A stretch of DNA of 60,364 nucleotides from contig JAKLLE010000014.1 of the NCBI GenBank assembly GCA_023150295.1, forward strand, positions 1 through 60,364. Reading direction: 5' to 3'. The notes below the pieces were generated by a model that saw only the letters and a program-made list of their open reading frames with translations, ran no database searches and was not told where the DNA came from. Made by a program: the position numbers and the translations under genes. Each line of letters begins with the position of its first letter. Position 1 is the stretch's first letter. This DNA is from Giesbergeria sp. Its GTDB lineage: Bacteria > Pseudomonadota > Gammaproteobacteria > Burkholderiales > Burkholderiaceae_C. This document shows, one piece after another, positions 1 to 60,364 of the stretch.

Positions 1-60
1 AGGGTAGTATTCATGGGCGGGCACCAAGTTCAGACTTCGATACCCTGATCTTCCAGCCTT

Positions 61-978
61 TTGGGCGGTGCCCGCAACTTTTTTTGCGCCTCACGCAGAG
101 GCAAATTCGGCTGGGTTGAGGAATTCTGCAAGTCCCTCTACTGCCCACAGGCGGCCGAGTTCGACACCGGCGTGAAGGCGCAAAAAATGCTGGAGATGGA
201 CGAAGTGCTGCAGGCCGCGCAAGCCGCCAAGCAGGCCGGTGCCACGCGCTTTTGCATGGGCGCCGCCTGGCGCGCACCCAAGGACCGCGACATCGACAAG
301 GTGGCCGCCTTGATTGGCGCCGTCAAAGAACTGGGGCTGGAGACCTGCGCCACGCTGGGCATGCTTGAAGCGCATCAGGCCCAGGCGCTGAAAGAGGCCG
401 GGCTGGACTACTACAACCACAACCTCGATACCGCGCCCGAGTATTACCAGGACGTGGTGAGCACACGCCAATACCAGGAGCGGCTCGATACGCTGCAGCA
501 TGTGCGCGCCGCCGGGGTGAAAGTGTGTTGCGGCGGCATTGTGGGCATGGGCGAGGCGCCGGTGCACCGCGCCGGGCTGATTGCGCAACTGGCCAACCTC
601 GACCCGTACCCGGATTCGGTGCCCATCAACAACCTGGTGCGCGTGCCCGGCACGCCGCTGGCCGACAGCGAGCCCATCGACCCGCTGGATTTTGTGCGCA
701 TGATTGCCGTGGCCCGCATCACCATGCCCCAGGCGCGCGTGCGCCTGTCGGCAGGGCGCCAGCAATTGGGTGAGGCGGTGCAGGCGCTGTGCTTTCTGGC
801 CGGGGCCAATTCCATTTTTTACGGCGACAAGTTGCTGGTCACCGGCAACCCGGACGCCAACGCCGACCTGCAATTGCTGCGCAAACTGGGCCTGCGCAGC
901 CGCCAGACGCAGGAGGAGGGCGCTGCGCCTGCCGCCAATGCAGCGCAGGGGTGTGGCTGCGGTTGCACTTGCGGTTGA
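61..978 (+). pseudogene. bioB: Biotin synthase BioB, 5' end disrupted
   Basis: From about base 139 onward the translation is clearly BioB, the radical-SAM enzyme that inserts sulfur into dethiobiotin: it reads [12 protein letters not shown], then [43 protein letters not shown] and a Cys-rich tail typical of beta-proteobacterial BioB. Upstream of base 139 it is not BioB. The normal CxxxCxxC loop that holds the [4Fe-4S] cluster should precede YCPQ; here only the last Cys remains, with Ser and Glu at the positions of the other two. The frame stays open to about base 61 but has no credible start or ribosome site. I infer a broken gene (rearrangement or sequence-edge artefact), so probably no active enzyme. 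Confidence 0.85.
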
Positions 979-996
979 GTTTTTGCTATAAAAAAT

Positions 997-1033
997 ATAG
1001 CTAGTGGCGCCCGTGGATAGGGCGCTACTAGCC
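997..1033 (+). repeat. Dispersed 36-bp repeat, copy 1 (intergenic)
   Basis: This copy lies 18 bases after the bioB stop. The core is ATAGCT, 3 nt, GGCGC, 10 nt, GGCGC and a GCC end (37 bp here, one base longer than the other copies). It is preceded by TTGCTAT and an A-rich spacer, so GCTATA...ATAGCT forms a short palindrome. The GGCGCC/GGGCGC parts can form a hairpin that might act as a bioB transcript end. It belongs to the seven-copy family described in the findings. Confidence 0.75.
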
Positions 1034-1058
1034 ATTTTTACCATCAGAAGTACGTGTT

Positions 1059-1250
1059 TTACTTCTTCATCGGGCAGGTGTTGATGCCCAGCAAGGTGTA
1101 GGCCGGGCAAAAGCCGAACAGGCCTGTGGCCAGCGGCACCACGCCAATCCAGCCCCAAACGCCCACGGTGCCCGTGGCGGCCAGGCCGATCAGCACCAAA
1201 CCGGCGACGATGCGCAGAATGCGATCCAGAGATCCAGCGTTGTGTTTCAT
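1059..1250 (-). CDS. DUF2892 (YgaP-like) small inner-membrane protein
   Basis: A 63-residue protein starting MKHNAGSLDR with two hydrophobic segments (about residues 11-30 and 33-50) and the motif GLFGFCPAYTLLGINTC. This matches the DUF2892 membrane family, found alone or fused to rhodanese domains as in YgaP. The two C-terminal Cys could take part in sulfur relay; that is inference. A good ribosome site (AGGAAAA) precedes the ATG. It is the last gene of a four-gene leftward cluster with OsmC, rhodanese and a second DUF2892 protein, which suggests reactive-sulfur handling. Confidence 0.8.
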   Translation of the reverse strand: MKHNAGSLDRILRIVAGLVLIGLAATGTVGVWGWIGVVPLATGLFGFCPAYTLLGINTCPMKK

Positions 1251-1295
1251 GGGATTTTCCTTTCGGGTTGAGAAGCGGAGGAGGGTTGCGCTCTG

Positions 1296-1742
1296 TTATT
1301 TGAGGCGCTGGCCGGTACTGTCAAACACCTGCAGTTCGATGGCAATGCCCTGGCCCACGCTTTGGGTCACGGTGCAATAGGCTTCGAACTGGTCGAGCAC
1401 GCGATCCAGGTGCTCCAGGCTGGATGCGGGAACGCCCAGGTGCAGTGCGGCGGTCATCTTGAGCACACGCAGGCGCTTTTGCTCGTTACGGCCCACTTCG
1501 GCGTCCACGGTGCAGTGCAATGGCTCGGGCGCTTGCTTGAATTTGCGCAGAGCAAACAACAGCGAATCCGACAGGCAGTTGCCCACGGCTGCCGCCAGCA
1601 ACTGCACGGGGGAAGGGCCCTGGCCCGTGCCCAGCGGTGCGGGCTCATCGGCTTGGAGAGGCGCAATACTCTCACCAAAATCGACCTGGAATCGGTAGTC
1701 CTGCTGCTGACGCAGGGTGATGCGCACGTTGCTCTCGCTCAT
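1296..1742 (-). CDS. OsmC family protein
   Basis: A 148-residue OsmC/Ohr-type protein. OsmC proteins are dimeric thiol peroxidases whose paired Cys residues reduce organic hydroperoxides and, in some lineages, persulfides. Visible features are the family layout PSPVQLLAAAVGNCLSDSL with one catalytic-type Cys, and ending EAYCTVTQSVGQGI with the second Cys. The start is supported by AAAGGATAG before the ATG. It sits between a rhodanese gene (18-nt gap) and a DUF2892 gene, all read leftward, so I infer a role in sulfane-sulfur or peroxide detoxification. Confidence 0.85.
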   Translation of the reverse strand: MSESNVRITLRQQQDYRFQVDFGESIAPLQADEPAPLGTGQGPSPVQLLAAAVGNCLSDSLLFALRKFKQAPEPLHCTVDAEVGRNEQKRLRVLKMTAALHLGVPASSLEHLDRVLDQFEAYCTVTQSVGQGIAIELQVFDSTGQRLK

Positions 1743-1760
1743 GTCTATCCTTTGTAAATG

Positions 1761-2069
1761 TCAGTTGCTCCGGATGGCGCGCCCCGTCTGCATGGCCACC
1801 ATGCCCACGGAGCCGCCGTTGCGCGCGCCGGTGTAGCCCATTTGCTGCAGCCACACCATGGCCATGTGCGAGCGGGCGCCGGACAGGCAGTACAGCACCA
1901 CCTCGGCAGACGGGTCTGGCAAGGCCGTGGCTGCGTCGGCCTGCAGTCGATCCAGCGGCATGTTCAACGCACCTTCGACATGGCCAGAAGCAAACTCACC
2001 GGGTGAACGCACGTCCACCAAGATGGGGGTAGTACCGGTGCCGGTTGAGGAACTCATGCCCGAAGCCAT
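1761..2069 (-). CDS. Single-domain rhodanese (sulfurtransferase)
   Basis: A single rhodanese domain of about 100 residues. It has the entry motif ILVDVRSPGEFASGHVEGALNMP and the active loop YCLSGARS, whose Cys would carry the persulfide. Rhodaneses move sulfane sulfur between thiols, or from thiosulfate to cyanide. The frame also has a TTG at 2075 directly after the upstream DUF2892 stop (TGATTG), and ATGs at 2069 and 2057. I chose 2069, but the start is uncertain. It is translationally coupled to its DUF2892 neighbour, the same pair that is fused in YgaP. Confidence 0.85.
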   Translation of the reverse strand: MASGMSSSTGTGTTPILVDVRSPGEFASGHVEGALNMPLDRLQADAATALPDPSAEVVLYCLSGARSHMAMVWLQQMGYTGARNGGSVGMVAMQTGRAIRSN

Positions 2070-2075
2070 CGGCAA

Positions 2076-2285
2076 TCAGCAGCCCGGCTGGATGCCCAGC
2101 TTGCGCAGGATGTTTTCCAGCATGCACCACTTGGTGAACCCGCTTTGCAGCAGGTTGGCGCCCACAAAGGCCGTGAACGCCAGCCACCATTGGCTCATGA
2201 ACAGAGGGCTGCCCGGAATGCCCAGAGCCAGGGACAGCAGGATGAAGGTACCCGCCAACAGGCGAACCACTTGCCAGGAAGTCAT
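2076..2285 (-). CDS. DUF2892 small membrane protein, first gene of the sulfur cluster
   Basis: A 69-residue protein with two predicted membrane segments (about residues 5-24 and 30-50) and the signature SGFTKWCMLENILRKLGIQPGC, which is DUF2892-like with two Cys. GAAGGAGATT precedes the ATG as a strong ribosome site. It is the first gene of the leftward cluster; its promoter lies in the intergenic dyad shared with the divergent ArsR gene. The membrane Cys beside a rhodanese suggests a membrane sulfur relay. This function is inferred only from context. Confidence 0.8.
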   Translation of the reverse strand: MTSWQVVRLLAGTFILLSLALGIPGSPLFMSQWWLAFTAFVGANLLQSGFTKWCMLENILRKLGIQPGC

Positions 2286-2320
2286 TGCAATCTCCTTCGC
2301 AACACGATGTAGAACATTTG

Positions 2321-2357
2321 TTGACTGGATTATTTAGCCAAACAGCTAATTAGTCAA
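2321..2357. promoter_or_regulatory. Nested palindrome: candidate ArsR operator and divergent promoter
   Basis: Two inverted repeats share one centre: outer TTGACT (2321-2326) with AGTCAA (2352-2357), and inner TTAGC (2334-2338) with GCTAA (2345-2349). The outer arm on the minus strand fits a -35 box (TTGACT), with AATAAT 17 nt further on as -10 for the leftward cluster. The position between divergent arsR and target genes is typical of self-regulated ArsR systems. Confidence 0.55.
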
Positions 2358-2429
2358 ACGATGTATCATCGGATACGCGAGAAACCCAAGCCTTGGCGTT
2401 CCATGAGAACGCGCCGCCAGGAACTTCCC

Positions 2430-2768
2430 ATGAAAGACCTTCCCCCAGAAGCGCTGCAACAAGTAGCCGCCTATTTCCAGACCCTGGCCGAACCCACGCG
2501 CCTGCGCATCCTCAACCACCTGCGCGAAGGCGAGCGCAACGTGGGAGATCTGGCCCAACTCTGCGGCTACACCGCCGCCAACATCTCCCGGCACCTGTCT
2601 TTGATGACCCAGCAAGGCCTGGTGCGCCGCGAGAGCCGGGGTACCAGCGTGTACTACAGCATCGCGGACGAATCGGTCTATGCCTTGTGCGACCTGGTGT
2701 GCGGAAGCATCGCACGCCAGTACGAACGCACGACCAAGACGCAGCACGCGATCTTTTCCAGGGAGTGA
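2430..2768 (+). CDS. ArsR-family winged-helix repressor
   Basis: A 112-residue ArsR/SmtB regulator. It contains AEPTRLRILNHLREGERNVGDL, a recognition helix AANISRHLSLMTQQGLV and a wing RESRGTSVYYSIAD. Cys residues occur before the recognition helix (LCGYT) and in the last helix (ALCDLVCGSI), so metal or persulfide sensing is possible. I start at ATG 2430 (preceded by AGGAAC) because the longer frame from 2361 begins at the edge of the operator. It is divergent from the DUF2892-rhodanese-OsmC genes, so the likely job is to repress them until sulfide, persulfide or a related stress appears. Confidence 0.85.
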   Translation: MKDLPPEALQQVAAYFQTLAEPTRLRILNHLREGERNVGDLAQLCGYTAANISRHLSLMTQQGLVRRESRGTSVYYSIADESVYALCDLVCGSIARQYERTTKTQHAIFSRE

Positions 2769-2830
2769 GGGGCAGCTTGCTTGAACAGATGACTACAAGA
2801 CGGTGACGCAGATGTTCATGCAGATTTTAT

Positions 2831-2858
2831 ATTTAACATAATATACATCGTATCTAGT
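2831..2858 (+). other. dif-like site with one good arm
   Basis: Bases 2831-2841 (ATTTAACATAA) equal the XerD-type arm of the well-known dif site, read on the opposite strand. The next six (TATACA) equal the dif central region. The following 11 bases, where the XerC arm should be, match poorly. This is the layout expected at an Xer-recombined junction of an integrative element exploiting Xer. Confidence 0.5.
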
Positions 2859-3071
2859 AAAAAGAATGCCCGGCTACGTTGGCATGATCCTGAAACCCGC
2901 GCCCAGCTTGCGTATCGGTTCAAGGTCTTATACCGTAGCCCGGGCTTGGATCTGCAGGGCTGCGCGAAGCTTCTTCAGGTCACTTTACGTAACTGGGAGT
3001 CCGGCAAGAAGGACATTCCGTACTCGGCCTACCGGCTGCTGCGCCTGCTCAATCGCTTGGAGCTTTCATGA
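2844..3071 (+). pseudogene. XafT-like (VC1465 / DUF3653 family) gene remnant
   Basis: One frame runs without a usable start codon from the centre of the dif-like site to TGA 3069-3071. It reads YIVSSKKNARLRWHDP, then LAYRFKVLYRSPGLDLQGCAKLLQ, LRNWESGKKDIPYSAYRLLRLL. The LRNWESG...IPYSAYRLLRLL signature is that of the phage/IMEX DNA-binding family whose member XafT activates XerD-first recombination at dif. It lacks a start, and the usual C-terminal part beyond LNRLELS. The Tn3-family transposon inserted 12 bases after its stop. I read it as the dead remnant of a dif-integrating element; an unusual start codon is the alternative. Confidence 0.55.
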
Positions 3072-3078
3072 TGAATAC

Positions 3079-3083
3079 CATAC
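3079..3083. repeat. Left target-site duplication CATAC
   Basis: Five bases directly outside the left terminal repeat, identical to 22228-22232 on the right side. A 5-bp duplication is the Tn3-family standard. Confidence 0.9.
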
Positions 3084-3130
3084 GAGGGTCGGCAGGGATT
3101 CATGTAAAAAACCGCAGAAATGCACCTAAG
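3084..3130 (+). repeat. Left terminal inverted repeat (47 bp)
   Basis: It begins GAGGGTCGGCAGGG and ends CACCTAAG, pairing with 22181-22227 in reverse complement. The tnpA stop codon (3126-3128) lies inside it. Confidence 0.92.
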
Positions 3131-6125
3131 TCATTGATTTCATTGGGATTATCGTGGCATCGAAATTCAACGGACCGATCTTGCGCCGAAAGTCCAGCGT
3201 GTAGTCCCCAAACCGATTGATGTGCGCCGTGCGGAACGGCGCCAGACCGGCCAAGATCTCCTGCGTGATCTCGGTACCCTCATCGCGAAGCTCCTGCAAA
3301 ACCCGCGTCATGCCCACCACGTTATGCAGAATGATCATGTTGGCCACAAGGTGGTTGTACTTGATCACCTTGCGCTGCTCGTGCCGGATGTTCTCCGCAA
3401 TGATCCCCTCTCCCCCAAAAAATGACCAACCGGCAAAGCCGTTGAATTGCTCGCTCTTGTTGGTTTCGGCATGGATCACCTTGCGAAGCCCGACATCGCC
3501 GATATAGCTCAACAGGAACATGGTGCGGATCACCTTGCCTAGTTCCACAAAGGCGAAGTACAGCTTGTTCTTGCGGCTGTAGGTGCCCAACCGACGCAAG
3601 ATGGTCGATGGCGTGATTTTTCCCGTCTTGATGGAAACCGCCACCCGCAGCATCGCCTGAAAATGCGTTTCAATGAGCTTCCAGTCGATCACGTCGCTGA
3701 ACAACGCATTGATGTTGGGATACATGTTGCCTGGTACCGGACGATGGAACTTGAGATCCTGGATTCCCCGAATACGCGGCATGAGCTTGATGCCCAGCAG
3801 ATGGGAGAGCGCGAAGATGGGGTAGCTCTGTGCCTGCGTATCACCGTGGATGGTGTCAGGTCGAATGTCAGATTCATTGCTCTCCAGCCCGTCTAGGATG
3901 TGGAGACCTTCATAGGTACCACAGGAAATGAAGTGGCTGAACAGAGCGATGAATTTGTCAGACACATGGTAGTAGCCGATTCCGCCGTACCCGCCATAGC
4001 GGATATGGTGCTCTGACAGCAGATTTTGTTCGTACAGGTTCCACTTGGTACCGTCGGCTGAAACGTGTTTTCCTGTCCCCCAATAGCCTGGCAGTTCAAA
4101 CTTGTTGTAGGCGTTAATCACCTTCACGATGGCTTTGTCCAGCAGGTCTTCACTCACGTATTTCAGGTTCAGCCAGGAAATCTGGCGGCGGCTCAGCCCT
4201 TTGATGGACTTGGCGGTCTGACCCGGCCCCAGATTGCAGCCATAGCAGAACAGCGTCGTGATGACCCGCATCCGCAGATCCTCAAGGCGACTGTCTGTCC
4301 CGGCCAATGGCCGGAACAGCTTGTGCAGATTCAACCAGCGCTCGGTATCGATCATGACATCCACGATGCTGACCGCTTCCATCCGTTCGGAGATCAAGGC
4401 ATCGATGCGAGCGGCCGCCTCGACGATTTCGGAGCGGGGCGGCTTGCGCAGGATGAGGCGGCCATCAACGATCTCGGCATGGGCGTTTTCCGGGAAAGCG
4501 GCATCAATGTCCCTGGCCCGCTGCGCCATGGCTGATTTGAGCTGATCCACAAAAGTGCTGGGGTCCGTCTCGATGCCTGTAACCCGGCCATAGTCACCGA
4601 CCTCTTTTTCAAAAGTTTCGTCATCGACCAACTGCTCTCGGTAGTCGTCATACCGCTCGCCGTATTTGATAAAGAGATCGCCCGACTTCAGATCGTCCTT
4701 GACGGCATGCAGCACCGCCAGCTCAAAATACCTGCGGTGGACCGCTTGCACGGGGCCTTTGCTCGATGGCTTGACCAGCACCAGCTTGCGCCACTGCGCC
4801 GACATCCACCGAAAGTCGTTGTCCTCAGCCAAACCCAGCATGTCCAGTGGCACAACGTCGCTGCGGTTGTCACGCAGCTTGTAGAGCGCCTCAATCAACC
4901 GCTCCATTACCAGATCTTCACTGCTTGCTGCTGGTGAGGCGATGCTGATGCAGTTGATCAACTGGGCCCGAACCATCTTGTAAGGCTGCAGCAGGAAAGG
5001 AAAGTGATTTCGTCCGGCGTACGCCAGGTGCTGTTCGCATTCGTTGAGCAGTTCGTCCACATCGGCCACCAGCGTGGTACCAATGGCATCCACGCGCTGA
5101 GCGTCCGTTCCCTCCAGTTGATAGGCCCCCAGGATGTCTTTGAGCTGCCCCACCAACATGTCGGTTTTCTGGACCCGTTCCTGCTGGAAAGACAGCAGCT
5201 TTTGCCGGGCATTGTTTTCCAGGTTCTGCATGAGGCGAATGAACAGGTCTGCGGCATCATCCAGGGATTGGGCATGCTGTGCCCGGATGAAGATCACCGC
5301 CAAGGCGTAGCGCTTTTGCGGCTTGAGTTCGGCCATCTCTGCCGCATTGAGCGCGCGCGCCAGGTGCCGAAACTGCTTGAGTTTTGGCACAGGCACATCG
5401 GGTTTGGGTAGCTGCTCCACCAGGTGTTGCAGGCGCCGGATGTGCTGGATGTAAGTTCGTGTTTCCTTGTTTGTCGGCCGTTTGGGCTCACGCTTGAGTG
5501 TCTGCCACGCAGAAACGGACTCTCCCGGTGCGGTTTTGAGTAGTCCATCGATTAGGGCGCGGGTCTGCGCGGTCAGTTGGCCAGAGATGGCTGAAAAGTA
5601 TCGACTATTGCTCTTTTCCCGGGCCCGAAACGCCATTCGATCCAGCGTTGAGAAAGCGGGCAACTCGTAGCGGTGGTGGACCAGTTCCTCCAGCATCACG
5701 TTGATGATGTCGGCCACCGCCTGTTTGGTTTCAGCTGCCGTGTCGGCCACGACGACCAGCCAGGCGTGGCCTTCTGGCCCCAGCGGTTTGACGTTCAGAT
5801 GCCGACGCAAAGCCGCGAAAAGAGCCATCCGAGAACCAGAGGCCTCAAAACGCTTGAGATCTGCCAGCGCAGGCAGCCTGGCCAGCCCTGCCGTCTGGGC
5901 AATGCGCTCTCTGATGGCCTGCGGCACCTCAGCGAGTGGAATGAAATAACCCAGTCGCTGAAAAACCTTCAGGTGGATCAATGCAGCGACGCGGGGCAAG
6001 GCTCGCTTGCCGAGCCCGGCAGCCAAGCGTTTTTCATCCTCGGTCGGCGTGTAGAGCTCATCCAGCTCGCGGGGCGTTGGATCGGGGTTCAGGCTGGGGT
6101 ACGCCGTCTCGTTGGGTGTGGTCAT
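3126..6125 (-). CDS. tnpA: Tn3-family transposase TnpA
   Basis: A 999-residue protein, the usual size for a Tn3-family DDE transposase, which makes and resolves strand transfers at the terminal repeats by a replicative route. The N-terminal third is a DNA-binding region. The catalytic part holds Asp691 in SADGTK and Asp762 in HGDTQAQS, followed by LLGIKLMPRIRG and, near the end, GGEGIIAENIRHEQRK with the third acidic region. Its stop codon falls within the left terminal repeat. A 57-nt gap that carries two GGCACTACCCC copies separates it from the upstream recombinase gene, so the two are probably cotranscribed. No truncation or frameshift is visible. Confidence 0.95.
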   Translation of the reverse strand: MTTPNETAYPSLNPDPTPRELDELYTPTEDEKRLAAGLGKRALPRVAALIHLKVFQRLGYFIPLAEVPQAIRERIAQTAGLARLPALADLKRFEASGSRMALFAALRRHLNVKPLGPEGHAWLVVVADTAAETKQAVADIINVMLEELVHHRYELPAFSTLDRMAFRAREKSNSRYFSAISGQLTAQTRALIDGLLKTAPGESVSAWQTLKREPKRPTNKETRTYIQHIRRLQHLVEQLPKPDVPVPKLKQFRHLARALNAAEMAELKPQKRYALAVIFIRAQHAQSLDDAADLFIRLMQNLENNARQKLLSFQQERVQKTDMLVGQLKDILGAYQLEGTDAQRVDAIGTTLVADVDELLNECEQHLAYAGRNHFPFLLQPYKMVRAQLINCISIASPAASSEDLVMERLIEALYKLRDNRSDVVPLDMLGLAEDNDFRWMSAQWRKLVLVKPSSKGPVQAVHRRYFELAVLHAVKDDLKSGDLFIKYGERYDDYREQLVDDETFEKEVGDYGRVTGIETDPSTFVDQLKSAMAQRARDIDAAFPENAHAEIVDGRLILRKPPRSEIVEAAARIDALISERMEAVSIVDVMIDTERWLNLHKLFRPLAGTDSRLEDLRMRVITTLFCYGCNLGPGQTAKSIKGLSRRQISWLNLKYVSEDLLDKAIVKVINAYNKFELPGYWGTGKHVSADGTKWNLYEQNLLSEHHIRYGGYGGIGYYHVSDKFIALFSHFISCGTYEGLHILDGLESNESDIRPDTIHGDTQAQSYPIFALSHLLGIKLMPRIRGIQDLKFHRPVPGNMYPNINALFSDVIDWKLIETHFQAMLRVAVSIKTGKITPSTILRRLGTYSRKNKLYFAFVELGKVIRTMFLLSYIGDVGLRKVIHAETNKSEQFNGFAGWSFFGGEGIIAENIRHEQRKVIKYNHLVANMIILHNVVGMTRVLQELRDEGTEITQEILAGLAPFRTAHINRFGDYTLDFRRKIGPLNFDATIIPMKSMT

Positions 6126-6182
6126 CTGCGGGCACTACCCCCGTTGGCACTACCCCGTCTGGCCGCCTGTCTTCCCATCACC

Positions 6183-7499
6183 TCAATCCCAGTGTGAATC
6201 GGTGGCACGCTCGTGAAACGAAGCTTCCAGCAGGCACTGGTTGTCCTCGGCAATGCGGTACATGTCATCCAGCAGCGCGGCAATCATTTCGTCCAGTGCA
6301 TCGCGGGACTGGTAAGGAATCGCCAGTTCATAGAGCGTGCCCTCGGTGTTCAGGCGTTGCATGGCAAAACGCTCGAAACAGGTCTGTTCGATCAGCCGAT
6401 GACCCCTGGCCAGGCTACGCGACTGCCTGCTGAAGCGGGCCAGCGCCATCGTGACGCGCACGGTCGCGATTGAGGTCGCCTCTGCGGTCGGCAAGTGTGG
6501 AATGTGGGCGTTTGCGGGCGCTGGCTGTGGAGGCGGTACTGGTTTCAAATCTGCGGGTGCCAGCGCGGTAAGGCCCTGTTCGAAGCGTGCTTGCAGGCCT
6601 GACGATGGCGCATCCAAATAGCGTATGGCCGATTTGACATCCTTCCAGCCGACATACTCCATCAACTCCTTGATATCCCAGCCGCAGGCACGTGCCCAGC
6701 CCGCAAATCCACGGCGCATGGAATGGCTGCTGTACTCCGCCGGTGAATCAACGCCTGCCTGGGCGAGCAGACTGCGCAGCAAGGGAATCAGGCTGTTGGC
6801 TTGCAGGCTTTCCTCGGAGATATGGCCCCAGCGATCGATTTTTCGAAAGACTGGGCCCCCGCTCAACCCAGCCAGATCAACCCAGGCGTTGAAGGCTGTC
6901 ACAGGACATAGTCGCGACAACGCGAGGCATTTGAAGACCCGGCCCTGCAGCTGCCTGTCGCCCTTGCTGCGGCCCAGGTAGCAGGTCATGCCTTCACCAG
7001 GGGTCACCTCGATGTTTTCAACGCGCAGATTGACCAGTTCGTCGGAGCGAAACCCGCGCCAGAAACCCAACAGCATGAGGCTGCGATTGCGTGTGTGGCG
7101 AAGCAAGCCTGGGTGGTCGCCCATCCTGAGGGCGTTGGCGATAGCGGTTTCAAGCCACTGATCGACCTGCTGGAGTACCGCCAGCTCCAACGGGCGTGCG
7201 CGTTTTTCTGGCACAGCGTGTAAGGAGCGAATACCTTTGAGAACTTGGCGCACAAGCGGCGATTTGGTGGGGTCCGGAAATCCCTGGTCGGCATGCCAAC
7301 GGGACAACGCTGCCAGTCGTTGGTGCAACGTGTTGATGGCCAGTGTTTCGGCGTGGTCGGCCAGATAGCGGGCAATGGCGTCCGGGGTGGCGGGCAGCAG
7401 CCCCTTCCACTCGACCTCAAAATGGCGGATGGCCGAAGCGTAGCTGCGGCGGGTGTTGTCACGCTCGGCGGCTTCGATGTATTGGTCCAGACGGTTCAT
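6183..7499 (-). CDS. Tyrosine recombinase with C-terminal extension (TnpS/TnpI-like)
   Basis: A 438-residue integrase-family protein. The catalytic set is visible: Arg151 in GFWRGFRSDEL, Lys179 in GRSKGD, His259 and Arg262 in HSMRRG, Trp285 in VGWKD, and Tyr294 in AIRYLD. The N-terminal half is the SAM-like core-binding domain. After the nucleophile, about 144 further residues (a Pro-rich linker, then a helical region) exceed the usual length. Beside tnpA, such an enzyme normally resolves cointegrates at a res site. No ribosome site precedes the ATG; instead a GGTAAC-A-GTTACC dyad (7506-7518) sits seven bases upstream. Function by context and motifs is well supported; the class name is inferred. 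Confidence 0.85.
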   Translation of the reverse strand: MNRLDQYIEAAERDNTRRSYASAIRHFEVEWKGLLPATPDAIARYLADHAETLAINTLHQRLAALSRWHADQGFPDPTKSPLVRQVLKGIRSLHAVPEKRARPLELAVLQQVDQWLETAIANALRMGDHPGLLRHTRNRSLMLLGFWRGFRSDELVNLRVENIEVTPGEGMTCYLGRSKGDRQLQGRVFKCLALSRLCPVTAFNAWVDLAGLSGGPVFRKIDRWGHISEESLQANSLIPLLRSLLAQAGVDSPAEYSSHSMRRGFAGWARACGWDIKELMEYVGWKDVKSAIRYLDAPSSGLQARFEQGLTALAPADLKPVPPPQPAPANAHIPHLPTAEATSIATVRVTMALARFSRQSRSLARGHRLIEQTCFERFAMQRLNTEGTLYELAIPYQSRDALDEMIAALLDDMYRIAEDNQCLLEASFHERATDSHWD

Positions 7500-7770
7500 C
7501 TACTGGGTAACAGTTACCGGGCAGGTCGGTTTCGGCTCGAATCACTGAAATCCAACGCGGCCGGCACTTGGTCGGCAGCGTTGCATCGCGGCGGCATAGT
7601 TTCGCATTCGGCGCAATGGTTGGCCTTGGGATGCGGAGTCAACTGTGATAGTCAACAATCCTCAGGTCTCGCCTGCCACTGCAGAAAGTCTCGGTCGATA
7701 AGTTGCAACGTCTTTAAATACACCATTTGCACACCCGCAATGTGATGCCGCAGGGCAGCCACATCCTTTG
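7500..7770. other. Non-coding gap: candidate resolution (res) region
   Basis: This stretch separates the recombinase start from the ATPase stop. It holds the dyad GGTAAC-A-GTTACC (7506-7518) and a direct repeat GTCAAC at 7638-7643 and 7651-7656 (13-bp period). The minus strand of 7661-7770 stays open, reading RLAKDVAALRHHIAGVQMVY in frame after the ATPase stop; I do not recognise it and it has no start. A recombinase target upstream of its own gene would be normal, but no 20-30-bp core site is certain here. Confidence 0.35.
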
Positions 7771-10098
7771 CTAACCGACGGAATTCGATTGGTGGGTCGC
7801 GACAGCACGTGCACCGCGCAGCAACCTTAATCCATTCCCGACCACTAGGAGGCTGGCTCCCATATCCGCAAACACCGCCATCCACATGGAGGCGTTTCCG
7901 AGGACCGCGAGGACCAGGAACACCGTCTTGATACCCAACGCCAAAGCGATGTTCTGAAAAAGAATGCTACGGGTGCGTTTGGAGAGCCGTATTACCTCCG
8001 GGATGCGGCGCAAATCGTCGTTCATGATGACGATGTCGGCGGCCTCCATGGCTATGTCTGTCCCCGCAGCACCCATCGCAATACCAATGTTGGCTCGGGC
8101 CAGTGCGGGAGCGTCATTGATGCCGTCGCCTGTCATAGCGGTGGGGCCGTACTGCGCTTGCATCTGCTCGATGGCTGCCAGTTTTTCCTCTGGCAGCAAA
8201 TTCCCTAGGGCCTTGTCGATGCCAGCTTGGCTGGCGATAGCCTCGGCAGTGGACTTATTGTCCCCCGTCAGCATGACCGAGGCGACACCTAGCGCGTGCA
8301 TCTGAGTGATGGCTTCACGGGAACTGTCCTTGATGGTGTCGGCGACGGCAAAGATGGCGAGCACTTCGCTGGTGTTGGCCAGTAGCGTGACGGTGCGGCC
8401 CTGGGCTTCTTGTGCCTTCAACTGGCCCTCAACGGCCGGAGTGCAGAGTCCCAGCTCTTCAATGAGCCGGTGGTTACCCAAAATGAGGCGTTGGCCCTCC
8501 AATTGGGCCTCCACTCCTCGGCCAGCGAGTGCCTTGAAGTCGCTCACGCTGCCTCGACCAGCCTGCAGTCCTAGCGCGATAGCTTTGGAAACAGGGTGAT
8601 CAGACTGTCCCGCCAGATCTGCCGCCCAGCCCAATATCTGGGCCTCGGAAAGTGATGTGGACAGCACGTGCTGGGCCACCAGCTTGGGCTTGCCCTCCGT
8701 TATCGTTCCGGTTTTGTCGAGTGCGATGACCCTGAGCTTATGCGCATCCTCCAGGTACACACCGCCTTTGATGAGAATGCCGCGACGAGCGGCAGATGCC
8801 AAGCCACTGACCACCGTGACGGGCGTTGCAATCACCAACGCGCACGGGCAAGCGATGACCAGCAACACCAACGCCTTGTAGAGGGCTTCCATCCAGGTCA
8901 GGCCCATGAACATGGGGGCCAGTACCGCCACCAGTAAAGCCATGGCAAAAACCGCTGGGGTGTAGATCGCGGCAAACCGGTCCACGAACTGCTGCGTGGG
9001 GGCACGTGAGCCCTGCGCCTGTTCCACTGAGTGGACAATACGGGCCAAGGTGGTGTTGCTGGCCTCTGCCGTCACAGTCACCTCCAGAGTACCTGTTTCA
9101 TTGATAGTGCCTGCGAACACCGGCTCTCCCGGGGACTTTTCCACTGGAATGCTCTCTCCCGTGACAGGTGCCTGGTTGACTGCGCTGGTGCCACTGGTCA
9201 CGGTGCCGTCTAACGGCAAACGCTCGCCTGGCCTTACCCTGACGATAGCGTTGAGTGGAACTTTTACAGCGGCCACCGTTTTCCAGCTACCGTCAGGCTG
9301 ACGCACATCCGCCATCTCTGGCGTGAGATCTAGCAGGCTTTTGATGGCGTTGCGTGCGCGGTCTACTGCACGGCTTTCGATCAACTCAGCGATGGCATAG
9401 AGGGCCATCACCATCGCGGCCTCGGGCCACTGGCCAATAAGGAAAGCGCCGGTCACGGCCACAGTCATCAACGCATTGATGTTCAAGCGCCCCTGCAGCA
9501 ATGCCGCGAATCCCTTGCGATAGGTGGAAAAGCCCGCTAGCCATATGGCGGCAGCCGCCAGGGTCATCCCAACGCCCTTGAAGACAACCGTATCCGCAGA
9601 AAAGAACGCCACGGCCTCAGCAGTGATGGCGAGGCCTAAAGCCAACCCCATACGTCCGAGCCCTTCTTCGACGGGTTTCTTTCCAGGGACGTCATTCGAG
9701 GCAGCAGTTGCCACCGACTGTGGGTCAAACCCTGCTTTACGAATGGCCGCCACGGCTTGAGGAATCACCTCATCAGGTGCGTCAATGGTCAATGTGCGAG
9801 CTCCGAGCTGAAATCCCAGGCCGCGTATCCCGGAAACAGGCTCCAATGCGCGGCGAATCTCGCTTTCTTCGGAAGCACAGTCCATAGCAGTAATCCGAAA
9901 CATGGTGCCCTTTGAACCACGTTCAGCCGCTGGTGAAGGCACAGCTGTTTCTACTGACGCTGGTGTGCAGTAAGTATCTGAAGGATCTGCATCCTCGCTG
10001 GCGCAGCAGGAACCAAGTTGGGTTGAGGTGGACGCGGCTGGGCCGCAACATAGATCTTGGGAAGCTGGGTTCCGTGCGTCATCGCAGCATGGTTTCAT
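7771..10098 (-). CDS. cadA: Zn/Cd/Pb-translocating P1B-type ATPase
   Basis: A 775-residue inner-membrane metal pump that exports Zn(II), Cd(II) or Pb(II) to the periplasm. Features in order: a Cys-pair-rich tail (CC at 4-5, 17-18 and 31-32), one HMA domain near residue 65 with MDCASEE (a single-Cys variant of MDCxxC, as in PbrA/CzcP-type pumps), transmembrane CPC in IACPCALVIATPV, phosphorylation site DKTGTITEGK, and hinge GDGINDAP. The start is ATG 10098, preceded by AAGGAG; an 18-codon longer frame has no such site. It is read away from a MerR-type promoter at 10122-10152. No merR gene is visible nearby. Confidence 0.93.
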   Translation of the reverse strand: MKPCCDDARNPASQDLCCGPAASTSTQLGSCCASEDADPSDTYCTPASVETAVPSPAAERGSKGTMFRITAMDCASEESEIRRALEPVSGIRGLGFQLGARTLTIDAPDEVIPQAVAAIRKAGFDPQSVATAASNDVPGKKPVEEGLGRMGLALGLAITAEAVAFFSADTVVFKGVGMTLAAAAIWLAGFSTYRKGFAALLQGRLNINALMTVAVTGAFLIGQWPEAAMVMALYAIAELIESRAVDRARNAIKSLLDLTPEMADVRQPDGSWKTVAAVKVPLNAIVRVRPGERLPLDGTVTSGTSAVNQAPVTGESIPVEKSPGEPVFAGTINETGTLEVTVTAEASNTTLARIVHSVEQAQGSRAPTQQFVDRFAAIYTPAVFAMALLVAVLAPMFMGLTWMEALYKALVLLVIACPCALVIATPVTVVSGLASAARRGILIKGGVYLEDAHKLRVIALDKTGTITEGKPKLVAQHVLSTSLSEAQILGWAADLAGQSDHPVSKAIALGLQAGRGSVSDFKALAGRGVEAQLEGQRLILGNHRLIEELGLCTPAVEGQLKAQEAQGRTVTLLANTSEVLAIFAVADTIKDSSREAITQMHALGVASVMLTGDNKSTAEAIASQAGIDKALGNLLPEEKLAAIEQMQAQYGPTAMTGDGINDAPALARANIGIAMGAAGTDIAMEAADIVIMNDDLRRIPEVIRLSKRTRSILFQNIALALGIKTVFLVLAVLGNASMWMAVFADMGASLLVVGNGLRLLRGARAVATHQSNSVG

Positions 10099-10121
10099 AA
10101 ATTCTTCTCCTTGGTTAGCCG

Positions 10122-10152
10122 ATTGGAAACCTTGAAGTTGCTTCAAAGTCAA
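10122..10152 (-). promoter_or_regulatory. MerR-type promoter/operator of the P-type ATPase gene
   Basis: On the minus strand, TTGACT (10152-10147) and TCCAAT (10127-10122) are separated by 19 bp. The spacer is a near-perfect dyad (10129-10149: ACCTTGAAG, TTG, CTTCAAAGT). Overlong 19-20-bp spacers containing a dyad are the hallmark of promoters twisted open by MerR-family activators such as ZntR, CadR or PbrR. Confidence 0.7.
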
Positions 10153-10227
10153 GCCGTACTAACAATGTGGCTGGCAAGGTCTCGGACGTTTCGGGCTTGA
10201 CCGCTATCTAAGGCTGCATTGACCGCT

Positions 10228-11562
10228 TTACTTGAGCGTGCGATTCAATTCCAGACCAATCCTCGTGACGCCCTCGCTGCTGCTGGCGGTGGGGTGGCCG
10301 CCATGCATGCGCGCGATCGCTGCCGTGATGGCCAAGCCCAACCCGTGGTTCTTCTGGCTGTGGGATCGCGAAGCAGAAGCGCGAAAAAATCGATCGAAGA
10401 TGCGATCCAAGACCTCAGCGGGGATGGTCTGCCCGACATTGGAAACCACGACCCTCGCCCGCTCCGCAGAAGCAGCCTCGACGCTGACGAGCACTACGGT
10501 ATCCCGCCGCGCATACTGGGTGGCGTTGCCAATCAGGTTTGACAGAGCTCGTCTCAACAAAGGCTCATCAAAGTCCCCCGATGCATCCCCTGAGATTCTG
10601 AGTTCCAACCCCGCCTCCGATAGTGCGGCTTCATGGTATTCCGCCACCTTCTGCACGACGACAGCCAGGCTGGGCGTGTGCGTGCGCCGCGCCACAGCGC
10701 CTCGATCAGCCTGGGACAGGAACAACATGTCGTTCACAATCCCTGTCAGGCGATGGAGTTCTTCCAAATTGGAGGCCAAAACTTCGTGTAAATCGAAACT
10801 GGCCGGACGGCGCAGTGCCAATTCATTGCTGGCAAGTAACGTGGCCAGTGGAGTACAAAGCTCATGGGCCACATCCGCATTGAATCCCTCCAGTTGGGTG
10901 TAGGACTGATCGAGCCTGCCCAGCAGCCCATTGAACTGCTCCACCAGAGGTGCCAGTTCGGTAGGCTGCCCCGAACTGTCCAGCCGCTGGTGAAGGTTGT
11001 TCGCCGACAGGGATTGCACTTGACTGGCCAGTCGGCGCACGGGTGCAAGCCCGATGTGGACGATCGACAAACCGCCCAAGGAAACGACAATGGCCCCCAC
11101 AATTGCGGCCACGGCCAAGGTCAGCGCGAGGCGCCGAAGATGCTGGAGATCATCGGTCACATCCATCGACAACGTGACTTGTAGTGCCTCGTCTCCCTCA
11201 GTCTGAGGAACCACCACTTCAAACATCCTTGAAACCAGCCTGGCAGATTCCGTGGCTGACCCAGCCACAGGGAACACCTGTTGTCCGTCCCTGAGGCGAA
11301 CGATCAACCGGAAGTTTTCGTGGCCAATCAGGAAGTCGCTCAGAGAATGCTCTTCGGACGCATCTTGCTTGTGCTGTCCGCTGCCCAGCATGTGCCGTAC
11401 GATCGTTTCCTTCTGCGCCAGTGTCTCGTGTTGGCGCTCGGAAAGATTCATGGCTGTCACCACATAGACCACCAGACAAACGGCTCCGAGGCCGGCCAGG
11501 CTTTGTGCAGCCAGCCACCAGGAAAGACGCTGTCGCAATGACCAAGGCCGTAGGGTGCTCAT
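10228..11562 (-). CDS. czcS: CzcS-like metal sensor histidine kinase
   Basis: A 444-residue membrane kinase. It has a first membrane segment at about 15-38, a periplasmic sensor loop with several His, a second at about 146-168, a HAMP region (LAPVRRLASQVQSL), the H-box with phospho-acceptor His233, then N-box SNLIGNATQYA and G-boxes ending GLGLAI. The H-box reads HELCTPL: Cys236 replaces the near-universal Arg. It overlaps czcR by four bases (ATGA), so the pair is coupled. By family it senses periplasmic Zn/Cd/Co and phosphorylates CzcR to switch on the efflux genes upstream. Confidence 0.9.
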   Translation of the reverse strand: MSTLRPWSLRQRLSWWLAAQSLAGLGAVCLVVYVVTAMNLSERQHETLAQKETIVRHMLGSGQHKQDASEEHSLSDFLIGHENFRLIVRLRDGQQVFPVAGSATESARLVSRMFEVVVPQTEGDEALQVTLSMDVTDDLQHLRRLALTLAVAAIVGAIVVSLGGLSIVHIGLAPVRRLASQVQSLSANNLHQRLDSSGQPTELAPLVEQFNGLLGRLDQSYTQLEGFNADVAHELCTPLATLLASNELALRRPASFDLHEVLASNLEELHRLTGIVNDMLFLSQADRGAVARRTHTPSLAVVVQKVAEYHEAALSEAGLELRISGDASGDFDEPLLRRALSNLIGNATQYARRDTVVLVSVEAASAERARVVVSNVGQTIPAEVLDRIFDRFFRASASRSHSQKNHGLGLAITAAIARMHGGHPTASSSEGVTRIGLELNRTLK

Positions 11563-12245
11563 TCGCTTCGCGCTTCCAGGATGTAGCCCATACCCCTGAC
11601 GGTATGCAACAACGTCCGTTCAAAGGGTGCGTCCATCTTGCTGCGCAAGCGCCGGACTGCGACTTCCACGACGTTAGTCTCGCCATCGAAGTTCATGTCC
11701 CAAACCTGCTCGGCGATCTCTGTGCGCGAAAGCACTTCGCCTTTTCTTCGCAGAAACAATGTCAGGAGCAGAAACTCCTTGGCCGTGAGATCAATCCTCT
11801 GATCCGCCCGCGTTGCCGTGCGCCGCACCAAGTCCAATTCGAGGTCCGCAATCCCCAGCAAGGTCGGCTCCCCGGCATCTCTGGCGCCGTGCGTTCGTCG
11901 CAGCAGCACTTGGATGCGGGCAAGGAGTTCAGAGAACGCGAACGGTTTGACCAGGTAATCGTCGGCCCCTGTCTGCAGCCCGAGTACCCGGTCTTCCACG
12001 CTAACCCGGGCCGTCAGCATCAACACCGGCGTTTGCTTGGTCTTTCGTAATGCTGTCAGCACCGTGAAACCATCGATTCCGGGAAGCATGGCGTCCAGGA
12101 TCACCAGATCGTGCGATCCTTCAAGCGCCATGTGCAGACCATCGACACCGTTGTGGACAACATCAACGCTGTAGCCCGCTTCGCCCAGGCCCTTGCGCAG
12201 GTACGCCGAGAGCTTGACCTCGTCCTCAATGAGCAGGATTTTCAC
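11559..12245 (-). CDS. czcR: CzcR-like OmpR-family response regulator
   Basis: A 228-residue two-domain regulator. The receiver carries acidic residues near 7-9 (IEDE), phospho-acceptor Asp51 (VILDAMLPGIDG) and Lys in LVKPF. The C-terminal winged helix reads LTAKEFLLLTLFLRRKGEVLSRTEIAEQVW and ends TVRGMGYILE. The family (CzcR, IrlR, CopR, CusR) activates RND metal-efflux operons. Gene order efflux-regulator-sensor on one strand suggests feedback control of the whole set. Length is standard and nothing looks damaged. Confidence 0.93.
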   Translation of the reverse strand: MKILLIEDEVKLSAYLRKGLGEAGYSVDVVHNGVDGLHMALEGSHDLVILDAMLPGIDGFTVLTALRKTKQTPVLMLTARVSVEDRVLGLQTGADDYLVKPFAFSELLARIQVLLRRTHGARDAGEPTLLGIADLELDLVRRTATRADQRIDLTAKEFLLLTLFLRRKGEVLSRTEIAEQVWDMNFDGETNVVEVAVRRLRSKMDAPFERTLLHTVRGMGYILEARSE

Positions 12246-12389
12246 AATGGTGCTTTCGAAGACTCAGACGGTTTAATGGATTGCAAACTCGGCATTTCCT
12301 TGCCTATGGGATATCGAGAAAGGGTGGATCGGCGAGCGACTTAAGGTTCGCCCTCTCAGGCTTGAGATAGCGAGCCAGCGGCCCCGGCT

Positions 12390-12626
12390 TCAATCGCGAC
12401 CACGCGTCTCCGAACTGCGTGAGGGCTTGGATTTCAAACGTGCTGCGTGCCGCTCCCGTAACCGCCTGGCCAGGCGCTGTGTGTACTTCGCCCCCTTGTC
12501 AAGAGGTTGGTGGTGCCTGAGCCAAACCTGCCGCAGCTTCCAAAAAACGAAGATGCACAGCAGCAAACCGACCCATATCCAGGTCAGCTTTGCAGACAGA
12601 TCTCCTGCAGGGATGCGCTGTGACAT
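12390..12626 (-). CDS. Small one-pass membrane protein of the czc cluster
   Basis: A 78-residue protein with one strong membrane segment (WIWVGLLLCIFVFW, about residues 16-30) followed by a very basic tail with many Arg and Lys. AGGAG lies nine bases before the ATG. I do not recognise a family. The position between the periplasmic small protein and czcR, on the same strand, makes it a likely cotranscribed accessory of the efflux system. The tail is presumably cytoplasmic. Confidence 0.65.
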   Translation of the reverse strand: MSQRIPAGDLSAKLTWIWVGLLLCIFVFWKLRQVWLRHHQPLDKGAKYTQRLARRLRERHAARLKSKPSRSSETRGRD

Positions 12627-12748
12627 GGGCCGCTCCTGTAGCTATGGCTCCCAATCACGTCGGGAATTTGGCAAGTGCCCAGCCATCACCGCTGCCTGAC
12701 AACCGCCAAGCGACCATGGTCAATGACTAGGGACACTGGCGCTTGACG

Positions 12749-13135
12749 TTACTTCAACACGAAACGCACAGAAGCTACGGCTTTGCCGGCCTTGGACACC
12801 GCGACAACAGCTTTGGTCCCTGTACCGACCTTGAAGCTGCCTGTTGCTTCCAGCTTTCCATCGACCGGTTGAAGCTGAATATCCTGCTTGTCGCCACCCG
12901 ACAGCAACGTCACCTTGGCGGACATACCAGTGGGGTCCAGCGGTTTGCCGTGATCGCGCATGTAAAGCTGCAGCTTGTCGGGCTTAGTCACCAGTTCGTA
13001 GTCGATGTCCTTGGCTTCAGTGACGGCACCACCATGCATTGGCTTGATTTCGTGGCCATCGGCGTGCTTGTCTGCAGCGAAGGCGGCGCCCGAAACAGAA
13101 AGCGCCAGGGCAATCAAGATCTGAGAGATTTTCAT
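12749..13135 (-). CDS. Small periplasmic protein of the czc cluster
   Basis: 128 residues with a classic signal peptide (MKISQILIALALSVSGAAFA, cleavage after AFA). The mature part has a His-containing start (DKHADGHEIKPMHGG) and a beta-rich remainder ending FKVGTGTKAVVAVSKAGKAVASVRFVLK. The HGG...V.EAKD pattern resembles the small segment after the His-rich region of CzcB-type adaptors (KGAHGGSLFKEGDF in this cluster's CzcB), so it may be a free copy of that metal-contact module; this is inference. It follows czcA by 72 nt. Confidence 0.7.
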   Translation of the reverse strand: MKISQILIALALSVSGAAFAADKHADGHEIKPMHGGAVTEAKDIDYELVTKPDKLQLYMRDHGKPLDPTGMSAKVTLLSGGDKQDIQLQPVDGKLEATGSFKVGTGTKAVVAVSKAGKAVASVRFVLK

Positions 13136-13207
13136 GAGACGTCCTTGGTTAATAGGTTGAGGCAGAAAATTCGCAGGTCCATGGTCGTACGCCAGGACCT
13201 GCGGCGT

Positions 13208-16200
13208 TCACACCGATGAGGGCGCATTCGGGTGAGAGGGCTCGGCGGAAACATCCTCGGCTTGCTCGTCCGGTTTGTGTGCCAAGCGATAGAGGATGGG
13301 CAACACCAGCAGGGTGAGCAGTGTTGAAGAAAGAATCCCGCCAATCACCACCGTGGCCAAAGGACGCTGAACTTCAGCACCAGTACCTGTGGCGATGGCC
13401 ATTGGAATAAAGCCCAAAGAGGCCACCAGCGCGGTCATGAGCACCGGGCGTAGGCGCGTCAATGCACCTTCGCGAATGGCTGTGTCCAAAGGAACGCCTT
13501 CTTCCCGCAGGCTTCGGATGTAGGAAATCATCACCAGCCCGTTGAGCACTGCCACACCAGAAAGCGCAATGAAACCGACTGCTGCAGAGATGGACATAGG
13601 GATGTCACGCAGCCACAGCGCTAGGATGCCGCCGGTGAGTGCGAAAGGAATGCCGGTGAAGACCAGCAAGCCGTCCTTGGCATTGCCAAACATCGCAAAC
13701 AGCAGCACGAAAACCAGCAAAAGAGACGCGGGAACGACGACCTGCAGACGCTGGGTAGCAGACTGCAGGTTCTCGAACGTACCACCCCAACTGGTCCAGT
13801 ATCCGGTGGGGATCTTGATCTGGGCCAGTCCTTGCTCAGCATCCGAGACAAAAGAGCCAACATCGCGTCCTCGTACGTTGGCACTCACCACAATGCGGCG
13901 TTTTCCGTTCTCGCGGCTCACCTGGTTCGGGCCTGGAGCCAGTTCGAAGCTCGCAACTTCGCCCAAGGGGATGAAGTTCGTCCTGGCTTCCGTGCCGCCC
14001 GCAGAACGTGGCAGAGGGATGGGCAAACGCTTCATTCCCTCCAGATCATTGCGCAGGGACTCCGGAAGGCGGACAAGGATGTCGAAGCGACGATCACCCT
14101 CGAACAAGGTGCCAGCCTCCCGCCCACCAATGGCCGTAGCCACCGTTTCCTGGATATCCGCCACATTCAGCCCATACCGCGCGGCCTTTTGCCGATCGAT
14201 GTTCACAGTGAGCATGGGCAATCCCGTCGTCTGCTCGACTTTTACCTCTGAGGCGCCCTGGATTTTCTGCAGCATGGTGGCGATGTCCCCGGCCGTCTTG
14301 TTCAGCACGTCCATGTCATCGCCAAAGATCTTTACCGCAACGTCGCTGCGCACACCCGAAATCAACTCATTGAAGCGCAGTTGAATGGGCTGAGAGAACT
14401 CATAGTTGTTGCCCGGGATTTTCCCGATCACCGCCTGGATGGCGGCAAGTAACTCGTCCCGGGTCTTGCGAGGCTCGGGCCATTCGTTCATGGGCTTGAG
14501 CATGATGTAGCCATCGGAGATGTTCGGTGGCATGGGATCAGACGCGATTTCCGCCGTCCCCGTCCTCGCAAAGATGCGCTCGATCTCAGGAAATCTCGCC
14601 TTCAGTGTGTTCTCGATTTGCTGCTGCATCGCCACCGATTGCGACAGGCTGGTACCGGGAATTCGCAGCGCCTGAATCGCAAAGTCACCTTCGTTCAGGT
14701 TAGGCACAAACTCGCTGCCCATGCGCGTGGCGATCAGGCCGCATAAAATAACCGTGACCGCTGCGGCGCTCAGAACCACAGCCTTGGCGTTCATCACTCG
14801 ATCAAGCAAGGGCGCGTACAGGCGTTTGGCCTGACCCAGCAGGAAATTTTCCTTTTCGCTGACCTTGTTGCCAATGAAAAGCGCGACCGCAGCAGGGATG
14901 AAGGTCACCGAAAGGATCATGGCGCCCATTAGAGCTGCGACCACCGTGAAGGCCATCGGGTGGAACATCTTGCCTTCGACGCCCGTGAGCGCAAAGATGG
15001 GCAAGTAAACCACCATGATGATGAGTTGCCCGAACAGCAATGCGCGACGCGACTCCTTGGATGCCAGGAATACCTCGTGGAAGCGTTCGGCACGTGTCAG
15101 CGGGCGTCCATAGTGCGCCTGGGCGTGGGCTAGGCGACGGACACAGTTCTCAACGATCACCACGGCTCCATCAATGATGATCCCGAAATCGAGTGCCCCG
15201 AGGCTCATTAGGTTGGCACTGACCTTGTAGGAAACCATGCCCGTGAAGGTGAACAGCATCGACAAGGGGATGACCGTGGCCGTGATCACTGCCGCCCGAA
15301 TGTTGCCCAGGAACAAGAACAGGATCACGATCACCAAGATCGCTCCCTCCAGAAGATTCTTCTTGACCGTGCTGATGGCCTTGTCCACCAAAACCGTGCG
15401 GTCGTAGACTGTGACCGCGCGCACGCCATCCGGCAGGCTGCGGTTGACCTCCACCATTTGCTTGTCCACGGCTTGTGACACGGTGCGGCTGTTCTGGCCG
15501 ATCAGCATGAACACCGTGCCCAATACGACCTCCCGGCCGTTGTCGGTGGCAGCACCGGTACGCAGTTCGCGGCCCAGGCCCACATCGGCGACATCACGGA
15601 CACGCACCGGCACGCCGTTGGCGCTGCTCAGAATGACGTTGCCAATGTCCTCCAGCGTCTTGACTTGGCCAGGCGCGCGGATAAGGTACTGCTCGCCACG
15701 CTTTTCAATATACCCGGCACCGACGTTGCCGTTGTTGCGATCGATGGCCGTGACGATGTCCTGCAGCGTCACCCCCAGCGAAGCCAGACGCTCAGGGCTC
15801 GGAGCAATCTGATACTCCTTGGCAAAGCCTCCGATCGAGTTGATTTCGGTCACTCCAGGCACGTTGCGCAATTGCGGCTTGATGATCCAGTCCTGGATCT
15901 CGCGCAGATCGGTGGCGGTGTAAGGTGTGCCATCGGGCTTCTTGGCGCCGTCCTCGGTCTCCACCGTCCAGAGGTAGATTTCGCCCAGCCCCGTAGAAAT
16001 CGGCCCCATGGCTGGCGTGATGCCCGCTGGAAGCTTGTCCCGCGCCTCCTGGATGCGTTCGTTGACGAGTTGACGGGCAAAGTAGATGTCGGTGCCATCC
16101 TTGAAGATCACCGTCACTTGCGACAAGCCGTAGCGTGACAAGGAGCGGGTCTGCTCCAGGTTGGGTAAACCCGCCATGACTGTCTCGATGGGATAGGTCA

Positions 16201-16393
16201 CCCGCTGCTCTGTCTCCAACGGAGAGTAGCCTGGCGCCTGCGTATTGATCTGGACCTGGACATTCGTGATGTCCGGCACCGCATCAATGGGGAGCTTCTG
16301 GTAGTTGAAAACCCCCAGTGCGGCCATGGCCAGCACAGCGAGAAGCACCAGCCATCGTTGCTCGATCGAAAATCGAATCAGTTTTTCAAACAT
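13208..16393 (-). CDS. czcA: CzcA-family RND heavy-metal efflux pump
   Basis: A 1061-residue inner-membrane proton/cation antiporter, full length for the HME-RND family. It opens MFEKLIRFSIEQRW and carries the proton-relay motif LDFGIIIDGAVVIVEN in transmembrane helix 4, the signature of the Zn/Co/Cd (HME1) subgroup rather than the Cu/Ag pumps. Two large periplasmic loops follow helices 1 and 7. GGAG precedes the start. It is downstream of czcB by 15 nt in a tight C-B-A order. With CzcB and CzcC it would span both membranes to expel Zn, Cd or Co. Confidence 0.95.
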   Translation of the reverse strand: MFEKLIRFSIEQRWLVLLAVLAMAALGVFNYQKLPIDAVPDITNVQVQINTQAPGYSPLETEQRVTYPIETVMAGLPNLEQTRSLSRYGLSQVTVIFKDGTDIYFARQLVNERIQEARDKLPAGITPAMGPISTGLGEIYLWTVETEDGAKKPDGTPYTATDLREIQDWIIKPQLRNVPGVTEINSIGGFAKEYQIAPSPERLASLGVTLQDIVTAIDRNNGNVGAGYIEKRGEQYLIRAPGQVKTLEDIGNVILSSANGVPVRVRDVADVGLGRELRTGAATDNGREVVLGTVFMLIGQNSRTVSQAVDKQMVEVNRSLPDGVRAVTVYDRTVLVDKAISTVKKNLLEGAILVIVILFLFLGNIRAAVITATVIPLSMLFTFTGMVSYKVSANLMSLGALDFGIIIDGAVVIVENCVRRLAHAQAHYGRPLTRAERFHEVFLASKESRRALLFGQLIIMVVYLPIFALTGVEGKMFHPMAFTVVAALMGAMILSVTFIPAAVALFIGNKVSEKENFLLGQAKRLYAPLLDRVMNAKAVVLSAAAVTVILCGLIATRMGSEFVPNLNEGDFAIQALRIPGTSLSQSVAMQQQIENTLKARFPEIERIFARTGTAEIASDPMPPNISDGYIMLKPMNEWPEPRKTRDELLAAIQAVIGKIPGNNYEFSQPIQLRFNELISGVRSDVAVKIFGDDMDVLNKTAGDIATMLQKIQGASEVKVEQTTGLPMLTVNIDRQKAARYGLNVADIQETVATAIGGREAGTLFEGDRRFDILVRLPESLRNDLEGMKRLPIPLPRSAGGTEARTNFIPLGEVASFELAPGPNQVSRENGKRRIVVSANVRGRDVGSFVSDAEQGLAQIKIPTGYWTSWGGTFENLQSATQRLQVVVPASLLLVFVLLFAMFGNAKDGLLVFTGIPFALTGGILALWLRDIPMSISAAVGFIALSGVAVLNGLVMISYIRSLREEGVPLDTAIREGALTRLRPVLMTALVASLGFIPMAIATGTGAEVQRPLATVVIGGILSSTLLTLLVLPILYRLAHKPDEQAEDVSAEPSHPNAPSSV

Positions 16394-16408
16394 GTAGGAG
16401 CTCCGGCG

Positions 16409-18004
16409 TTAGTGCGTGTGTTCGGCGGAGCCCTTGCCGAGTTCGGACTTCACGACAAAGCTGCCGGAAGCCGCGTAGGGCATGCCCGCTTTGAGGCCCT
16501 GGAGAACCTCGATCCGCTTGCCATCGCTCCGCCCCAGTCGGACTGGCTGCGCGATGAATCCGCCGTTGACCCTGAGGAAGACCACGGGCTTATCTCCAAC
16601 GCTCTGAACTGCATCGGCTGAAATCGTCACAGGCACGGAGGCCTCGTCGGACACAACCTCCACGTTCACGAACAGACCCGGACGCCACGCTCCCTTGGGG
16701 TTGTCCAAGACCACACGGGCTTTGGCGGTTCGCGTCTGTTCTCCGATGAGTGCGCCAACGAAGGCCACGGTACCGGTGGCGGAAGCATCAAATGCGGTGG
16801 CCTTGATGGTGACTTTTTCGCCCAAGCGCACTTGGGGTAGGTCCTTGGCAGGAACATTGATCTCGGCCCACACCTTGGACAGGTCTGAGATGGTGAAGAC
16901 CGCAGCGTCTTCCTTGACGGCTTCACCGAGGCTGATGTGCTTTTCGATGACCACACCATCAAAGGGTGCGCGCAGCTCTAGCCGATTGAGCCGGGACGCG
17001 GACGATCCCGACAAGCCGAGTGCGCTCAGTTTCTGCTGGGCATTGGTGACTGCGACTTCCGCTTCGCTCAGGGCTTGCTTGGCCTGGAGATAGTCCTGCT
17101 CTGCAGATACCTTTTGTTCCCAGAGCTTCCTTTCCCGTTCATAGGTGGTCTTAGCCAGCGTCAAGCGCTTTTGCGCGGTGTGCATATCGCTGCGCTGCTC
17201 GGAGGCGATGGGACTGGCAATCGTGGCTAGAATCTGTCCCTTTTTGACGACCTGACCTAGGTTTGCGCCGACGCTCTCCACGACCCCACCCAAGCGCGGC
17301 ACCACGTGGGAGGTGCGGTCGTCATTGAGTCGGATTTCGCCTGGTAACAGAAGTGCCGTGTTGATGCTGGCTGGAGACGCAGTATCCACGCTGATCGAAG
17401 CAGCTTTGATCTGAGCATCCGTCAGCTCTACCTTGCCTTCTTCCTTGCTCATGACGAACATGAAGGGCTCGGTGGCCGTTTGCGCGATGATCTCAATTTG
17501 GAAAGAGTGAGGTTCGGCGACAACCTCACGGCTCACCCAGCTTTCCTTCTCTGGGGTGAAGGTGAGTTTCTGCTTCTCGTCCGTCGGACGTGTAATGGTT
17601 GCGGTCACCGTGGCGGCACTCATGGATAGCGGTTTATTCTTGTCAGACAGCCACACACGCAGCCGAGGCTCGCCCCCGTCTTCTACAAGCAAGGCCTCCA
17701 GGCTGAAATCACCTTCTTTGAAAAGACTTCCGCCATGAGCGCCCTTGGCCTCGGTTTGCTCGTGGTGCTCGCCATCCGCATGGTCTTTGTTGTGGTCGTG
17801 ACCGTCGCCTCCGCCTTTTCCGTGATGCTCACCGTCGCCATGGGCCTTTGCCTCGGTGTGTGCTCCGTGGCCATGGCCATCATCGCCCGCACTCTTGGGC
17901 TTGCCACCTTGCAGGATGAATGCTCCCGCACCAACACCCATGGCGATGATGACGGCAATGGCGAGGAGATGCTTTTTACTGATAGTGTTTTTGCTGTTGC
18001 TCAT
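16409..18004 (-). CDS. czcB: CzcB-like periplasmic adaptor with His-rich N-terminus
   Basis: A 531-residue membrane-fusion protein linking the RND pump to the outer-membrane channel. After an N-terminal membrane anchor (LLAIAVIIAMGVGAGAFIL), residues about 38-90 form a Gly/Asp/His-rich stretch with some 20 His, a probable metal-binding module. Then come a beta-rich metal domain, the barrel-sandwich halves, and a coiled-coil hairpin around SEQRSDMHTAQKRLTLAKTT and ALSEAEVAVTNAQQKL. GGAGAAA precedes the ATG. It is 26 nt after czcC. The His repeats are longer than in many relatives and AT/GC-skewed, but there is no frameshift. Confidence 0.93.
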   Translation of the reverse strand: MSNSKNTISKKHLLAIAVIIAMGVGAGAFILQGGKPKSAGDDGHGHGAHTEAKAHGDGEHHGKGGGDGHDHNKDHADGEHHEQTEAKGAHGGSLFKEGDFSLEALLVEDGGEPRLRVWLSDKNKPLSMSAATVTATITRPTDEKQKLTFTPEKESWVSREVVAEPHSFQIEIIAQTATEPFMFVMSKEEGKVELTDAQIKAASISVDTASPASINTALLLPGEIRLNDDRTSHVVPRLGGVVESVGANLGQVVKKGQILATIASPIASEQRSDMHTAQKRLTLAKTTYERERKLWEQKVSAEQDYLQAKQALSEAEVAVTNAQQKLSALGLSGSSASRLNRLELRAPFDGVVIEKHISLGEAVKEDAAVFTISDLSKVWAEINVPAKDLPQVRLGEKVTIKATAFDASATGTVAFVGALIGEQTRTAKARVVLDNPKGAWRPGLFVNVEVVSDEASVPVTISADAVQSVGDKPVVFLRVNGGFIAQPVRLGRSDGKRIEVLQGLKAGMPYAASGSFVVKSELGKGSAEHTH

Positions 18005-18030
18005 GATGTTTCTCCGTGCTGGGTCACGCT

Positions 18031-19371
18031 CTAATCGGAAGAGATGGGGCCGCCGAGAAGGCGCTCCATCTCAGCTCCCGCACGGAAGGCCTCGGCGATG
18101 GCTTTGAGATACTGGGATTTGGCGGAGAAGTAGGTGCGCTGGGCATCCAACACCTCCAGAAAGTTGAACTTCCCGTTCTCGAAGCCGATGGAAGCTGCGT
18201 CATAGGCCGACTTGGCGCCTGGAAGCACCTCTTGCTCCAGCGACTGGATCTCGGCTGCGATGGAGACAAATCGCTCCTGGGTCTGCGCTACTTCGCTGTG
18301 AAGACGGACTGTGGCGGCCTGCAGATCTTCACGGGCCTTGTCCTCCAGCTTCAAAGCTTCGAGCAAATTGCCCTGGTTTCGATCAAATACAGGGAGCGGT
18401 ATCGACAGTCCGATGAGGGCAACATTGCGCTGTGTCTCGCTAGCGCGCTTCACGCCAAAGCTCACTGTGACATCCGGCACTCTTTTGCTTTGCTCCACCT
18501 CGGTCAAAGCGCGTCGGCGATCCACTTCCAAGCGGGCCCGCGCAATGGAAGGGGACGAAGAGACCAGCGATTGCAAATCTGCCCGACTGGGAAGCACCGG
18601 GAGAACGTCTGCTTTGCGATCCAGTGAAGGGGATGCCATCTCGGTCTTTCCGAGCAAAGCCGACAAACGGGTCATGGCGTTGCGTTCCTCGCTCATGACC
18701 TGTGCCAGTTCGACCCTCACGCTCGCTTCAGCCACCTTGGCCTTGGTTTCCTCGACGGGGGGCACTTTGCCTGCCGCGACCCGCTTGCCAACGGTATCTG
18801 TGGATGACCGGGCAAGCGCAACGCTGTCCTTAGCAAGGTTCAGCCGTTCCTGTGCCGTCAGTGCGTCAAAGTAGGCAGCGATGACATTGGCTCGTACCGT
18901 GGCCTTCAGCTCGGCGAGTTCCGCCTGCGCTTGTTCGCGGGCTTTCTCTGCGGCTTTGGTTCGTGCAGCCCGCTTATCACCCAGTTCGATGGGCAGGTTA
19001 ATCTGCCAGCTCTGCGTGCGTGTCTGAGAGCGAGTGTCTTCCAACGAATAAGCCAATTCGGGGTTGGGGCGTGCCCGCCCCTGCAGTACCTGTCCTTCAG
19101 TCGCCTCGTACTGCCTCATGGCTGCTGCCACCTCGGGGTTACCCTCCAAGGCCAAGGCAATGGCCTTGGACAACGATAGTGATGCCGAAGGCGCTATGGC
19201 AGCGTTTTGTGGCGAGACTGTCTGGCCGGTACCGGGCATATGTACTGTGGCCTGAGCAAATACCCCACTGCATGCGGTCAGCAGCACGAGGGCCGCACAG
19301 GCCGCACGGCCTGTTTTCTCTGGGCCGCGCCAAGCGCCCGGCCTTGTTTGATCGTAGATACCCTTGAACAT
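18031..19371 (-). CDS. czcC: CzcC-like outer-membrane efflux channel
   Basis: 446 residues from ATG 19371 (MFKGIYDQ), chosen because GGAG lies just upstream; a TTG seven codons earlier is an alternative. The signal sequence AACAALVLLTACSGVFAQA includes LTAC, so it may be a lipoprotein. Two TolC/OEP repeats follow, each with the helical motif (ALEGNPEVAAAMRQYEA, and SSPSIARARLEVDRRRAL). It forms the outer-membrane exit duct for CzcBA. It sits 130-150 nt after czcI, with a hairpin between them, and just before czcB. Confidence 0.93.
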   Translation of the reverse strand: MFKGIYDQTRPGAWRGPEKTGRAACAALVLLTACSGVFAQATVHMPGTGQTVSPQNAAIAPSASLSLSKAIALALEGNPEVAAAMRQYEATEGQVLQGRARPNPELAYSLEDTRSQTRTQSWQINLPIELGDKRAARTKAAEKAREQAQAELAELKATVRANVIAAYFDALTAQERLNLAKDSVALARSSTDTVGKRVAAGKVPPVEETKAKVAEASVRVELAQVMSEERNAMTRLSALLGKTEMASPSLDRKADVLPVLPSRADLQSLVSSSPSIARARLEVDRRRALTEVEQSKRVPDVTVSFGVKRASETQRNVALIGLSIPLPVFDRNQGNLLEALKLEDKAREDLQAATVRLHSEVAQTQERFVSIAAEIQSLEQEVLPGAKSAYDAASIGFENGKFNFLEVLDAQRTYFSAKSQYLKAIAEAFRAGAEMERLLGGPISSD

Positions 19372-19415
19372 CCAATTCTCCAGTGATTTCAAACACGAGG
19401 GAATCGGCGGGGCGG

Positions 19416-19433
19416 AGCCTGGAGGGCCAGGCT
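19416..19433. other. Hairpin between czcI and czcC
   Basis: AGCCTGG (19416-19422) and CCAGGCT (19427-19433) form a perfect 7-bp stem with a 4-base loop. There is no T-run, so it is unlikely to be a simple terminator; an RNA processing or stability element that sets czcI versus czcCBA levels is possible. Confidence 0.4.
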
Positions 19434-19522
19434 ACCGGTCAATCATTGGTGGCAAATGCAACCGAGCCTGCTTTTTGCGAGCGGGCATGACTGACTGAAG
19501 CTAGATAAGAAGCCCCCGCCGA

Positions 19523-19882
19523 TCAGGCGAGGGAGCGCCACTGAGGGCGTTCTGGCGGACTTTGTGTGATACCCGAAAGAGGCAAGGCAGACTGAATCAC
19601 CACGTTGGCGGGGGGCGTAGGGGCCTTCATGGAAACGAAAAAATGGGTCACGCCAATACCCAAGCCATGGCAAAGGCAGCAGTCCACATCAAAAGCATCT
19701 GCCGCCTGCAGACCGTGCCCATCTTTGTCAGGCAAACTGGATGCCTCATGCTTGTGCTCATGGTGCCCCACATGCTGCACTTGAGCCGAGGCGCGCTCAT
19801 GCATGCAATAGCTCGCGGCCGCAGCCCAGCTGAACTGGAACGGCAGCAGAACAAGCATCAGTACAGCCAAAAAGCGGTGCAT
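19523..19882 (-). CDS. czcI: CzcI-family small periplasmic protein
   Basis: A 119-residue protein starting MHRFLAVLMLVLLPFQFSWAAAASYCMHE, which strongly matches the CzcI family: signal peptide with QFSWAAAA, then YC.HE. It continues with HHEHKHE and a Cys pair near DVDCCLCHG, suggesting metal contact in the periplasm. In czc operons czcI is the first gene and modulates expression of czcCBA. That position is kept here, upstream of czcC on the same strand. Confidence 0.85.
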   Translation of the reverse strand: MHRFLAVLMLVLLPFQFSWAAAASYCMHERASAQVQHVGHHEHKHEASSLPDKDGHGLQAADAFDVDCCLCHGLGIGVTHFFVSMKAPTPPANVVIQSALPLSGITQSPPERPQWRSLA

Positions 19883-19956
19883 TTCGTCAGTCTAGCATGT
19901 AGGCAAAAATCTTCCGTGGGTGGCATGGCTCTAGTCACAAGCCATAAAGCACAAAC

Positions 19957-20295
19957 CTAGTTGCCTACGCCGTACAACTCCGTCATTCGCTGTTTTTCAG
20001 CGGCAGACATGGTCAAGTATTCCTGCTGAACCTGCTCGCGGGTCTTGGAGGGGCTGACTGCCTTTGAAGGAAGAACCCCACCGCGTTGGAGGATTGTCAG
20101 AGTCCCGTTTTTGCGGGCTTCGAGTACCGATCCGTTAACGTCTGCACGAGACAAGGAGTTGTTGATGTGGTCGGGATGCGTGGTCGCTCCAATCTCGCCC
20201 CCCACATCATGGAAAAAGGACGAGGCAGAAGCCACTCCAGGAGCGGCAATCACCAGCGCGATCAGTGAGAGAAGGAGGGTTTTGCGAGTGGTCAT
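19957..20295 (-). CDS. DUF4148-like periplasmic protein
   Basis: 112 residues from ATG 20295, supported by AAGGAAAA; a longer frame to 20445 has no ribosome site. The signal peptide is MTTRKTLLLSLIALVIAAPGVASA. The mature part contains SRADVNGSVLEARKNGTL and ends SAAEKQRMTELYGVGN. The [LS]R..V..E...A...G pattern is that of the DUF4148 proteins common in Burkholderiales, often near metal-efflux and porin genes, with unknown function. It is 74 nt before czcI and may lead the transcript. Confidence 0.75.
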   Translation of the reverse strand: MTTRKTLLLSLIALVIAAPGVASASSFFHDVGGEIGATTHPDHINNSLSRADVNGSVLEARKNGTLTILQRGGVLPSKAVSPSKTREQVQQEYLTMSAAEKQRMTELYGVGN

Positions 20296-20494
20296 GGTTT
20301 TCCTTAAGTTGCGGTGAGCCTTTGGCGGCCTGCCTCGGCTATGCCTTGCGACATGGAATGAACTGTAAAAAGCAGCCCGCGACATTGCACCAACAGCCAA
20401 ATGACAAATTCGTAATTTGCTGCGTATCCCGGTCCACTTGAACACTCCGTCTGGCTACGCGAGCAGCTTGACTGTTGATCATGAATGGCAGTGA

Positions 20495-20599
20495 TTCACC
20501 CGGTTGCCGGCACAGCTGCTGGACCGGGCCGGGCTGTGGATCTATGGGCACACGCATTCATCGCACCACTACCGGGTCGAGCACTGCCGTGTGGTCTGC
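20495..20599 (+). pseudogene. Metallophosphoesterase C-terminal fragment
   Basis: One frame reads RLPAQLLDRAGLWIYGHTHSS, then YRVEHCRVVC. The GHTH motif followed by YRV...RVVCN is the C-terminal metal-binding end of calcineurin-like phosphoesterases. It has an in-frame stop at 20492-20494 upstream and loses homology after CRVVC, where NPRGY is expected. It is a dead scrap with no function. Confidence 0.45.
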
Positions 20600-20675
20600 T
20601 GGTGGAGCGCACGGGTGATGTGCGCTGGGTGCCGGTTGGGGATGCGCCGATGGTGGGCCACGCGAGGAGGTTTTC

Positions 20676-20879
20676 ATGCCCATGACACGCTACTACTACA
20701 CCGCGACGGTACGGGAACGCTTACACGTTGCCCCTTGTTTTGCCAACGAGCTGCTGCGCGAAGGCGCGGAGTTGCTGCTGGCCGGCGATGTGGACTGTAT
20801 ATGCCCTCGCGGCGCCCCAGCGAAGGGGGGACTCCCCTGGCCAGGGAGGTGCAGGCAACTTGGCTGGCGGCGGCCATAG
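20676..20879 (+). CDS. Possible short gene or truncated start of one
   Basis: 67 residues starting MPMTRYYYTATVRERLHVAP. It has a near-ideal ribosome site, AGGAGG five bases before the ATG. The second half (PRGAPAKGGLPWPGRC) looks like low-quality coding sequence, which suggests the true gene is cut after about 40 residues. I do not recognise the family. The upstream frame VERTGDVRWVPVGDAPMVGHA overlaps its start, like two coupled plasmid genes. Confidence 0.25.
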   Translation: MPMTRYYYTATVRERLHVAPCFANELLREGAELLLAGDVDCICPRGAPAKGGLPWPGRCRQLGWRRP

Positions 20880-21017
20880 CGGTCGCAAGCCGCTGACTGA
20901 CCCTGTGTACCGCAGCGCGGTATTCAGGCAAACCGAAGCCTTGCGACTGTTCTGCCGAGCCTAACAATCGATAACCTCCAATTACCCATTGTCAAATTTC
21001 ACAAAATTCCCAAATCC

Positions 21018-21057
21018 TTGACTGTGCAAATAGTATGTAATATCATAATACGTACTA
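21018..21057 (+). promoter_or_regulatory. Promoter and palindromic operator of the KfrA-like gene
   Basis: TTGACT (21018-21023), a 17-bp spacer and TATCAT (21041-21046) form a strong promoter. A 27-bp imperfect palindrome (21031-21057; arms TAGTATGTA and TACGTACTA, 11 of 13 pairs matching around one central base) covers the -10 box. KfrA proteins repress their own gene by binding such a site, so autoregulation is likely. Confidence 0.65.
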
Positions 21058-21081
21058 CGGTATGAAATTGTAGGAGCAATG

Positions 21082-22185
21082 ATGGCAAGGGCTGGAATTT
21101 ACAAGTCAGAGGTGCTGCGTGCCCGTGATAGGCTGCTGGCCAACGGACGCTATCCGTCGATTGATGCGGTGCGAGAAGAGCTGGGCAATACCGGCTCCAA
21201 GGGCACGATCCACCGGTACCTCAAAGAGATCGAAGAAGAGGAGGGGCCGTCTACAGGCAGCCGCGTGGCAGTCAGCGAGGCGATCCAGGATTTGGTGGGG
21301 CGGTTGGCCGCCCGGATAAACGAGGAGGCTGAAGGACGCGTCACAGCCGCCCAGGCCAAGCATGCCGAACAGGTGGCCCAGCACCAACAGGCTGCTGCCG
21401 CACTGAAGGCTGAAGCGCAGTCTGCCCGGCAGCAGTTGGAGCAAACCCAGCGAACACTGTCCGGGGAAAAGGTTGCCCACGAAAAAACGGGTCAAGCACT
21501 GAGCAGCAAGACTCTGGAGTGCACGCAACTCTCACAGCAGGTGCTCGACCTCCAGGAGCGCATGGCGGCCGAAGAGCGACACCGGTTATCTCTGGAGGAA
21601 AAGCATCAGCATGCCCGTCAGGCTTTGGAGCACTTTCGTGAGTCCGCAAGGGAACAGCGCGAACAAGACCAGCGCAAACACGAGCAGCAAGTGCAATACC
21701 TGCAGGCCGAGCTACGCACCACGAACGAGACTTTGGCTGCGAAACGACAGGAGTCCATTCACACCCTTCAAGAGAACGCGCGCCTGCTGGGAGAGCTGTC
21801 TCGCGCCCAGGGAGATCTGCGCCTTGTTCAAGAGGAGGTGCGGAGCCTGCGGCAGCTTAAGGATGAGCTGGGGTTCGCTCAAATGCACGCGGAGGATTTG
21901 AGCAGGCGCATGGTGGAGCAGGATGCGGTCGTTCAACAACTGCGTAGCACGAATGAGCAGTTGCAGCGCAGTTTTGATGAACTGCTTGCCACCAAGCAGC
22001 AACTGGAATTAGCGCTGGCAACGGCCAGATCATCGGTCACAGCTCAAGAGCAGGTCGTTGCGAGCATGCTGGAGCGGCTCAGCTCAATAACTGCTGGCCC
22101 AGATCAGCCGACAGGCAACTCGGATGAAGGGGCGAAAAGGTCAACTGCGAAGAGTCAAAAAAACCCAATAACGACAATGGGTTAA
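21082..22185 (+). CDS. KfrA-like coiled-coil DNA-binding protein (TnpT-like)
   Basis: 367 residues from ATG 21082; ATG 21079 is too close to the AGGAG site. Residues 1-55 (IYKSEVLRARDRLLANGRYP, SIDAVREELG, GSKGTIHRYL) match the KfrA N-terminal DNA-binding domain. Residues about 90-335 are an almost unbroken Gln/Glu/Ala coiled coil. Tn4651 TnpT has a similar plan and helps its recombinase TnpS act on the resolution site. It is the only rightward gene of the transposon, divergent from the tyrosine recombinase but 13.6 kb away. Its TAA stop (22183-22185) lies within the right terminal repeat. A plasmid-type partition accessory is the alternative. Confidence 0.75.
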   Translation: MARAGIYKSEVLRARDRLLANGRYPSIDAVREELGNTGSKGTIHRYLKEIEEEEGPSTGSRVAVSEAIQDLVGRLAARINEEAEGRVTAAQAKHAEQVAQHQQAAAALKAEAQSARQQLEQTQRTLSGEKVAHEKTGQALSSKTLECTQLSQQVLDLQERMAAEERHRLSLEEKHQHARQALEHFRESAREQREQDQRKHEQQVQYLQAELRTTNETLAAKRQESIHTLQENARLLGELSRAQGDLRLVQEEVRSLRQLKDELGFAQMHAEDLSRRMVEQDAVVQQLRSTNEQLQRSFDELLATKQQLELALATARSSVTAQEQVVASMLERLSSITAGPDQPTGNSDEGAKRSTAKSQKNPITTMG

Positions 22186-22227
22186 GCACGTTTCTGCGGT
22201 TTTTTACATGAATCCCTGCCGACCCTC
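22181..22227 (-). repeat. Right terminal inverted repeat (47 bp)
   Basis: Reverse complement of 3084-3130, with the outer 37 bases identical and five mismatches among the inner ten. It contains the stop codon of the KfrA-like gene. Confidence 0.92.
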
Positions 22228-22232
22228 CATAC
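22228..22232. repeat. Right target-site duplication CATAC
   Basis: Five bases directly outside the right terminal repeat, equal to 3079-3083. Confidence 0.9.
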
Positions 22233-22303
22233 GTGCCGCGTGACACGCACAACGCTGCGAATGAGCGCGCATGCACCAATCGTTCGGCATCAACCAAAAG
22301 ACA

Positions 22304-22331
22304 AAGGGCTTGAAGATTTCTTCAAGCCCTT
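22304..22331 (-). terminator. Terminator after the tRNA-Val genes
   Basis: A perfect 12-bp stem (AAGGGCTTGAAG / CTTCAAGCCCTT) with a 4-base loop. Read leftward it is followed by GTCTTTTGG, a short T-run. It would end the tRNA-Val transcript just before the transposon. Confidence 0.75.
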
Positions 22332-22349
22332 GATCTACAAGACAAAAAA

Positions 22350-22424
22350 TGGTGGGTGATACATGGATCGAACATGTGACCCCTGCCGTGTGAAGGCAGT
22401 GCTCTACCGCTGAGCTAATCACCC
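22350..22424 (-). tRNA. tRNA-Val (CAC), second copy transcribed
   Basis: The reverse strand folds as a cloverleaf: acceptor GGGTGAT/ATCACCC, D-arm with AGCTCAGCGGTAGAGC, anticodon stem CTGCC/GGCAG around loop TTCACAC (anticodon CAC, reading GUG), T-arm with TTCGATC, and an encoded CCA (22350-22352). Sequence identical to the copy at 22462-22536. Confidence 0.95.
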
Positions 22425-22461
22425 AATGGCCTCGCCCCGAGGGAGCAATGCCAAGAAACGC

Positions 22462-22536
22462 TGGTGGGTGATACATGGATCGAACATGTGACCCCTGCCG
22501 TGTGAAGGCAGTGCTCTACCGCTGAGCTAATCACCC
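22462..22536 (-). tRNA. tRNA-Val (CAC), first copy transcribed
   Basis: Identical 75-base gene with encoded CCA, 37 bases upstream of the second copy and 37 bases after the dnaQ stop. A tandem duplication sharing one terminator; probably cotranscribed. Confidence 0.95.
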
Positions 22537-22573
22537 GTTGTCGTTGCGACAGCCCTCTATTATGGCACAGCTT

Positions 22574-23287
22574 TCAGGCGGTTTGCAGCTTGCGCCACAC
22601 GGTTTTGCCTTTGCTTTCTTTGTCGAGCTGGGCCAGCAGGGCTTCGTGCGCCGCCAGCTCCTGCGCATTGGCCTGCAGTATGGGCAGGTGCAGGCCACTC
22701 AGGTCGATGCTGGCTGCCCTGGGGCCGCTGCCTGTGTCGCCGGTATCGTCGGCGATGAGCAGCGCGTCCTGGCCGCGCGTGAGGCAGATGTACACATCGG
22801 CGAGCAGCTCGGCGTCGAGCAAGGCGCCGTGCAAGGTGCGAGCCGAATTGTCTACACCCAGGCGGTCGCACAGCGCGTCGAGCGAGTTGCGCTTGCCTGG
22901 GAACATTTCCTTGGCCAGGGCCAGCGTATCGACAATGCCCGCCACATGGCTGGCCAGTGGGGGCAGGCCCAGCCGCTCCAGTTCCTTGTTGAAGAACCCA
23001 ACGTCGAAGGCGGCGTTGTGGATGATGAGCTCCGCGTCGCGCATGAAGTCCAGGATCTGGTCGGTCACTTCCGCGAACTTGGGCTTGTCGCTCAGGAACT
23101 CGGTCGTCAGGCCGTGCACGCGCAGGGCGCCCTCTTCGCTCTCGCGCTCGGGGTTGATGTACAGGTGCAGGGTTCTGCCGGTGAGCTTGCGGTGCAGCAG
23201 CTCCACGCATCCGATTTCCAGGATGCGGTCGCCGTTTTCGGCCGACAGGCCCGTGGTTTCCGTGTCGAAGACAACCTGTCGCGCCAT
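22574..23287 (-). CDS. dnaQ: DNA polymerase III epsilon subunit (proofreading exonuclease)
   Basis: 237 residues, standard size. The DEDDh exonuclease motifs are clear: FDTETTGLSAENGDRILEIG (Exo I), HNAAFDVGFFNKEL (Exo II), and HGALLDAELLADVY (Exo III, with the catalytic His and Asp). The subunit removes misinserted bases within the replicative core. The C-terminal tail (ESKGKTVWRKLQTA) is the region that contacts the alpha subunit. Its ATG shares one base with the fdx stop (TGATG), so the two genes are coupled; tRNA-Val genes follow. Confidence 0.96.
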   Translation of the reverse strand: MARQVVFDTETTGLSAENGDRILEIGCVELLHRKLTGRTLHLYINPERESEEGALRVHGLTTEFLSDKPKFAEVTDQILDFMRDAELIIHNAAFDVGFFNKELERLGLPPLASHVAGIVDTLALAKEMFPGKRNSLDALCDRLGVDNSARTLHGALLDAELLADVYICLTRGQDALLIADDTGDTGSGPRAASIDLSGLHLPILQANAQELAAHEALLAQLDKESKGKTVWRKLQTA

Positions 23288-23625
23288 CAGTGGTTTTCCT
23301 TGGCGTGGTTGATGGTGTACTTGGGGATCTCGATGGTCACGTTCTGCTGCGCCAGGATGGCCTGGCAGGACAGGCGCGATTGCGGCTCCAGGCCCCAGGC
23401 GCGGTCGAGCAGGTCTTCTTCCTCTTCCTCGGCCTCATTCAGCGAGGCGTAGCCCTCGCGCACAATCACGTGGCAGGTGGTGCAGGCGCAGCTCATGTCG
23501 CAGGCGTGCTCGATGGCGATATGGTGGTCGAGCAAGGCCTCGCAGATCGAGGTTCCGGCCGGCGCGGTGATTTCAGCGCCCTGGGGGCAGTATTCGGCGT
23601 GGGGCAGGATTTTGATGACGGGCAT
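23287..23625 (-). CDS. fdx: ISC-type [2Fe-2S] ferredoxin
   Basis: 112 residues from ATG 23625 (MPVIKILPHAEYCPQG); a TTG six codons upstream is possible. The cluster motif is CDMSCACTTCHV plus the later Cys in SRLSCQAIL, giving the four ligands of an adrenodoxin-type ferredoxin. The acidic run NEAEEEEEDLLD is typical of Fdx. It supplies electrons for cluster assembly on IscU. It is the last gene of the isc operon, directly after hscA. Confidence 0.95.
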   Translation of the reverse strand: MPVIKILPHAEYCPQGAEITAPAGTSICEALLDHHIAIEHACDMSCACTTCHVIVREGYASLNEAEEEEEDLLDRAWGLEPQSRLSCQAILAQQNVTIEIPKYTINHAKENH

Positions 23626-23646
23626 GGCGCGTGGAACGGTCAAGGG

Positions 23647-25509
<1,863 letters not shown>

Positions 25510-25577
25510 GAGTGCTTGGTAATTCTGTGAAAAGCCGCTGCACTGGTCAGATGGCAGTCGGCGGATGGATGCGGGCG

Positions 25578-26096
25578 CTATTGTCCCAGTTGTTCCAGGC
25601 GGCGATCGATGTCGCGCGCAAAACGCTCGATGAACATCAGCGCCCGCACCTGGGCTGCGGCCGCAGCGTAGTCCTGCGCACCGTCCAGCAGTTCGCCGCA
25701 GCGTGCCAGGGCCTGCTGGCGGGCCGCACGCACCTGGGCATCCAGGGCGTCGATGTCGCTCGCGCCTTGCGCCTCGTCCAGCGCTTCGCGCCACTCCATC
25801 TGCTGCATCAGAAAGGCGGCAGGCATGGCCGTGTTGTCCTCGGCACCAATGGGGGCACCGCCCAGTTCGCACAGGTAGGCAGCGCGCTTGAGCGGGTCCT
25901 TGAGGCGCTGGTAGGCTTCGTTGATGCGCACTGACCACTGCATGGCCACGCGCTGCGCCGCCGTGCCATGCTGGGCGTGGCGATCGGGGTGCGCCTGGCG
26001 CTGCAGATCCTTCCAGCGCGCATCAATGTCGGCCCGCTCCTGCGCAAAGCGCCGGGGCAGGCCAAACAGCGTGAAATCGTCCGACTGCAGGTTCAC
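25578..26096 (-). CDS. hscB: HscB, J-domain co-chaperone
   Basis: 172 residues with a GTG start. The N-terminal J domain has HPDRH (His36-Pro37-Asp38) in the usual place, and the C-terminal half is the three-helix IscU-binding domain ([11 protein letters not shown]). HscB delivers IscU to HscA and stimulates its ATPase. It lies between iscA and hscA, separated by 18 and 68 nt. Confidence 0.95.
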
Positions 26097-26114
26097 ATCA
26101 AAGCCCGCAGCCGC

Positions 26115-26438
26115 TCAGACCCGGAAGCTCTCGCCGCAGCCGCAGCGGTCGCGCTCGTTGGGGTTGCTGAAGCGAAAGCCCTCGTTCAAGCCTTCGCGGA
26201 CGAAGTCGAGTTCCGTGCCGTCGATGTAGGCCAGGCTCTTGGGGTCGATCAGCAGTTTGACGCCATGCTGCTCAAAAACGATGTCTCCGGGCTCGGCTTC
26301 GTCCACATACTCGAGCTTGTAGGCCAGGCCCGAGCAGCCGCTGGTCTTGACACCCAAGCGCACGCCCAGTCCCTTGCCCCTGCGCGACAGGTAACGGCTG
26401 ACATGCCGGGCTGCCGCTTCAGTCATTGTGATGGCCAT
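26115..26438 (-). CDS. iscA: IscA, A-type Fe-S carrier
   Basis: 107 residues with the three conserved Cys ([12 protein letters not shown] and RCGCGESF). A-type carriers bind Fe or transfer [4Fe-4S] clusters to target enzymes. GAGA precedes the ATG; a second Met four residues on is an alternative start. It follows iscU by six bases. Confidence 0.96.
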
Positions 26439-26444
26439 GGTGTC

Positions 26445-26843
26445 TCATGCCGCCGTGGTGCTGGCGTGTTTGGTGCGGTAGTCGTTGACAGCTGCCTTGA
26501 TGGCGTCTTCGGCCAGGATGGAGCAGTGGATCTTGACCGGCGGAAGCGCCAGCTCTTCAGCGATCTGGCTGTTCTTGAGCGCCGCGGCCTCGTCCAGCGT
26601 CTTGCCCTTGACCCATTCGGTCACCAGCGACGACGAGGCGATGGCCGAGCCACATCCGTAGGTCTTGAAGCGCGCGTCCTCAATCACGCCCGTCTCGGGG
26701 TTGACCTTGATCTGCAGCTTCATCACGTCGCCGCAGGCAGGCGCACCGACCATGCCGGTGCCCACGCTGTCGTCGCCCTTGTCGAACGAGCCCACATTGC
26801 GCGGGTGCTCGTAATGGTCAATCACTTTTTCGGAGTAAGCCAT
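26445..26843 (-). CDS. iscU: IscU, Fe-S scaffold
   Basis: 132 residues with the three cluster-binding Cys (GAPACGDVM, YGCGSAIASSS, KIHCSILAEDAI) and the HscA recognition motif LPPVK. IscU receives sulfur from IscS and builds [2Fe-2S] clusters. GAGG lies ahead of the ATG. Nothing unusual. Confidence 0.97.
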   Translation of the reverse strand: MAYSEKVIDHYEHPRNVGSFDKGDDSVGTGMVGAPACGDVMKLQIKVNPETGVIEDARFKTYGCGSAIASSSLVTEWVKGKTLDEAAALKNSQIAEELALPPVKIHCSILAEDAIKAAVNDYRTKHASTTAA

Positions 26844-26882
26844 GGTGTTTACCTCATCGATGGGTTGCGGTGGGGTGCGGCC

Positions 26883-28103
26883 TCAATGGGCAGCCCACTG
26901 GATGGAATTGAGATCCACGCCGTCCTGGTACATCTCCCACAGGGGGCTCAACTCGCGCAGCTTGGCCACGTTCTCGCGGATGGTGGCAATCGCGTAGTCG
27001 ATCTCTTCCTCGGTGGTGAAACGGCCAATGGTCATGCGCAGGCTGCTGTGGGCAAGCTCGTCGCTGCGGCCCAGGGCGCGCAGCACATAGCTGGGCTCCA
27101 GACTGGCCGAGGTGCAGGCAGAACCCGAGGACACCGCCAGGCCCTTGATGCCCATGATCAGCGACTCGCCCTCGACGTAGTTGAAACTCATGTTCAGGTT
27201 GTGCGGCACGCGACGCGTGAGGTCGCCATTGACGAACACCTGCTCGAGGTCGCTCAGCCCGTCCAGCAGGCGCTTTTGCAGCGCACGGGCCTTGGCCAGG
27301 TCTTGCGCCATTTCCTCGCGCGCCAGGCGGAAGGCCTCGCCCATGCCCACGATCTGGTGGGTGGGCAACGTGCCCGAACGCATGCCGCGCTCATGGCCAC
27401 CACCGTGCATTTGAGCCTCCAGGCGCACGCGCGGCTTGCGACGCACGTACAAGGCACCAATGCCCTTGGGCCCGTAGGTCTTGTGCGAGGCCAGGCTCAT
27501 CAAATCGACAGGCAGGGTCTTGAGGTCAATCTCCACCTTGCCGGTGGCCTGGGCTGCGTCCACGTGGAGGAGGATGCCCTTCTCACGGCACATCGCGCCG
27601 ATGGCGGGAATGTCCTGGATCACGCCGATCTCGTTGTTCACGAACATGACGCTGACCAAAATCGTGTCCGGACGCAGGGCCGCCTTGAAGGCATCCAAGT
27701 CAAGCAGACCATTTTCCCGCACTTCGAGGTAGGTGACCTCAAAGCCTTGGCGCTCCATCTCGCGCATGGTGTCGAGCACAGCCTTGTGCTCGGTCTTGAC
27801 GGTGACGAGGTGCTTGCCCTTGCCTTGGTAGAAATGGCCCGCGCCCTTGATGGCGAGGTTGTTGGATTCGGTGGCGCCGCTGGTCCAGACGATCTCGCGC
27901 GGGTCGGCGCCGATCAGGTCGGCCACCTGGGTGCGAGCCTTCTCGACGGCCTCCTCCGCCTCCCAGCCCCAGGCGTGGCTGCGCGATGCGGGGTTGCCGA
28001 AATGCTCGCGCAACCAGGGGATCATGGCGTCCGCTACGCGCGGATCGACCGGCGTGGTAGCGCCATAGTCAAGATAGATGGGAAAGTGCGGTGTCATGTC
28101 CAT
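26883..28103 (-). CDS. iscS: IscS, cysteine desulfurase
   Basis: 406 residues from ATG 28103 ([18 protein letters not shown]); the open frame continues 37 codons upstream without support. The PLP lysine is in [12 protein letters not shown]; the mobile-loop Cys that carries persulfide is in [26 protein letters not shown] is the PLP-phosphate site. It converts cysteine to alanine and supplies sulfur for Fe-S clusters, tRNA thiolation and biotin. It is 116 nt after iscR. Confidence 0.96.
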
Positions 28104-28219
28104 GGCTGGCTCAGTGTGGGGTTCTGGCTGGCAATTCTCGACGCTAGTGCAGTCTGCCGCAGGCGAAGGCGCGCACGACCCTGATGGCCGTGGGGGCCTT
28201 CGCCCGGCGTGCACGTCAA

Positions 28220-28756
28220 TCAGGATTTGGCGAAAACGTTGCCCAGGGCAAACACGGAATTGGGCGCATTGACGCGGATGGGCTTGACCACCGGCGTGGT
28301 GGAGATGGCACGGCGCGCTGCCGGCTTGTCTTCCACCTGCAGGCCGCGGGCCAGTTGGTCATCCACCAGCTTTTGCAGCGTGACCGAGTCCAAAAACTCG
28401 ACCACACGCTGGTTGAGGGTGGCCCACAGGTCGTGGGTCATGCAGCGGCTGCCATCGCCCCCGCAGTTTTCCTTGCCGCCGCACTGGGTGGCGTCAATGG
28501 GCTCATCGACCGAGACGATGATGTCGGCAATGGTGATTTCAGCCGCCTTGCGTGCCAAGGTGTAGCCGCCCCCCGGGCCCCGGGTGGACTCGACCAGTTC
28601 ATGGCGGCGCAGCTTGCCAAAGAGCTGTTCCAGGTACGACAGCGAAATGCGCTGGCGTTGGCTGATGGCGGCCAGGGTGACAGGCCCATTGTTCTGGCGC
28701 AGGGCCAGGTCGATCATGGCGGTGACCGCAAAACGGCCTTTGGTGGTGAGACGCAT
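28220..28756 (-). CDS. iscR: IscR, Fe-S-sensing Rrf2 regulator
   Basis: 178 residues. An Rrf2 winged helix ([41 protein letters not shown]) is followed by the three cluster Cys in [16 protein letters not shown]. Holo-IscR represses the isc operon through the site upstream. GGAG precedes the ATG by six bases. The C-terminal tail is longer than in E. coli and ends in a basic region. Confidence 0.96.
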
Positions 28757-28904
28757 CGCAAGCTCCTTGTTGTGTGGCTTGTTGGTTCATGAATTGCCCG
28801 CAAGGTTCATGGCCTGCAGGTCCCGTCTCCGCCCTTTTTTCTGCCCCGCCCCGCGGATTGGCAGACCCTTCATTTGCGTGGGTTTTGTTCTGTTTGTGTG
28901 GCAA

Positions 28905-28939
28905 ATTGTACCAGATTCCAGATTATTTTGGTCGGGTAA
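28905..28939 (-). promoter_or_regulatory. isc promoter and candidate type-1 IscR box
   Basis: On the minus strand TACAAT (28910-28905) is a good -10 box. Directly upstream, 28915-28939 is an imperfect 25-bp palindrome with TTACCCGACC on one side and an AT-rich centre, similar to the type-1 IscR site that binds only the holo-protein. The -35 match is weak, as expected for a regulated promoter. Confidence 0.5.
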
Positions 28940-28984
28940 GTAAACTCTTTGGTCGCAATTCGCCGCAAAAGTTGCAATACCCTG

Positions 28985-31084
28985 TTATTCCTCAGCAAGC
29001 CTGGGGACATTGTCCTGCCCATGGGCACCAAAAGCCTGGTCCTTGAGGCGCGCCAACTGGTCGCGCACGCGCGCCGCCTGCTCGAATTCGAGGTTGCGCG
29101 CGTGTTCCAGCATCTGTTTTTCCAGGCGCTTGATCTCGCGGGCAATGTCTTTCTCGGACATGTCCTCCACGCGCGCGCGCTGCAGCGCCTCCTGCTCCAG
29201 GCGCTCGGCGTCCTTGCCGGCCTTCTCGCTGTACACCCCATCGATCAGGTCGCGCACCTGCTTGACGATGCTGCGCGGTGTGATGCCATGCTCGGCGTTG
29301 AAGGCAATCTGCCGGGCGCGCCGGCGCTCGGTTTCGCCGATGGCACGCGCCATGGAGTCGGTCACCCGGTCGGCGTACAGAATCGCCTTGCCTGAGAGGT
29401 TGCGCGCCGCGCGGCCGATGGTCTGGATCAGGCTGCGCTCGGAACGCAAAAAGCCCTCCTTGTCCGCATCCAGAATGGCCACCAGCGACACCTCGGGGAT
29501 GTCCAGGCCCTCGCGCAGCAGGTTGATGCCCACCAGCACGTCGAAGGCTCCCAGGCGCAGGTCGCGGATGATTTCCACGCGCTCCACCGTGTCCACATCG
29601 GAATGCAGGTAGCGCACCTTCACACCGTTGTCGGTGAGGTAGTCGGTGAGCTGCTCGGCCATGCGCTTGGTCAGCGTGGTCACGAGCACGCGCTCGCGCC
29701 GCTCGGTGCGGATGCGGATCTCCTGCAGCACATCGTCCACCTGGTGCGTGGCGGGCCGCACCTCGACCTCCGGGTCCACCAGGCCCGTGGGCCGCACCAC
29801 CTGCTCGACCACCTGGCCGGCGTGCTGCTTTTCGTAGTCGGCCGGCGTGGCCGATACAAACACCACCTGGCGCATGCGCTGCTCGAATTCCTCGAACTTC
29901 AGCGGCCGGTTGTCCAGCGCGCTGGGTAGGCGAAAACCATATTCCACCAGCGTGGTCTTGCGCTGGCGGTCGCCGTTGTACATGGCGTTGAGCTGGCCAA
30001 TCATCTGGTGGCTCTCGTCCAGGAACATGATCGCATCGCGTGGCAAATAGTCGGTCAGCGTGCTGGGTGCTTCGCCCGGCTGGCTGCCCGACAGGTGGCG
30101 CGAGTAGTTCTCGATGCCCTTGCAGTGCCCCACTTCGCTGAGCATCTCCAGGTCGAAGCGCGTGCGCTGCTCCAGGCGCTGCGCCTCCACGAGCTTGCCG
30201 TCGGCCAGCAGTTGCTTCAGTCTCTCTGCCAACTCGGCCTTGATGGATTCGACCGCCAGCAGCACCTGGTCGCGCGGCGTCACGTAGTGGCTGCTGGGGT
30301 AGACGGTGAAGCGCGGGATGCTCTGGCGCACCCGGCCCGTGAGCGGGTCAAACAGCTGCAGGCTCTCGATCTCGTCGTCGAACAGCTCGATGCGCAGGGC
30401 CAGTTCCGAGTGCTCGGCCGGGAAGACGTCGATGGTGTCGCCGCGCACGCGGAAATTGCCGCGCGAAAAATCCATGTCGTTGCGCTGGTACTGCATGCGC
30501 ACCAGCTGCGCGATGGCGTCGCGCTGGCCCAGCTTGTCGCCAGCGCGCAGCGTCATGATCATGCGGTGGTAGCTCTCGGGGTTGCCGATGCCGTAGATGG
30601 CCGATACCGTGGCCACGATCACCACGTCGCGGCGCTCCAGCAGGCTTTTGGTGCACGACAGGCGCATCTGCTCGATGTGCTCGTTGACGGCGCTGTCCTT
30701 CTCGATGAACAGATCGCGCTGCGGCACATAGGCCTCGGGCTGGTAGTAGTCGTAGTAGCTCACGAAGTATTCCACCGCGTTCTTCGGAAAGAACTCGCGG
30801 AACTCGCTGTAGAGCTGGGCCGCCAGCGTCTTGTTGGGCGCGAACACGATGGCCGGCCGCCCCAGGCGGGCAATCACGTTGGCCATGGTGAAGGTCTTGC
30901 CCGAGCCGGTCACGCCCAGCAGTGTCTGGAACACCTCGCCCTCGATCACGCCCTCCACCAATTGATCGATGGCGCCGGGCTGGTCGCCCGCAGGCGGGTA
31001 CGGCTGGTACAGCTCGAAAGGCGAGCCGGGAAACTGGACAAACTGCCCCTTGGCGGGCTCGGCGGGAGTCTCTTGCGTGGACAT
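28985..31084 (-). CDS. uvrB: UvrB, excinuclease ABC subunit B
   Basis: 699 residues from ATG 31084 ([10 protein letters not shown]). Helicase motifs include Walker A GVTGSGKT and DESHQ, the beta-hairpin [12 protein letters not shown] that clamps DNA, and at the C-terminus the UVR domain ([25 protein letters not shown]) that recruits UvrC. UvrB verifies lesions in nucleotide-excision repair. It converges with nothing and is divergent from the aminotransferase gene, with a shared 100-bp promoter region. Confidence 0.97.
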
Positions 31085-31186
31085 GGTGCGATACGACCTG
31101 CGCGGGCCGCTAAAATCTCGGGTTAACCCCAAAGCCTACCGCAGCCGGGGTTTGCCCGCCACCTCTACCCTCCAAGGACACTTTCC

Positions 31187-32383
31187 ATGTCTCTGTTCTC
31201 CGCCGTCGAAATGGCCCCCCGCGACCCCATCCTGGGTCTCAACGAGCAATACAACGCCGACACCAACCCCAACAAGGTCAACCTGGGCGTGGGCGTGTAC
31301 TTCGACGACAACGGCAAGCTGCCGCTGCTGGCCTGCGTGCAAGCCGCCGAAAAAGCCCTGATGGACAAGGCCGCGCCACGCGGCTACCTGCCCATCGACG
31401 GCATTGCGGCCTACGACAACGCCGTCAAGGCCCTGGTGTTCGGCGCCGACTCCGACGTGGTGAAGTCGGGCCGCGTGTCCACGGTACAGGCCATTGGCGG
31501 TACCGGCGGCCTCAAGATCGGCGCCGACTTCCTCAAGAAAATCAGCCCCCAGGCCAAGGTGCTGATCTCCGACCCGAGCTGGGAAAACCACCGCGCCATC
31601 TTCCAGAACGCAGGCTTTGAGGTGGGCAGCTACCGCTACTACGACGCCGCCACGCGCTCGGTCAACTTCGACGGCATGCTGGCCGACCTGAACGCCGCAG
31701 CGCCCGGCACCATCGTCGTGCTGCACGCCTGCTGCCACAACCCCACGGGCTACGACCTGACGGCTGCGCAGTGGGACCAGGTGATCGCCGCCGTCAAGGC
31801 CAAGGGCCTGACCGCGTTCCTGGACATGGCCTACCAGGGCTTTGGCCATGGCATCCAGGAAGACGGCGCCGTGGTCGGCAAGTTCGTGGCCGCCGGGCTC
31901 AACCTCTTTGTTTCGACCTCGTTCTCCAAGAGCTTCAGCCTGTACGGCGAGCGCGTGGGCGCCCTGTCGGTGGTGGCATCGAACAAGGAAGAAGCTGACC
32001 GCGTGCTGAGCCAGCTCAAGGTCGTGATCCGCACCAACTACTCCAACCCTCCCACTCACGGCGGCGCCGTGGTGGCCGCAGTGTTGGGCAACCCCGAACT
32101 GCGCGCCCTGTGGGAAAAGGAACTGGGCGAGATGCGCGTGCGCATCAAGGCCATGCGTCAGAAGCTGGTGGACGGCCTCAAGGCCGCCGGCGTGCAGCAG
32201 GACATGTCCTTCATCACCACCCAGATCGGCATGTTCAGCTACTCGGGCCTGTCCAAGGACCAGATGGTGCGCCTGCGCAGCGAGTTCGGCGTGTACGGCA
32301 CCGACACCGGCCGCATGTGCGTGGCCGCCCTGAACAGCAAGAACATCGACTACGTCTGCCAGGCCATTGCCAAGGTGGTGTAA
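31187..32383 (+). CDS. Aspartate/aromatic amino-acid aminotransferase (class I, AspC/TyrB-like)
   Basis: 398 residues, the length of AspC/TyrB. It begins MSLFSAVEMAPRDPILGLNE, binds PLP through Lys in STSFSKSFSLYGERVG, and has GVGVYFDDNGKLP and CCHNPTGYDL, family signatures of the I-alpha aminotransferases. It interconverts aspartate or aromatic amino acids with their oxo acids. AAGGACA precedes the ATG. A strong terminator follows. Substrate preference cannot be told from the sequence alone. Confidence 0.93.
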   Translation: MSLFSAVEMAPRDPILGLNEQYNADTNPNKVNLGVGVYFDDNGKLPLLACVQAAEKALMDKAAPRGYLPIDGIAAYDNAVKALVFGADSDVVKSGRVSTVQAIGGTGGLKIGADFLKKISPQAKVLISDPSWENHRAIFQNAGFEVGSYRYYDAATRSVNFDGMLADLNAAAPGTIVVLHACCHNPTGYDLTAAQWDQVIAAVKAKGLTAFLDMAYQGFGHGIQEDGAVVGKFVAAGLNLFVSTSFSKSFSLYGERVGALSVVASNKEEADRVLSQLKVVIRTNYSNPPTHGGAVVAAVLGNPELRALWEKELGEMRVRIKAMRQKLVDGLKAAGVQQDMSFITTQIGMFSYSGLSKDQMVRLRSEFGVYGTDTGRMCVAALNSKNIDYVCQAIAKVV

Positions 32384-32418
32384 CACGGCCACCCAGCGCT
32401 ACCATGGCGCCAACCCCG

Positions 32419-32443
32419 AGCCGCCTGCGGGCGGCTTTTTTTT
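32419..32443 (+). terminator. Rho-independent terminator of the aminotransferase gene
   Basis: AGCCGCC, loop TGC, GGGCGGCT then eight T: a compact GC-rich stem with a long T-run, 36 bases after the stop codon. Confidence 0.9.
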
Positions 32444-32454
32444 GAGCAAAATTC

Positions 32455-32490
32455 GGCTCCAGCGCCCGTTCATCAAGCGCCAGTAGCTAT
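32455..32490 (-). repeat. Dispersed 36-bp repeat, copy 3 (intergenic)
   Basis: On the minus strand ATAGCT, ACT, GGCGC, 10 nt, GGCGC, TGGAGCC, with GCTATAAATATA next to it completing a GCTAT...ATAGC palindrome. It lies between the terminator and the start of the CoA-transferase-like gene, whose upstream region it therefore supplies. Confidence 0.8.
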
Positions 32491-32506
32491 TATATTTATA
32501 GCAATC

Positions 32507-33406
32507 ATGCCCCACACTGCTGCCCACCCCACGCCCCTGCAAGGCTCCCGCGTCCTGAGCCTGGCGCTCAACCTGCCTGGCCCTGCCGCCCTGCTGCGCT
32601 GCGCGCGCATGGGCGCCGAGTGCACCAAGCTGGAGCCGCCCCCTGCGCCGGGCCATGCCAGCGCCGACCCCATGGGCATCTACAGCCCCACCGCCTATGC
32701 AGACCTGCACCAAGGCGTGCGCGTGCTGCACGCCCACCTCAAGACCGAAGAGGGCCAGGCTGCACTGCACGCGGAACTGGCGCGCACCGATGTGCTGATC
32801 ACGTCCTTCCGCCCCTCGGCCCTGGCCAAGCTGGGGCTGGGCTGGGAAGTGCTGCAGGTGCGCTACCCGCGGCTGTCGCTGGTACGCATCGTCGGTGCGC
32901 TGGGCGAGCGTGCCGAGGAACCCGGCCACGACCTCACCTACCAGGCCGAAGCCGGGTTGCTAGCAGGCCTGCAGGCGCCGCCGCCCACCCTGTTCGCCGA
33001 CATGGCGGGCGCACTGGTGGCCAGCGAGGCTGTGCTGCAGGCCCTGCTGGCGCGCAGCCAGCAAGGTGCTGGGGTGTGCATCGAAGTGGGCCTGGCCGAG
33101 GCCGCACAGTGGCTGGCCCTGCCGCTGCACTGGGGCCTGACCACCCCGCAGGGCGACGTGGGCGGCGCCCATGCGGGCTACCGCATCTACCCCTGCCAGG
33201 ATGGCCGCGTGGCTGTGGCCGCGCTGGAGCCGCACTTCGCCGCCCGCCTGTGCGCCGCTGCGGGCCTGGCGGCGCAGGGGGACGCTGAGCATTTGCGCCA
33301 TCCAGCGACCCACGAAGCCATCGCCCGCTTCCTGCAAGGCCAGACCCGCGCCCAGCTCGATGCCCTGGCCCGCGCCCAGGACATCCCGCTGCATGTGCTG
33401 GACTGA
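32507..33406 (+). CDS. CaiB/BaiF-type CoA-transferase-like protein (short)
   Basis: 299 residues with family III CoA-transferase features: LQGSRVLSLALNLPGPAALLRCARMGAECTKLEPP at the N-terminus, then ARTDVLITSFRPSALAKLGLGWEVL, DLTYQAEAGLL and AHAGYRIYPCQDGRVAVAALEPHF. Canonical members have about 400 residues, an Asp nucleophile near 169, and GxxGD/E loops; this protein is about a quarter shorter and has DLTYQAEAG in the nucleophile region. It may be a divergent racemase-like member. No ribosome site is obvious; the dispersed repeat lies just before it. Confidence 0.75.
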   Translation: MPHTAAHPTPLQGSRVLSLALNLPGPAALLRCARMGAECTKLEPPPAPGHASADPMGIYSPTAYADLHQGVRVLHAHLKTEEGQAALHAELARTDVLITSFRPSALAKLGLGWEVLQVRYPRLSLVRIVGALGERAEEPGHDLTYQAEAGLLAGLQAPPPTLFADMAGALVASEAVLQALLARSQQGAGVCIEVGLAEAAQWLALPLHWGLTTPQGDVGGAHAGYRIYPCQDGRVAVAALEPHFAARLCAAAGLAAQGDAEHLRHPATHEAIARFLQGQTRAQLDALARAQDIPLHVLD

Positions 33407-33417
33407 GCGCCCCCTCC

Positions 33418-34071
33418 ATGCAAGGCACCGTTCGGCGCTGGGAAGCCGGCAAAGGCTTCGGGTTCATCCAGGCGGCACACAGCAGCAACGTGTTCTTCCA
33501 CGTCCGCGACTACCGTGGCAACACCCCACCCGTGGTGGGCATGGAAGTGGAGTACGAGGAAATCCAGGTCGGCGGCAAGGGGCCGCGTGCCATGCAGGTA
33601 CGCCCCCGGTCCGCCCCAGGCGTGGCGGCGTCCCGCCGCCCCCACCCACCACCCAGCTCAAAGAGCACGCCTGTGCGTCGCCCACAGCACAGTGCACCTG
33701 CAGGCACCAGCTGGGCCATGGCGTTGATGCTGGCATGGGTCGCTTTGCTGGTTTGGGGTGGCTGGACTCGGCGTCTGCCGCTGGGCTTGCTGGGCATCCT
33801 CGCCGTGCTGAATGGGGTGACCTTTGTCGCCTACGCCGTTGACAAAAGCGCAGCACAGCGGGGGGCCTGGCGCACCTCAGAGCAGACCCTGCACCTGCTG
33901 GCCCTGCTGGGTGGTTGGCCCGCAGCATGGTGGGCACAACAATGGATGCGCCACAAATCCAGCAAGGCGTCGTTCCGCATGGTGTATTGGTGCACCGTGC
34001 TGCTGCACAGCGCAGCACTGGGCGCTATCGTGTGGCAACCCGGATGGCTCCCTTTTTCAGGCCTCCACTGA
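33418..34071 (+). CDS. Cold-shock domain fused to DUF1294 membrane domain
   Basis: 217 residues in two parts. Residues 1-63 are a cold-shock (nucleic-acid-binding) fold: GTVRRWEAGKGFGFIQ and NVFFHVRDY. After a Pro/Ser-rich linker, residues about 100-217 form a DUF1294 domain with several membrane segments and the signature YAVDKSAAQRGAWRTSEQTLHLLALLGGWPAA. The pairing is known in proteobacteria; its role (perhaps membrane-linked RNA or temperature response) is undefined. It begins 11 bases after the CoA-transferase-like gene. Confidence 0.85.
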   Translation: MQGTVRRWEAGKGFGFIQAAHSSNVFFHVRDYRGNTPPVVGMEVEYEEIQVGGKGPRAMQVRPRSAPGVAASRRPHPPPSSKSTPVRRPQHSAPAGTSWAMALMLAWVALLVWGGWTRRLPLGLLGILAVLNGVTFVAYAVDKSAAQRGAWRTSEQTLHLLALLGGWPAAWWAQQWMRHKSSKASFRMVYWCTVLLHSAALGAIVWQPGWLPFSGLH

Positions 34072-34120
34072 GCAGCAGACACACGTACCGCCATTCAGGC
34101 ATCACGCCCCGCGGCAACAG

Positions 34121-35733
34121 CTACACCCTGTGCAGCATCACGGGGTGGTTGCCATAGGCATCCACACTCTCGATCTGCACGCCAAAGCCCCACAGGCGTG
34201 CCACATGCTTGAGCACTTCCAGCGTGTCATCGGCCAGGGGGCGGCCCTGGTATTGGGTGTGGCGCAGGGTCAGGCTGCGGTCACCGCGCAGGTTCACGTT
34301 CCAGACCTGGATGTTGGGCTCGCGCGTACCCAGGTCGTACTGCTGTGACAGGGTCTGGCGCAAGGCCCGGTAGCCGTCTTCGTCGTGGATGGCGCTGACC
34401 TCCAGCTCGGGCCGGGCGGCGTCGTCGTGGATGGCAAACAGGCGCATCTCGCGCATGAGGTGGGGGCTGAGGAACTGGCCCACAAAGCTCTCGTCCTTGA
34501 AGTTGCGCATGGCGTGGTCGAGCGCAGGCAGCCAGGGCGTGCCCGCCAGGTCGGGGAACCAGCGCTGGTCTTCCTCGGTGGGGTGCTGGCAGATGCGCTG
34601 CAGGTCGCGGTACATCGAAAAGCCCAGCGCATAGGGGTTGATGCCGCTGTACGCGCGGTGCCCGGCCGGGGGCTGGAACACCACGTTGGTATGTGAGCCC
34701 AGCCATTCGAGCATGACGCCATCGGTCAGATAGCCCTCGTCGTACAAGGTGTTGAGCAGGGTGTAATGCCAGAAGGTGGCCCAGCCCTCGTTCATGACCT
34801 GCGTCTGGCGCTGCGGGTAGAAGTACTGCGCGATCTTGCGCACGATGCGCACCACCTCGCGCTGCCAGGGCTCCAGCAGGGGGGCGTTCTTTTCGATGAA
34901 GTACAGGATGTTTTCCTGCGGCTCGGCCGGGAAGCGCTCGGCCTGCAGGGCCAGTGGCTCCTTGCCGGGGCGCACAGGCAGGGTGCGCCACAGCTCGTTG
35001 ACCTGCTGCTGCGCGTAGGCTTCGCGCTGTGCGCGCTCCTGGCGCTCCCGTGCCAGGCTCTTCTTGGAGGGACGGCGGTAGCGGTCCACCCCGAAGTTGG
35101 ACAGCGCGTGGCAAGAGTCCAGGAACTGCTCCACCGTCTCCAGCCCATGGCGCTCCTCGCACTGGGCGATGAAGTCCTTGGCATAGACCAGGTAGTCGAT
35201 GATGCTGGACGCGTCTGTCCACATGCGGAACAGGTAATTGCCCTTGAAGAAGCTGTTGTGCCCATAGGCCGCATGGGCGATCACCAGCGCCTGCATGGCA
35301 GTGGTGTTTTCTTCCATGAGGTAACTGATGCAGGGGTTGAGTTGATGACGATTTCGTAGGCCAGCCCCATGTGCCCGCGCCGGTAGCGCCGCTCGGTGGC
35401 CAGAAACTCCTTGCCGTAGCTCCAGTGCCGGTAGTTCACGGGCATGCCCACGCTGGAATAGGCGTCCATCATCTGCTCGGCGGTGATGATCTCCAGTTGG
35501 TTGGGGTAGGTGTCCAGCCCGAAGCGCTCGGCCGTGGCGGCAATGGCGCTGTGGTAGCGCTCGATCAGCTCAAACGTCCAGTCACTGGGGTCGGGCAGCG
35601 GCTGCATGGGGCGTTGCCCTGGGGGCAACGGCGCCTCGGGCACCGCGCGGTGGCGGCGCTCGCCCACGGTGGCAGCCTTCCAGGGGTTGTCGCCCAGGCG
35701 GCGCTCCAGCACGGGGTATTGGGTCATGTTCAT
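34121..35733 (-). pseudogene. spoVR: SpoVR (YcgB) family gene with a one-base frameshift
   Basis: Two overlapping frames make one SpoVR protein of about 530 residues. The N-terminal part (to about 35336) carries WSYGKEFLATERRYRRGHMGLAYEIVINS; the C-terminal part (from about 35340) continues MEENTTAMQALVIAHAAYGHNSFFKGNYLF to the end. The family motif INSNPCISYLMEENT is broken: after ATCAACTC one base is missing, so NPCISYL is lost in frame. The rest is undamaged. The gene overlaps yeaH by four bases in the prkA-yeaH-spoVR operon, linked to stationary phase and stress. Recent mutation or a sequence error are both possible. Confidence 0.85.
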
Positions 35734-36995
35734 ACCTGCACCCCTTCTTTCTTGAAGAGGTCACGGAAGACCGGGTAGATCTCGCTCGGGTCGGACACCT
35801 TGCGCATGGCAAAGTGGGCAAACCAGGGGAGCAACTGGCTGTATTCATCCCAGAGGTTCTGCTCTTCCTCGGCCACCTGCACGTAGGCAAAGTAGCGCAC
35901 CAGCGGCAGGATCTTTTCAGCCAGCAGGTTGCGGCAGTTGCCGCTTTCGTTGCTGAAGTTGTCGCCGTCGCTGGCCTGGGCGACGTAGATGTTCCAGTCC
36001 TCTAAGGGATAGCGCGCACGGATGATCTGCTCCAGCAGCACCAGCGCGCTGCTCACCACCGTGCCGCCGCTCTCCGTCGAGTGGAAGAACTGATCTTCAT
36101 TCACCTCGGCAGCCTGGGTGTGGTGGCGGATGAAGACGATGTCGATCTTGTCGTAGTGCCGGGTGAGGAACAGGTACAGCAGGATGAAAAACCGTTTGGC
36201 CAGGTCCTTGCGCGCCTGGTCCATGGAGCCGGACACGTCCATCACGCAAAACATCACGGCCTGGCTGTTGGGCACGGGCACCCTGGCGCGTGCCCGAAAG
36301 CGCAGGTCGATGGGGTCCAGGTACGGCACCTTGCCGATGCGCTCGCGCAGCTGGAGGATCTTGCATTGCAACTGGGCTACGGCCTCGCTGGTGCCGTCGT
36401 CCTGCGCCAGCAGGGCATCAAGCTCGTCCTGCAGCGCCTGCAGTTCGCGCTGCGGTGCGTTGGTCAGCGCAATGCGCCTGCCCAGCGCGCCGCGCATGGT
36501 GCGCACCACAGCCAGGTTGTTGGGCGTACCGTCCTGGCTGTAGCCCGCACGGCGGCTCTTCCACTGCGGGTTGTCGCCAATGTGGGTGCGCAGCAGGTGC
36601 GGCAGGGCCAGGTCTTCAAAGAAGAGCTGCATGAACTCTTCCTTGGTCAGCGTGAAGGTGAAGTCGTCCTCTCCCTCGCCGCTGTCGCTGGCCTGCGAGC
36701 CGCTGCCCTGTCCGCCCTGCGGGCGCTGGATGCGGTCGCCGCGCACATGGTCGGTGTTGCCGGGGTGCACCGTGTCGCGGATACCGCCCTGGCCATGGTG
36801 GAACACCGGTTCACTGATGTCCTTGCGGGGGATGGTGATGCTCTCCGCACCCTCGATGTTGCGGATGTCGCGCTGCGAGACGGCGCGTCGCACAGCGTCG
36901 GCAATCTGCTCCTTGTAGCGACGAACAAAGCGCTCGCGGTTGCCCACCGATTTGTTCTTGCCTGCGAGTCTGCGGTCGATGATTTGGAGTGCCAT
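35730..36995 (-). CDS. yeaH: YeaH/YhbH family (DUF444) protein
   Basis: 421 residues. It opens MALQIIDRRLAGKNKSVGNRERFVRR, has a Gly/Ser-rich linker near 95-110, and a von Willebrand A-like domain with the metal-site motif DVSGSM and later GGTVVSSALVL. In E. coli and others yeaG (prkA) and yeaH are co-induced by starvation and nitrogen stress. Here it lies between prkA and spoVR; its exact activity is unknown. Confidence 0.92.
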   Translation of the reverse strand: MALQIIDRRLAGKNKSVGNRERFVRRYKEQIADAVRRAVSQRDIRNIEGAESITIPRKDISEPVFHHGQGGIRDTVHPGNTDHVRGDRIQRPQGGQGSGSQASDSGEGEDDFTFTLTKEEFMQLFFEDLALPHLLRTHIGDNPQWKSRRAGYSQDGTPNNLAVVRTMRGALGRRIALTNAPQRELQALQDELDALLAQDDGTSEAVAQLQCKILQLRERIGKVPYLDPIDLRFRARARVPVPNSQAVMFCVMDVSGSMDQARKDLAKRFFILLYLFLTRHYDKIDIVFIRHHTQAAEVNEDQFFHSTESGGTVVSSALVLLEQIIRARYPLEDWNIYVAQASDGDNFSNESGNCRNLLAEKILPLVRYFAYVQVAEEEQNLWDEYSQLLPWFAHFAMRKVSDPSEIYPVFRDLFKKEGVQV

Positions 36996-37119
36996 GCGTC
37001 AGCCCCCGAACGAACTAGCCCCCCAGCCACGGCACGGGCGCGACCCCAGCGCGGGCAGCCGCGCAAGGGCCGCCAAGCCGCAGCAAAGGCGGCACTTCGC
37101 TGGCGTGCGCTGGCTGCGT

Positions 37120-37152
37120 CCCCCTTCCCACGCGCAGCGTGAGAGAAGGGGG
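37120..37152. repeat. REP-like hairpin between prkA and yeaH
   Basis: CCCCCTTC and GAAGGGGG arms flank an inner ACGC/GCGT stem. The surrounding GC-rich sequence looks like an intergenic repeat. In an operon such a hairpin often protects the upstream message, giving more PrkA than YeaH. Confidence 0.55.
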
Positions 37153-37185
37153 AAGGCGCGAAGCGACTCAGGGGGTTGTTTCATA

Positions 37186-39108
37186 TCAGCTACTTTTGCG
37201 CACACGCAGGTACCACTCACACAACAGCCGCACCTGCTTGGGCGTATAGCCCTTGGCCACCATGCGGGTGACAAAGTCCTCGTGCTTCTTGGCCTCCTCG
37301 GCACTGGCCTTGGCGTTGAAGCTGATGACCGGGAGCAGTTCCTCGGTGTTGGAGAACATCTTCTTCTCGATCACCAGGCGCAGCTTTTCGTAGCTGGTCC
37401 AGCTCGGGTTCTTGCCCTGGTTGTTGGCCCGGGCGCGCAAAACGAAGTTGACGATCTCGTTGCGGAAGTCCTTGGGGTTGGCGATGCCCGCGGGCTTCTC
37501 GATCTTCTCCAGCTCCGCGTTGAGCGCGCCCCGGTCGAACACCTCGCCGGTATCGGTGTCGCGGTACTCGTTGTCCTGGATCCAATAGTCCGCGTAGGTG
37601 ACGTAGCGGTCGAAGATGTTCTGACCGTACTCGCTGTAGCTCTCCAGGTAGGCCGTCTGGATTTCCTTGCCAATGAACTCGGCATAGCGCGGCGAGAGGT
37701 ATTCCTTGATGTAGCCGGTGTACTTGGTCTCCAGCTCGCCTGGGAACTGCTCGCGCTCGATCTGCTGCTCCAGCACGTACATCAGGTGCACCGGATTGGC
37801 CGCCACCTCGGCACTGTCGAAGTTGAACACCTTGGACAGGATCTTGAACGCGAAGCGGGTGGAAATGCCCGTCATGCCCTCGTCCACGCCCGCGTAGTCG
37901 CGGTATTCCTGGTAGCTCTTGGCGCGCGGGTCGGTGTCTTTGAGGCTCTCGCCGTCGTACACCTGCATCTTGCTGAAGATGCTGGAGTTCTCGGGCTCCT
38001 TCAGCCGCGTGAGGATGGCGAACTGGGCCATCATCTTGAGCGTGCCCGGCGCACACACCGCGTTGCCCAGCGAGGATTCGCGGATCAGCTTTTCGTAGAT
38101 GCGCGTTTCCTCGCTCACGCGCAGACAGTACGGCACCTTGACGATGTAGATGCGGTCCAGGAATGCCTCGTTGTTCTTGTTGTTGCGGAAGGCCTTCCAC
38201 TCGCTTTCGTTGCTGTGCGCCAGCACCACGCCGTCGAACGGGATGGCGCCAAAGCCCTCGGTGCCCTTGTAGTTGCCCTCCTGCGTGGCGGTGAGCAGCG
38301 GGTGCAGCACCTTGATGGGCGCCTTGAACATCTCCACAAACTCCAGCAGGCCCTGGTTGGCCAGGCACAGGCCGCCGCTGTAGCTGTAGGCGTCGGTGTC
38401 GTCCTGGGCAAAGCTCTCGAGCTTGCGGATGTCCACCTTGCCCACCAGGCTCGAAATATCCTGGTTGTTCTCGTCACCGGGCTCGGTCTTGGCAATGCCC
38501 ACCTGCTTCAAGATGCTGGGGTAGCGTTTGACCACGCGGAACTGGCGGATATCGCCGCCATACTCTTCAAGCCGCTTGACCGCCCAGGGCGAGAGCACGC
38601 GCTGCAGGTAGCGGCGCGGAATACCGAACTGCTCTTCGAGCACCGGGCCGTCCTCTACCGCATCGAACAGCCCGAGCGGAGATTCGTTCACCGGCGAGCC
38701 CTTGAGCGCATAGAACGGCACCTTCTGCATCAGGTACTTGAGCCGCTCGGCAATCGAGCTCTTGCCGCCGCCCACAGGCCCCAACAGGTAGAGGATCTGC
38801 TTGCGCTCCTCCAGCCCCTGCGCCGCATGGCGGAAAAAGCTCACCACCTGCTCGATGGAGTCTTCCATGCCGTAGAACTCGGCAAAGGCCGGGTAGCGCT
38901 TGATGACCTTGTTGGCAAAGATGCGCGACAGGCGCGGGTCGTTGCGCGTGTCCACCATCTCGGGTTCGCCAATGGCGGCCAGCATGCGCTGGGCCGCCGT
39001 GGCATAGGCCATGGGGTCACGCTTGCACTCGGCGAGGTACTCGTCGATGGACATTTCCTCTTCACGCGAACGGGCGTAGCGCGCAGTGAAACTGCTGATG
39101 GCATCCAT
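37186..39108 (-). CDS. prkA: PrkA (YeaG) AAA+ serine kinase-type protein
   Basis: 640 residues from ATG 39108, with CAGGAGG just upstream; the frame extends seven codons further without support. The PrkA AAA domain has the Walker A LGPVGGGKSSIAERLK, and the C-terminal half carries the kinase-related domain (FNFDSAEVAANPVHLMYVLEQQIE). In Bacillus and enterobacteria this protein acts as a stress-induced kinase or protease-like ATPase. It heads the operon prkA-yeaH-spoVR. Confidence 0.94.
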   Translation of the reverse strand: MDAISSFTARYARSREEEMSIDEYLAECKRDPMAYATAAQRMLAAIGEPEMVDTRNDPRLSRIFANKVIKRYPAFAEFYGMEDSIEQVVSFFRHAAQGLEERKQILYLLGPVGGGKSSIAERLKYLMQKVPFYALKGSPVNESPLGLFDAVEDGPVLEEQFGIPRRYLQRVLSPWAVKRLEEYGGDIRQFRVVKRYPSILKQVGIAKTEPGDENNQDISSLVGKVDIRKLESFAQDDTDAYSYSGGLCLANQGLLEFVEMFKAPIKVLHPLLTATQEGNYKGTEGFGAIPFDGVVLAHSNESEWKAFRNNKNNEAFLDRIYIVKVPYCLRVSEETRIYEKLIRESSLGNAVCAPGTLKMMAQFAILTRLKEPENSSIFSKMQVYDGESLKDTDPRAKSYQEYRDYAGVDEGMTGISTRFAFKILSKVFNFDSAEVAANPVHLMYVLEQQIEREQFPGELETKYTGYIKEYLSPRYAEFIGKEIQTAYLESYSEYGQNIFDRYVTYADYWIQDNEYRDTDTGEVFDRGALNAELEKIEKPAGIANPKDFRNEIVNFVLRARANNQGKNPSWTSYEKLRLVIEKKMFSNTEELLPVISFNAKASAEEAKKHEDFVTRMVAKGYTPKQVRLLCEWYLRVRKSS

Positions 39109-39371
39109 AGTGGCCTCCTGTAACAGCACGCTCTGATGGACTCAGAGCACGCCGCAAAGTTGCAAAGCATCGGGCTATCGGCTTGAGGCCGTTGTAGCAC
39201 CATGCTGTGGCTTTGAACAGGGTAAAAGTGGGTGTTGGCAACGCTATTTTTCGCGCCTTCACCCACTGGCCGGGAACACGGCATACTGCGCGTTTCATCC
39301 CCAGGGCAGCGGTTGTGTTGCCCTTGTGGATCGAGGCACCCGCCAAGGGATCACCTCACTACAATGCGCGC
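39109..39371. other. Promoter region between prkA and the restriction-modification genes
   Basis: 263 bases of divergent intergenic sequence that must hold promoters for prkA (leftward) and the endonuclease gene (rightward). I see no strong -35/-10 pair, operator dyad or C-protein box. Sequence becomes less GC-rich toward the endonuclease. Confidence 0.4.
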
Positions 39372-39959
39372 ATGACCGTTGACTTGCTTCCCCCGTTTAT
39401 CCGCTCCCACTACGAAGTTCATGAAAGCAAGCACGCCTGCGCGATTCTGAAGCAGGATTTCCCGCAGGAATGGAATGAAATCGTCGAAGTGCTGACAGAC
39501 TTCCGCTTGCGCAAAAGCTGGCTCACGGTCGGTGGGGGTCGCAAATCGAAGGTATCGGAAGCCATCGACAGCGAGCTGTATGCGCGAGGCTGGGTAGAAA
39601 AGCAGTTTCAAACAGAAATTTTGCTGGACGGCCATCGCCAAGACAGCCCCACCCACCAGATCGACTGCTTCAAAAACAGGGTCGCGCTTGAAATCGAATG
39701 GAACAACAAAGACCCCTTCTATGACCGGGATCTGAACAACTTTCGCCTGCTGTTCGACCTGCGCGCCGTGTCTGTGGGTGTCATCATCACCCGTTGCGAC
39801 CACCTGCAAGACATCTTTGACGAACTCGGTCGCGGCTCCAGCTTTGGTGCATCTACCACCCACATGAGCAAATTGCTGCCCCGCATCCACGGTGGCAGCG
39901 GGGGTGGATGCCCGCTGTTGGTGTTTGGCATCAGCCGTGCCCTTTACCAGGAAGACTGA
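39372..39959 (+). CDS. BglII/BstYI-family type II restriction endonuclease
   Basis: 195 residues from ATG 39372. The block HQIDCFKNRVALEIEWNNKD (Asp98, Glu107, Glu109) is the active-site region of the BglII/BstYI endonuclease fold, followed by DPFYDRDLNNFRLLFDLRAVSVGVIITR. BglII cuts AGATCT and BstYI RGATCY; the site here cannot be deduced. Its stop is one base before the GTG start of the methyltransferase gene, an arrangement that couples their expression. The gene is somewhat less GC-rich than its neighbours, as expected for a transferred restriction-modification unit. Confidence 0.85.
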   Translation: MTVDLLPPFIRSHYEVHESKHACAILKQDFPQEWNEIVEVLTDFRLRKSWLTVGGGRKSKVSEAIDSELYARGWVEKQFQTEILLDGHRQDSPTHQIDCFKNRVALEIEWNNKDPFYDRDLNNFRLLFDLRAVSVGVIITRCDHLQDIFDELGRGSSFGASTTHMSKLLPRIHGGSGGGCPLLVFGISRALYQED

Positions 39960-39960
39960 C

Positions 39961-40638
39961 GTGAACCATTCCGATGCCGCACTTGACTTTCTGGAACGCA
40001 CCCAGGGACAGAAGTTTTCGACCATTCTGGCCGACCCGCCCTGGCAGTTTCAAAACCGAACCGGCAAGATGGCGCCAGAACACAAGCGGCTGAACCGCTA
40101 CGGAACCATGGATCTGGACGCAATCAAGGCCTTGCCTGTCGCCGAAGTGGCCGCAGACACCGCGCACCTGTACCTGTGGGTGCCGAATGCGTTGCTGCCC
40201 GATGGGCTTGAAGTTCTGCGCGCCTGGGGCTTCCAATACAAATCCAACCTCGTATGGCACAAGATACGCAAGGATGGCGGCTCTGACGGACGTGGCGTAG
40301 GCTTTTATTTTCGAAACGTCACGGAGCTGATTCTGTTTGGAGTCCGCGGGAAGAATGCCCGCACTCTTGCCCCCGGACGCTCGCAGGTGAACCTGCTGGC
40401 CACACAAAAGCGCGAGCACTCGCGCAAGCCCGACGAGTTGTATCCGCTGGTCGAGTCGTGCAGCCCTGGCCCATTCTTGGAAATGTTCGCGCGGGGCAGT
40501 CGCAAGGGATGGAGCACTTGGGGCAATCAGGCCGACGAGTATTTCCCGGACTGGCCCACGTACAGCAATCACTCCCAAAGTTCGCCAGAAGCGGCGGAGT
40601 CGCAGTCTGCTCTGTTTGAGTCTGCAAACGCCTTTTGA
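39961..40638 (+). CDS. MT-A70 family DNA adenine methyltransferase
   Basis: 225 residues with a GTG start one base after the endonuclease stop, with AGGA upstream. DPPW at residues 25-28 (ILADPPWQF) is the MT-A70 catalytic motif; LYLWVPNALLPDGLEVLRAWGFQYKSNLVWHK and GRSQVNLLATQKREHSRKPDELYPLVE are family signatures. It would make N6-methyladenine in the endonuclease's site and protect the host. BglII's own partner makes N4-methylcytosine, so an adenine methyltransferase beside a BglII-type nuclease is noteworthy. Confidence 0.9.
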   Translation: MNHSDAALDFLERTQGQKFSTILADPPWQFQNRTGKMAPEHKRLNRYGTMDLDAIKALPVAEVAADTAHLYLWVPNALLPDGLEVLRAWGFQYKSNLVWHKIRKDGGSDGRGVGFYFRNVTELILFGVRGKNARTLAPGRSQVNLLATQKREHSRKPDELYPLVESCSPGPFLEMFARGSRKGWSTWGNQADEYFPDWPTYSNHSQSSPEAAESQSALFESANAF

Positions 40639-40691
40639 CGGAAGCCAAGAGCCCCACCGATGAAGGGCATCGGTAAAGGGCTTGCTCCGCT

Positions 40692-43115
<2,424 letters not shown>

Positions 43116-43293
43116 GTGGGGTAACCCTTGATTTTACGGCGCCCCTCCGAAATGCGCACATGTCACCGCTTGCCCCCACGCCGAGCAGGTGTTGGCCGCA
43201 CCGGCATCCTTCAAAGATACCGGTGCCCTACCTGTACCCATCTGGGTCGGCTGCTATGCTGGAATCGCTCCATTCTTGCCCGCCCGAACCGCC

Positions 43294-43890
43294 ATGAAAC
43301 GCATCTCCCAGTATTTCTTCCGTGGTCTCATCGCCTTTCTGCCCGTGGCCCTCACGGTCTATGTGCTGATCCTCTTCGTCACCTGGACCGAGCGCTCCGC
43401 CATGGCGCTGATCCGCCCCATCACCGGTGATTTCTACCTGCCCGGCCTGGGCATTGCGCTTGGCGCGCTGCTGATCGTGGCGCTGGGTGTGCTGATCTCG
43501 CTGCCGATTGCCTCACGACTGCTGTCGTGGGTGGAACTGCCTTTCACCAATCTGCCGGTGGTGAAAAGCATTTACTCGTCGCTGAAGAACTTTGCCGACT
43601 ATTTCGCGCCGCACGAGCAGGATGCGCTGCAGGTGGTGCTGCTCAAGATGCCGGGCCACGAACTGGGCATCATCGGCCTGGTCACCCGCCAGAGCATGCA
43701 AGGACTGCCCCGAGGCATTGGCGAACTGCAAGACCAGGTAGCTGTCTACCTGCCCATGGGTTACATGATCGGCGGCTACACCGTGTTTGTGCCGCGCAGC
43801 TGGACCGTGCCGGTGGACATGTCCGTGGAAGAAGCCATGCGCATGGCCTTGATTGCCTTCATGGCTTCGGGCAAGACACCCAAGCCCTGA
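43294..43890 (+). CDS. DUF502 inner-membrane protein
   Basis: 198 residues from ATG 43294 (MKRISQYFFRGLIAFLPVALT). Two membrane segments (about 8-30 and 52-75) precede LPFTNLPVVKSIYSSLKNFADYF and PTGYMIGGYTVFVPRSW-like sequence (PMGYMIGGYTVFVPRS), both DUF502 signatures. The family is conserved in many Gram-negatives, function unknown. The longer frame from 43189 lacks a ribosome site. Confidence 0.9.
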   Translation: MKRISQYFFRGLIAFLPVALTVYVLILFVTWTERSAMALIRPITGDFYLPGLGIALGALLIVALGVLISLPIASRLLSWVELPFTNLPVVKSIYSSLKNFADYFAPHEQDALQVVLLKMPGHELGIIGLVTRQSMQGLPRGIGELQDQVAVYLPMGYMIGGYTVFVPRSWTVPVDMSVEEAMRMALIAFMASGKTPKP

Positions 43891-43917
43891 GAAGGTGCGA
43901 GCGAACCCGCCAGGCGC

Positions 43918-44118
43918 TCACCACTCGCCCAGTTCGCGCACCCGCTGTGCCAGGTCGGGCTCGTCCATCTCGGACTCCAGCGTTGGGGCCGCCATGGCGT
44001 CCATCACGCCCGGCGCAGCCACGGCCGGGTTGCCCGGCGGGGTGCGCGCAATGAACCGGCCAAAGACATGGCTGGCCAGGGACTGCTGCAAGGGGGTGGC
44101 GAGGTGGGTTGCGAACAT
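43918..44118 (-). CDS. Small hypothetical protein
   Basis: 66 residues (MFATHLATPLQQSLASHVFG...) with AAGGAAG before the ATG. The C-terminal half is acidic (TLESEMDEPDLAQRVRELGEW). No family recognised. It converges with the DUF502 gene, with 27 bases between the stops. Confidence 0.5.
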   Translation of the reverse strand: MFATHLATPLQQSLASHVFGRFIARTPPGNPAVAAPGVMDAMAAPTLESEMDEPDLAQRVRELGEW

Positions 44119-44313
44119 GGTGTCGTCTTCCTTGGGGGGTGCGTGCCAGCGTAGGGGCGGCGCTTCAAGGGCAGTGTAGGAAAGCAACGCATACAGGCGT
44201 GTGACAGAACGCACATTCCCCCGCATCCCGGCGCACTGCGGGCGCACGATGCGCGCACATGCGTGACGGAAATCACAGCTTGCACGCCGCACCCGCCCTC
44301 AAGGGCCGATTTA

Positions 44314-45339
44314 TCAGCCCGACGCCCGCGTCTGCGCCCGGTACTGCCCCGGCCCCTGGCCCTGCCACTGCTTGAAGGCATGGTGGAAGGCCGTGGGCTC
44401 CTGATAACCCAGCAGGTAGCCCACCTCGGCAATCGGCATGGCTGACGTGGCCAGGTAATGGCAGGCCAGCTCGTGCCGCGTGGCGTCGAGCAGCGCCTGG
44501 TAGGCCACGCCAGCGTCCAACAGGCGGCGCTGCAGGGTGCGCGTGGACAGGTGCAGGTCATCGGCCACATCGGCCAGCTTCACGGCGCCCTGCCCCAGCC
44601 GGTTGGAAATGCTCTGACGCACCTGGGCCACGATGCCGCCCTCGCGCGGATGGCGCGCCTGCAACAGCTCGTCGGCATGGCGCTGCAACAGCGGCAGCAG
44701 CGCCTTGTTGGCCTGGGGAATCGGCCAACCCAGCAGCGCTGCCGGGAACACGGCACGGTGCGCGGCGCAGCCCCAGCGCACGCGCGCCCCGCTGGCCTGG
44801 GCAATCGCCTGTGCAGTGGCTTCGTCGCGGTGGTGGGCAAACTCCAACTCAAACCCCGCAATCGGCTGGCCCACAAGCCACTGCGCGCAGGTCTGGATGC
44901 CCGCGAACACCGACTCGGCCAGCGCATCGGCCGCCGGGTGGCCCGCGCAGTCGTTGCGCCAGGCGTATTCCACGGTGTCGCCCTGCTGCGTGAAGGACGA
45001 ACGCCCCAGATCGTGCACCAGCGACTCGAAACGCAGCACCTGCTGCAAAGCCTCGCCGAGCGTGGGGCAGGCCAACAGCAGGATGCCGTTGACGCCATAG
45101 GTGGTAGGCTTGACACTCTGCCCCAGGCGCCAGCCAAAGCCCGGCCCCGCGTGCACCAGCGCCTCCTGCAGCAGCGCCAGGTAGGCGGCCACGGGCATGT
45201 CTTCCTCGCCCGGGGCCTCGCAACCCAGCGTGTGCGCCACGCCCTCGGCGCGCGCGGCGTCCCAGAGCGTGCGCGCGTACGGCGCCACGACACGGGGCGG
45301 CGGCGCTTTTGGCGTGATCGAACAATCGGTTGGCGGCAT
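44314..45339 (-). CDS. AraC-family transcription regulator
   Basis: About 341 residues from ATG 45339 (a longer frame is possible). The N-terminal part matches the arabinose-binding-like domain of the OruR/ArgR-type AraC proteins (YALLQEALVHAGPGFGWRLGQ, YGVNGILLLACPTLGEALQQVLRF). The C-terminal double helix-turn-helix reads LADVADDLHLSTRTLQRRLLDAGVAYQALLD and MPIAEVGYLLGYQEPTAFHHAFKQWQG. It is divergent from the FAD oxidase-glpD-kinase genes and so is the likely activator of that operon. Confidence 0.9.
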   Translation of the reverse strand: MPPTDCSITPKAPPPRVVAPYARTLWDAARAEGVAHTLGCEAPGEEDMPVAAYLALLQEALVHAGPGFGWRLGQSVKPTTYGVNGILLLACPTLGEALQQVLRFESLVHDLGRSSFTQQGDTVEYAWRNDCAGHPAADALAESVFAGIQTCAQWLVGQPIAGFELEFAHHRDEATAQAIAQASGARVRWGCAAHRAVFPAALLGWPIPQANKALLPLLQRHADELLQARHPREGGIVAQVRQSISNRLGQGAVKLADVADDLHLSTRTLQRRLLDAGVAYQALLDATRHELACHYLATSAMPIAEVGYLLGYQEPTAFHHAFKQWQGQGPGQYRAQTRASG

Positions 45340-45401
45340 TGCGGAATGGCAAACGGGCGGCCCGCGCCTACAGTGGCGCGACAACTAGGGAGTATGCATT
45401 C

Positions 45402-47018
45402 ATGCGGCGATGGAACGGATGGGGCGACGACGCCACCTCGATGAACCTGGGCGACGGCGCCAGCGCCATGTTGGCGCAGCGCCTGGGGCCGGGCCGACCC
45501 GGGCAGGACGCCCGGCGTGAAGACCTGCTGGCAGGCATTGCGGCCTCGCGCCTGCCCGAGCACCCGCTGATCCAGCGCGATGCCTCGACGCGCCTGACCA
45601 TGGCGCTGGGCGAGAGCTATGCCGACTGGATCAAGAAGCGGTTCGGCCAGCTCCCACCGGTGCCCGATGGCGTGGCCTTCCCCGAATCGAGCGAACAAGT
45701 GCGCGAGCTGCTGGATCTGGCGCACATGAACCGCTGGGTGGTCATCCCGTTCGCGGGCGGCACCAGCGTGGCGGGGCACCTGGACTGCCCGCTGGGCGAG
45801 CGGCCCATTCTCTCGGTCAACCTCACGCGCATGAACCGCCTGCTGCACCTGGACCCCACCAGCCAGCTCGCCACCTTCGGCGCGGGCACGCCGGGGCCGC
45901 AGGTCGAAGCGCAACTGCGCGCCCGGGGCTACACGCTGGGGCACTTTCCGCAGTCTTTCGAATACTCCACCGTGGGCGGCTGGGTGGTGACGCGGTCGAG
46001 CGGCCAGCAGTCGCTGCGGTATGGGCGCATTGAGCAGCTCTTTGCGGGCGGGCGCATGGAAACACCCGTGGGCCCGCTGGTGCTGCCCACCCTGCCCGCC
46101 TCCAGCGCCGGGCCGGACCTGCGCGAACTGGTGCTGGGCTCGGAGGGGCGCCTGGGCATCCTGACGGAGGCCACGGTGCGCGTCACGCCGCTGCCGGGGC
46201 ACGAAAGCTTTCATGCCCTATTTCTGCCCGACTGGGACAGCGCCGAGGCCGCTGTGCGCGCGCTGGTGCAGCGCCGGTTGCCGCTGTCGATGCTGCGCCT
46301 GTCCAACGGCATCGAGACCGAAACCAACCTCTCGCTGGCCGGACACGAGCGCCTCATCGGCCTGATGGAGCGCTACCTTGCCTGGCGCGGCTGTAGCACC
46401 GGCAAGTGCCTGCTGATGCTGGGCGTGACCGCCGACCCGGCCACCGCGCGCCACGCGCTGCGCGAAGCACGGCGCACACTGGGCCAACATGGCGCGGCCT
46501 ACATCGGCCCGGCCATGGGCAGCAAGTGGGCTACCAACCGCTTCAAAGGCCCTTACCTGCGCAACACGCTGTGGGACCTGGGCTACAGCGTGGACACCAT
46601 CGAGACCGCCGTGGACTGGCCCCAGGTCAAGCCGCTGATGCTGGCCATGGAAAAGGCCGCGCGCGATGCCTTCGCGCCCTTCGGCACGCCCGTGCACGCC
46701 TTCACCCACCTCTCGCACCTGTACCCGCAGGGCAGCAGCATCTATGCGCAATACGTGTGGCCCACGGCACCGGGCGGCTTTGCGCCCAACTTTGCGCGCT
46801 GGCAGGCGCTCAAGCAAGCCGTGGCCGCACAGATTGCCGCGCACGGCGGCACCGTGAGCCACCAGCACGGCGTGGGGCGCGACCATGCCGCGCACCTAGC
46901 GCGCGAAAAAGGCCCGCTGGGCATGGCCACGCTGGCCGGACTGTGCCGCCAGTTCGACCCGCACGGCATCATGAACCCCGGCAAGCTCTTGCAGGACGGC
47001 GGGCCATGGAGGGACTGA
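45402..47018 (+). CDS. FAD-binding oxidase, alkyldihydroxyacetonephosphate synthase-like
   Basis: 538 residues from ATG 45402 (MRRWNGWGDDATS), with GGGAG upstream. It has the VAO-type FAD domain: WVVIPFAGGTSVAGHL, then FPQSFEYSTVGGWVVTRSSGQQS, YGRIEQLFAGGR and ELVLGSEGRLGILTEATVRV, ending QHGVGRDHAAHL and FDPHGIMNPGKLL. This set is typical of AGPS/glycolate-oxidase relatives. It overlaps glpD by 13 bases. Substrate unknown; glpD and a FGGY kinase suggest a glycerol- or polyol-derived compound. Confidence 0.87.
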   Translation: MRRWNGWGDDATSMNLGDGASAMLAQRLGPGRPGQDARREDLLAGIAASRLPEHPLIQRDASTRLTMALGESYADWIKKRFGQLPPVPDGVAFPESSEQVRELLDLAHMNRWVVIPFAGGTSVAGHLDCPLGERPILSVNLTRMNRLLHLDPTSQLATFGAGTPGPQVEAQLRARGYTLGHFPQSFEYSTVGGWVVTRSSGQQSLRYGRIEQLFAGGRMETPVGPLVLPTLPASSAGPDLRELVLGSEGRLGILTEATVRVTPLPGHESFHALFLPDWDSAEAAVRALVQRRLPLSMLRLSNGIETETNLSLAGHERLIGLMERYLAWRGCSTGKCLLMLGVTADPATARHALREARRTLGQHGAAYIGPAMGSKWATNRFKGPYLRNTLWDLGYSVDTIETAVDWPQVKPLMLAMEKAARDAFAPFGTPVHAFTHLSHLYPQGSSIYAQYVWPTAPGGFAPNFARWQALKQAVAAQIAAHGGTVSHQHGVGRDHAAHLAREKGPLGMATLAGLCRQFDPHGIMNPGKLLQDGGPWRD

Positions 47019-48655
47019 ACGGCGCACTCCCCCCCGGCGCATTCCCGCCGCGCGCCCAGGCACTGGCACGGCTCACCGCGCAGGAATGGGATCTGGCCGT
47101 CATTGGCGGCGGCATCACCGGGGCGGGCGTGGCGCAGCAGGCCGCTGCCCAGGGCTGGCGCGTGCTGCTGGTGGAGCAACGGGACTTTGCCTGGGGCACA
47201 TCTAGCCGCTCGTCAAAATTAGTGCACGGCGGGCTGCGCTACCTGAAGCAAGGCGACCTCAAAACCACCCTGCATTCGGTGCGTGAGCGCAATCGCCTGC
47301 TGCGCGAGGCGCCCGACCTGGTGGAGCCGCAGAGCTTTCTGTTTGCCGACTGTGCGGGCCGCAAACCCAGTCGTTGGCTGATGCAGACCGGCCTGGTGGT
47401 GTACGACCTGATGGCCGAAAACCGCCGCTCGCGGGGCGGCCACTTCTACGCCGACCTGGCCACCACGCACATGCTTGCACCCGGCCTGGCGCCGCCTGGC
47501 CTGCGCGGCGCGCTGGTCTTTCAGGACGCCAAGACCGACGACGCCCGCCTGGTGCTGCGCGTGCTGCAGGAAGCACGCTTGCTGGGCGCCACCACGCTCA
47601 ACTACCTTGCCGCCCAAAGCCTGCAAACCGAGCAAGGCCGCGTGGCAGGCCTGGAGCTGCAAGACGCCCTGGAGGGGCAGCGCTACACCGTGCGCGCGCG
47701 CTGCGTGGTCAACGCCACCGGCGCCTGGGCCGACCGGCTGCGCAGCGGCACGGGCGCCCCGCCCCTGCTGCGCCCACTGCGCGGCAGCCACCTGGTCGTG
47801 CCTTTCTGGCGCCTGCCGGTGGCGCAGAGCATCAGCTTCATGCATCCGCAGGACGGGCGGCCGGTGTTCCTCTACCCCTGGGAAGGCGCCACCCTCATCG
47901 GCACCACCGACCTGGACCACCGCGAGCCGCTCGACACCGAGGCGCGCATCACCCCGGCCGAGGTGGGCTATCTGCTGGACGCCGTGAACGACCAGTTCCC
48001 CGCCACGCACCTGCGCCCGGCGGACGTAATCGCCTGCTACGCGGGCGTGCGCCCGGTGCTCGACGACAGCCAGCAGGACGCCTCCAAGGCCACGCGCGAC
48101 CATGTGGTGCGCGACGAAGCGGGCCTCATCACGCTGACCGGCGGCAAGCTCACCACCTTCCGCCCCATGGCACAGGACGCGCTGGCGCTGGCCGCGCCGC
48201 ATGTGGGCCAGCCATTTGCACGCAGCGATGCGCCCTTGTTCACCCCGCCCAGCACCCTGAACCCGCGCTGGAGCCCCGCCGTGCGCCAGCGCCTGCAGGC
48301 GCGCTACGGCAGCCTGGCCGCTGATCTGTGCGACGGTGCGCGCGATGAAGACCTGCAATGCATCCCCGGCACGCAAACACTGTGGATCGAACTGCCCCTG
48401 GCCGCCCGCCACGAGGCCGTGGAGCACCTGGACGACCTGCTGCTGCGCCGCACGCGGCTGGGCATTCTGCTGCCGCAGGGCGCACTGGCGCTGCTGGAGC
48501 GCATACGCCAGCTCTGCGCGCCGCACCTGGGCTGGAGTGATGCGCGCTGGGAGGCGGAAATTACCCGCTACCGCGAGCTGATCCACACGCATTACCAGCT
48601 GCCGGACAAGCATGAAGGCTTGGCACTTTCTTCCATGGGCGGCGATGCCACATGA
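47006..48655 (+). CDS. glpD: Glycerol-3-phosphate dehydrogenase (GlpD family)
   Basis: 549 residues from ATG 47006. FAD-binding GGGITGAGVAQQAAAQGWRVLLVEQ and RDFAWGTSSRSSKLVHGGLRYL are GlpD hallmarks, as are LIGTTDLDHRE, YAGVRPVLDD and GLITLTGGKLTTFRPMA. It oxidises sn-glycerol 3-phosphate to dihydroxyacetone phosphate, passing electrons to quinone at the inner membrane. It overlaps the FAD oxidase gene and precedes a FGGY kinase, so the three probably form one operon with the AraC regulator. Confidence 0.93.
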   Translation: MEGLNGALPPGAFPPRAQALARLTAQEWDLAVIGGGITGAGVAQQAAAQGWRVLLVEQRDFAWGTSSRSSKLVHGGLRYLKQGDLKTTLHSVRERNRLLREAPDLVEPQSFLFADCAGRKPSRWLMQTGLVVYDLMAENRRSRGGHFYADLATTHMLAPGLAPPGLRGALVFQDAKTDDARLVLRVLQEARLLGATTLNYLAAQSLQTEQGRVAGLELQDALEGQRYTVRARCVVNATGAWADRLRSGTGAPPLLRPLRGSHLVVPFWRLPVAQSISFMHPQDGRPVFLYPWEGATLIGTTDLDHREPLDTEARITPAEVGYLLDAVNDQFPATHLRPADVIACYAGVRPVLDDSQQDASKATRDHVVRDEAGLITLTGGKLTTFRPMAQDALALAAPHVGQPFARSDAPLFTPPSTLNPRWSPAVRQRLQARYGSLAADLCDGARDEDLQCIPGTQTLWIELPLAARHEAVEHLDDLLLRRTRLGILLPQGALALLERIRQLCAPHLGWSDARWEAEITRYRELIHTHYQLPDKHEGLALSSMGGDAT

Positions 48656-48680
48656 AAGCACGCGACGGTGCATCGGTTTT

Positions 48681-48782
48681 GCTCCCTCTCCCCTTGCGGG
48701 AGAGGGCGGGGGGAGAGGGGTGCTTGGAACGCAGCGCTTGCTCCCCCTCTCCCCAACCCTCTCCCGCAAGGGGAGAGGGGGC
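48681..48782. repeat. Long GC-rich inverted repeat (REP-like or terminator)
   Basis: The arm 48681-48723 pairs with 48736-48782; about 40 positions match, built around CCTCTCCCCTTGCGGGAGAGG, itself a small palindrome. It separates glpD from the kinase gene. Such intergenic hairpins occur in many copies in related genomes (from general knowledge); here it could stop or stabilise the glpD message. Confidence 0.75.
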
Positions 48783-48815
48783 AGGAAGCCGCATCAAAGA
48801 ATGACCATTAAAAAA

Positions 48816-48851
48816 GCCTCTGGCGCTTATCCATAAAGCGCAAGCAGCTAT
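48816..48851 (-). repeat. Dispersed 36-bp repeat, copy 5 (intergenic)
   Basis: On the minus strand: ATAGCT, GCT, TGCGC, 10 nt, AGCGC, CAGAGGC, with TTGCTATATATTTG alongside. It lies 29 bases before the FGGY kinase start, so its AT-rich part is in that gene's leader. Confidence 0.8.
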
Positions 48852-48880
48852 CAAATATATAGCAAACCCCAGGAGAAGCC

Positions 48881-50443
48881 ATGACCCAGCCCTACCTGCT
48901 CGCCATCGACAACGGCACCCAGAGCGTGCGCGCCCTGCTGTTCGACCTGCACGGCAACCTGGTAAACAAGGCGCAGGTGCAGATCACCACCTACCAGTCC
49001 CCCCAGCCCGGCTGGATGGAGAACGACCCCGAGGCCTTCTGGCACACGCTCTGCCAGGCCTGCCAGCGCCTGTGGGCCAGCACGGCGGTGCCCAAAGAGT
49101 CGATTGCCGGCGTTGTCGTCACCACCCAGCGCGGCACCACGGTGTCGCTGGGGGCCGACGGGCAGCCGCTGCGCCCCTCCATGATCTGGCTGGACCAGCG
49201 CCGCGCCGAGCTGGCCCCGCGCCTGCCCTGGTGGTGGGAGGCGGCCTTTGCCGCCATCGGCATGCAGGGCACCGTGCGCCACTTCCAGCACGAGGCCGAG
49301 GCCAACTGGATCGCCCAGCACCAGCCCGACCTCTGGGCGCGCACCGACAAGTTTTTGCTGCTCTCGGGCTACCTGAACCACCGGCTCACGGGGCGGTGTG
49401 TTGATTCGGTGGCCTCGCAAGTGGGTTACATACCGTTCGACTACAAAAAAGGCCGCTGGGCGGCGCCGCACGACTGGAAGTGGCACGCCCTGGGCGTTCG
49501 ACCCTCCATGCTGCCCGAGCTGGTGCGACCGGGCACGGTGATTGGCACTGTCACGCCCCAGGCTGCGCAGGACACCGGCATCCCCGCCGGCCTGCCCATC
49601 GTGGCGGGCGCGGCGGACAAGGCCTGCGAGGTCATCGGCGCGGGCTGCCTCACGCCCGAAATCGCCTGCCTGTCTTACGGCACGGCCGCCACCATCAACA
49701 CCACCACGCCGCGCTACCTGGAGGCCACGCCCTTCATCCCGCCCTACCAGGCCGCCGTGCCGGGGCATTACAACACTGAGGTGCAGATCACGCGGGGTTT
49801 TTGGATGGTGAGCTGGTTCAAGGAACAGTTCGGCCAGCACGAGCAGCGCTTGGCGCAAGAGCGCGGCGTGCCGCCCGAGAGCCTGTTCGATGCCCTGGTG
49901 AACGCCGTGCCTCCAGGCGCGCAGGGCCTGATGCTGCAGCCCTTCTGGAACCCCGGCATCAAGGTGCCCGGCCCCGAGGCCAAGGGCGCCGTCATCGGCT
50001 TTGGCGACGTGCACACCCGCGCCCACCTGTACCGCGCCATCCTCGAAGGCCTGGCCTACGCGCTGCGCGAGGCCAAGGAGCGCATCGAAAAGCGCGGCGG
50101 CGCGCGCATCGAGCGCGTGCGCGTCTCGGGCGGCGGCTCGCAGAGCGACGCGGCCATGCAGATCACCGCCAACATTTTCAACCTGCCCTGCGAGCGCCCG
50201 CACCTGTACGAAACCAGCGGCCTGGGCGCCGCCATCATCGCCAGCGTGGGCCTGGGGCTGCACCCCGACTTCGCCACCGCCGTGCGTGCGATGACGCGCA
50301 TCGGCCAGGTCTTTTTGCCCGAGGCCGAGCACGCCCGCACCTACGAGCAGCTCTACCGGCGCGTCTATTGCCGCATGTATGAAAGGTTGCAGCCCCTGTA
50401 CCGGGACATCCGCGCCATCACCGGGTACCCTTCACACGATTGA
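48881..50443 (+). CDS. FGGY-family carbohydrate kinase
   Basis: 520 residues. N-terminal ATP domain: YLLAIDNGTQSVRALLFD and GWMENDPEAFW; later GAADKACEVIGAGCLTPEIACLSYGT and RVSGGGSQSDAAMQI, all FGGY signatures. The family includes glycerol, xylulose and ribulose kinases; glpD next door makes glycerol or a related polyol the most likely substrate. It is longer than E. coli GlpK only slightly, and lacks an obvious FBP site. It ends four bases into an alternative start region of the next gene. Confidence 0.9.
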   Translation: MTQPYLLAIDNGTQSVRALLFDLHGNLVNKAQVQITTYQSPQPGWMENDPEAFWHTLCQACQRLWASTAVPKESIAGVVVTTQRGTTVSLGADGQPLRPSMIWLDQRRAELAPRLPWWWEAAFAAIGMQGTVRHFQHEAEANWIAQHQPDLWARTDKFLLLSGYLNHRLTGRCVDSVASQVGYIPFDYKKGRWAAPHDWKWHALGVRPSMLPELVRPGTVIGTVTPQAAQDTGIPAGLPIVAGAADKACEVIGAGCLTPEIACLSYGTAATINTTTPRYLEATPFIPPYQAAVPGHYNTEVQITRGFWMVSWFKEQFGQHEQRLAQERGVPPESLFDALVNAVPPGAQGLMLQPFWNPGIKVPGPEAKGAVIGFGDVHTRAHLYRAILEGLAYALREAKERIEKRGGARIERVRVSGGGSQSDAAMQITANIFNLPCERPHLYETSGLGAAIIASVGLGLHPDFATAVRAMTRIGQVFLPEAEHARTYEQLYRRVYCRMYERLQPLYRDIRAITGYPSHD

Positions 50444-50469
50444 CCCTTGCTCCAACGCACCCCGCCGCC

Positions 50470-51822
50470 ATGAAACGTATCCTCATCACCGCCCTGCTCG
50501 CCCTCAGCGCCAGCAGCCCCGCCTGGGCCTGGAGCAACCACGCCCTGGCCAGCTACCGCGCCTTTGAATCCATGCCCCCGGTGGCCCAGGCCGCGCCCGT
50601 GGCGGCCGAGCCGCTCGAAGCGTTCCTGGCGGCACAGGCCCAGCCCATCGCACAGCTATTGACCGAACAGGACGCCTGGGCCCAGCAGCACATTGCCACC
50701 TACCCGCCGCTGCCCGCGGCGCTGCGTTTCGACCCCGCCGTGGCCGCCCAGGGGCCGCAGGCCCTGCGCAAAGCCTTTCTGACGGCACTGCGCATCTCGC
50801 CCCAAAGCCGGTTTGCGCTGTACGTCCAGCCCGACCCCTGGGCCGCGCCGCCGCAGGCCGAGCGCATGGCGCACGACCTCGTCAGCGCCCTGCCCGCGCG
50901 CGACAAGGACGGCGGCGGCCACCACTTCGTGGCGCTGCGCGCGGGCGACATGGTGGCACCCATTGCCGTGCTCGCCTCGGCCAGCGACGAGCCTGACTAC
51001 GGCATGGACTTGAACCTGTGGGAAGACAGCCCCTCCGACTGGGGCCCGCGCTACGGCTTTGGCAAGATTCCCTTCGGCAACCCCAACCTGGACTTCTCCA
51101 CCCAGGCGCCCTTCCACATGGGCTACTACCACGAAGCACCGGTCATCTACATGGCGGCGGGCTTTCTCAAGCGCACCTACCCGATGCTGCGCATCCACCA
51201 GTACGCAGGGCTGTCGGAACTGGCCTTTCGCACCGGGCACCCCTACTGGGGCTGGCGCTTTGCCGGGCTGGCGCTGCACTACCTGCAGGACCTGACCCAG
51301 CCCTACCATGCCAGCCTGGCGCCGGGCTTCTCGGCCGCACGGCTCATCGGCATCAACCTGATGGCCATGCTGGGCATGCCCGGCGCCAAGAACGACATGG
51401 TCATCCTGCTGTCCAACCGCCACTTCGTGCTGGAACGCTATGAAAGCCAGATGATCCAGACCAGCGCCCAGGCCCGCCAGAGCGGCAGTGTGGACCAGGC
51501 CCTGCGCGACACCAGCACCGACGCCAGCCACCCCACCTGGAGCGAAACCTACGCCCGCGACACCGTCGCCCAGCAGGCCCACGCCCTGGGCCCCGCCGTG
51601 ACCGAGCAAATGCTGGCCAGCGTGCAGCCCGGCTACGTCAACGACCCCAGCTTCGACTTCGGCGTGCACGCCAAGGACATCGACCTGGTGGCCGAAGTCG
51701 CCAGCCAGGGCGAAGCGCAGCGCCAGGTGCTGGAATCCACCATCGCCACGCTGATGCGCAACTTTGGCGCACACAGCCGCAACATGGTGCGCGGCATCCT
51801 GGACAACGCAGCCGCACGCTGA
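50470..51822 (+). CDS. Secreted zinc-dependent phospholipase C-like protein
   Basis: 450 residues from ATG 50470 with a signal peptide ending SSPAWA. The mature protein would begin Trp21-Ser-Asn-His; in zinc phospholipase C and P1/S1 nucleases the N-terminal Trp itself binds zinc. The second zinc motif is visible as LHYLQDLTQPYHASL (HxxxD...H). It is larger than the Bacillus enzyme, with extra sequence between the two motifs. The likely role is cleaving phospholipid headgroups or nucleic acid in the periplasm or outside. The glp-type genes upstream could use the products; that is inference. Confidence 0.75.
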   Translation: MKRILITALLALSASSPAWAWSNHALASYRAFESMPPVAQAAPVAAEPLEAFLAAQAQPIAQLLTEQDAWAQQHIATYPPLPAALRFDPAVAAQGPQALRKAFLTALRISPQSRFALYVQPDPWAAPPQAERMAHDLVSALPARDKDGGGHHFVALRAGDMVAPIAVLASASDEPDYGMDLNLWEDSPSDWGPRYGFGKIPFGNPNLDFSTQAPFHMGYYHEAPVIYMAAGFLKRTYPMLRIHQYAGLSELAFRTGHPYWGWRFAGLALHYLQDLTQPYHASLAPGFSAARLIGINLMAMLGMPGAKNDMVILLSNRHFVLERYESQMIQTSAQARQSGSVDQALRDTSTDASHPTWSETYARDTVAQQAHALGPAVTEQMLASVQPGYVNDPSFDFGVHAKDIDLVAEVASQGEAQRQVLESTIATLMRNFGAHSRNMVRGILDNAAAR

Positions 51823-51857
51823 GCGCTGCACGGCAGTGGCGGTAAGCTATCGCCCCC

Positions 51858-52460
51858 ATGCCCCACACCCTGGCCGCCCCCACGCACAGCGAACTCGTCA
51901 TCAAGAAAAGCCGCTTCATAGGCTGCGTGCAACCCATGCCCGACCGGGCCAGCGCCCAGGCGCACGTCGATGCACTGTGGAAACAACACCCCGGCGCCGC
52001 CCACATCTGCTGGGCGCTGCTCGCGGGCGGCCAGTCTGCCGCCGTGGACGACGGCGAACCCGGCGGCACGGCCGGCCGCCCCATGCTGGACGTGCTGCGC
52101 CACCAGGACCTCGAAGGCGTGCTGGCCACCGTGGTGCGCTACTTTGGCGGCGTCAAGCTGGGCGCAGGCGGCCTGGTGCGTGCCTACACCGACTGCGTGG
52201 CCCAGGCCCTGCTCACCGCGCCCAAAGTGCCGCTGCAGCGCATGAAAACCCTGCAATGCCTGGTGCCCTACGCCCTGGAAGGCCTGCTGCGCCGCGAGAT
52301 CGAGGCCGCCCATGCCGAGCTGCTGGAGGTACAGCACGCTAGCCTGGTCACCCTGCACCTGCGCCTGCCCGAGGCCCAGGCCGCCGCCTTTGTGCAACGC
52401 ATCAACGACCAGGGCCAGGGCCGCGTGGGGTGGCAAGACGCCCCCGGCATTGCCGCCTGA
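51858..52460 (+). CDS. yigZ: YigZ/IMPACT family protein
   Basis: 200 residues. The signature is IKKSRFIGCVQPM, then AVDDGEPGGTAGRPMLDVLRHQDLEGVLATVVRYFGGVKLGAGGLVRAY, nearly identical to E. coli YigZ. The C-terminal part is the DUF1949 domain. The IMPACT fold has RNA- or translation-linked roles in eukaryotes; bacterial function is unclear. 35 bases after the phospholipase gene. Confidence 0.92.
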   Translation: MPHTLAAPTHSELVIKKSRFIGCVQPMPDRASAQAHVDALWKQHPGAAHICWALLAGGQSAAVDDGEPGGTAGRPMLDVLRHQDLEGVLATVVRYFGGVKLGAGGLVRAYTDCVAQALLTAPKVPLQRMKTLQCLVPYALEGLLRREIEAAHAELLEVQHASLVTLHLRLPEAQAAAFVQRINDQGQGRVGWQDAPGIAA

Positions 52461-52526
52461 GCGATTTCGCTTCAGAAAAGCGCGCCATCTGCCGATACCC
52501 AGGTGTTGCACCCCTGGAGCCCAGCC

Positions 52527-52742
52527 ATGGACGTCGCCCTCTCCAACACCATCATCCAAACCGCCACCCACCTGGCCAGCGCCAAGCAGTCGGACGCCGT
52601 CAACATCGCCATGCTGAAAAAAGCACTGGACATGCAGGAAACCGCCGCCGCCACGATGCTCGACACCCTGGTGCAGTCCATGCCCCAGCCCCAGCTTGCC
52701 ACCTCCGGCTCGTTGGGGACGCAGCTCAATACCTTTGCCTGA
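52527..52742 (+). CDS. YjfB-family putative motility protein
   Basis: 71 residues from ATG 52527 (MDVALSNTIIQTATHLASAKQ). NIAMLKKALDMQETAAATMLDTLVQSM is the signature of the YjfB motility-associated family (very small helical proteins). No flagellar genes lie within the window. A GGAG sits close upstream. Confidence 0.75.
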   Translation: MDVALSNTIIQTATHLASAKQSDAVNIAMLKKALDMQETAAATMLDTLVQSMPQPQLATSGSLGTQLNTFA

Positions 52743-52840
52743 AAAGCCCCACCGCTGGGGGCACTGCGCCTGACGCAGAATTTCCGTTGGCAAAAAAGCC
52801 GCCTGGCTTTACAAACGCAGCACCACGCTCTGCATTTGCC

Positions 52841-53089
52841 ATGAACACCTTCAAAACCGCCCCCATTCCCCTCGGTGACTCCGTAGGCATCATCCTGCCT
52901 GATGAGGCGCTGGCGCGCATGAATCTGAAAGTAGGCGACACGATGTTCCTGACCACATCTGCCGATGGTTTGCTGCTTTCGCCCTTTGCACCGACTTCAG
53001 ACACAACCAGCCCTGCAGACGACGACTTCGCACCCGAAGGCAGCGAAGCTCCGCGCTCATTGGCCAAGCATCCTGACGGGTCGAAATAA
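52841..53089 (+). CDS. AbrB/MazE-type DNA-binding protein, orphan antitoxin
   Basis: 82 residues from ATG 52841. The swapped-hairpin fold TAPIPLGDSVGIILPDEALARMNLKVGDTMFLTTSADGLLLSP is the AbrB/MazE DNA-binding domain; the tail is acidic and probably disordered, as in antitoxins. Partner toxins (MazF, Fic/Doc or PIN) normally follow within a few bases; instead a 113-base gap and the MmeI-like gene follow. It may be a lone regulator. Confidence 0.75.
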   Translation: MNTFKTAPIPLGDSVGIILPDEALARMNLKVGDTMFLTTSADGLLLSPFAPTSDTTSPADDDFAPEGSEAPRSLAKHPDGSK

Positions 53090-53202
53090 CTCACGATTGC
53101 TGCCAACACACGCCGCGAGCCCTACCAATGCTGCGCCCCCACACCCAGCGCCGGACCTGACACGCGCCTGAGCACGACCCCTGCCCCGCTATCATCCAGC
53201 GC

Positions 53203-56200
53203 ATGGGAGAGAGCACCACCAACACCGACGCTGCCACCGCCGCAGCGCACGCCTTCATCGCCCGCTGGAGCGGCAGCACCGCCAGTGAACTGGCCAGCGC
53301 GCAGAGCTTTGTGATCGACCTGTGCGAGCTGCTGGGTGTGGACAAGCCCCACCCCACGCCCGAGCAAAGCTACATGTTCGAGCGGCCCATCACCTTTGCG
53401 CATGGCGACGGCAGCACCAGCCCTGGGCGCATTGACTGCTACCGGCGCGGCCACTTTGTGCTGGAGGCCAAAAAGTTCAAGGCCCCCACGCACACCAAAG
53501 GCTTTGACGACGGCCTGCTGCGCGCCCGCAGCCAGGCCGAGGGCTACGCCCGCGCCCTGCCCGCCACCGAAGGCCGCCCGCCCTTTGTGCTGGTGGTGGA
53601 CGTGGGCAACGTCATCGAGGTGTATGCCGAATTCAGCCAAAGCGGCGCCACCTACACCCCCTACCCCGACCCGCGCAGCCACCGCCTGCTGCTGGCCGAC
53701 CTGGCCCGGCCCGAAGTGCGCGAGCGCCTGCGCCGCATCTGGTGCGACCCCGACAGCCTGAACCCCGCACGCATCAGCGCCCAGGTCACGCGCGACGTGG
53801 CCGCGCTGCTGGCCCGCCTGTCGCAATCGCTCGAAGCCAGCCTGGGTTTGATGCCAAATATGGCTCCAGCGCCCGGTACACAAGCGCAAGCAGCTCCTGA
53901 AATCGTAGCAGCCTACCTCACCCGCTGCCTGTTCTCCATGTTTGCCGAAGACGTGGAACTGCTGCCCAAAGGCGCCTTCCAGGGCCTGCTGCAAACCCAC
54001 CGGGGCGACCCCGTGGCGCTGCAACACATGCTGCGCATTTTGTGGGCCGACATGGACCGGGGCGGCTTTTGCGCCGCGCTGGCCAAGAACGTGCTGCACT
54101 TCAACGGCAAACTCTTCAAAGGCGCAGAGCACGCGCACTACAGCCTACTGCTCAGCGCAGAGCAAATCGACCTGCTCATCCAAGCCGCCCGCGCCAACTG
54201 GCGCGAAGTGGAACCCGCCATCTTCGGCACCCTGCTCGAACGCGCCCTGGACCCCACCGAACGCCACGCCCTGGGCGCGCACTACACGCCCCGCGCCTAT
54301 GTGGAGCGCCTGGTGCAACCCACCGTGATCGCCCCGCTGCGCCAGGAATGGGAATACGCCCGCGCCGCCGCCCTGGTGCTGGCCCGCGAAGCCGCCGAGC
54401 TGGACGGCAAGGCCCAGCAAGCCAAGCTCGAAGCCGCCCGCGCCGAAGTGCTGCGCTTTCACCACCGGCTGTGCACCGTGCGCGTGCTGGACCCCGCCTG
54501 CGGCAGCGCCAACTTCCTGTACGTCACGCTGGAACACCTCAAGCGCCTGGAGGGCGAAGTCATCAACCAACTGCAGGAACTGGGCACCACCCACGAACAC
54601 CTGCAGGGCCGCCTGGGCTTTGAAGGCGAAACCGTGACGCTGCAGCAACTGCGCGGCATCGAACTGAACGAACGCGCCGCCGCCCTGGCCGAACTCGTGC
54701 TCTGGATTGGCTACCTGCAATGGCACATCCGCACCCGCGGCCACGCCAGCGTGGCCACGCCCGTGGTGCACAACTACGGCAACATCGAATGCCGCGACGC
54801 CTTGCTCGCCTGGGACGCGCAGGAACTGGCGTATGACGACGCGGGCCGCCTGCTCAGCCGCTGGGACGGCCGCAGCTACCAACCCCACCCCGTCACCGGC
54901 GAACCCGTCCCCGACGAGGCCGCCCAGGTGCCCCAGTGGCGCTACATCGGCGCCCGCAAAGCCGACTGGCCGCAAGCGGACTTCATTGTGGGGAACCCGC
55001 CGTTCATTGGAAACAAGCGCATGCGCGAGGCGCTGGGCGACGGCTATGTGCAAGCCCTGCGCAGCACCTGGCAAGACGTGCCCGAGAGCGCCGACTTTGT
55101 GATGTATTGGTGGCACCATGCCGCCCAACAGGTGGCCAGCGGGCAGTCGCAGCGCATGGGCCTGATTACCACCAACAGCCTGACCATGGTTTTCAACCGC
55201 CGCGTGGTTCAGGCAGCGCTGGACAAAGGCACCCACCTGAACATGGCCATCCCCGACCACCCCTGGGTGGACAGCGCCAACGGTGCCGCCGTACGCATTG
55301 CCATGACGGTGCTGGCCGCTGGCCAGGGTGAAGGCACCTTGTTCGCCGTGACCGACGAACAGCCCGGCGACCATGGCGAAGCTGCGGTAACCCTGCACAG
55401 CAGAGTCGGCCTGGTGCATGCCGACCTGAAAGTGGGGGCGAATGTGGCAGCCGCAAAACCTTTGCACGCAATGGATGGGCTGGCCAACCGTGGCGTGATT
55501 CCACATGGCGCCGGAATGACTGTTACGCCAGAACAAGCCCAAGCACTTGGCTTGGGCACGGTGCCGGGAATGGAAAAGCACTTGCGCCCCTACTGCAATG
55601 GCAAAGACCTTACCGACAAGCCGCGCGGACTGCTTGTCATCGACTGCCATGGCTTGAATTCAGAGGAAGTACGCGACCGTTTCCCAGCGCTGTACCAATG
55701 GCTGCTAGAACGGGTAAAGCCAGAACGAGAACAAAACAACAGGCCGAGAGTTCGCGATTTGTGGTGGCTATTTGCAGAAGCCAGAGTCGTCATGCGTGCT
55801 TCCCTACGAGACCTCAGGCGATACATAGTCACTGGCCAAGTCGCCAAACACCGCGTGTTCCAGTTTCTGGACACATCCATCTTGCCCGACGACAAACTCA
55901 TTGCCATCGCCCTGGACGACTCCTTTTCCCTGGGTATCCTCTCCAGCCAGTTGCACATTGATTGGGCACTGGCCACAGGCGGCACTCTGGAAGATCGCCC
56001 GGTCTACAGCAAATCCCGCTGTTTTGACACCTTCCCCTTCCCCGACGAAGACACCGGCCTGACCCCGCAACTGCGCGAGCGCATCGCCCACCTCGCCGAG
56101 CACATCGACGCACACCGCAAGCGCGTGCTGGGGCAGGTGGGGTCTGCGGGGCGCGATTTCGCAAGCGAAGCGCGTATGAGCGCCCCGCAGACCCCGCCTG

Positions 56201-56844
56201 CCCCGGCACTACCCGCCACAGCACCACCCACCACAGCACCCGCAACAACCACACCTCTGACCCTCACAGGCCTCTACAACGTCCTGCAAGCCCTGCGCGA
56301 AGGCCGCCCGCTGACACCGAAGGAAAAAGCCATCCACACCCAGGGCCTGGTGGGCGTGCTGCGCGAGCTGCACGACGAACTGGACGCCGCCGTTCTGCAA
56401 GCCTACGGCCTGCCCGCCACGGCCAGCACCGACGACATCCTGGCCCACCTGGTGCAGCTCAACGCCCAGCGCGCCCAGGAAGAAGCCCAGGGCCGCGTGC
56501 GCTGGCTGCGCCCGGCCTTTCAAAATCCGCAAAATTCGCTACAAATTCAAGAGCATCTAGCGCACGACCAGCAAGCGCAAGAGCCTGATTTTGATATTGA
56601 AAAACCGCTATCAAAAGCAGAGCAACCCGCAGCCCAGCCCTGGCCCGCCACCTTGCCCGAACAGGTGCGCGCCGTGGCCGCTGTGCTGGCCGCCAGCGCC
56701 GCGCCGCTGACCCTGCCCGCCATCGAGGCGCGCTTCAAGGGCCGGGGCCCCTGGAAGAAAGGCCTGCCCACGCTGCTGCAAACCCTGGAAGCCCTGGGCC
56801 ACGCGCAGCCCGTACTTACGCCCCAGGGTACGGCCTGGCGCTGA
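53203..56844 (+). CDS. MmeI-like single-chain restriction-modification enzyme (type IIL)
   Basis: 1213 residues. The N-terminal nuclease shows Asp78-x9-Glu88-Ala-Lys90 ([16 protein letters not shown]). A helical spacer follows, then an N6-adenine methyltransferase with motif [10 protein letters not shown] (Asp430) and motif IV NPPF (Asn598), a target-recognition region at about 725-930, and a C-terminal extension with a winged-helix-like end ([19 protein letters not shown]). Such proteins methylate one strand and cut at a distance. Two 36-bp repeats are translated in frame (at 53862 and 56550). The recognition region has a lower GC and different codon use than the rest, consistent with domain exchange. 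Confidence 0.88.
53862..53897 (-). repeat. Dispersed 36-bp repeat, copy 6 (inside the MmeI-like gene, in frame)
   Basis: Minus-strand orientation: GGAGCT, GCT, TGCGC, 10 nt, GGCGC, TGGAGCC. Translated as [14 protein letters not shown], in the loop between the nuclease and the helical spacer. Confidence 0.65.
56550..56585 (+). repeat. Dispersed 36-bp repeat, copy 7 (inside the MmeI-like gene, in frame)
   Basis: Plus-strand orientation: AGAGCA, TCT, AGCGC, 10 nt, AGCGC, AAGAGCC, preceded by GCTACAAATTCA and followed by AT-rich sequence. Translated as [11 protein letters not shown] within the C-terminal linker. Flanking bases to about 56620 share the AT-rich character. Confidence 0.65.
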
Positions 56845-56861
56845 GCCCAGCCAGCACCGCT

Positions 56862-57359
56862 TCAGGGCGAGGTACTTTCCTGCGGGCGCTGCGGCCCCAG
56901 CTTGAACACGCCGCTGGCGCGGGCGCAGGGCACGCCGTCGGCGGTGACCAGGCCTTGCGCAAAGACCATGGAGCGTGTGGCGCGCAGGAGCTGGGCCATG
57001 CCCTCCAGCCAGCAGCCCAGGGGAGACGGGGCGAGGTAGTCGATCTGAAGACTGATGGTGGGCAAGAAGCGCTGGGCCAGGGCGGCGTCCTGGTAGTGCA
57101 CGGACAGGGGCAGCAGCATGTCGCAGAAGCTGGCCATCATGCCGCCGTGCAGGTTGCCCATGGGGTTGATGTGGCGCTCCTGCACGCGCATGCCGAACTT
57201 GACCACCTCCCCTTGGTGCAGCAGGTACAGCGGGCCGTTGATGTGCATGAAGTTGCCGCCCGCGGGAAAGGGCACAAAGCCGGGCGGAACGTCTGCCGCA
57301 GGGTGCGCGAGGGACTGGGCCATGGAATGCGCGGCGGTGAGCGTGGTGGGGGCGGTCAT
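56862..57359 (-). CDS. PaaI-family hotdog thioesterase
   Basis: 165 residues. NPMGNLHGGMMASFCDMLL is the hotdog thioesterase motif (HGG...D), with LPTISLQIDYLAPSPLG further on. It would hydrolyse acyl-CoA thioesters, substrate unknown. Its start overlaps the stop of the transglutaminase-like gene by four bases, so they are coupled. Confidence 0.88.
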   Translation of the reverse strand: MTAPTTLTAAHSMAQSLAHPAADVPPGFVPFPAGGNFMHINGPLYLLHQGEVVKFGMRVQERHINPMGNLHGGMMASFCDMLLPLSVHYQDAALAQRFLPTISLQIDYLAPSPLGCWLEGMAQLLRATRSMVFAQGLVTADGVPCARASGVFKLGPQRPQESTSP

Positions 57360-58039
57360 GCGCCGGTCTCCTGTCGTACGTCGTCTTGAAAATTGGCGCC
57401 CTGCAGCGCGGCGCTGTCGCTCAGGCCGGGGCCATAGACGCGGGCAAAGTCCTGCACCATGGCGTCCAGCGGCAGGTCGTCGAAGGTGCCGCGCTGGTGC
57501 ACGTATTCCATGTGGCGCTGGCCCGCGCGGTCGTAGGGGTGGTAGAGGGAGTCGGTGCGGCCATCAAACTCCAGCGGCAGCAGGCCAAAGCGCTCGCACA
57601 GCTCGATGTTGAAAGCCGGTGTGGCCTTGACCCAGCGCCCGCCCAGCCACAGGTCGGTGTAGCCGTGCCAGATGAACAGGTCTGTCTGCATGGTCTGGCG
57701 CATGCGCTCGGTGCTCAGGTGGTTGCGCACGTCGGCAAAGCCCAGCCGCGCCGGTATGCCCGCCGCGCGGCAGGCGGCGGTGAGCAGCACGGCCTTGGGC
57801 ACGCACCAGCCGTGGCCCTGCGCCAGCACGGTGCTGGCGCGCATGCCGCTGGGCGAGAGGTCGATGCGGTAGGGGTCGTACCGAAAGCCGTCGCGCACCG
57901 CCAGGTACAGGGCCACGGCGCGTTCGCGCTCGTCCTGCCCCTGGGCGTGCTGCCAGGCAAAGGCCTGCACGGCGGGGTGGTCGCTGTCGATGCTGGGGGT
58001 GGGCTGCAGGTGCTGGGGGCGTGCGGGGCGTTGGGGCAT
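57356..58039 (-). CDS. Transglutaminase-like cysteine hydrolase
   Basis: 227 residues with the catalytic triad of the transglutaminase fold: Cys in VLAQGHGWCVPKAVLL, His in FIWHGYTDLWL, and Asp or Asn downstream in WVKATPAFN. GIPARLGFADVRNH is also typical. These bacterial proteins act as proteases or amidases rather than crosslinkers. No signal peptide is seen, so it is cytoplasmic. Confidence 0.85.
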   Translation of the reverse strand: MPQRPARPQHLQPTPSIDSDHPAVQAFAWQHAQGQDERERAVALYLAVRDGFRYDPYRIDLSPSGMRASTVLAQGHGWCVPKAVLLTAACRAAGIPARLGFADVRNHLSTERMRQTMQTDLFIWHGYTDLWLGGRWVKATPAFNIELCERFGLLPLEFDGRTDSLYHPYDRAGQRHMEYVHQRGTFDDLPLDAMVQDFARVYGPGLSDSAALQGANFQDDVRQETGA

Positions 58040-58116
58040 GCCCGCACCTTAGCATACCGCAGCCAGCGGTGTTACATGCGGTTGCGCAAGGAATGTCGCA
58101 TGGGTGACTGTGCGAA

Positions 58117-58251
58117 TCACCGCAACCGGCCATGCAGCAGGCGCGAGCGCTGCAGCGCCAGCAACTCCATCAAGCCGCCAGCCAGCGCGGCGGCCAGAAG
58201 CAACAGGGGCCAAAGGCCACGCGATCGGGTGCGGCGGTGGTGGGCTTGCAT
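58117..58251 (-). CDS. Very small one-pass membrane protein
   Basis: 44 residues: MQAHHRRTRSRG, then LWPLLLLAAALAGGLMELLAL as one membrane helix, then a basic tail. GGAGAG lies six bases before the ATG, a good site. It is divergent from the carboxypeptidase-like gene. No family recognised; the positive ends and a single helix suggest a regulatory or structural micro-protein, or it may be chance. Confidence 0.5.
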   Translation of the reverse strand: MQAHHRRTRSRGLWPLLLLAAALAGGLMELLALQRSRLLHGRLR

Positions 58252-58299
58252 GGTGCTCTCCAATCAAGGCGATGGGAACCGCCACCGTAGCGCGCCTGT

Positions 58300-59439
58300 A
58301 TGACAGCAGCACGACATACCCCCAGCCCTGCACACGCCAACAACACAGGCCTTGTCGGCACAGGCTGCGGCGCTATGCTGGGCCGTTGCACTGCCACCCG
58401 TCTGACCACCTGCCCCACTGCCACCGTGCTGCCCCGCGACCTGCCGGAACTGGATGAACTCGAACGCCTGCTGGCCCAGCACGCGCAGCACCTGCATGTG
58501 CAGCAGGTCTGCCGTGTGGCGCTGCCCCAGGCGCCCGCGTTTCCGGTGTACGCCATCGGCCTGGGCAGCACCGACCCCAGCGCCCCGGCGGCAGGCTTTT
58601 TTGGCGGCGTGCACGGGCTGGAGCGCATTGGTGCGCAGGTGGTGATTGCCTTCCTGCAAAGCGTGCTGCACCGCCTGCCGTGGGACAGCACCTTGCAGCA
58701 CCTGCTGGAACGGGTGCGCCTGGTGTTCATGCCCATCGTCAACCCCGGCGGCATGTGGGCCGCCACGCGGGCCAACCCGCGCGGTATCGACCTGATGCGC
58801 AATGCCCCGGTGGACGCCAGGGACCGCGTGCCTTTTTTGGTGGGCGGCCAGCGCCTGAGCAGCGGCCTGCCCTGGTACCGGGGCCGCCTGGGCGACCCCA
58901 TGGAGGCCGAGAGCCAGGCACTGTGCAGCGTGGTGCAGACCGAGTTGCTGGGGCGCCCCTTCAGCCTCGCGCTGGACTGCCATTCGGGCTTTGGCGTGAC
59001 GGACCGGCTGTGGTTTCCCTACGCCCACACGCGCGAACCCATGGCGCACCTGGCCGAAGTGCACGCGCTGCAGCACATTTTTTTGCAGGCACACAGCCAG
59101 CACCCCTACGTGATCGAGCCACAAAGCGCACAGTACCTGGCGCATGGCGACCTGTGGGACCACCTGTACCTGCAGGCCTGCCAGCAAAGCGGCACGGTGT
59201 TTCTGCCACTGACGCTGGAGATGGGCTCGTGGCTGTGGATCAAAAAGAACCCGCAGCAACTGTTTTCGCGCAACGGCATCTTCAACCCGCTCATCACCCA
59301 CCGCCACCAGCGTGTGCTGCGCCGCCACCTGGGCCTGCTGGACTTTCTGACCCGCGCCGCCGCCAGCCACAGCCAGTGGCTGCCCCAGGGCGAGGCGCGC
59401 CAACACCACTACCGCCATGCCCTGGACGCCTGGTACTGA
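58300..59439 (+). CDS. M14-family zinc carboxypeptidase-like protein
   Basis: Up to 379 residues; a later ATG at 58375 is equally possible, since neither has a ribosome site. The zinc motif is HGLE (GGVHGLERIGAQ), with FMPIVNPGGMWAATRANPRGIDLMRN and ALDCHSGFG, the M14/succinylglutamate-desuccinylase-type signature. It would cleave a C-terminal residue or an amide. It overlaps the next gene by 23 bases. Confidence 0.87.
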   Translation: MTAARHTPSPAHANNTGLVGTGCGAMLGRCTATRLTTCPTATVLPRDLPELDELERLLAQHAQHLHVQQVCRVALPQAPAFPVYAIGLGSTDPSAPAAGFFGGVHGLERIGAQVVIAFLQSVLHRLPWDSTLQHLLERVRLVFMPIVNPGGMWAATRANPRGIDLMRNAPVDARDRVPFLVGGQRLSSGLPWYRGRLGDPMEAESQALCSVVQTELLGRPFSLALDCHSGFGVTDRLWFPYAHTREPMAHLAEVHALQHIFLQAHSQHPYVIEPQSAQYLAHGDLWDHLYLQACQQSGTVFLPLTLEMGSWLWIKKNPQQLFSRNGIFNPLITHRHQRVLRRHLGLLDFLTRAAASHSQWLPQGEARQHHYRHALDAWY

Positions 59440-60223
59440 CCCCGGGCCCCGCACCTGGGTGCTGCTGCGCGGCCTGACGCGCGAGGCCGCACACTGGGGC
59501 GCCTTGGTACCGCTGCTGGCGCAGGCCCTGCCGCAAGACCGCATCCTCACGCTGGACCTGCCCGGCAACGGTAGCCTGCACGCGCAGGCATCACCCTGGT
59601 CGGTGCCTGCCATGGCGCAGGCCTGTCGCCAAGCGCTGGCGGCGCAGGGTGTGCGCGGGCCGGTGCACCTGCTGGCCATGTCGCTGGGCGCCATGGTGGC
59701 CACGGCATGGGCACACAGCGCGCCGAACGAGGTGGCGGGCTGCGTGCTCATCAACACCAGCATGCGCCCGTTCAGCCCGGTGCACCACCGCATGCAGCCG
59801 CACCACTGGCCCACGCTGGCCCGCCTGCTGCTGTGGCCGCACACGCCACTGCAGATCGAAACCACCGTGCTGCACATGACGAGCAACCACCCCGCCGCCC
59901 ATGCCAACGTGCTGCCCCAATGGGTGCTGGCGCGCCAGCAGCGCCCGGTGCGCGCCGCCAATGTGCTACGCCAACTGGCCGCCGCCGCCCGCTTCCGCGC
60001 CCCACCCACACCGCCGCCCGTGCCCACGCTGCTGCTGGCCAGCACGCACGACCGGCTGGTGCGCTCCGAATGCTCACGCGCCCTGGCACGCTCCTGGCGC
60101 TGCGCGCTGGTGGAACACCCCCACGCAGGCCACGACCTGCCGCTGGACGACCCGCAATGGGTGGTGGGGCAAGTGTGCGCTGGGGCAGCGGCACCAGGCA
60201 GCACGCCGCGAGACGGCGCCTAG
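59417..60223 (+). CDS. Alpha/beta hydrolase
   Basis: 268 residues. The nucleophile elbow is AMSLGAMVA (Ser), the acid lies near LLLASTHDRLV, and the His is in HAGHDLPLDDPQWV: a complete triad. It looks like an esterase or lipase of the BioH/haloperoxidase type; with a damaged bioB far away no link to biotin is implied. Coupled to the carboxypeptidase-like gene. Confidence 0.88.
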   Translation: MPWTPGTDPGPRTWVLLRGLTREAAHWGALVPLLAQALPQDRILTLDLPGNGSLHAQASPWSVPAMAQACRQALAAQGVRGPVHLLAMSLGAMVATAWAHSAPNEVAGCVLINTSMRPFSPVHHRMQPHHWPTLARLLLWPHTPLQIETTVLHMTSNHPAAHANVLPQWVLARQQRPVRAANVLRQLAAAARFRAPPTPPPVPTLLLASTHDRLVRSECSRALARSWRCALVEHPHAGHDLPLDDPQWVVGQVCAGAAAPGSTPRDGA

Positions 60224-60364
60224 ACTCAATACTGTTCAGATACGAAGCACCGGTGTTGGGTGGTGCTTTCGATGAAGGTTTTCCCCACGATGGCGTACGT
60301 TGAAGTTACTCATTTTGCGCTTGACGCCACGAGGGTTGCTGTGGCCGCGACTGCTGACGCATAG
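60224..60364. other. Window end without a recognisable gene
   Basis: 141 bases. A 24-codon frame starting MAYVEVTHFALDATRV runs from ATG 60290 to a TAG at the last base. It is too short to judge and may be the start of a gene outside the window in another frame or a chance frame. Confidence 0.3.

What the first reader, a model, noticed from the sequence alone, without database searches (positions are those of the whole stretch)
980..56620. Family of seven 36-bp dispersed repeats, four of them translated in frame
Copies at 997, 24625, 32455, 42201, 48816, 53862 and 56550 share one plan: ATAGCT, 3 nt, a GCGC block, 10 nt, a second GCGC block, then a GAG-C end; six of the seven are exactly 36 bp. 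Intergenic copies carry a GCTAT...ATAGC palindrome at one end. Because 36 is a multiple of three, copies can enter genes without a frameshift. Such repeats that become protein segments recall the palindromic elements of Rickettsia.
Basis: partly seen in the sequence, partly recalled or inferred. Interest (0 to 1): 0.85.

Follow-up and report, generated by a model that had tools for sequence, protein, structure and literature searches.

The report
Hundreds of fixed 70-bp chromosomal motifs
A bacterium of the Comamonadaceae group carries one 70-base DNA motif at hundreds of chromosomal places, between genes and on top of ordinary codons, and it stays at those places across species, which looks more like binding sites kept by selection than like jumping repeats inserted into proteins.

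Summary
The seven copies are real members of one family. The unit is about 71 bp, not 36. I kept 59 copies in 456 kb of this genome (about 470 per genome by extrapolation): 40 between genes and 19 inside called genes, on either strand. In one GTDB family 48 of 120 genera have a hit, 27 at high copy.

In-frame insertion of mobile repeats is not the best reading. Where both flanks were found in relatives, 48 of 57 sites hold the motif in the same orientation, and no clean empty site was seen. In Dxr and FabD the motif lies over homologous codons without an insertion relative to other genera. Its invariant bases (TAGC, CGC, CT) are 98-100% identical between orthologous copies, while variable positions fall below the flanks. 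All 19 genic copies use rare codons, and synonymous changes are fewer at conserved motif positions. Stem pairs do not covary.

Best reading: a long double-stranded DNA recognition site kept in place by selection, working like REP/BIME sites; the binding protein is unknown. A frozen REP/MITE-like origin stays open, because four copies in one Polaromonas locus share 26 identical bases.

The parts
980..1050 (+). element copy, intergenic, 1 nt after the stop of gene 187-978
   Evidence: R1 62.4 bits; leave-one-out rank 1; no flanks found in the five relatives
24607..24677 (-). element copy inside HSP70 gene 23647-25509 (-), sense; codes [24 protein letters not shown]
   Evidence: R1 61.3 bits; HSP70 by Pfam; hit in all five relatives at the same site with no length change at the site
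32437..32507 (-). element copy, intergenic, between a terminator-like hairpin and the start of a CoA-transferase gene
   Evidence: R1 79.6 bits; present in G006 and G011; in G002 and G010 a hit lies within about 1 kb between the flanks
42183..42253 (-). element copy inside YgiQ-type radical SAM gene 40692-43079 (-), sense, in a linker
   Evidence: R1 65.4 bits; Pfam; hit in G006, G011, G009, G010; sense hits at this site in L004, L007, L027, weak in L049 and L017
48798..48868 (-). element copy, intergenic, 12 nt before the start of an FGGY kinase gene
   Evidence: R1 66.3 bits; hit in G006, G011, G009
53844..53914 (-). element copy inside MmeI-type gene 53203-56844 (+), antisense, between MmeI_N and helical spacer domains
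   Evidence: R1 67.6 bits; Pfam; hit in G006, not in G009
56533..56603 (+). element copy inside the same MmeI-type gene, sense, after the target recognition domain
   Evidence: R1 64.4 bits; hit in G006 and G009

Best explanation
The repeats are copies of a long (about 60-70 bp) double-stranded DNA recognition element held at hundreds of fixed chromosomal places. Shown: two dyads (GCTAT-N7-ATAGC and GCGC-N11-GCGC) plus an ATTT block, use in either orientation, retention of a set of invariant bases at orthologous places, and overlap with native codons inside genes at the cost of rare synonymous codons. Inferred: the selection is for binding by a dimeric chromosome-associated protein, such as a nucleoid protein or a topoisomerase partner, much as REP/BIME sites are thought to work in E. 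coli (recalled). How the sites first spread is not settled.
For: Position: of 91 element-by-relative pairs, 57 had both flanks; 48 hold a model hit, all in the same orientation, 3 of them loosely with about 1 kb between flanks. In-place constraint: in 45 ortholog comparisons of 17 elements, identity per column follows the information content of that column among paralogous copies (Spearman 0.59, p 6e-8): TAGC 0.98-1.00, CGC 0.98-1.00, CT 0.98. Codons: mean adaptation is below the rest of the gene in 19 of 19 genic copies and lowest of all windows in 16; ATA is 14 of 31 Ile codons inside and 9 of 424 outside; same-residue codons are identical in 212 of 240 cases at conserved columns, 147 of 195 at variable columns, 10,636 of 13,700 outside (p 3e-5, cases not independent); with G006 alone 74 of 81 against 3,954 of 4,782 (p 0.04). 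Overlay without insertion: Dxr and FabD. Depth: the motif's TAGC gives the fabH stop in 15 of 17 element-rich genera (11 or more of 41 scored), 3 of 5 low-copy ones and 0 of 7 element-free ones. Duplex rather than RNA: no covariation, orientation even (12 against 16; 8 against 11).
Against: No binding protein was found or sought by experiment. High-information columns as a class are no better conserved than the mostly coding flanks (0.892 against 0.883); only the invariant subset is. 8 of 57 pairs align without a model hit, among them the FabD copy in four of four relatives, and 1 is a doubtful empty site; 34 of 91 pairs had no usable flanks, so loss or gain there is untested. Across genera the full model reaches E below 0.001 in Dxr only in this genome and G101, and in FabD only in this genome and G038, of 30 loci each. 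Copies in Polaromonas locus L042 share 26 identical bases and two in L024 share 23, which points to copying or conversion. The GCTAY...RTAGC half is almost never alone (39 of 40 sites lie in elements), which fits arrival as whole units. Residue identity to element-free genera inside the Dxr and FabD stretches is 0.39-0.46 against 0.78-0.86 outside.
Confidence: 0.5

Rival explanations
1. The copies are an old REP/MITE-like mobile family that spread by copying in the ancestor, is still copied or converted in some lineages, and is frozen in this genus; genic copies are old in-frame insertions or replacements to which the proteins have adapted.
For: Shared cores within Polaromonas L042 and within L024; the first dyad occurs almost only inside whole elements; AT-rich copies in a GC-rich genome; aconitase has about 15 extra residues at the site against chains 3sn2 and 2b3x; YgiQ copy sits in a length-variable linker; FabD is 6 residues longer there than chains 3ezo and 2g1h.
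Against: No clean empty site in 57 pairs; no flank motif or duplication; Dxr, FabD and HSP70 show no insertion of element length; the one Y1 transposase gene has no strong copy within about 2.5 kb; invariant bases are kept in place, which dead copies would not show.
Confidence: 0.32
2. The element acts in RNA, as a hairpin at the ends of messages that stabilises or terminates transcripts.
For: Three of seven window copies fold well below shuffles, z -5.9, -2.7 and -2.1; copies often lie at gene ends.
Against: Four of seven do not fold better; no covariation in two stem models (all pairs screened); orientation relative to genes is even and 11 of 19 genic copies are antisense.
Confidence: 0.1
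3. The similarity is chance or a codon-usage artefact.
For: On the 36-bp core alone three of seven copies do not stand above random sequence.
Against: Over 71 columns every copy ranks first, and the reversed-sequence control gives none at score 5 or more against 71.
Confidence: 0.01

Closest known systems
REP / BIME elements (definition read in passages of PMC12306157; PMC2817692 and PMC3116915 seen in a listing)
   Same: Hundreds of copies, palindromic, mostly at gene ends, either orientation; discussed for chromosome organisation
   Different: Unit about 71 bp; a third of sampled copies inside called genes; divergent copies with fixed invariant bases; positions kept between species and partly between genera; no RAYT beside copies
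GTAG- and CGTC-tagged REPs, some inside genes (PMC3733652, passages)
   Same: Palindromic, some translated, ends often supply TAG stop codons
   Different: Genic ones there are inferred as insertions against shorter homologues; Dxr and FabD here show none. The terms Acidovorax, Comamonas, Delftia and Burkholderia do not occur in its main text
Rickettsia palindromic elements (recalled; mentioned in PMC3733652)
   Same: Repeats that are part of protein-coding genes
   Different: Those are mobile in-frame insertions (recalled); these overlie native codons on either strand and show no empty sites here
Chromosomal recognition motifs such as Chi, KOPS, matS (recalled)
   Same: Kept by selection and tolerated inside coding sequence
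   Different: Those are about 8-13 bp (recalled); this one spans 60-70 bp

Membership tests
REP (definition in PMC12306157) | high copy number in one genome | tested here: met
REP (definition in PMC12306157) | extragenic, seldom overlapping coding regions | tested here: not met
   19 of 59 inside called genes, one of these calls doubtful (C69 70245); still about 20-fold rarer per kb there than between genes
REP (definition in PMC12306157) | short, for example 14-40 nt in E. coli | tested here: not met
   about 71 columns, informative from column 3 to 68
REP (definition in PMC12306157) | palindromic, forms stem-loops | tested here: inconclusive
   80-85% of cells pair against at most 46% in slid controls, but pairs do not covary
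REP with RAYT | Y1 transposase gene with the repeat beside it | tested here: not met
   one Y1 gene, C78:22382-22663; nearest strong copy about 2.5 kb away, one weak match (E 0.011) about 5 kb away
MITE | insertion with target duplication and empty sites | tested here: not met
   no flank pattern; no clean empty site in 57 pairs, one doubtful; 34 pairs untestable
Rickettsia palindromic elements | in-frame insertion relative to homologues | tested here: not met
   Dxr and FabD, HSP70; YgiQ and aconitase inconclusive
Structured RNA family (Rfam) | match to a curated family | tested here: not met
   only two tRNAs in the window at gathering score
Binding site of a chromosome protein | bound specifically by a protein | not testable with these tools
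   needs pull-down or ChIP

The most novel reading that the evidence does not exclude
A new class of chromosomal DNA site: a 60-70 bp motif at hundreds of fixed loci that evolves in place by substitution and overprints codons of housekeeping enzymes on either strand in dozens of genera, as the target of an undescribed chromosome-organising system.
Probability: 0.38. Interest if true: 0.88.

Novelty: new variant of a known kind. Interest (0 to 1): 0.72.

Why it matters
Dispersed palindromic repeats are usually read as selfish DNA or debris. Here a family with hundreds of copies keeps a set of invariant bases at orthologous places, strongly enough to hold ATA and other rare codons in housekeeping genes. 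That gives a direct way to look for an unknown global DNA-binding factor in Comamonadaceae, and a test case for how selected DNA sites and protein code share the same bases.

Tried and rejected
First fixed-spacing patterns had a wrong spacer: 3 matches in the genome, 0 in the window. Rfam gave only two tRNAs. With one window copy as blastn query, phage records gave none and plasmids two, Comamonas and Acidovorax. Strand against replichore: in G006 a best two-breakpoint split has p 0.025, but neighbours share a strand in 74 of 148; in the own sample 35 of 53 do, p 0.027. Unresolved. Spacing is slightly more even than random: CV 0.75, random 5-95% 0.77-1.12. Junction type is not significantly biased (div against rest p 0.20). 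The count of the second dyad was doubled by a slip; one search gives 27 of 41 sites in elements. The Dxr codon count (12 of 16 element-rich, 3 of 14 other loci with RTA followed by GC, p 0.009) was made by eye; counting any RTA codon gives 4 of 14, p 0.026.

Rows dropped: of 72 rows I kept 59; 11 were the opposite strand of a kept copy and 2 were weak (E 0.12, 0.31). Profiles and the column statistics use the 50 copies of exactly 71 bp with 26 bits or more.

Literature: nine searches listed no paper that I recognised as describing this element; one search found one 12-letter match in PMC3953393, seen in the listing only. Read in passages: PMC2755013, PMC3733652, PMC12306157. PMC2817692: a term search that returned no passage. 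Others: listings. That similar strings occur in Comamonadaceae genomes I also recalled before the calls.
Full report
OBSERVATION. The seven copies are at the stated places. With flanks they align without a gap over 71 columns. In a leave-one-out test each ranks first of 118,068 window positions. On the 36-bp core alone the test is weaker and three of seven do not stand above random sequence, one of them because its strand was misread. A covariance model R1 finds these seven at 61-80 bits in the window; the other nine matches are opposite strands of copies or noise at 21 bits or less.

GENOME. In 456,486 bases (window plus five contigs, chosen because they were long and had hits) I kept 59 elements of 72 rows, or about 470 per genome by extrapolation. 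Forty lie between genes and 19 inside called genes, 8 sense and 11 antisense; density is 1.06 per kb between genes and 0.045 in genes. Genes come from a home-made hexamer caller, and at least one of the 19 host calls (C69 70245) looks doubtful. Flanks show no target motif or duplication.

HOSTS IN THE WINDOW. HSP70 (24607, sense), a YgiQ-type radical SAM protein (42183, sense), and an MmeI-type restriction-modification protein (53844 antisense between domains; 56533 sense, C-terminal).

DISTRIBUTION. Of 120 genomes of the GTDB family, each of another genus, 48 have a hit at E 1e-4 or better and 27 have 31 or more (at most 41 scored). Of 300 genomes of the order, 10 match: 7 of the own family, and 3 outside it with one hit each; 16 candidates were scored per genome with strict filters. 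Among 80 named YgiQ loci, 18 have a hit at E up to 1: Polaromonas, Rhodoferax, Simplicispira, Ottowia, Comamonas, Oryzisolibacter, one Variovorax and some MAGs with higher-rank names; none in the Acinetobacter, Roseateles, Paucibacter or Hydrogenophaga loci. The best-listed named YgiQ relative is Simplicispira psychrophila, 81%.

POSITION. I mapped the 7 window and 14 C64 elements into five and four same-genus relatives by their flanks. Of 91 pairs, 34 had no usable flanks, so gain or loss there is untested; the copy at 980 is among these in all five. Of the other 57, 48 hold a model hit, all in the same orientation (3 with about 1 kb between flanks), 8 align without a hit, and one is a doubtful empty site. 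Alignments shown contain substitutions and small indels, not insertion or excision of the element.

KEPT IN PLACE. In 45 ortholog comparisons of 17 elements the identity of a column follows its information content among paralogous copies (Spearman 0.59, p 6e-8). TAGC is 0.98-1.00, CGC 0.98-1.00, CT 0.98. Against a simple reading, high-information columns as a class (0.892) equal the mostly coding flanks (0.883); it is the invariant subset that exceeds them, while mid and low columns (0.77) fall below. Uniform decay of dead repeats would not give this pattern.

OVER NATIVE CODONS. In Dxr the copy is antisense; own Dxr aligns to PDB chain 1k5h (E. coli, organism recalled) across it without a gap, as do 29 of 29 loci of other genera; in FabD 28 of 29 loci do, although own FabD is 6 residues longer there than chains 3ezo and 2g1h. 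Identity to element-free genera inside the stretch is 0.46 (FabD) and 0.39 (Dxr), lower than outside (0.86, 0.78). The full model reaches E below 0.001 only in own and G101 for Dxr and in own and G038 for FabD; in the other genera only parts are visible. RTA followed by GC, as the first dyad needs, stands at the Dxr site in 12 of 16 element-rich and 3 of 14 other loci. HSP70 shows no insert against DnaK; XdhA and an rRNA methylase differ from their best PDB matches by about 5 and 4 residues. Against this, aconitase has 15 extra residues there against chains 3sn2 and 2b3x, and the YgiQ linker varies in length.

CODON COST. In 19 of 19 genic copies mean codon adaptation is below the rest of the gene, and in 16 the copy is the worst window. 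ATA makes up 14 of 31 Ile codons inside and 9 of 424 outside. Where the residue is unchanged between species, codons are identical in 212 of 240 cases at conserved columns, 147 of 195 at variable columns and 10,636 of 13,700 outside. The cases are not independent; with single relatives p is 0.04 (G006) and 0.006 (G009), and G002 shows no difference (23 of 31 against 856 of 1,168).

FABH-FABD. At this junction the model reaches E below 0.001 in 10 of 30 loci, own included. The motif's TAGC gives the fabH stop in 15 of 17 element-rich genera with a readable fabH, 3 of 5 low-copy ones and 0 of 7 element-free ones. The left part of the motif there is the native end of fabH.

DNA OR RNA. Two stem models pair far better than slid controls but do not covary beyond shuffles, and orientation relative to genes is even. 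This favours recognition as duplex DNA. That a protein binds it is inferred.

WHAT SPEAKS FOR COPYING. Four copies in Polaromonas locus L042 share 26 identical bases (TAGCTGCTCCCGCGATATTCTATTGG) and two in L024 share 23. The first dyad lies outside the 59 elements in only 1 of 40 sites; the second in 14 of 41. Some lineages thus copy or convert elements, and a REP/MITE-like origin stays open (0.32).

CONCLUSION. The finding is real and larger than described. In-frame insertion is not the best reading. I file it as a new variant of the dispersed palindromic repeat kind, and not as a REP, MITE or RPE, because defining features of each were tested and not met.

Noticed in passing
window 48610-48795: About 195 bp present here but absent from G006 and G011 at the same junction; it holds a 44-nt inverted repeat rich in CCCTCTCCCC.
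   Followed up: partly
L119:7864-7978: A different repeat of about 115 bp, 80-95% identical, with many copies in G006, G011, G002 and G009 and a few listed in G010 (list cut).
   Followed up: no
YgiQ loci L005, L029, L035, L039 (site of window 42183-42253): The YgiQ linker is length-variable and in other genera seems to hold translated pieces of other repeat families (VRPEPVEG, RHAGLDPAS, LGEGRG; repeat identity recalled, not tested).
   Followed up: partly
window 53203-56844: An MmeI-type gene carries two elements; relative G009 has a TGTTC expansion at the first site.
   Followed up: no
window 22353-22424 and 22465-22536: Two tRNA genes with the same score in tandem on the - strand.
   Followed up: no
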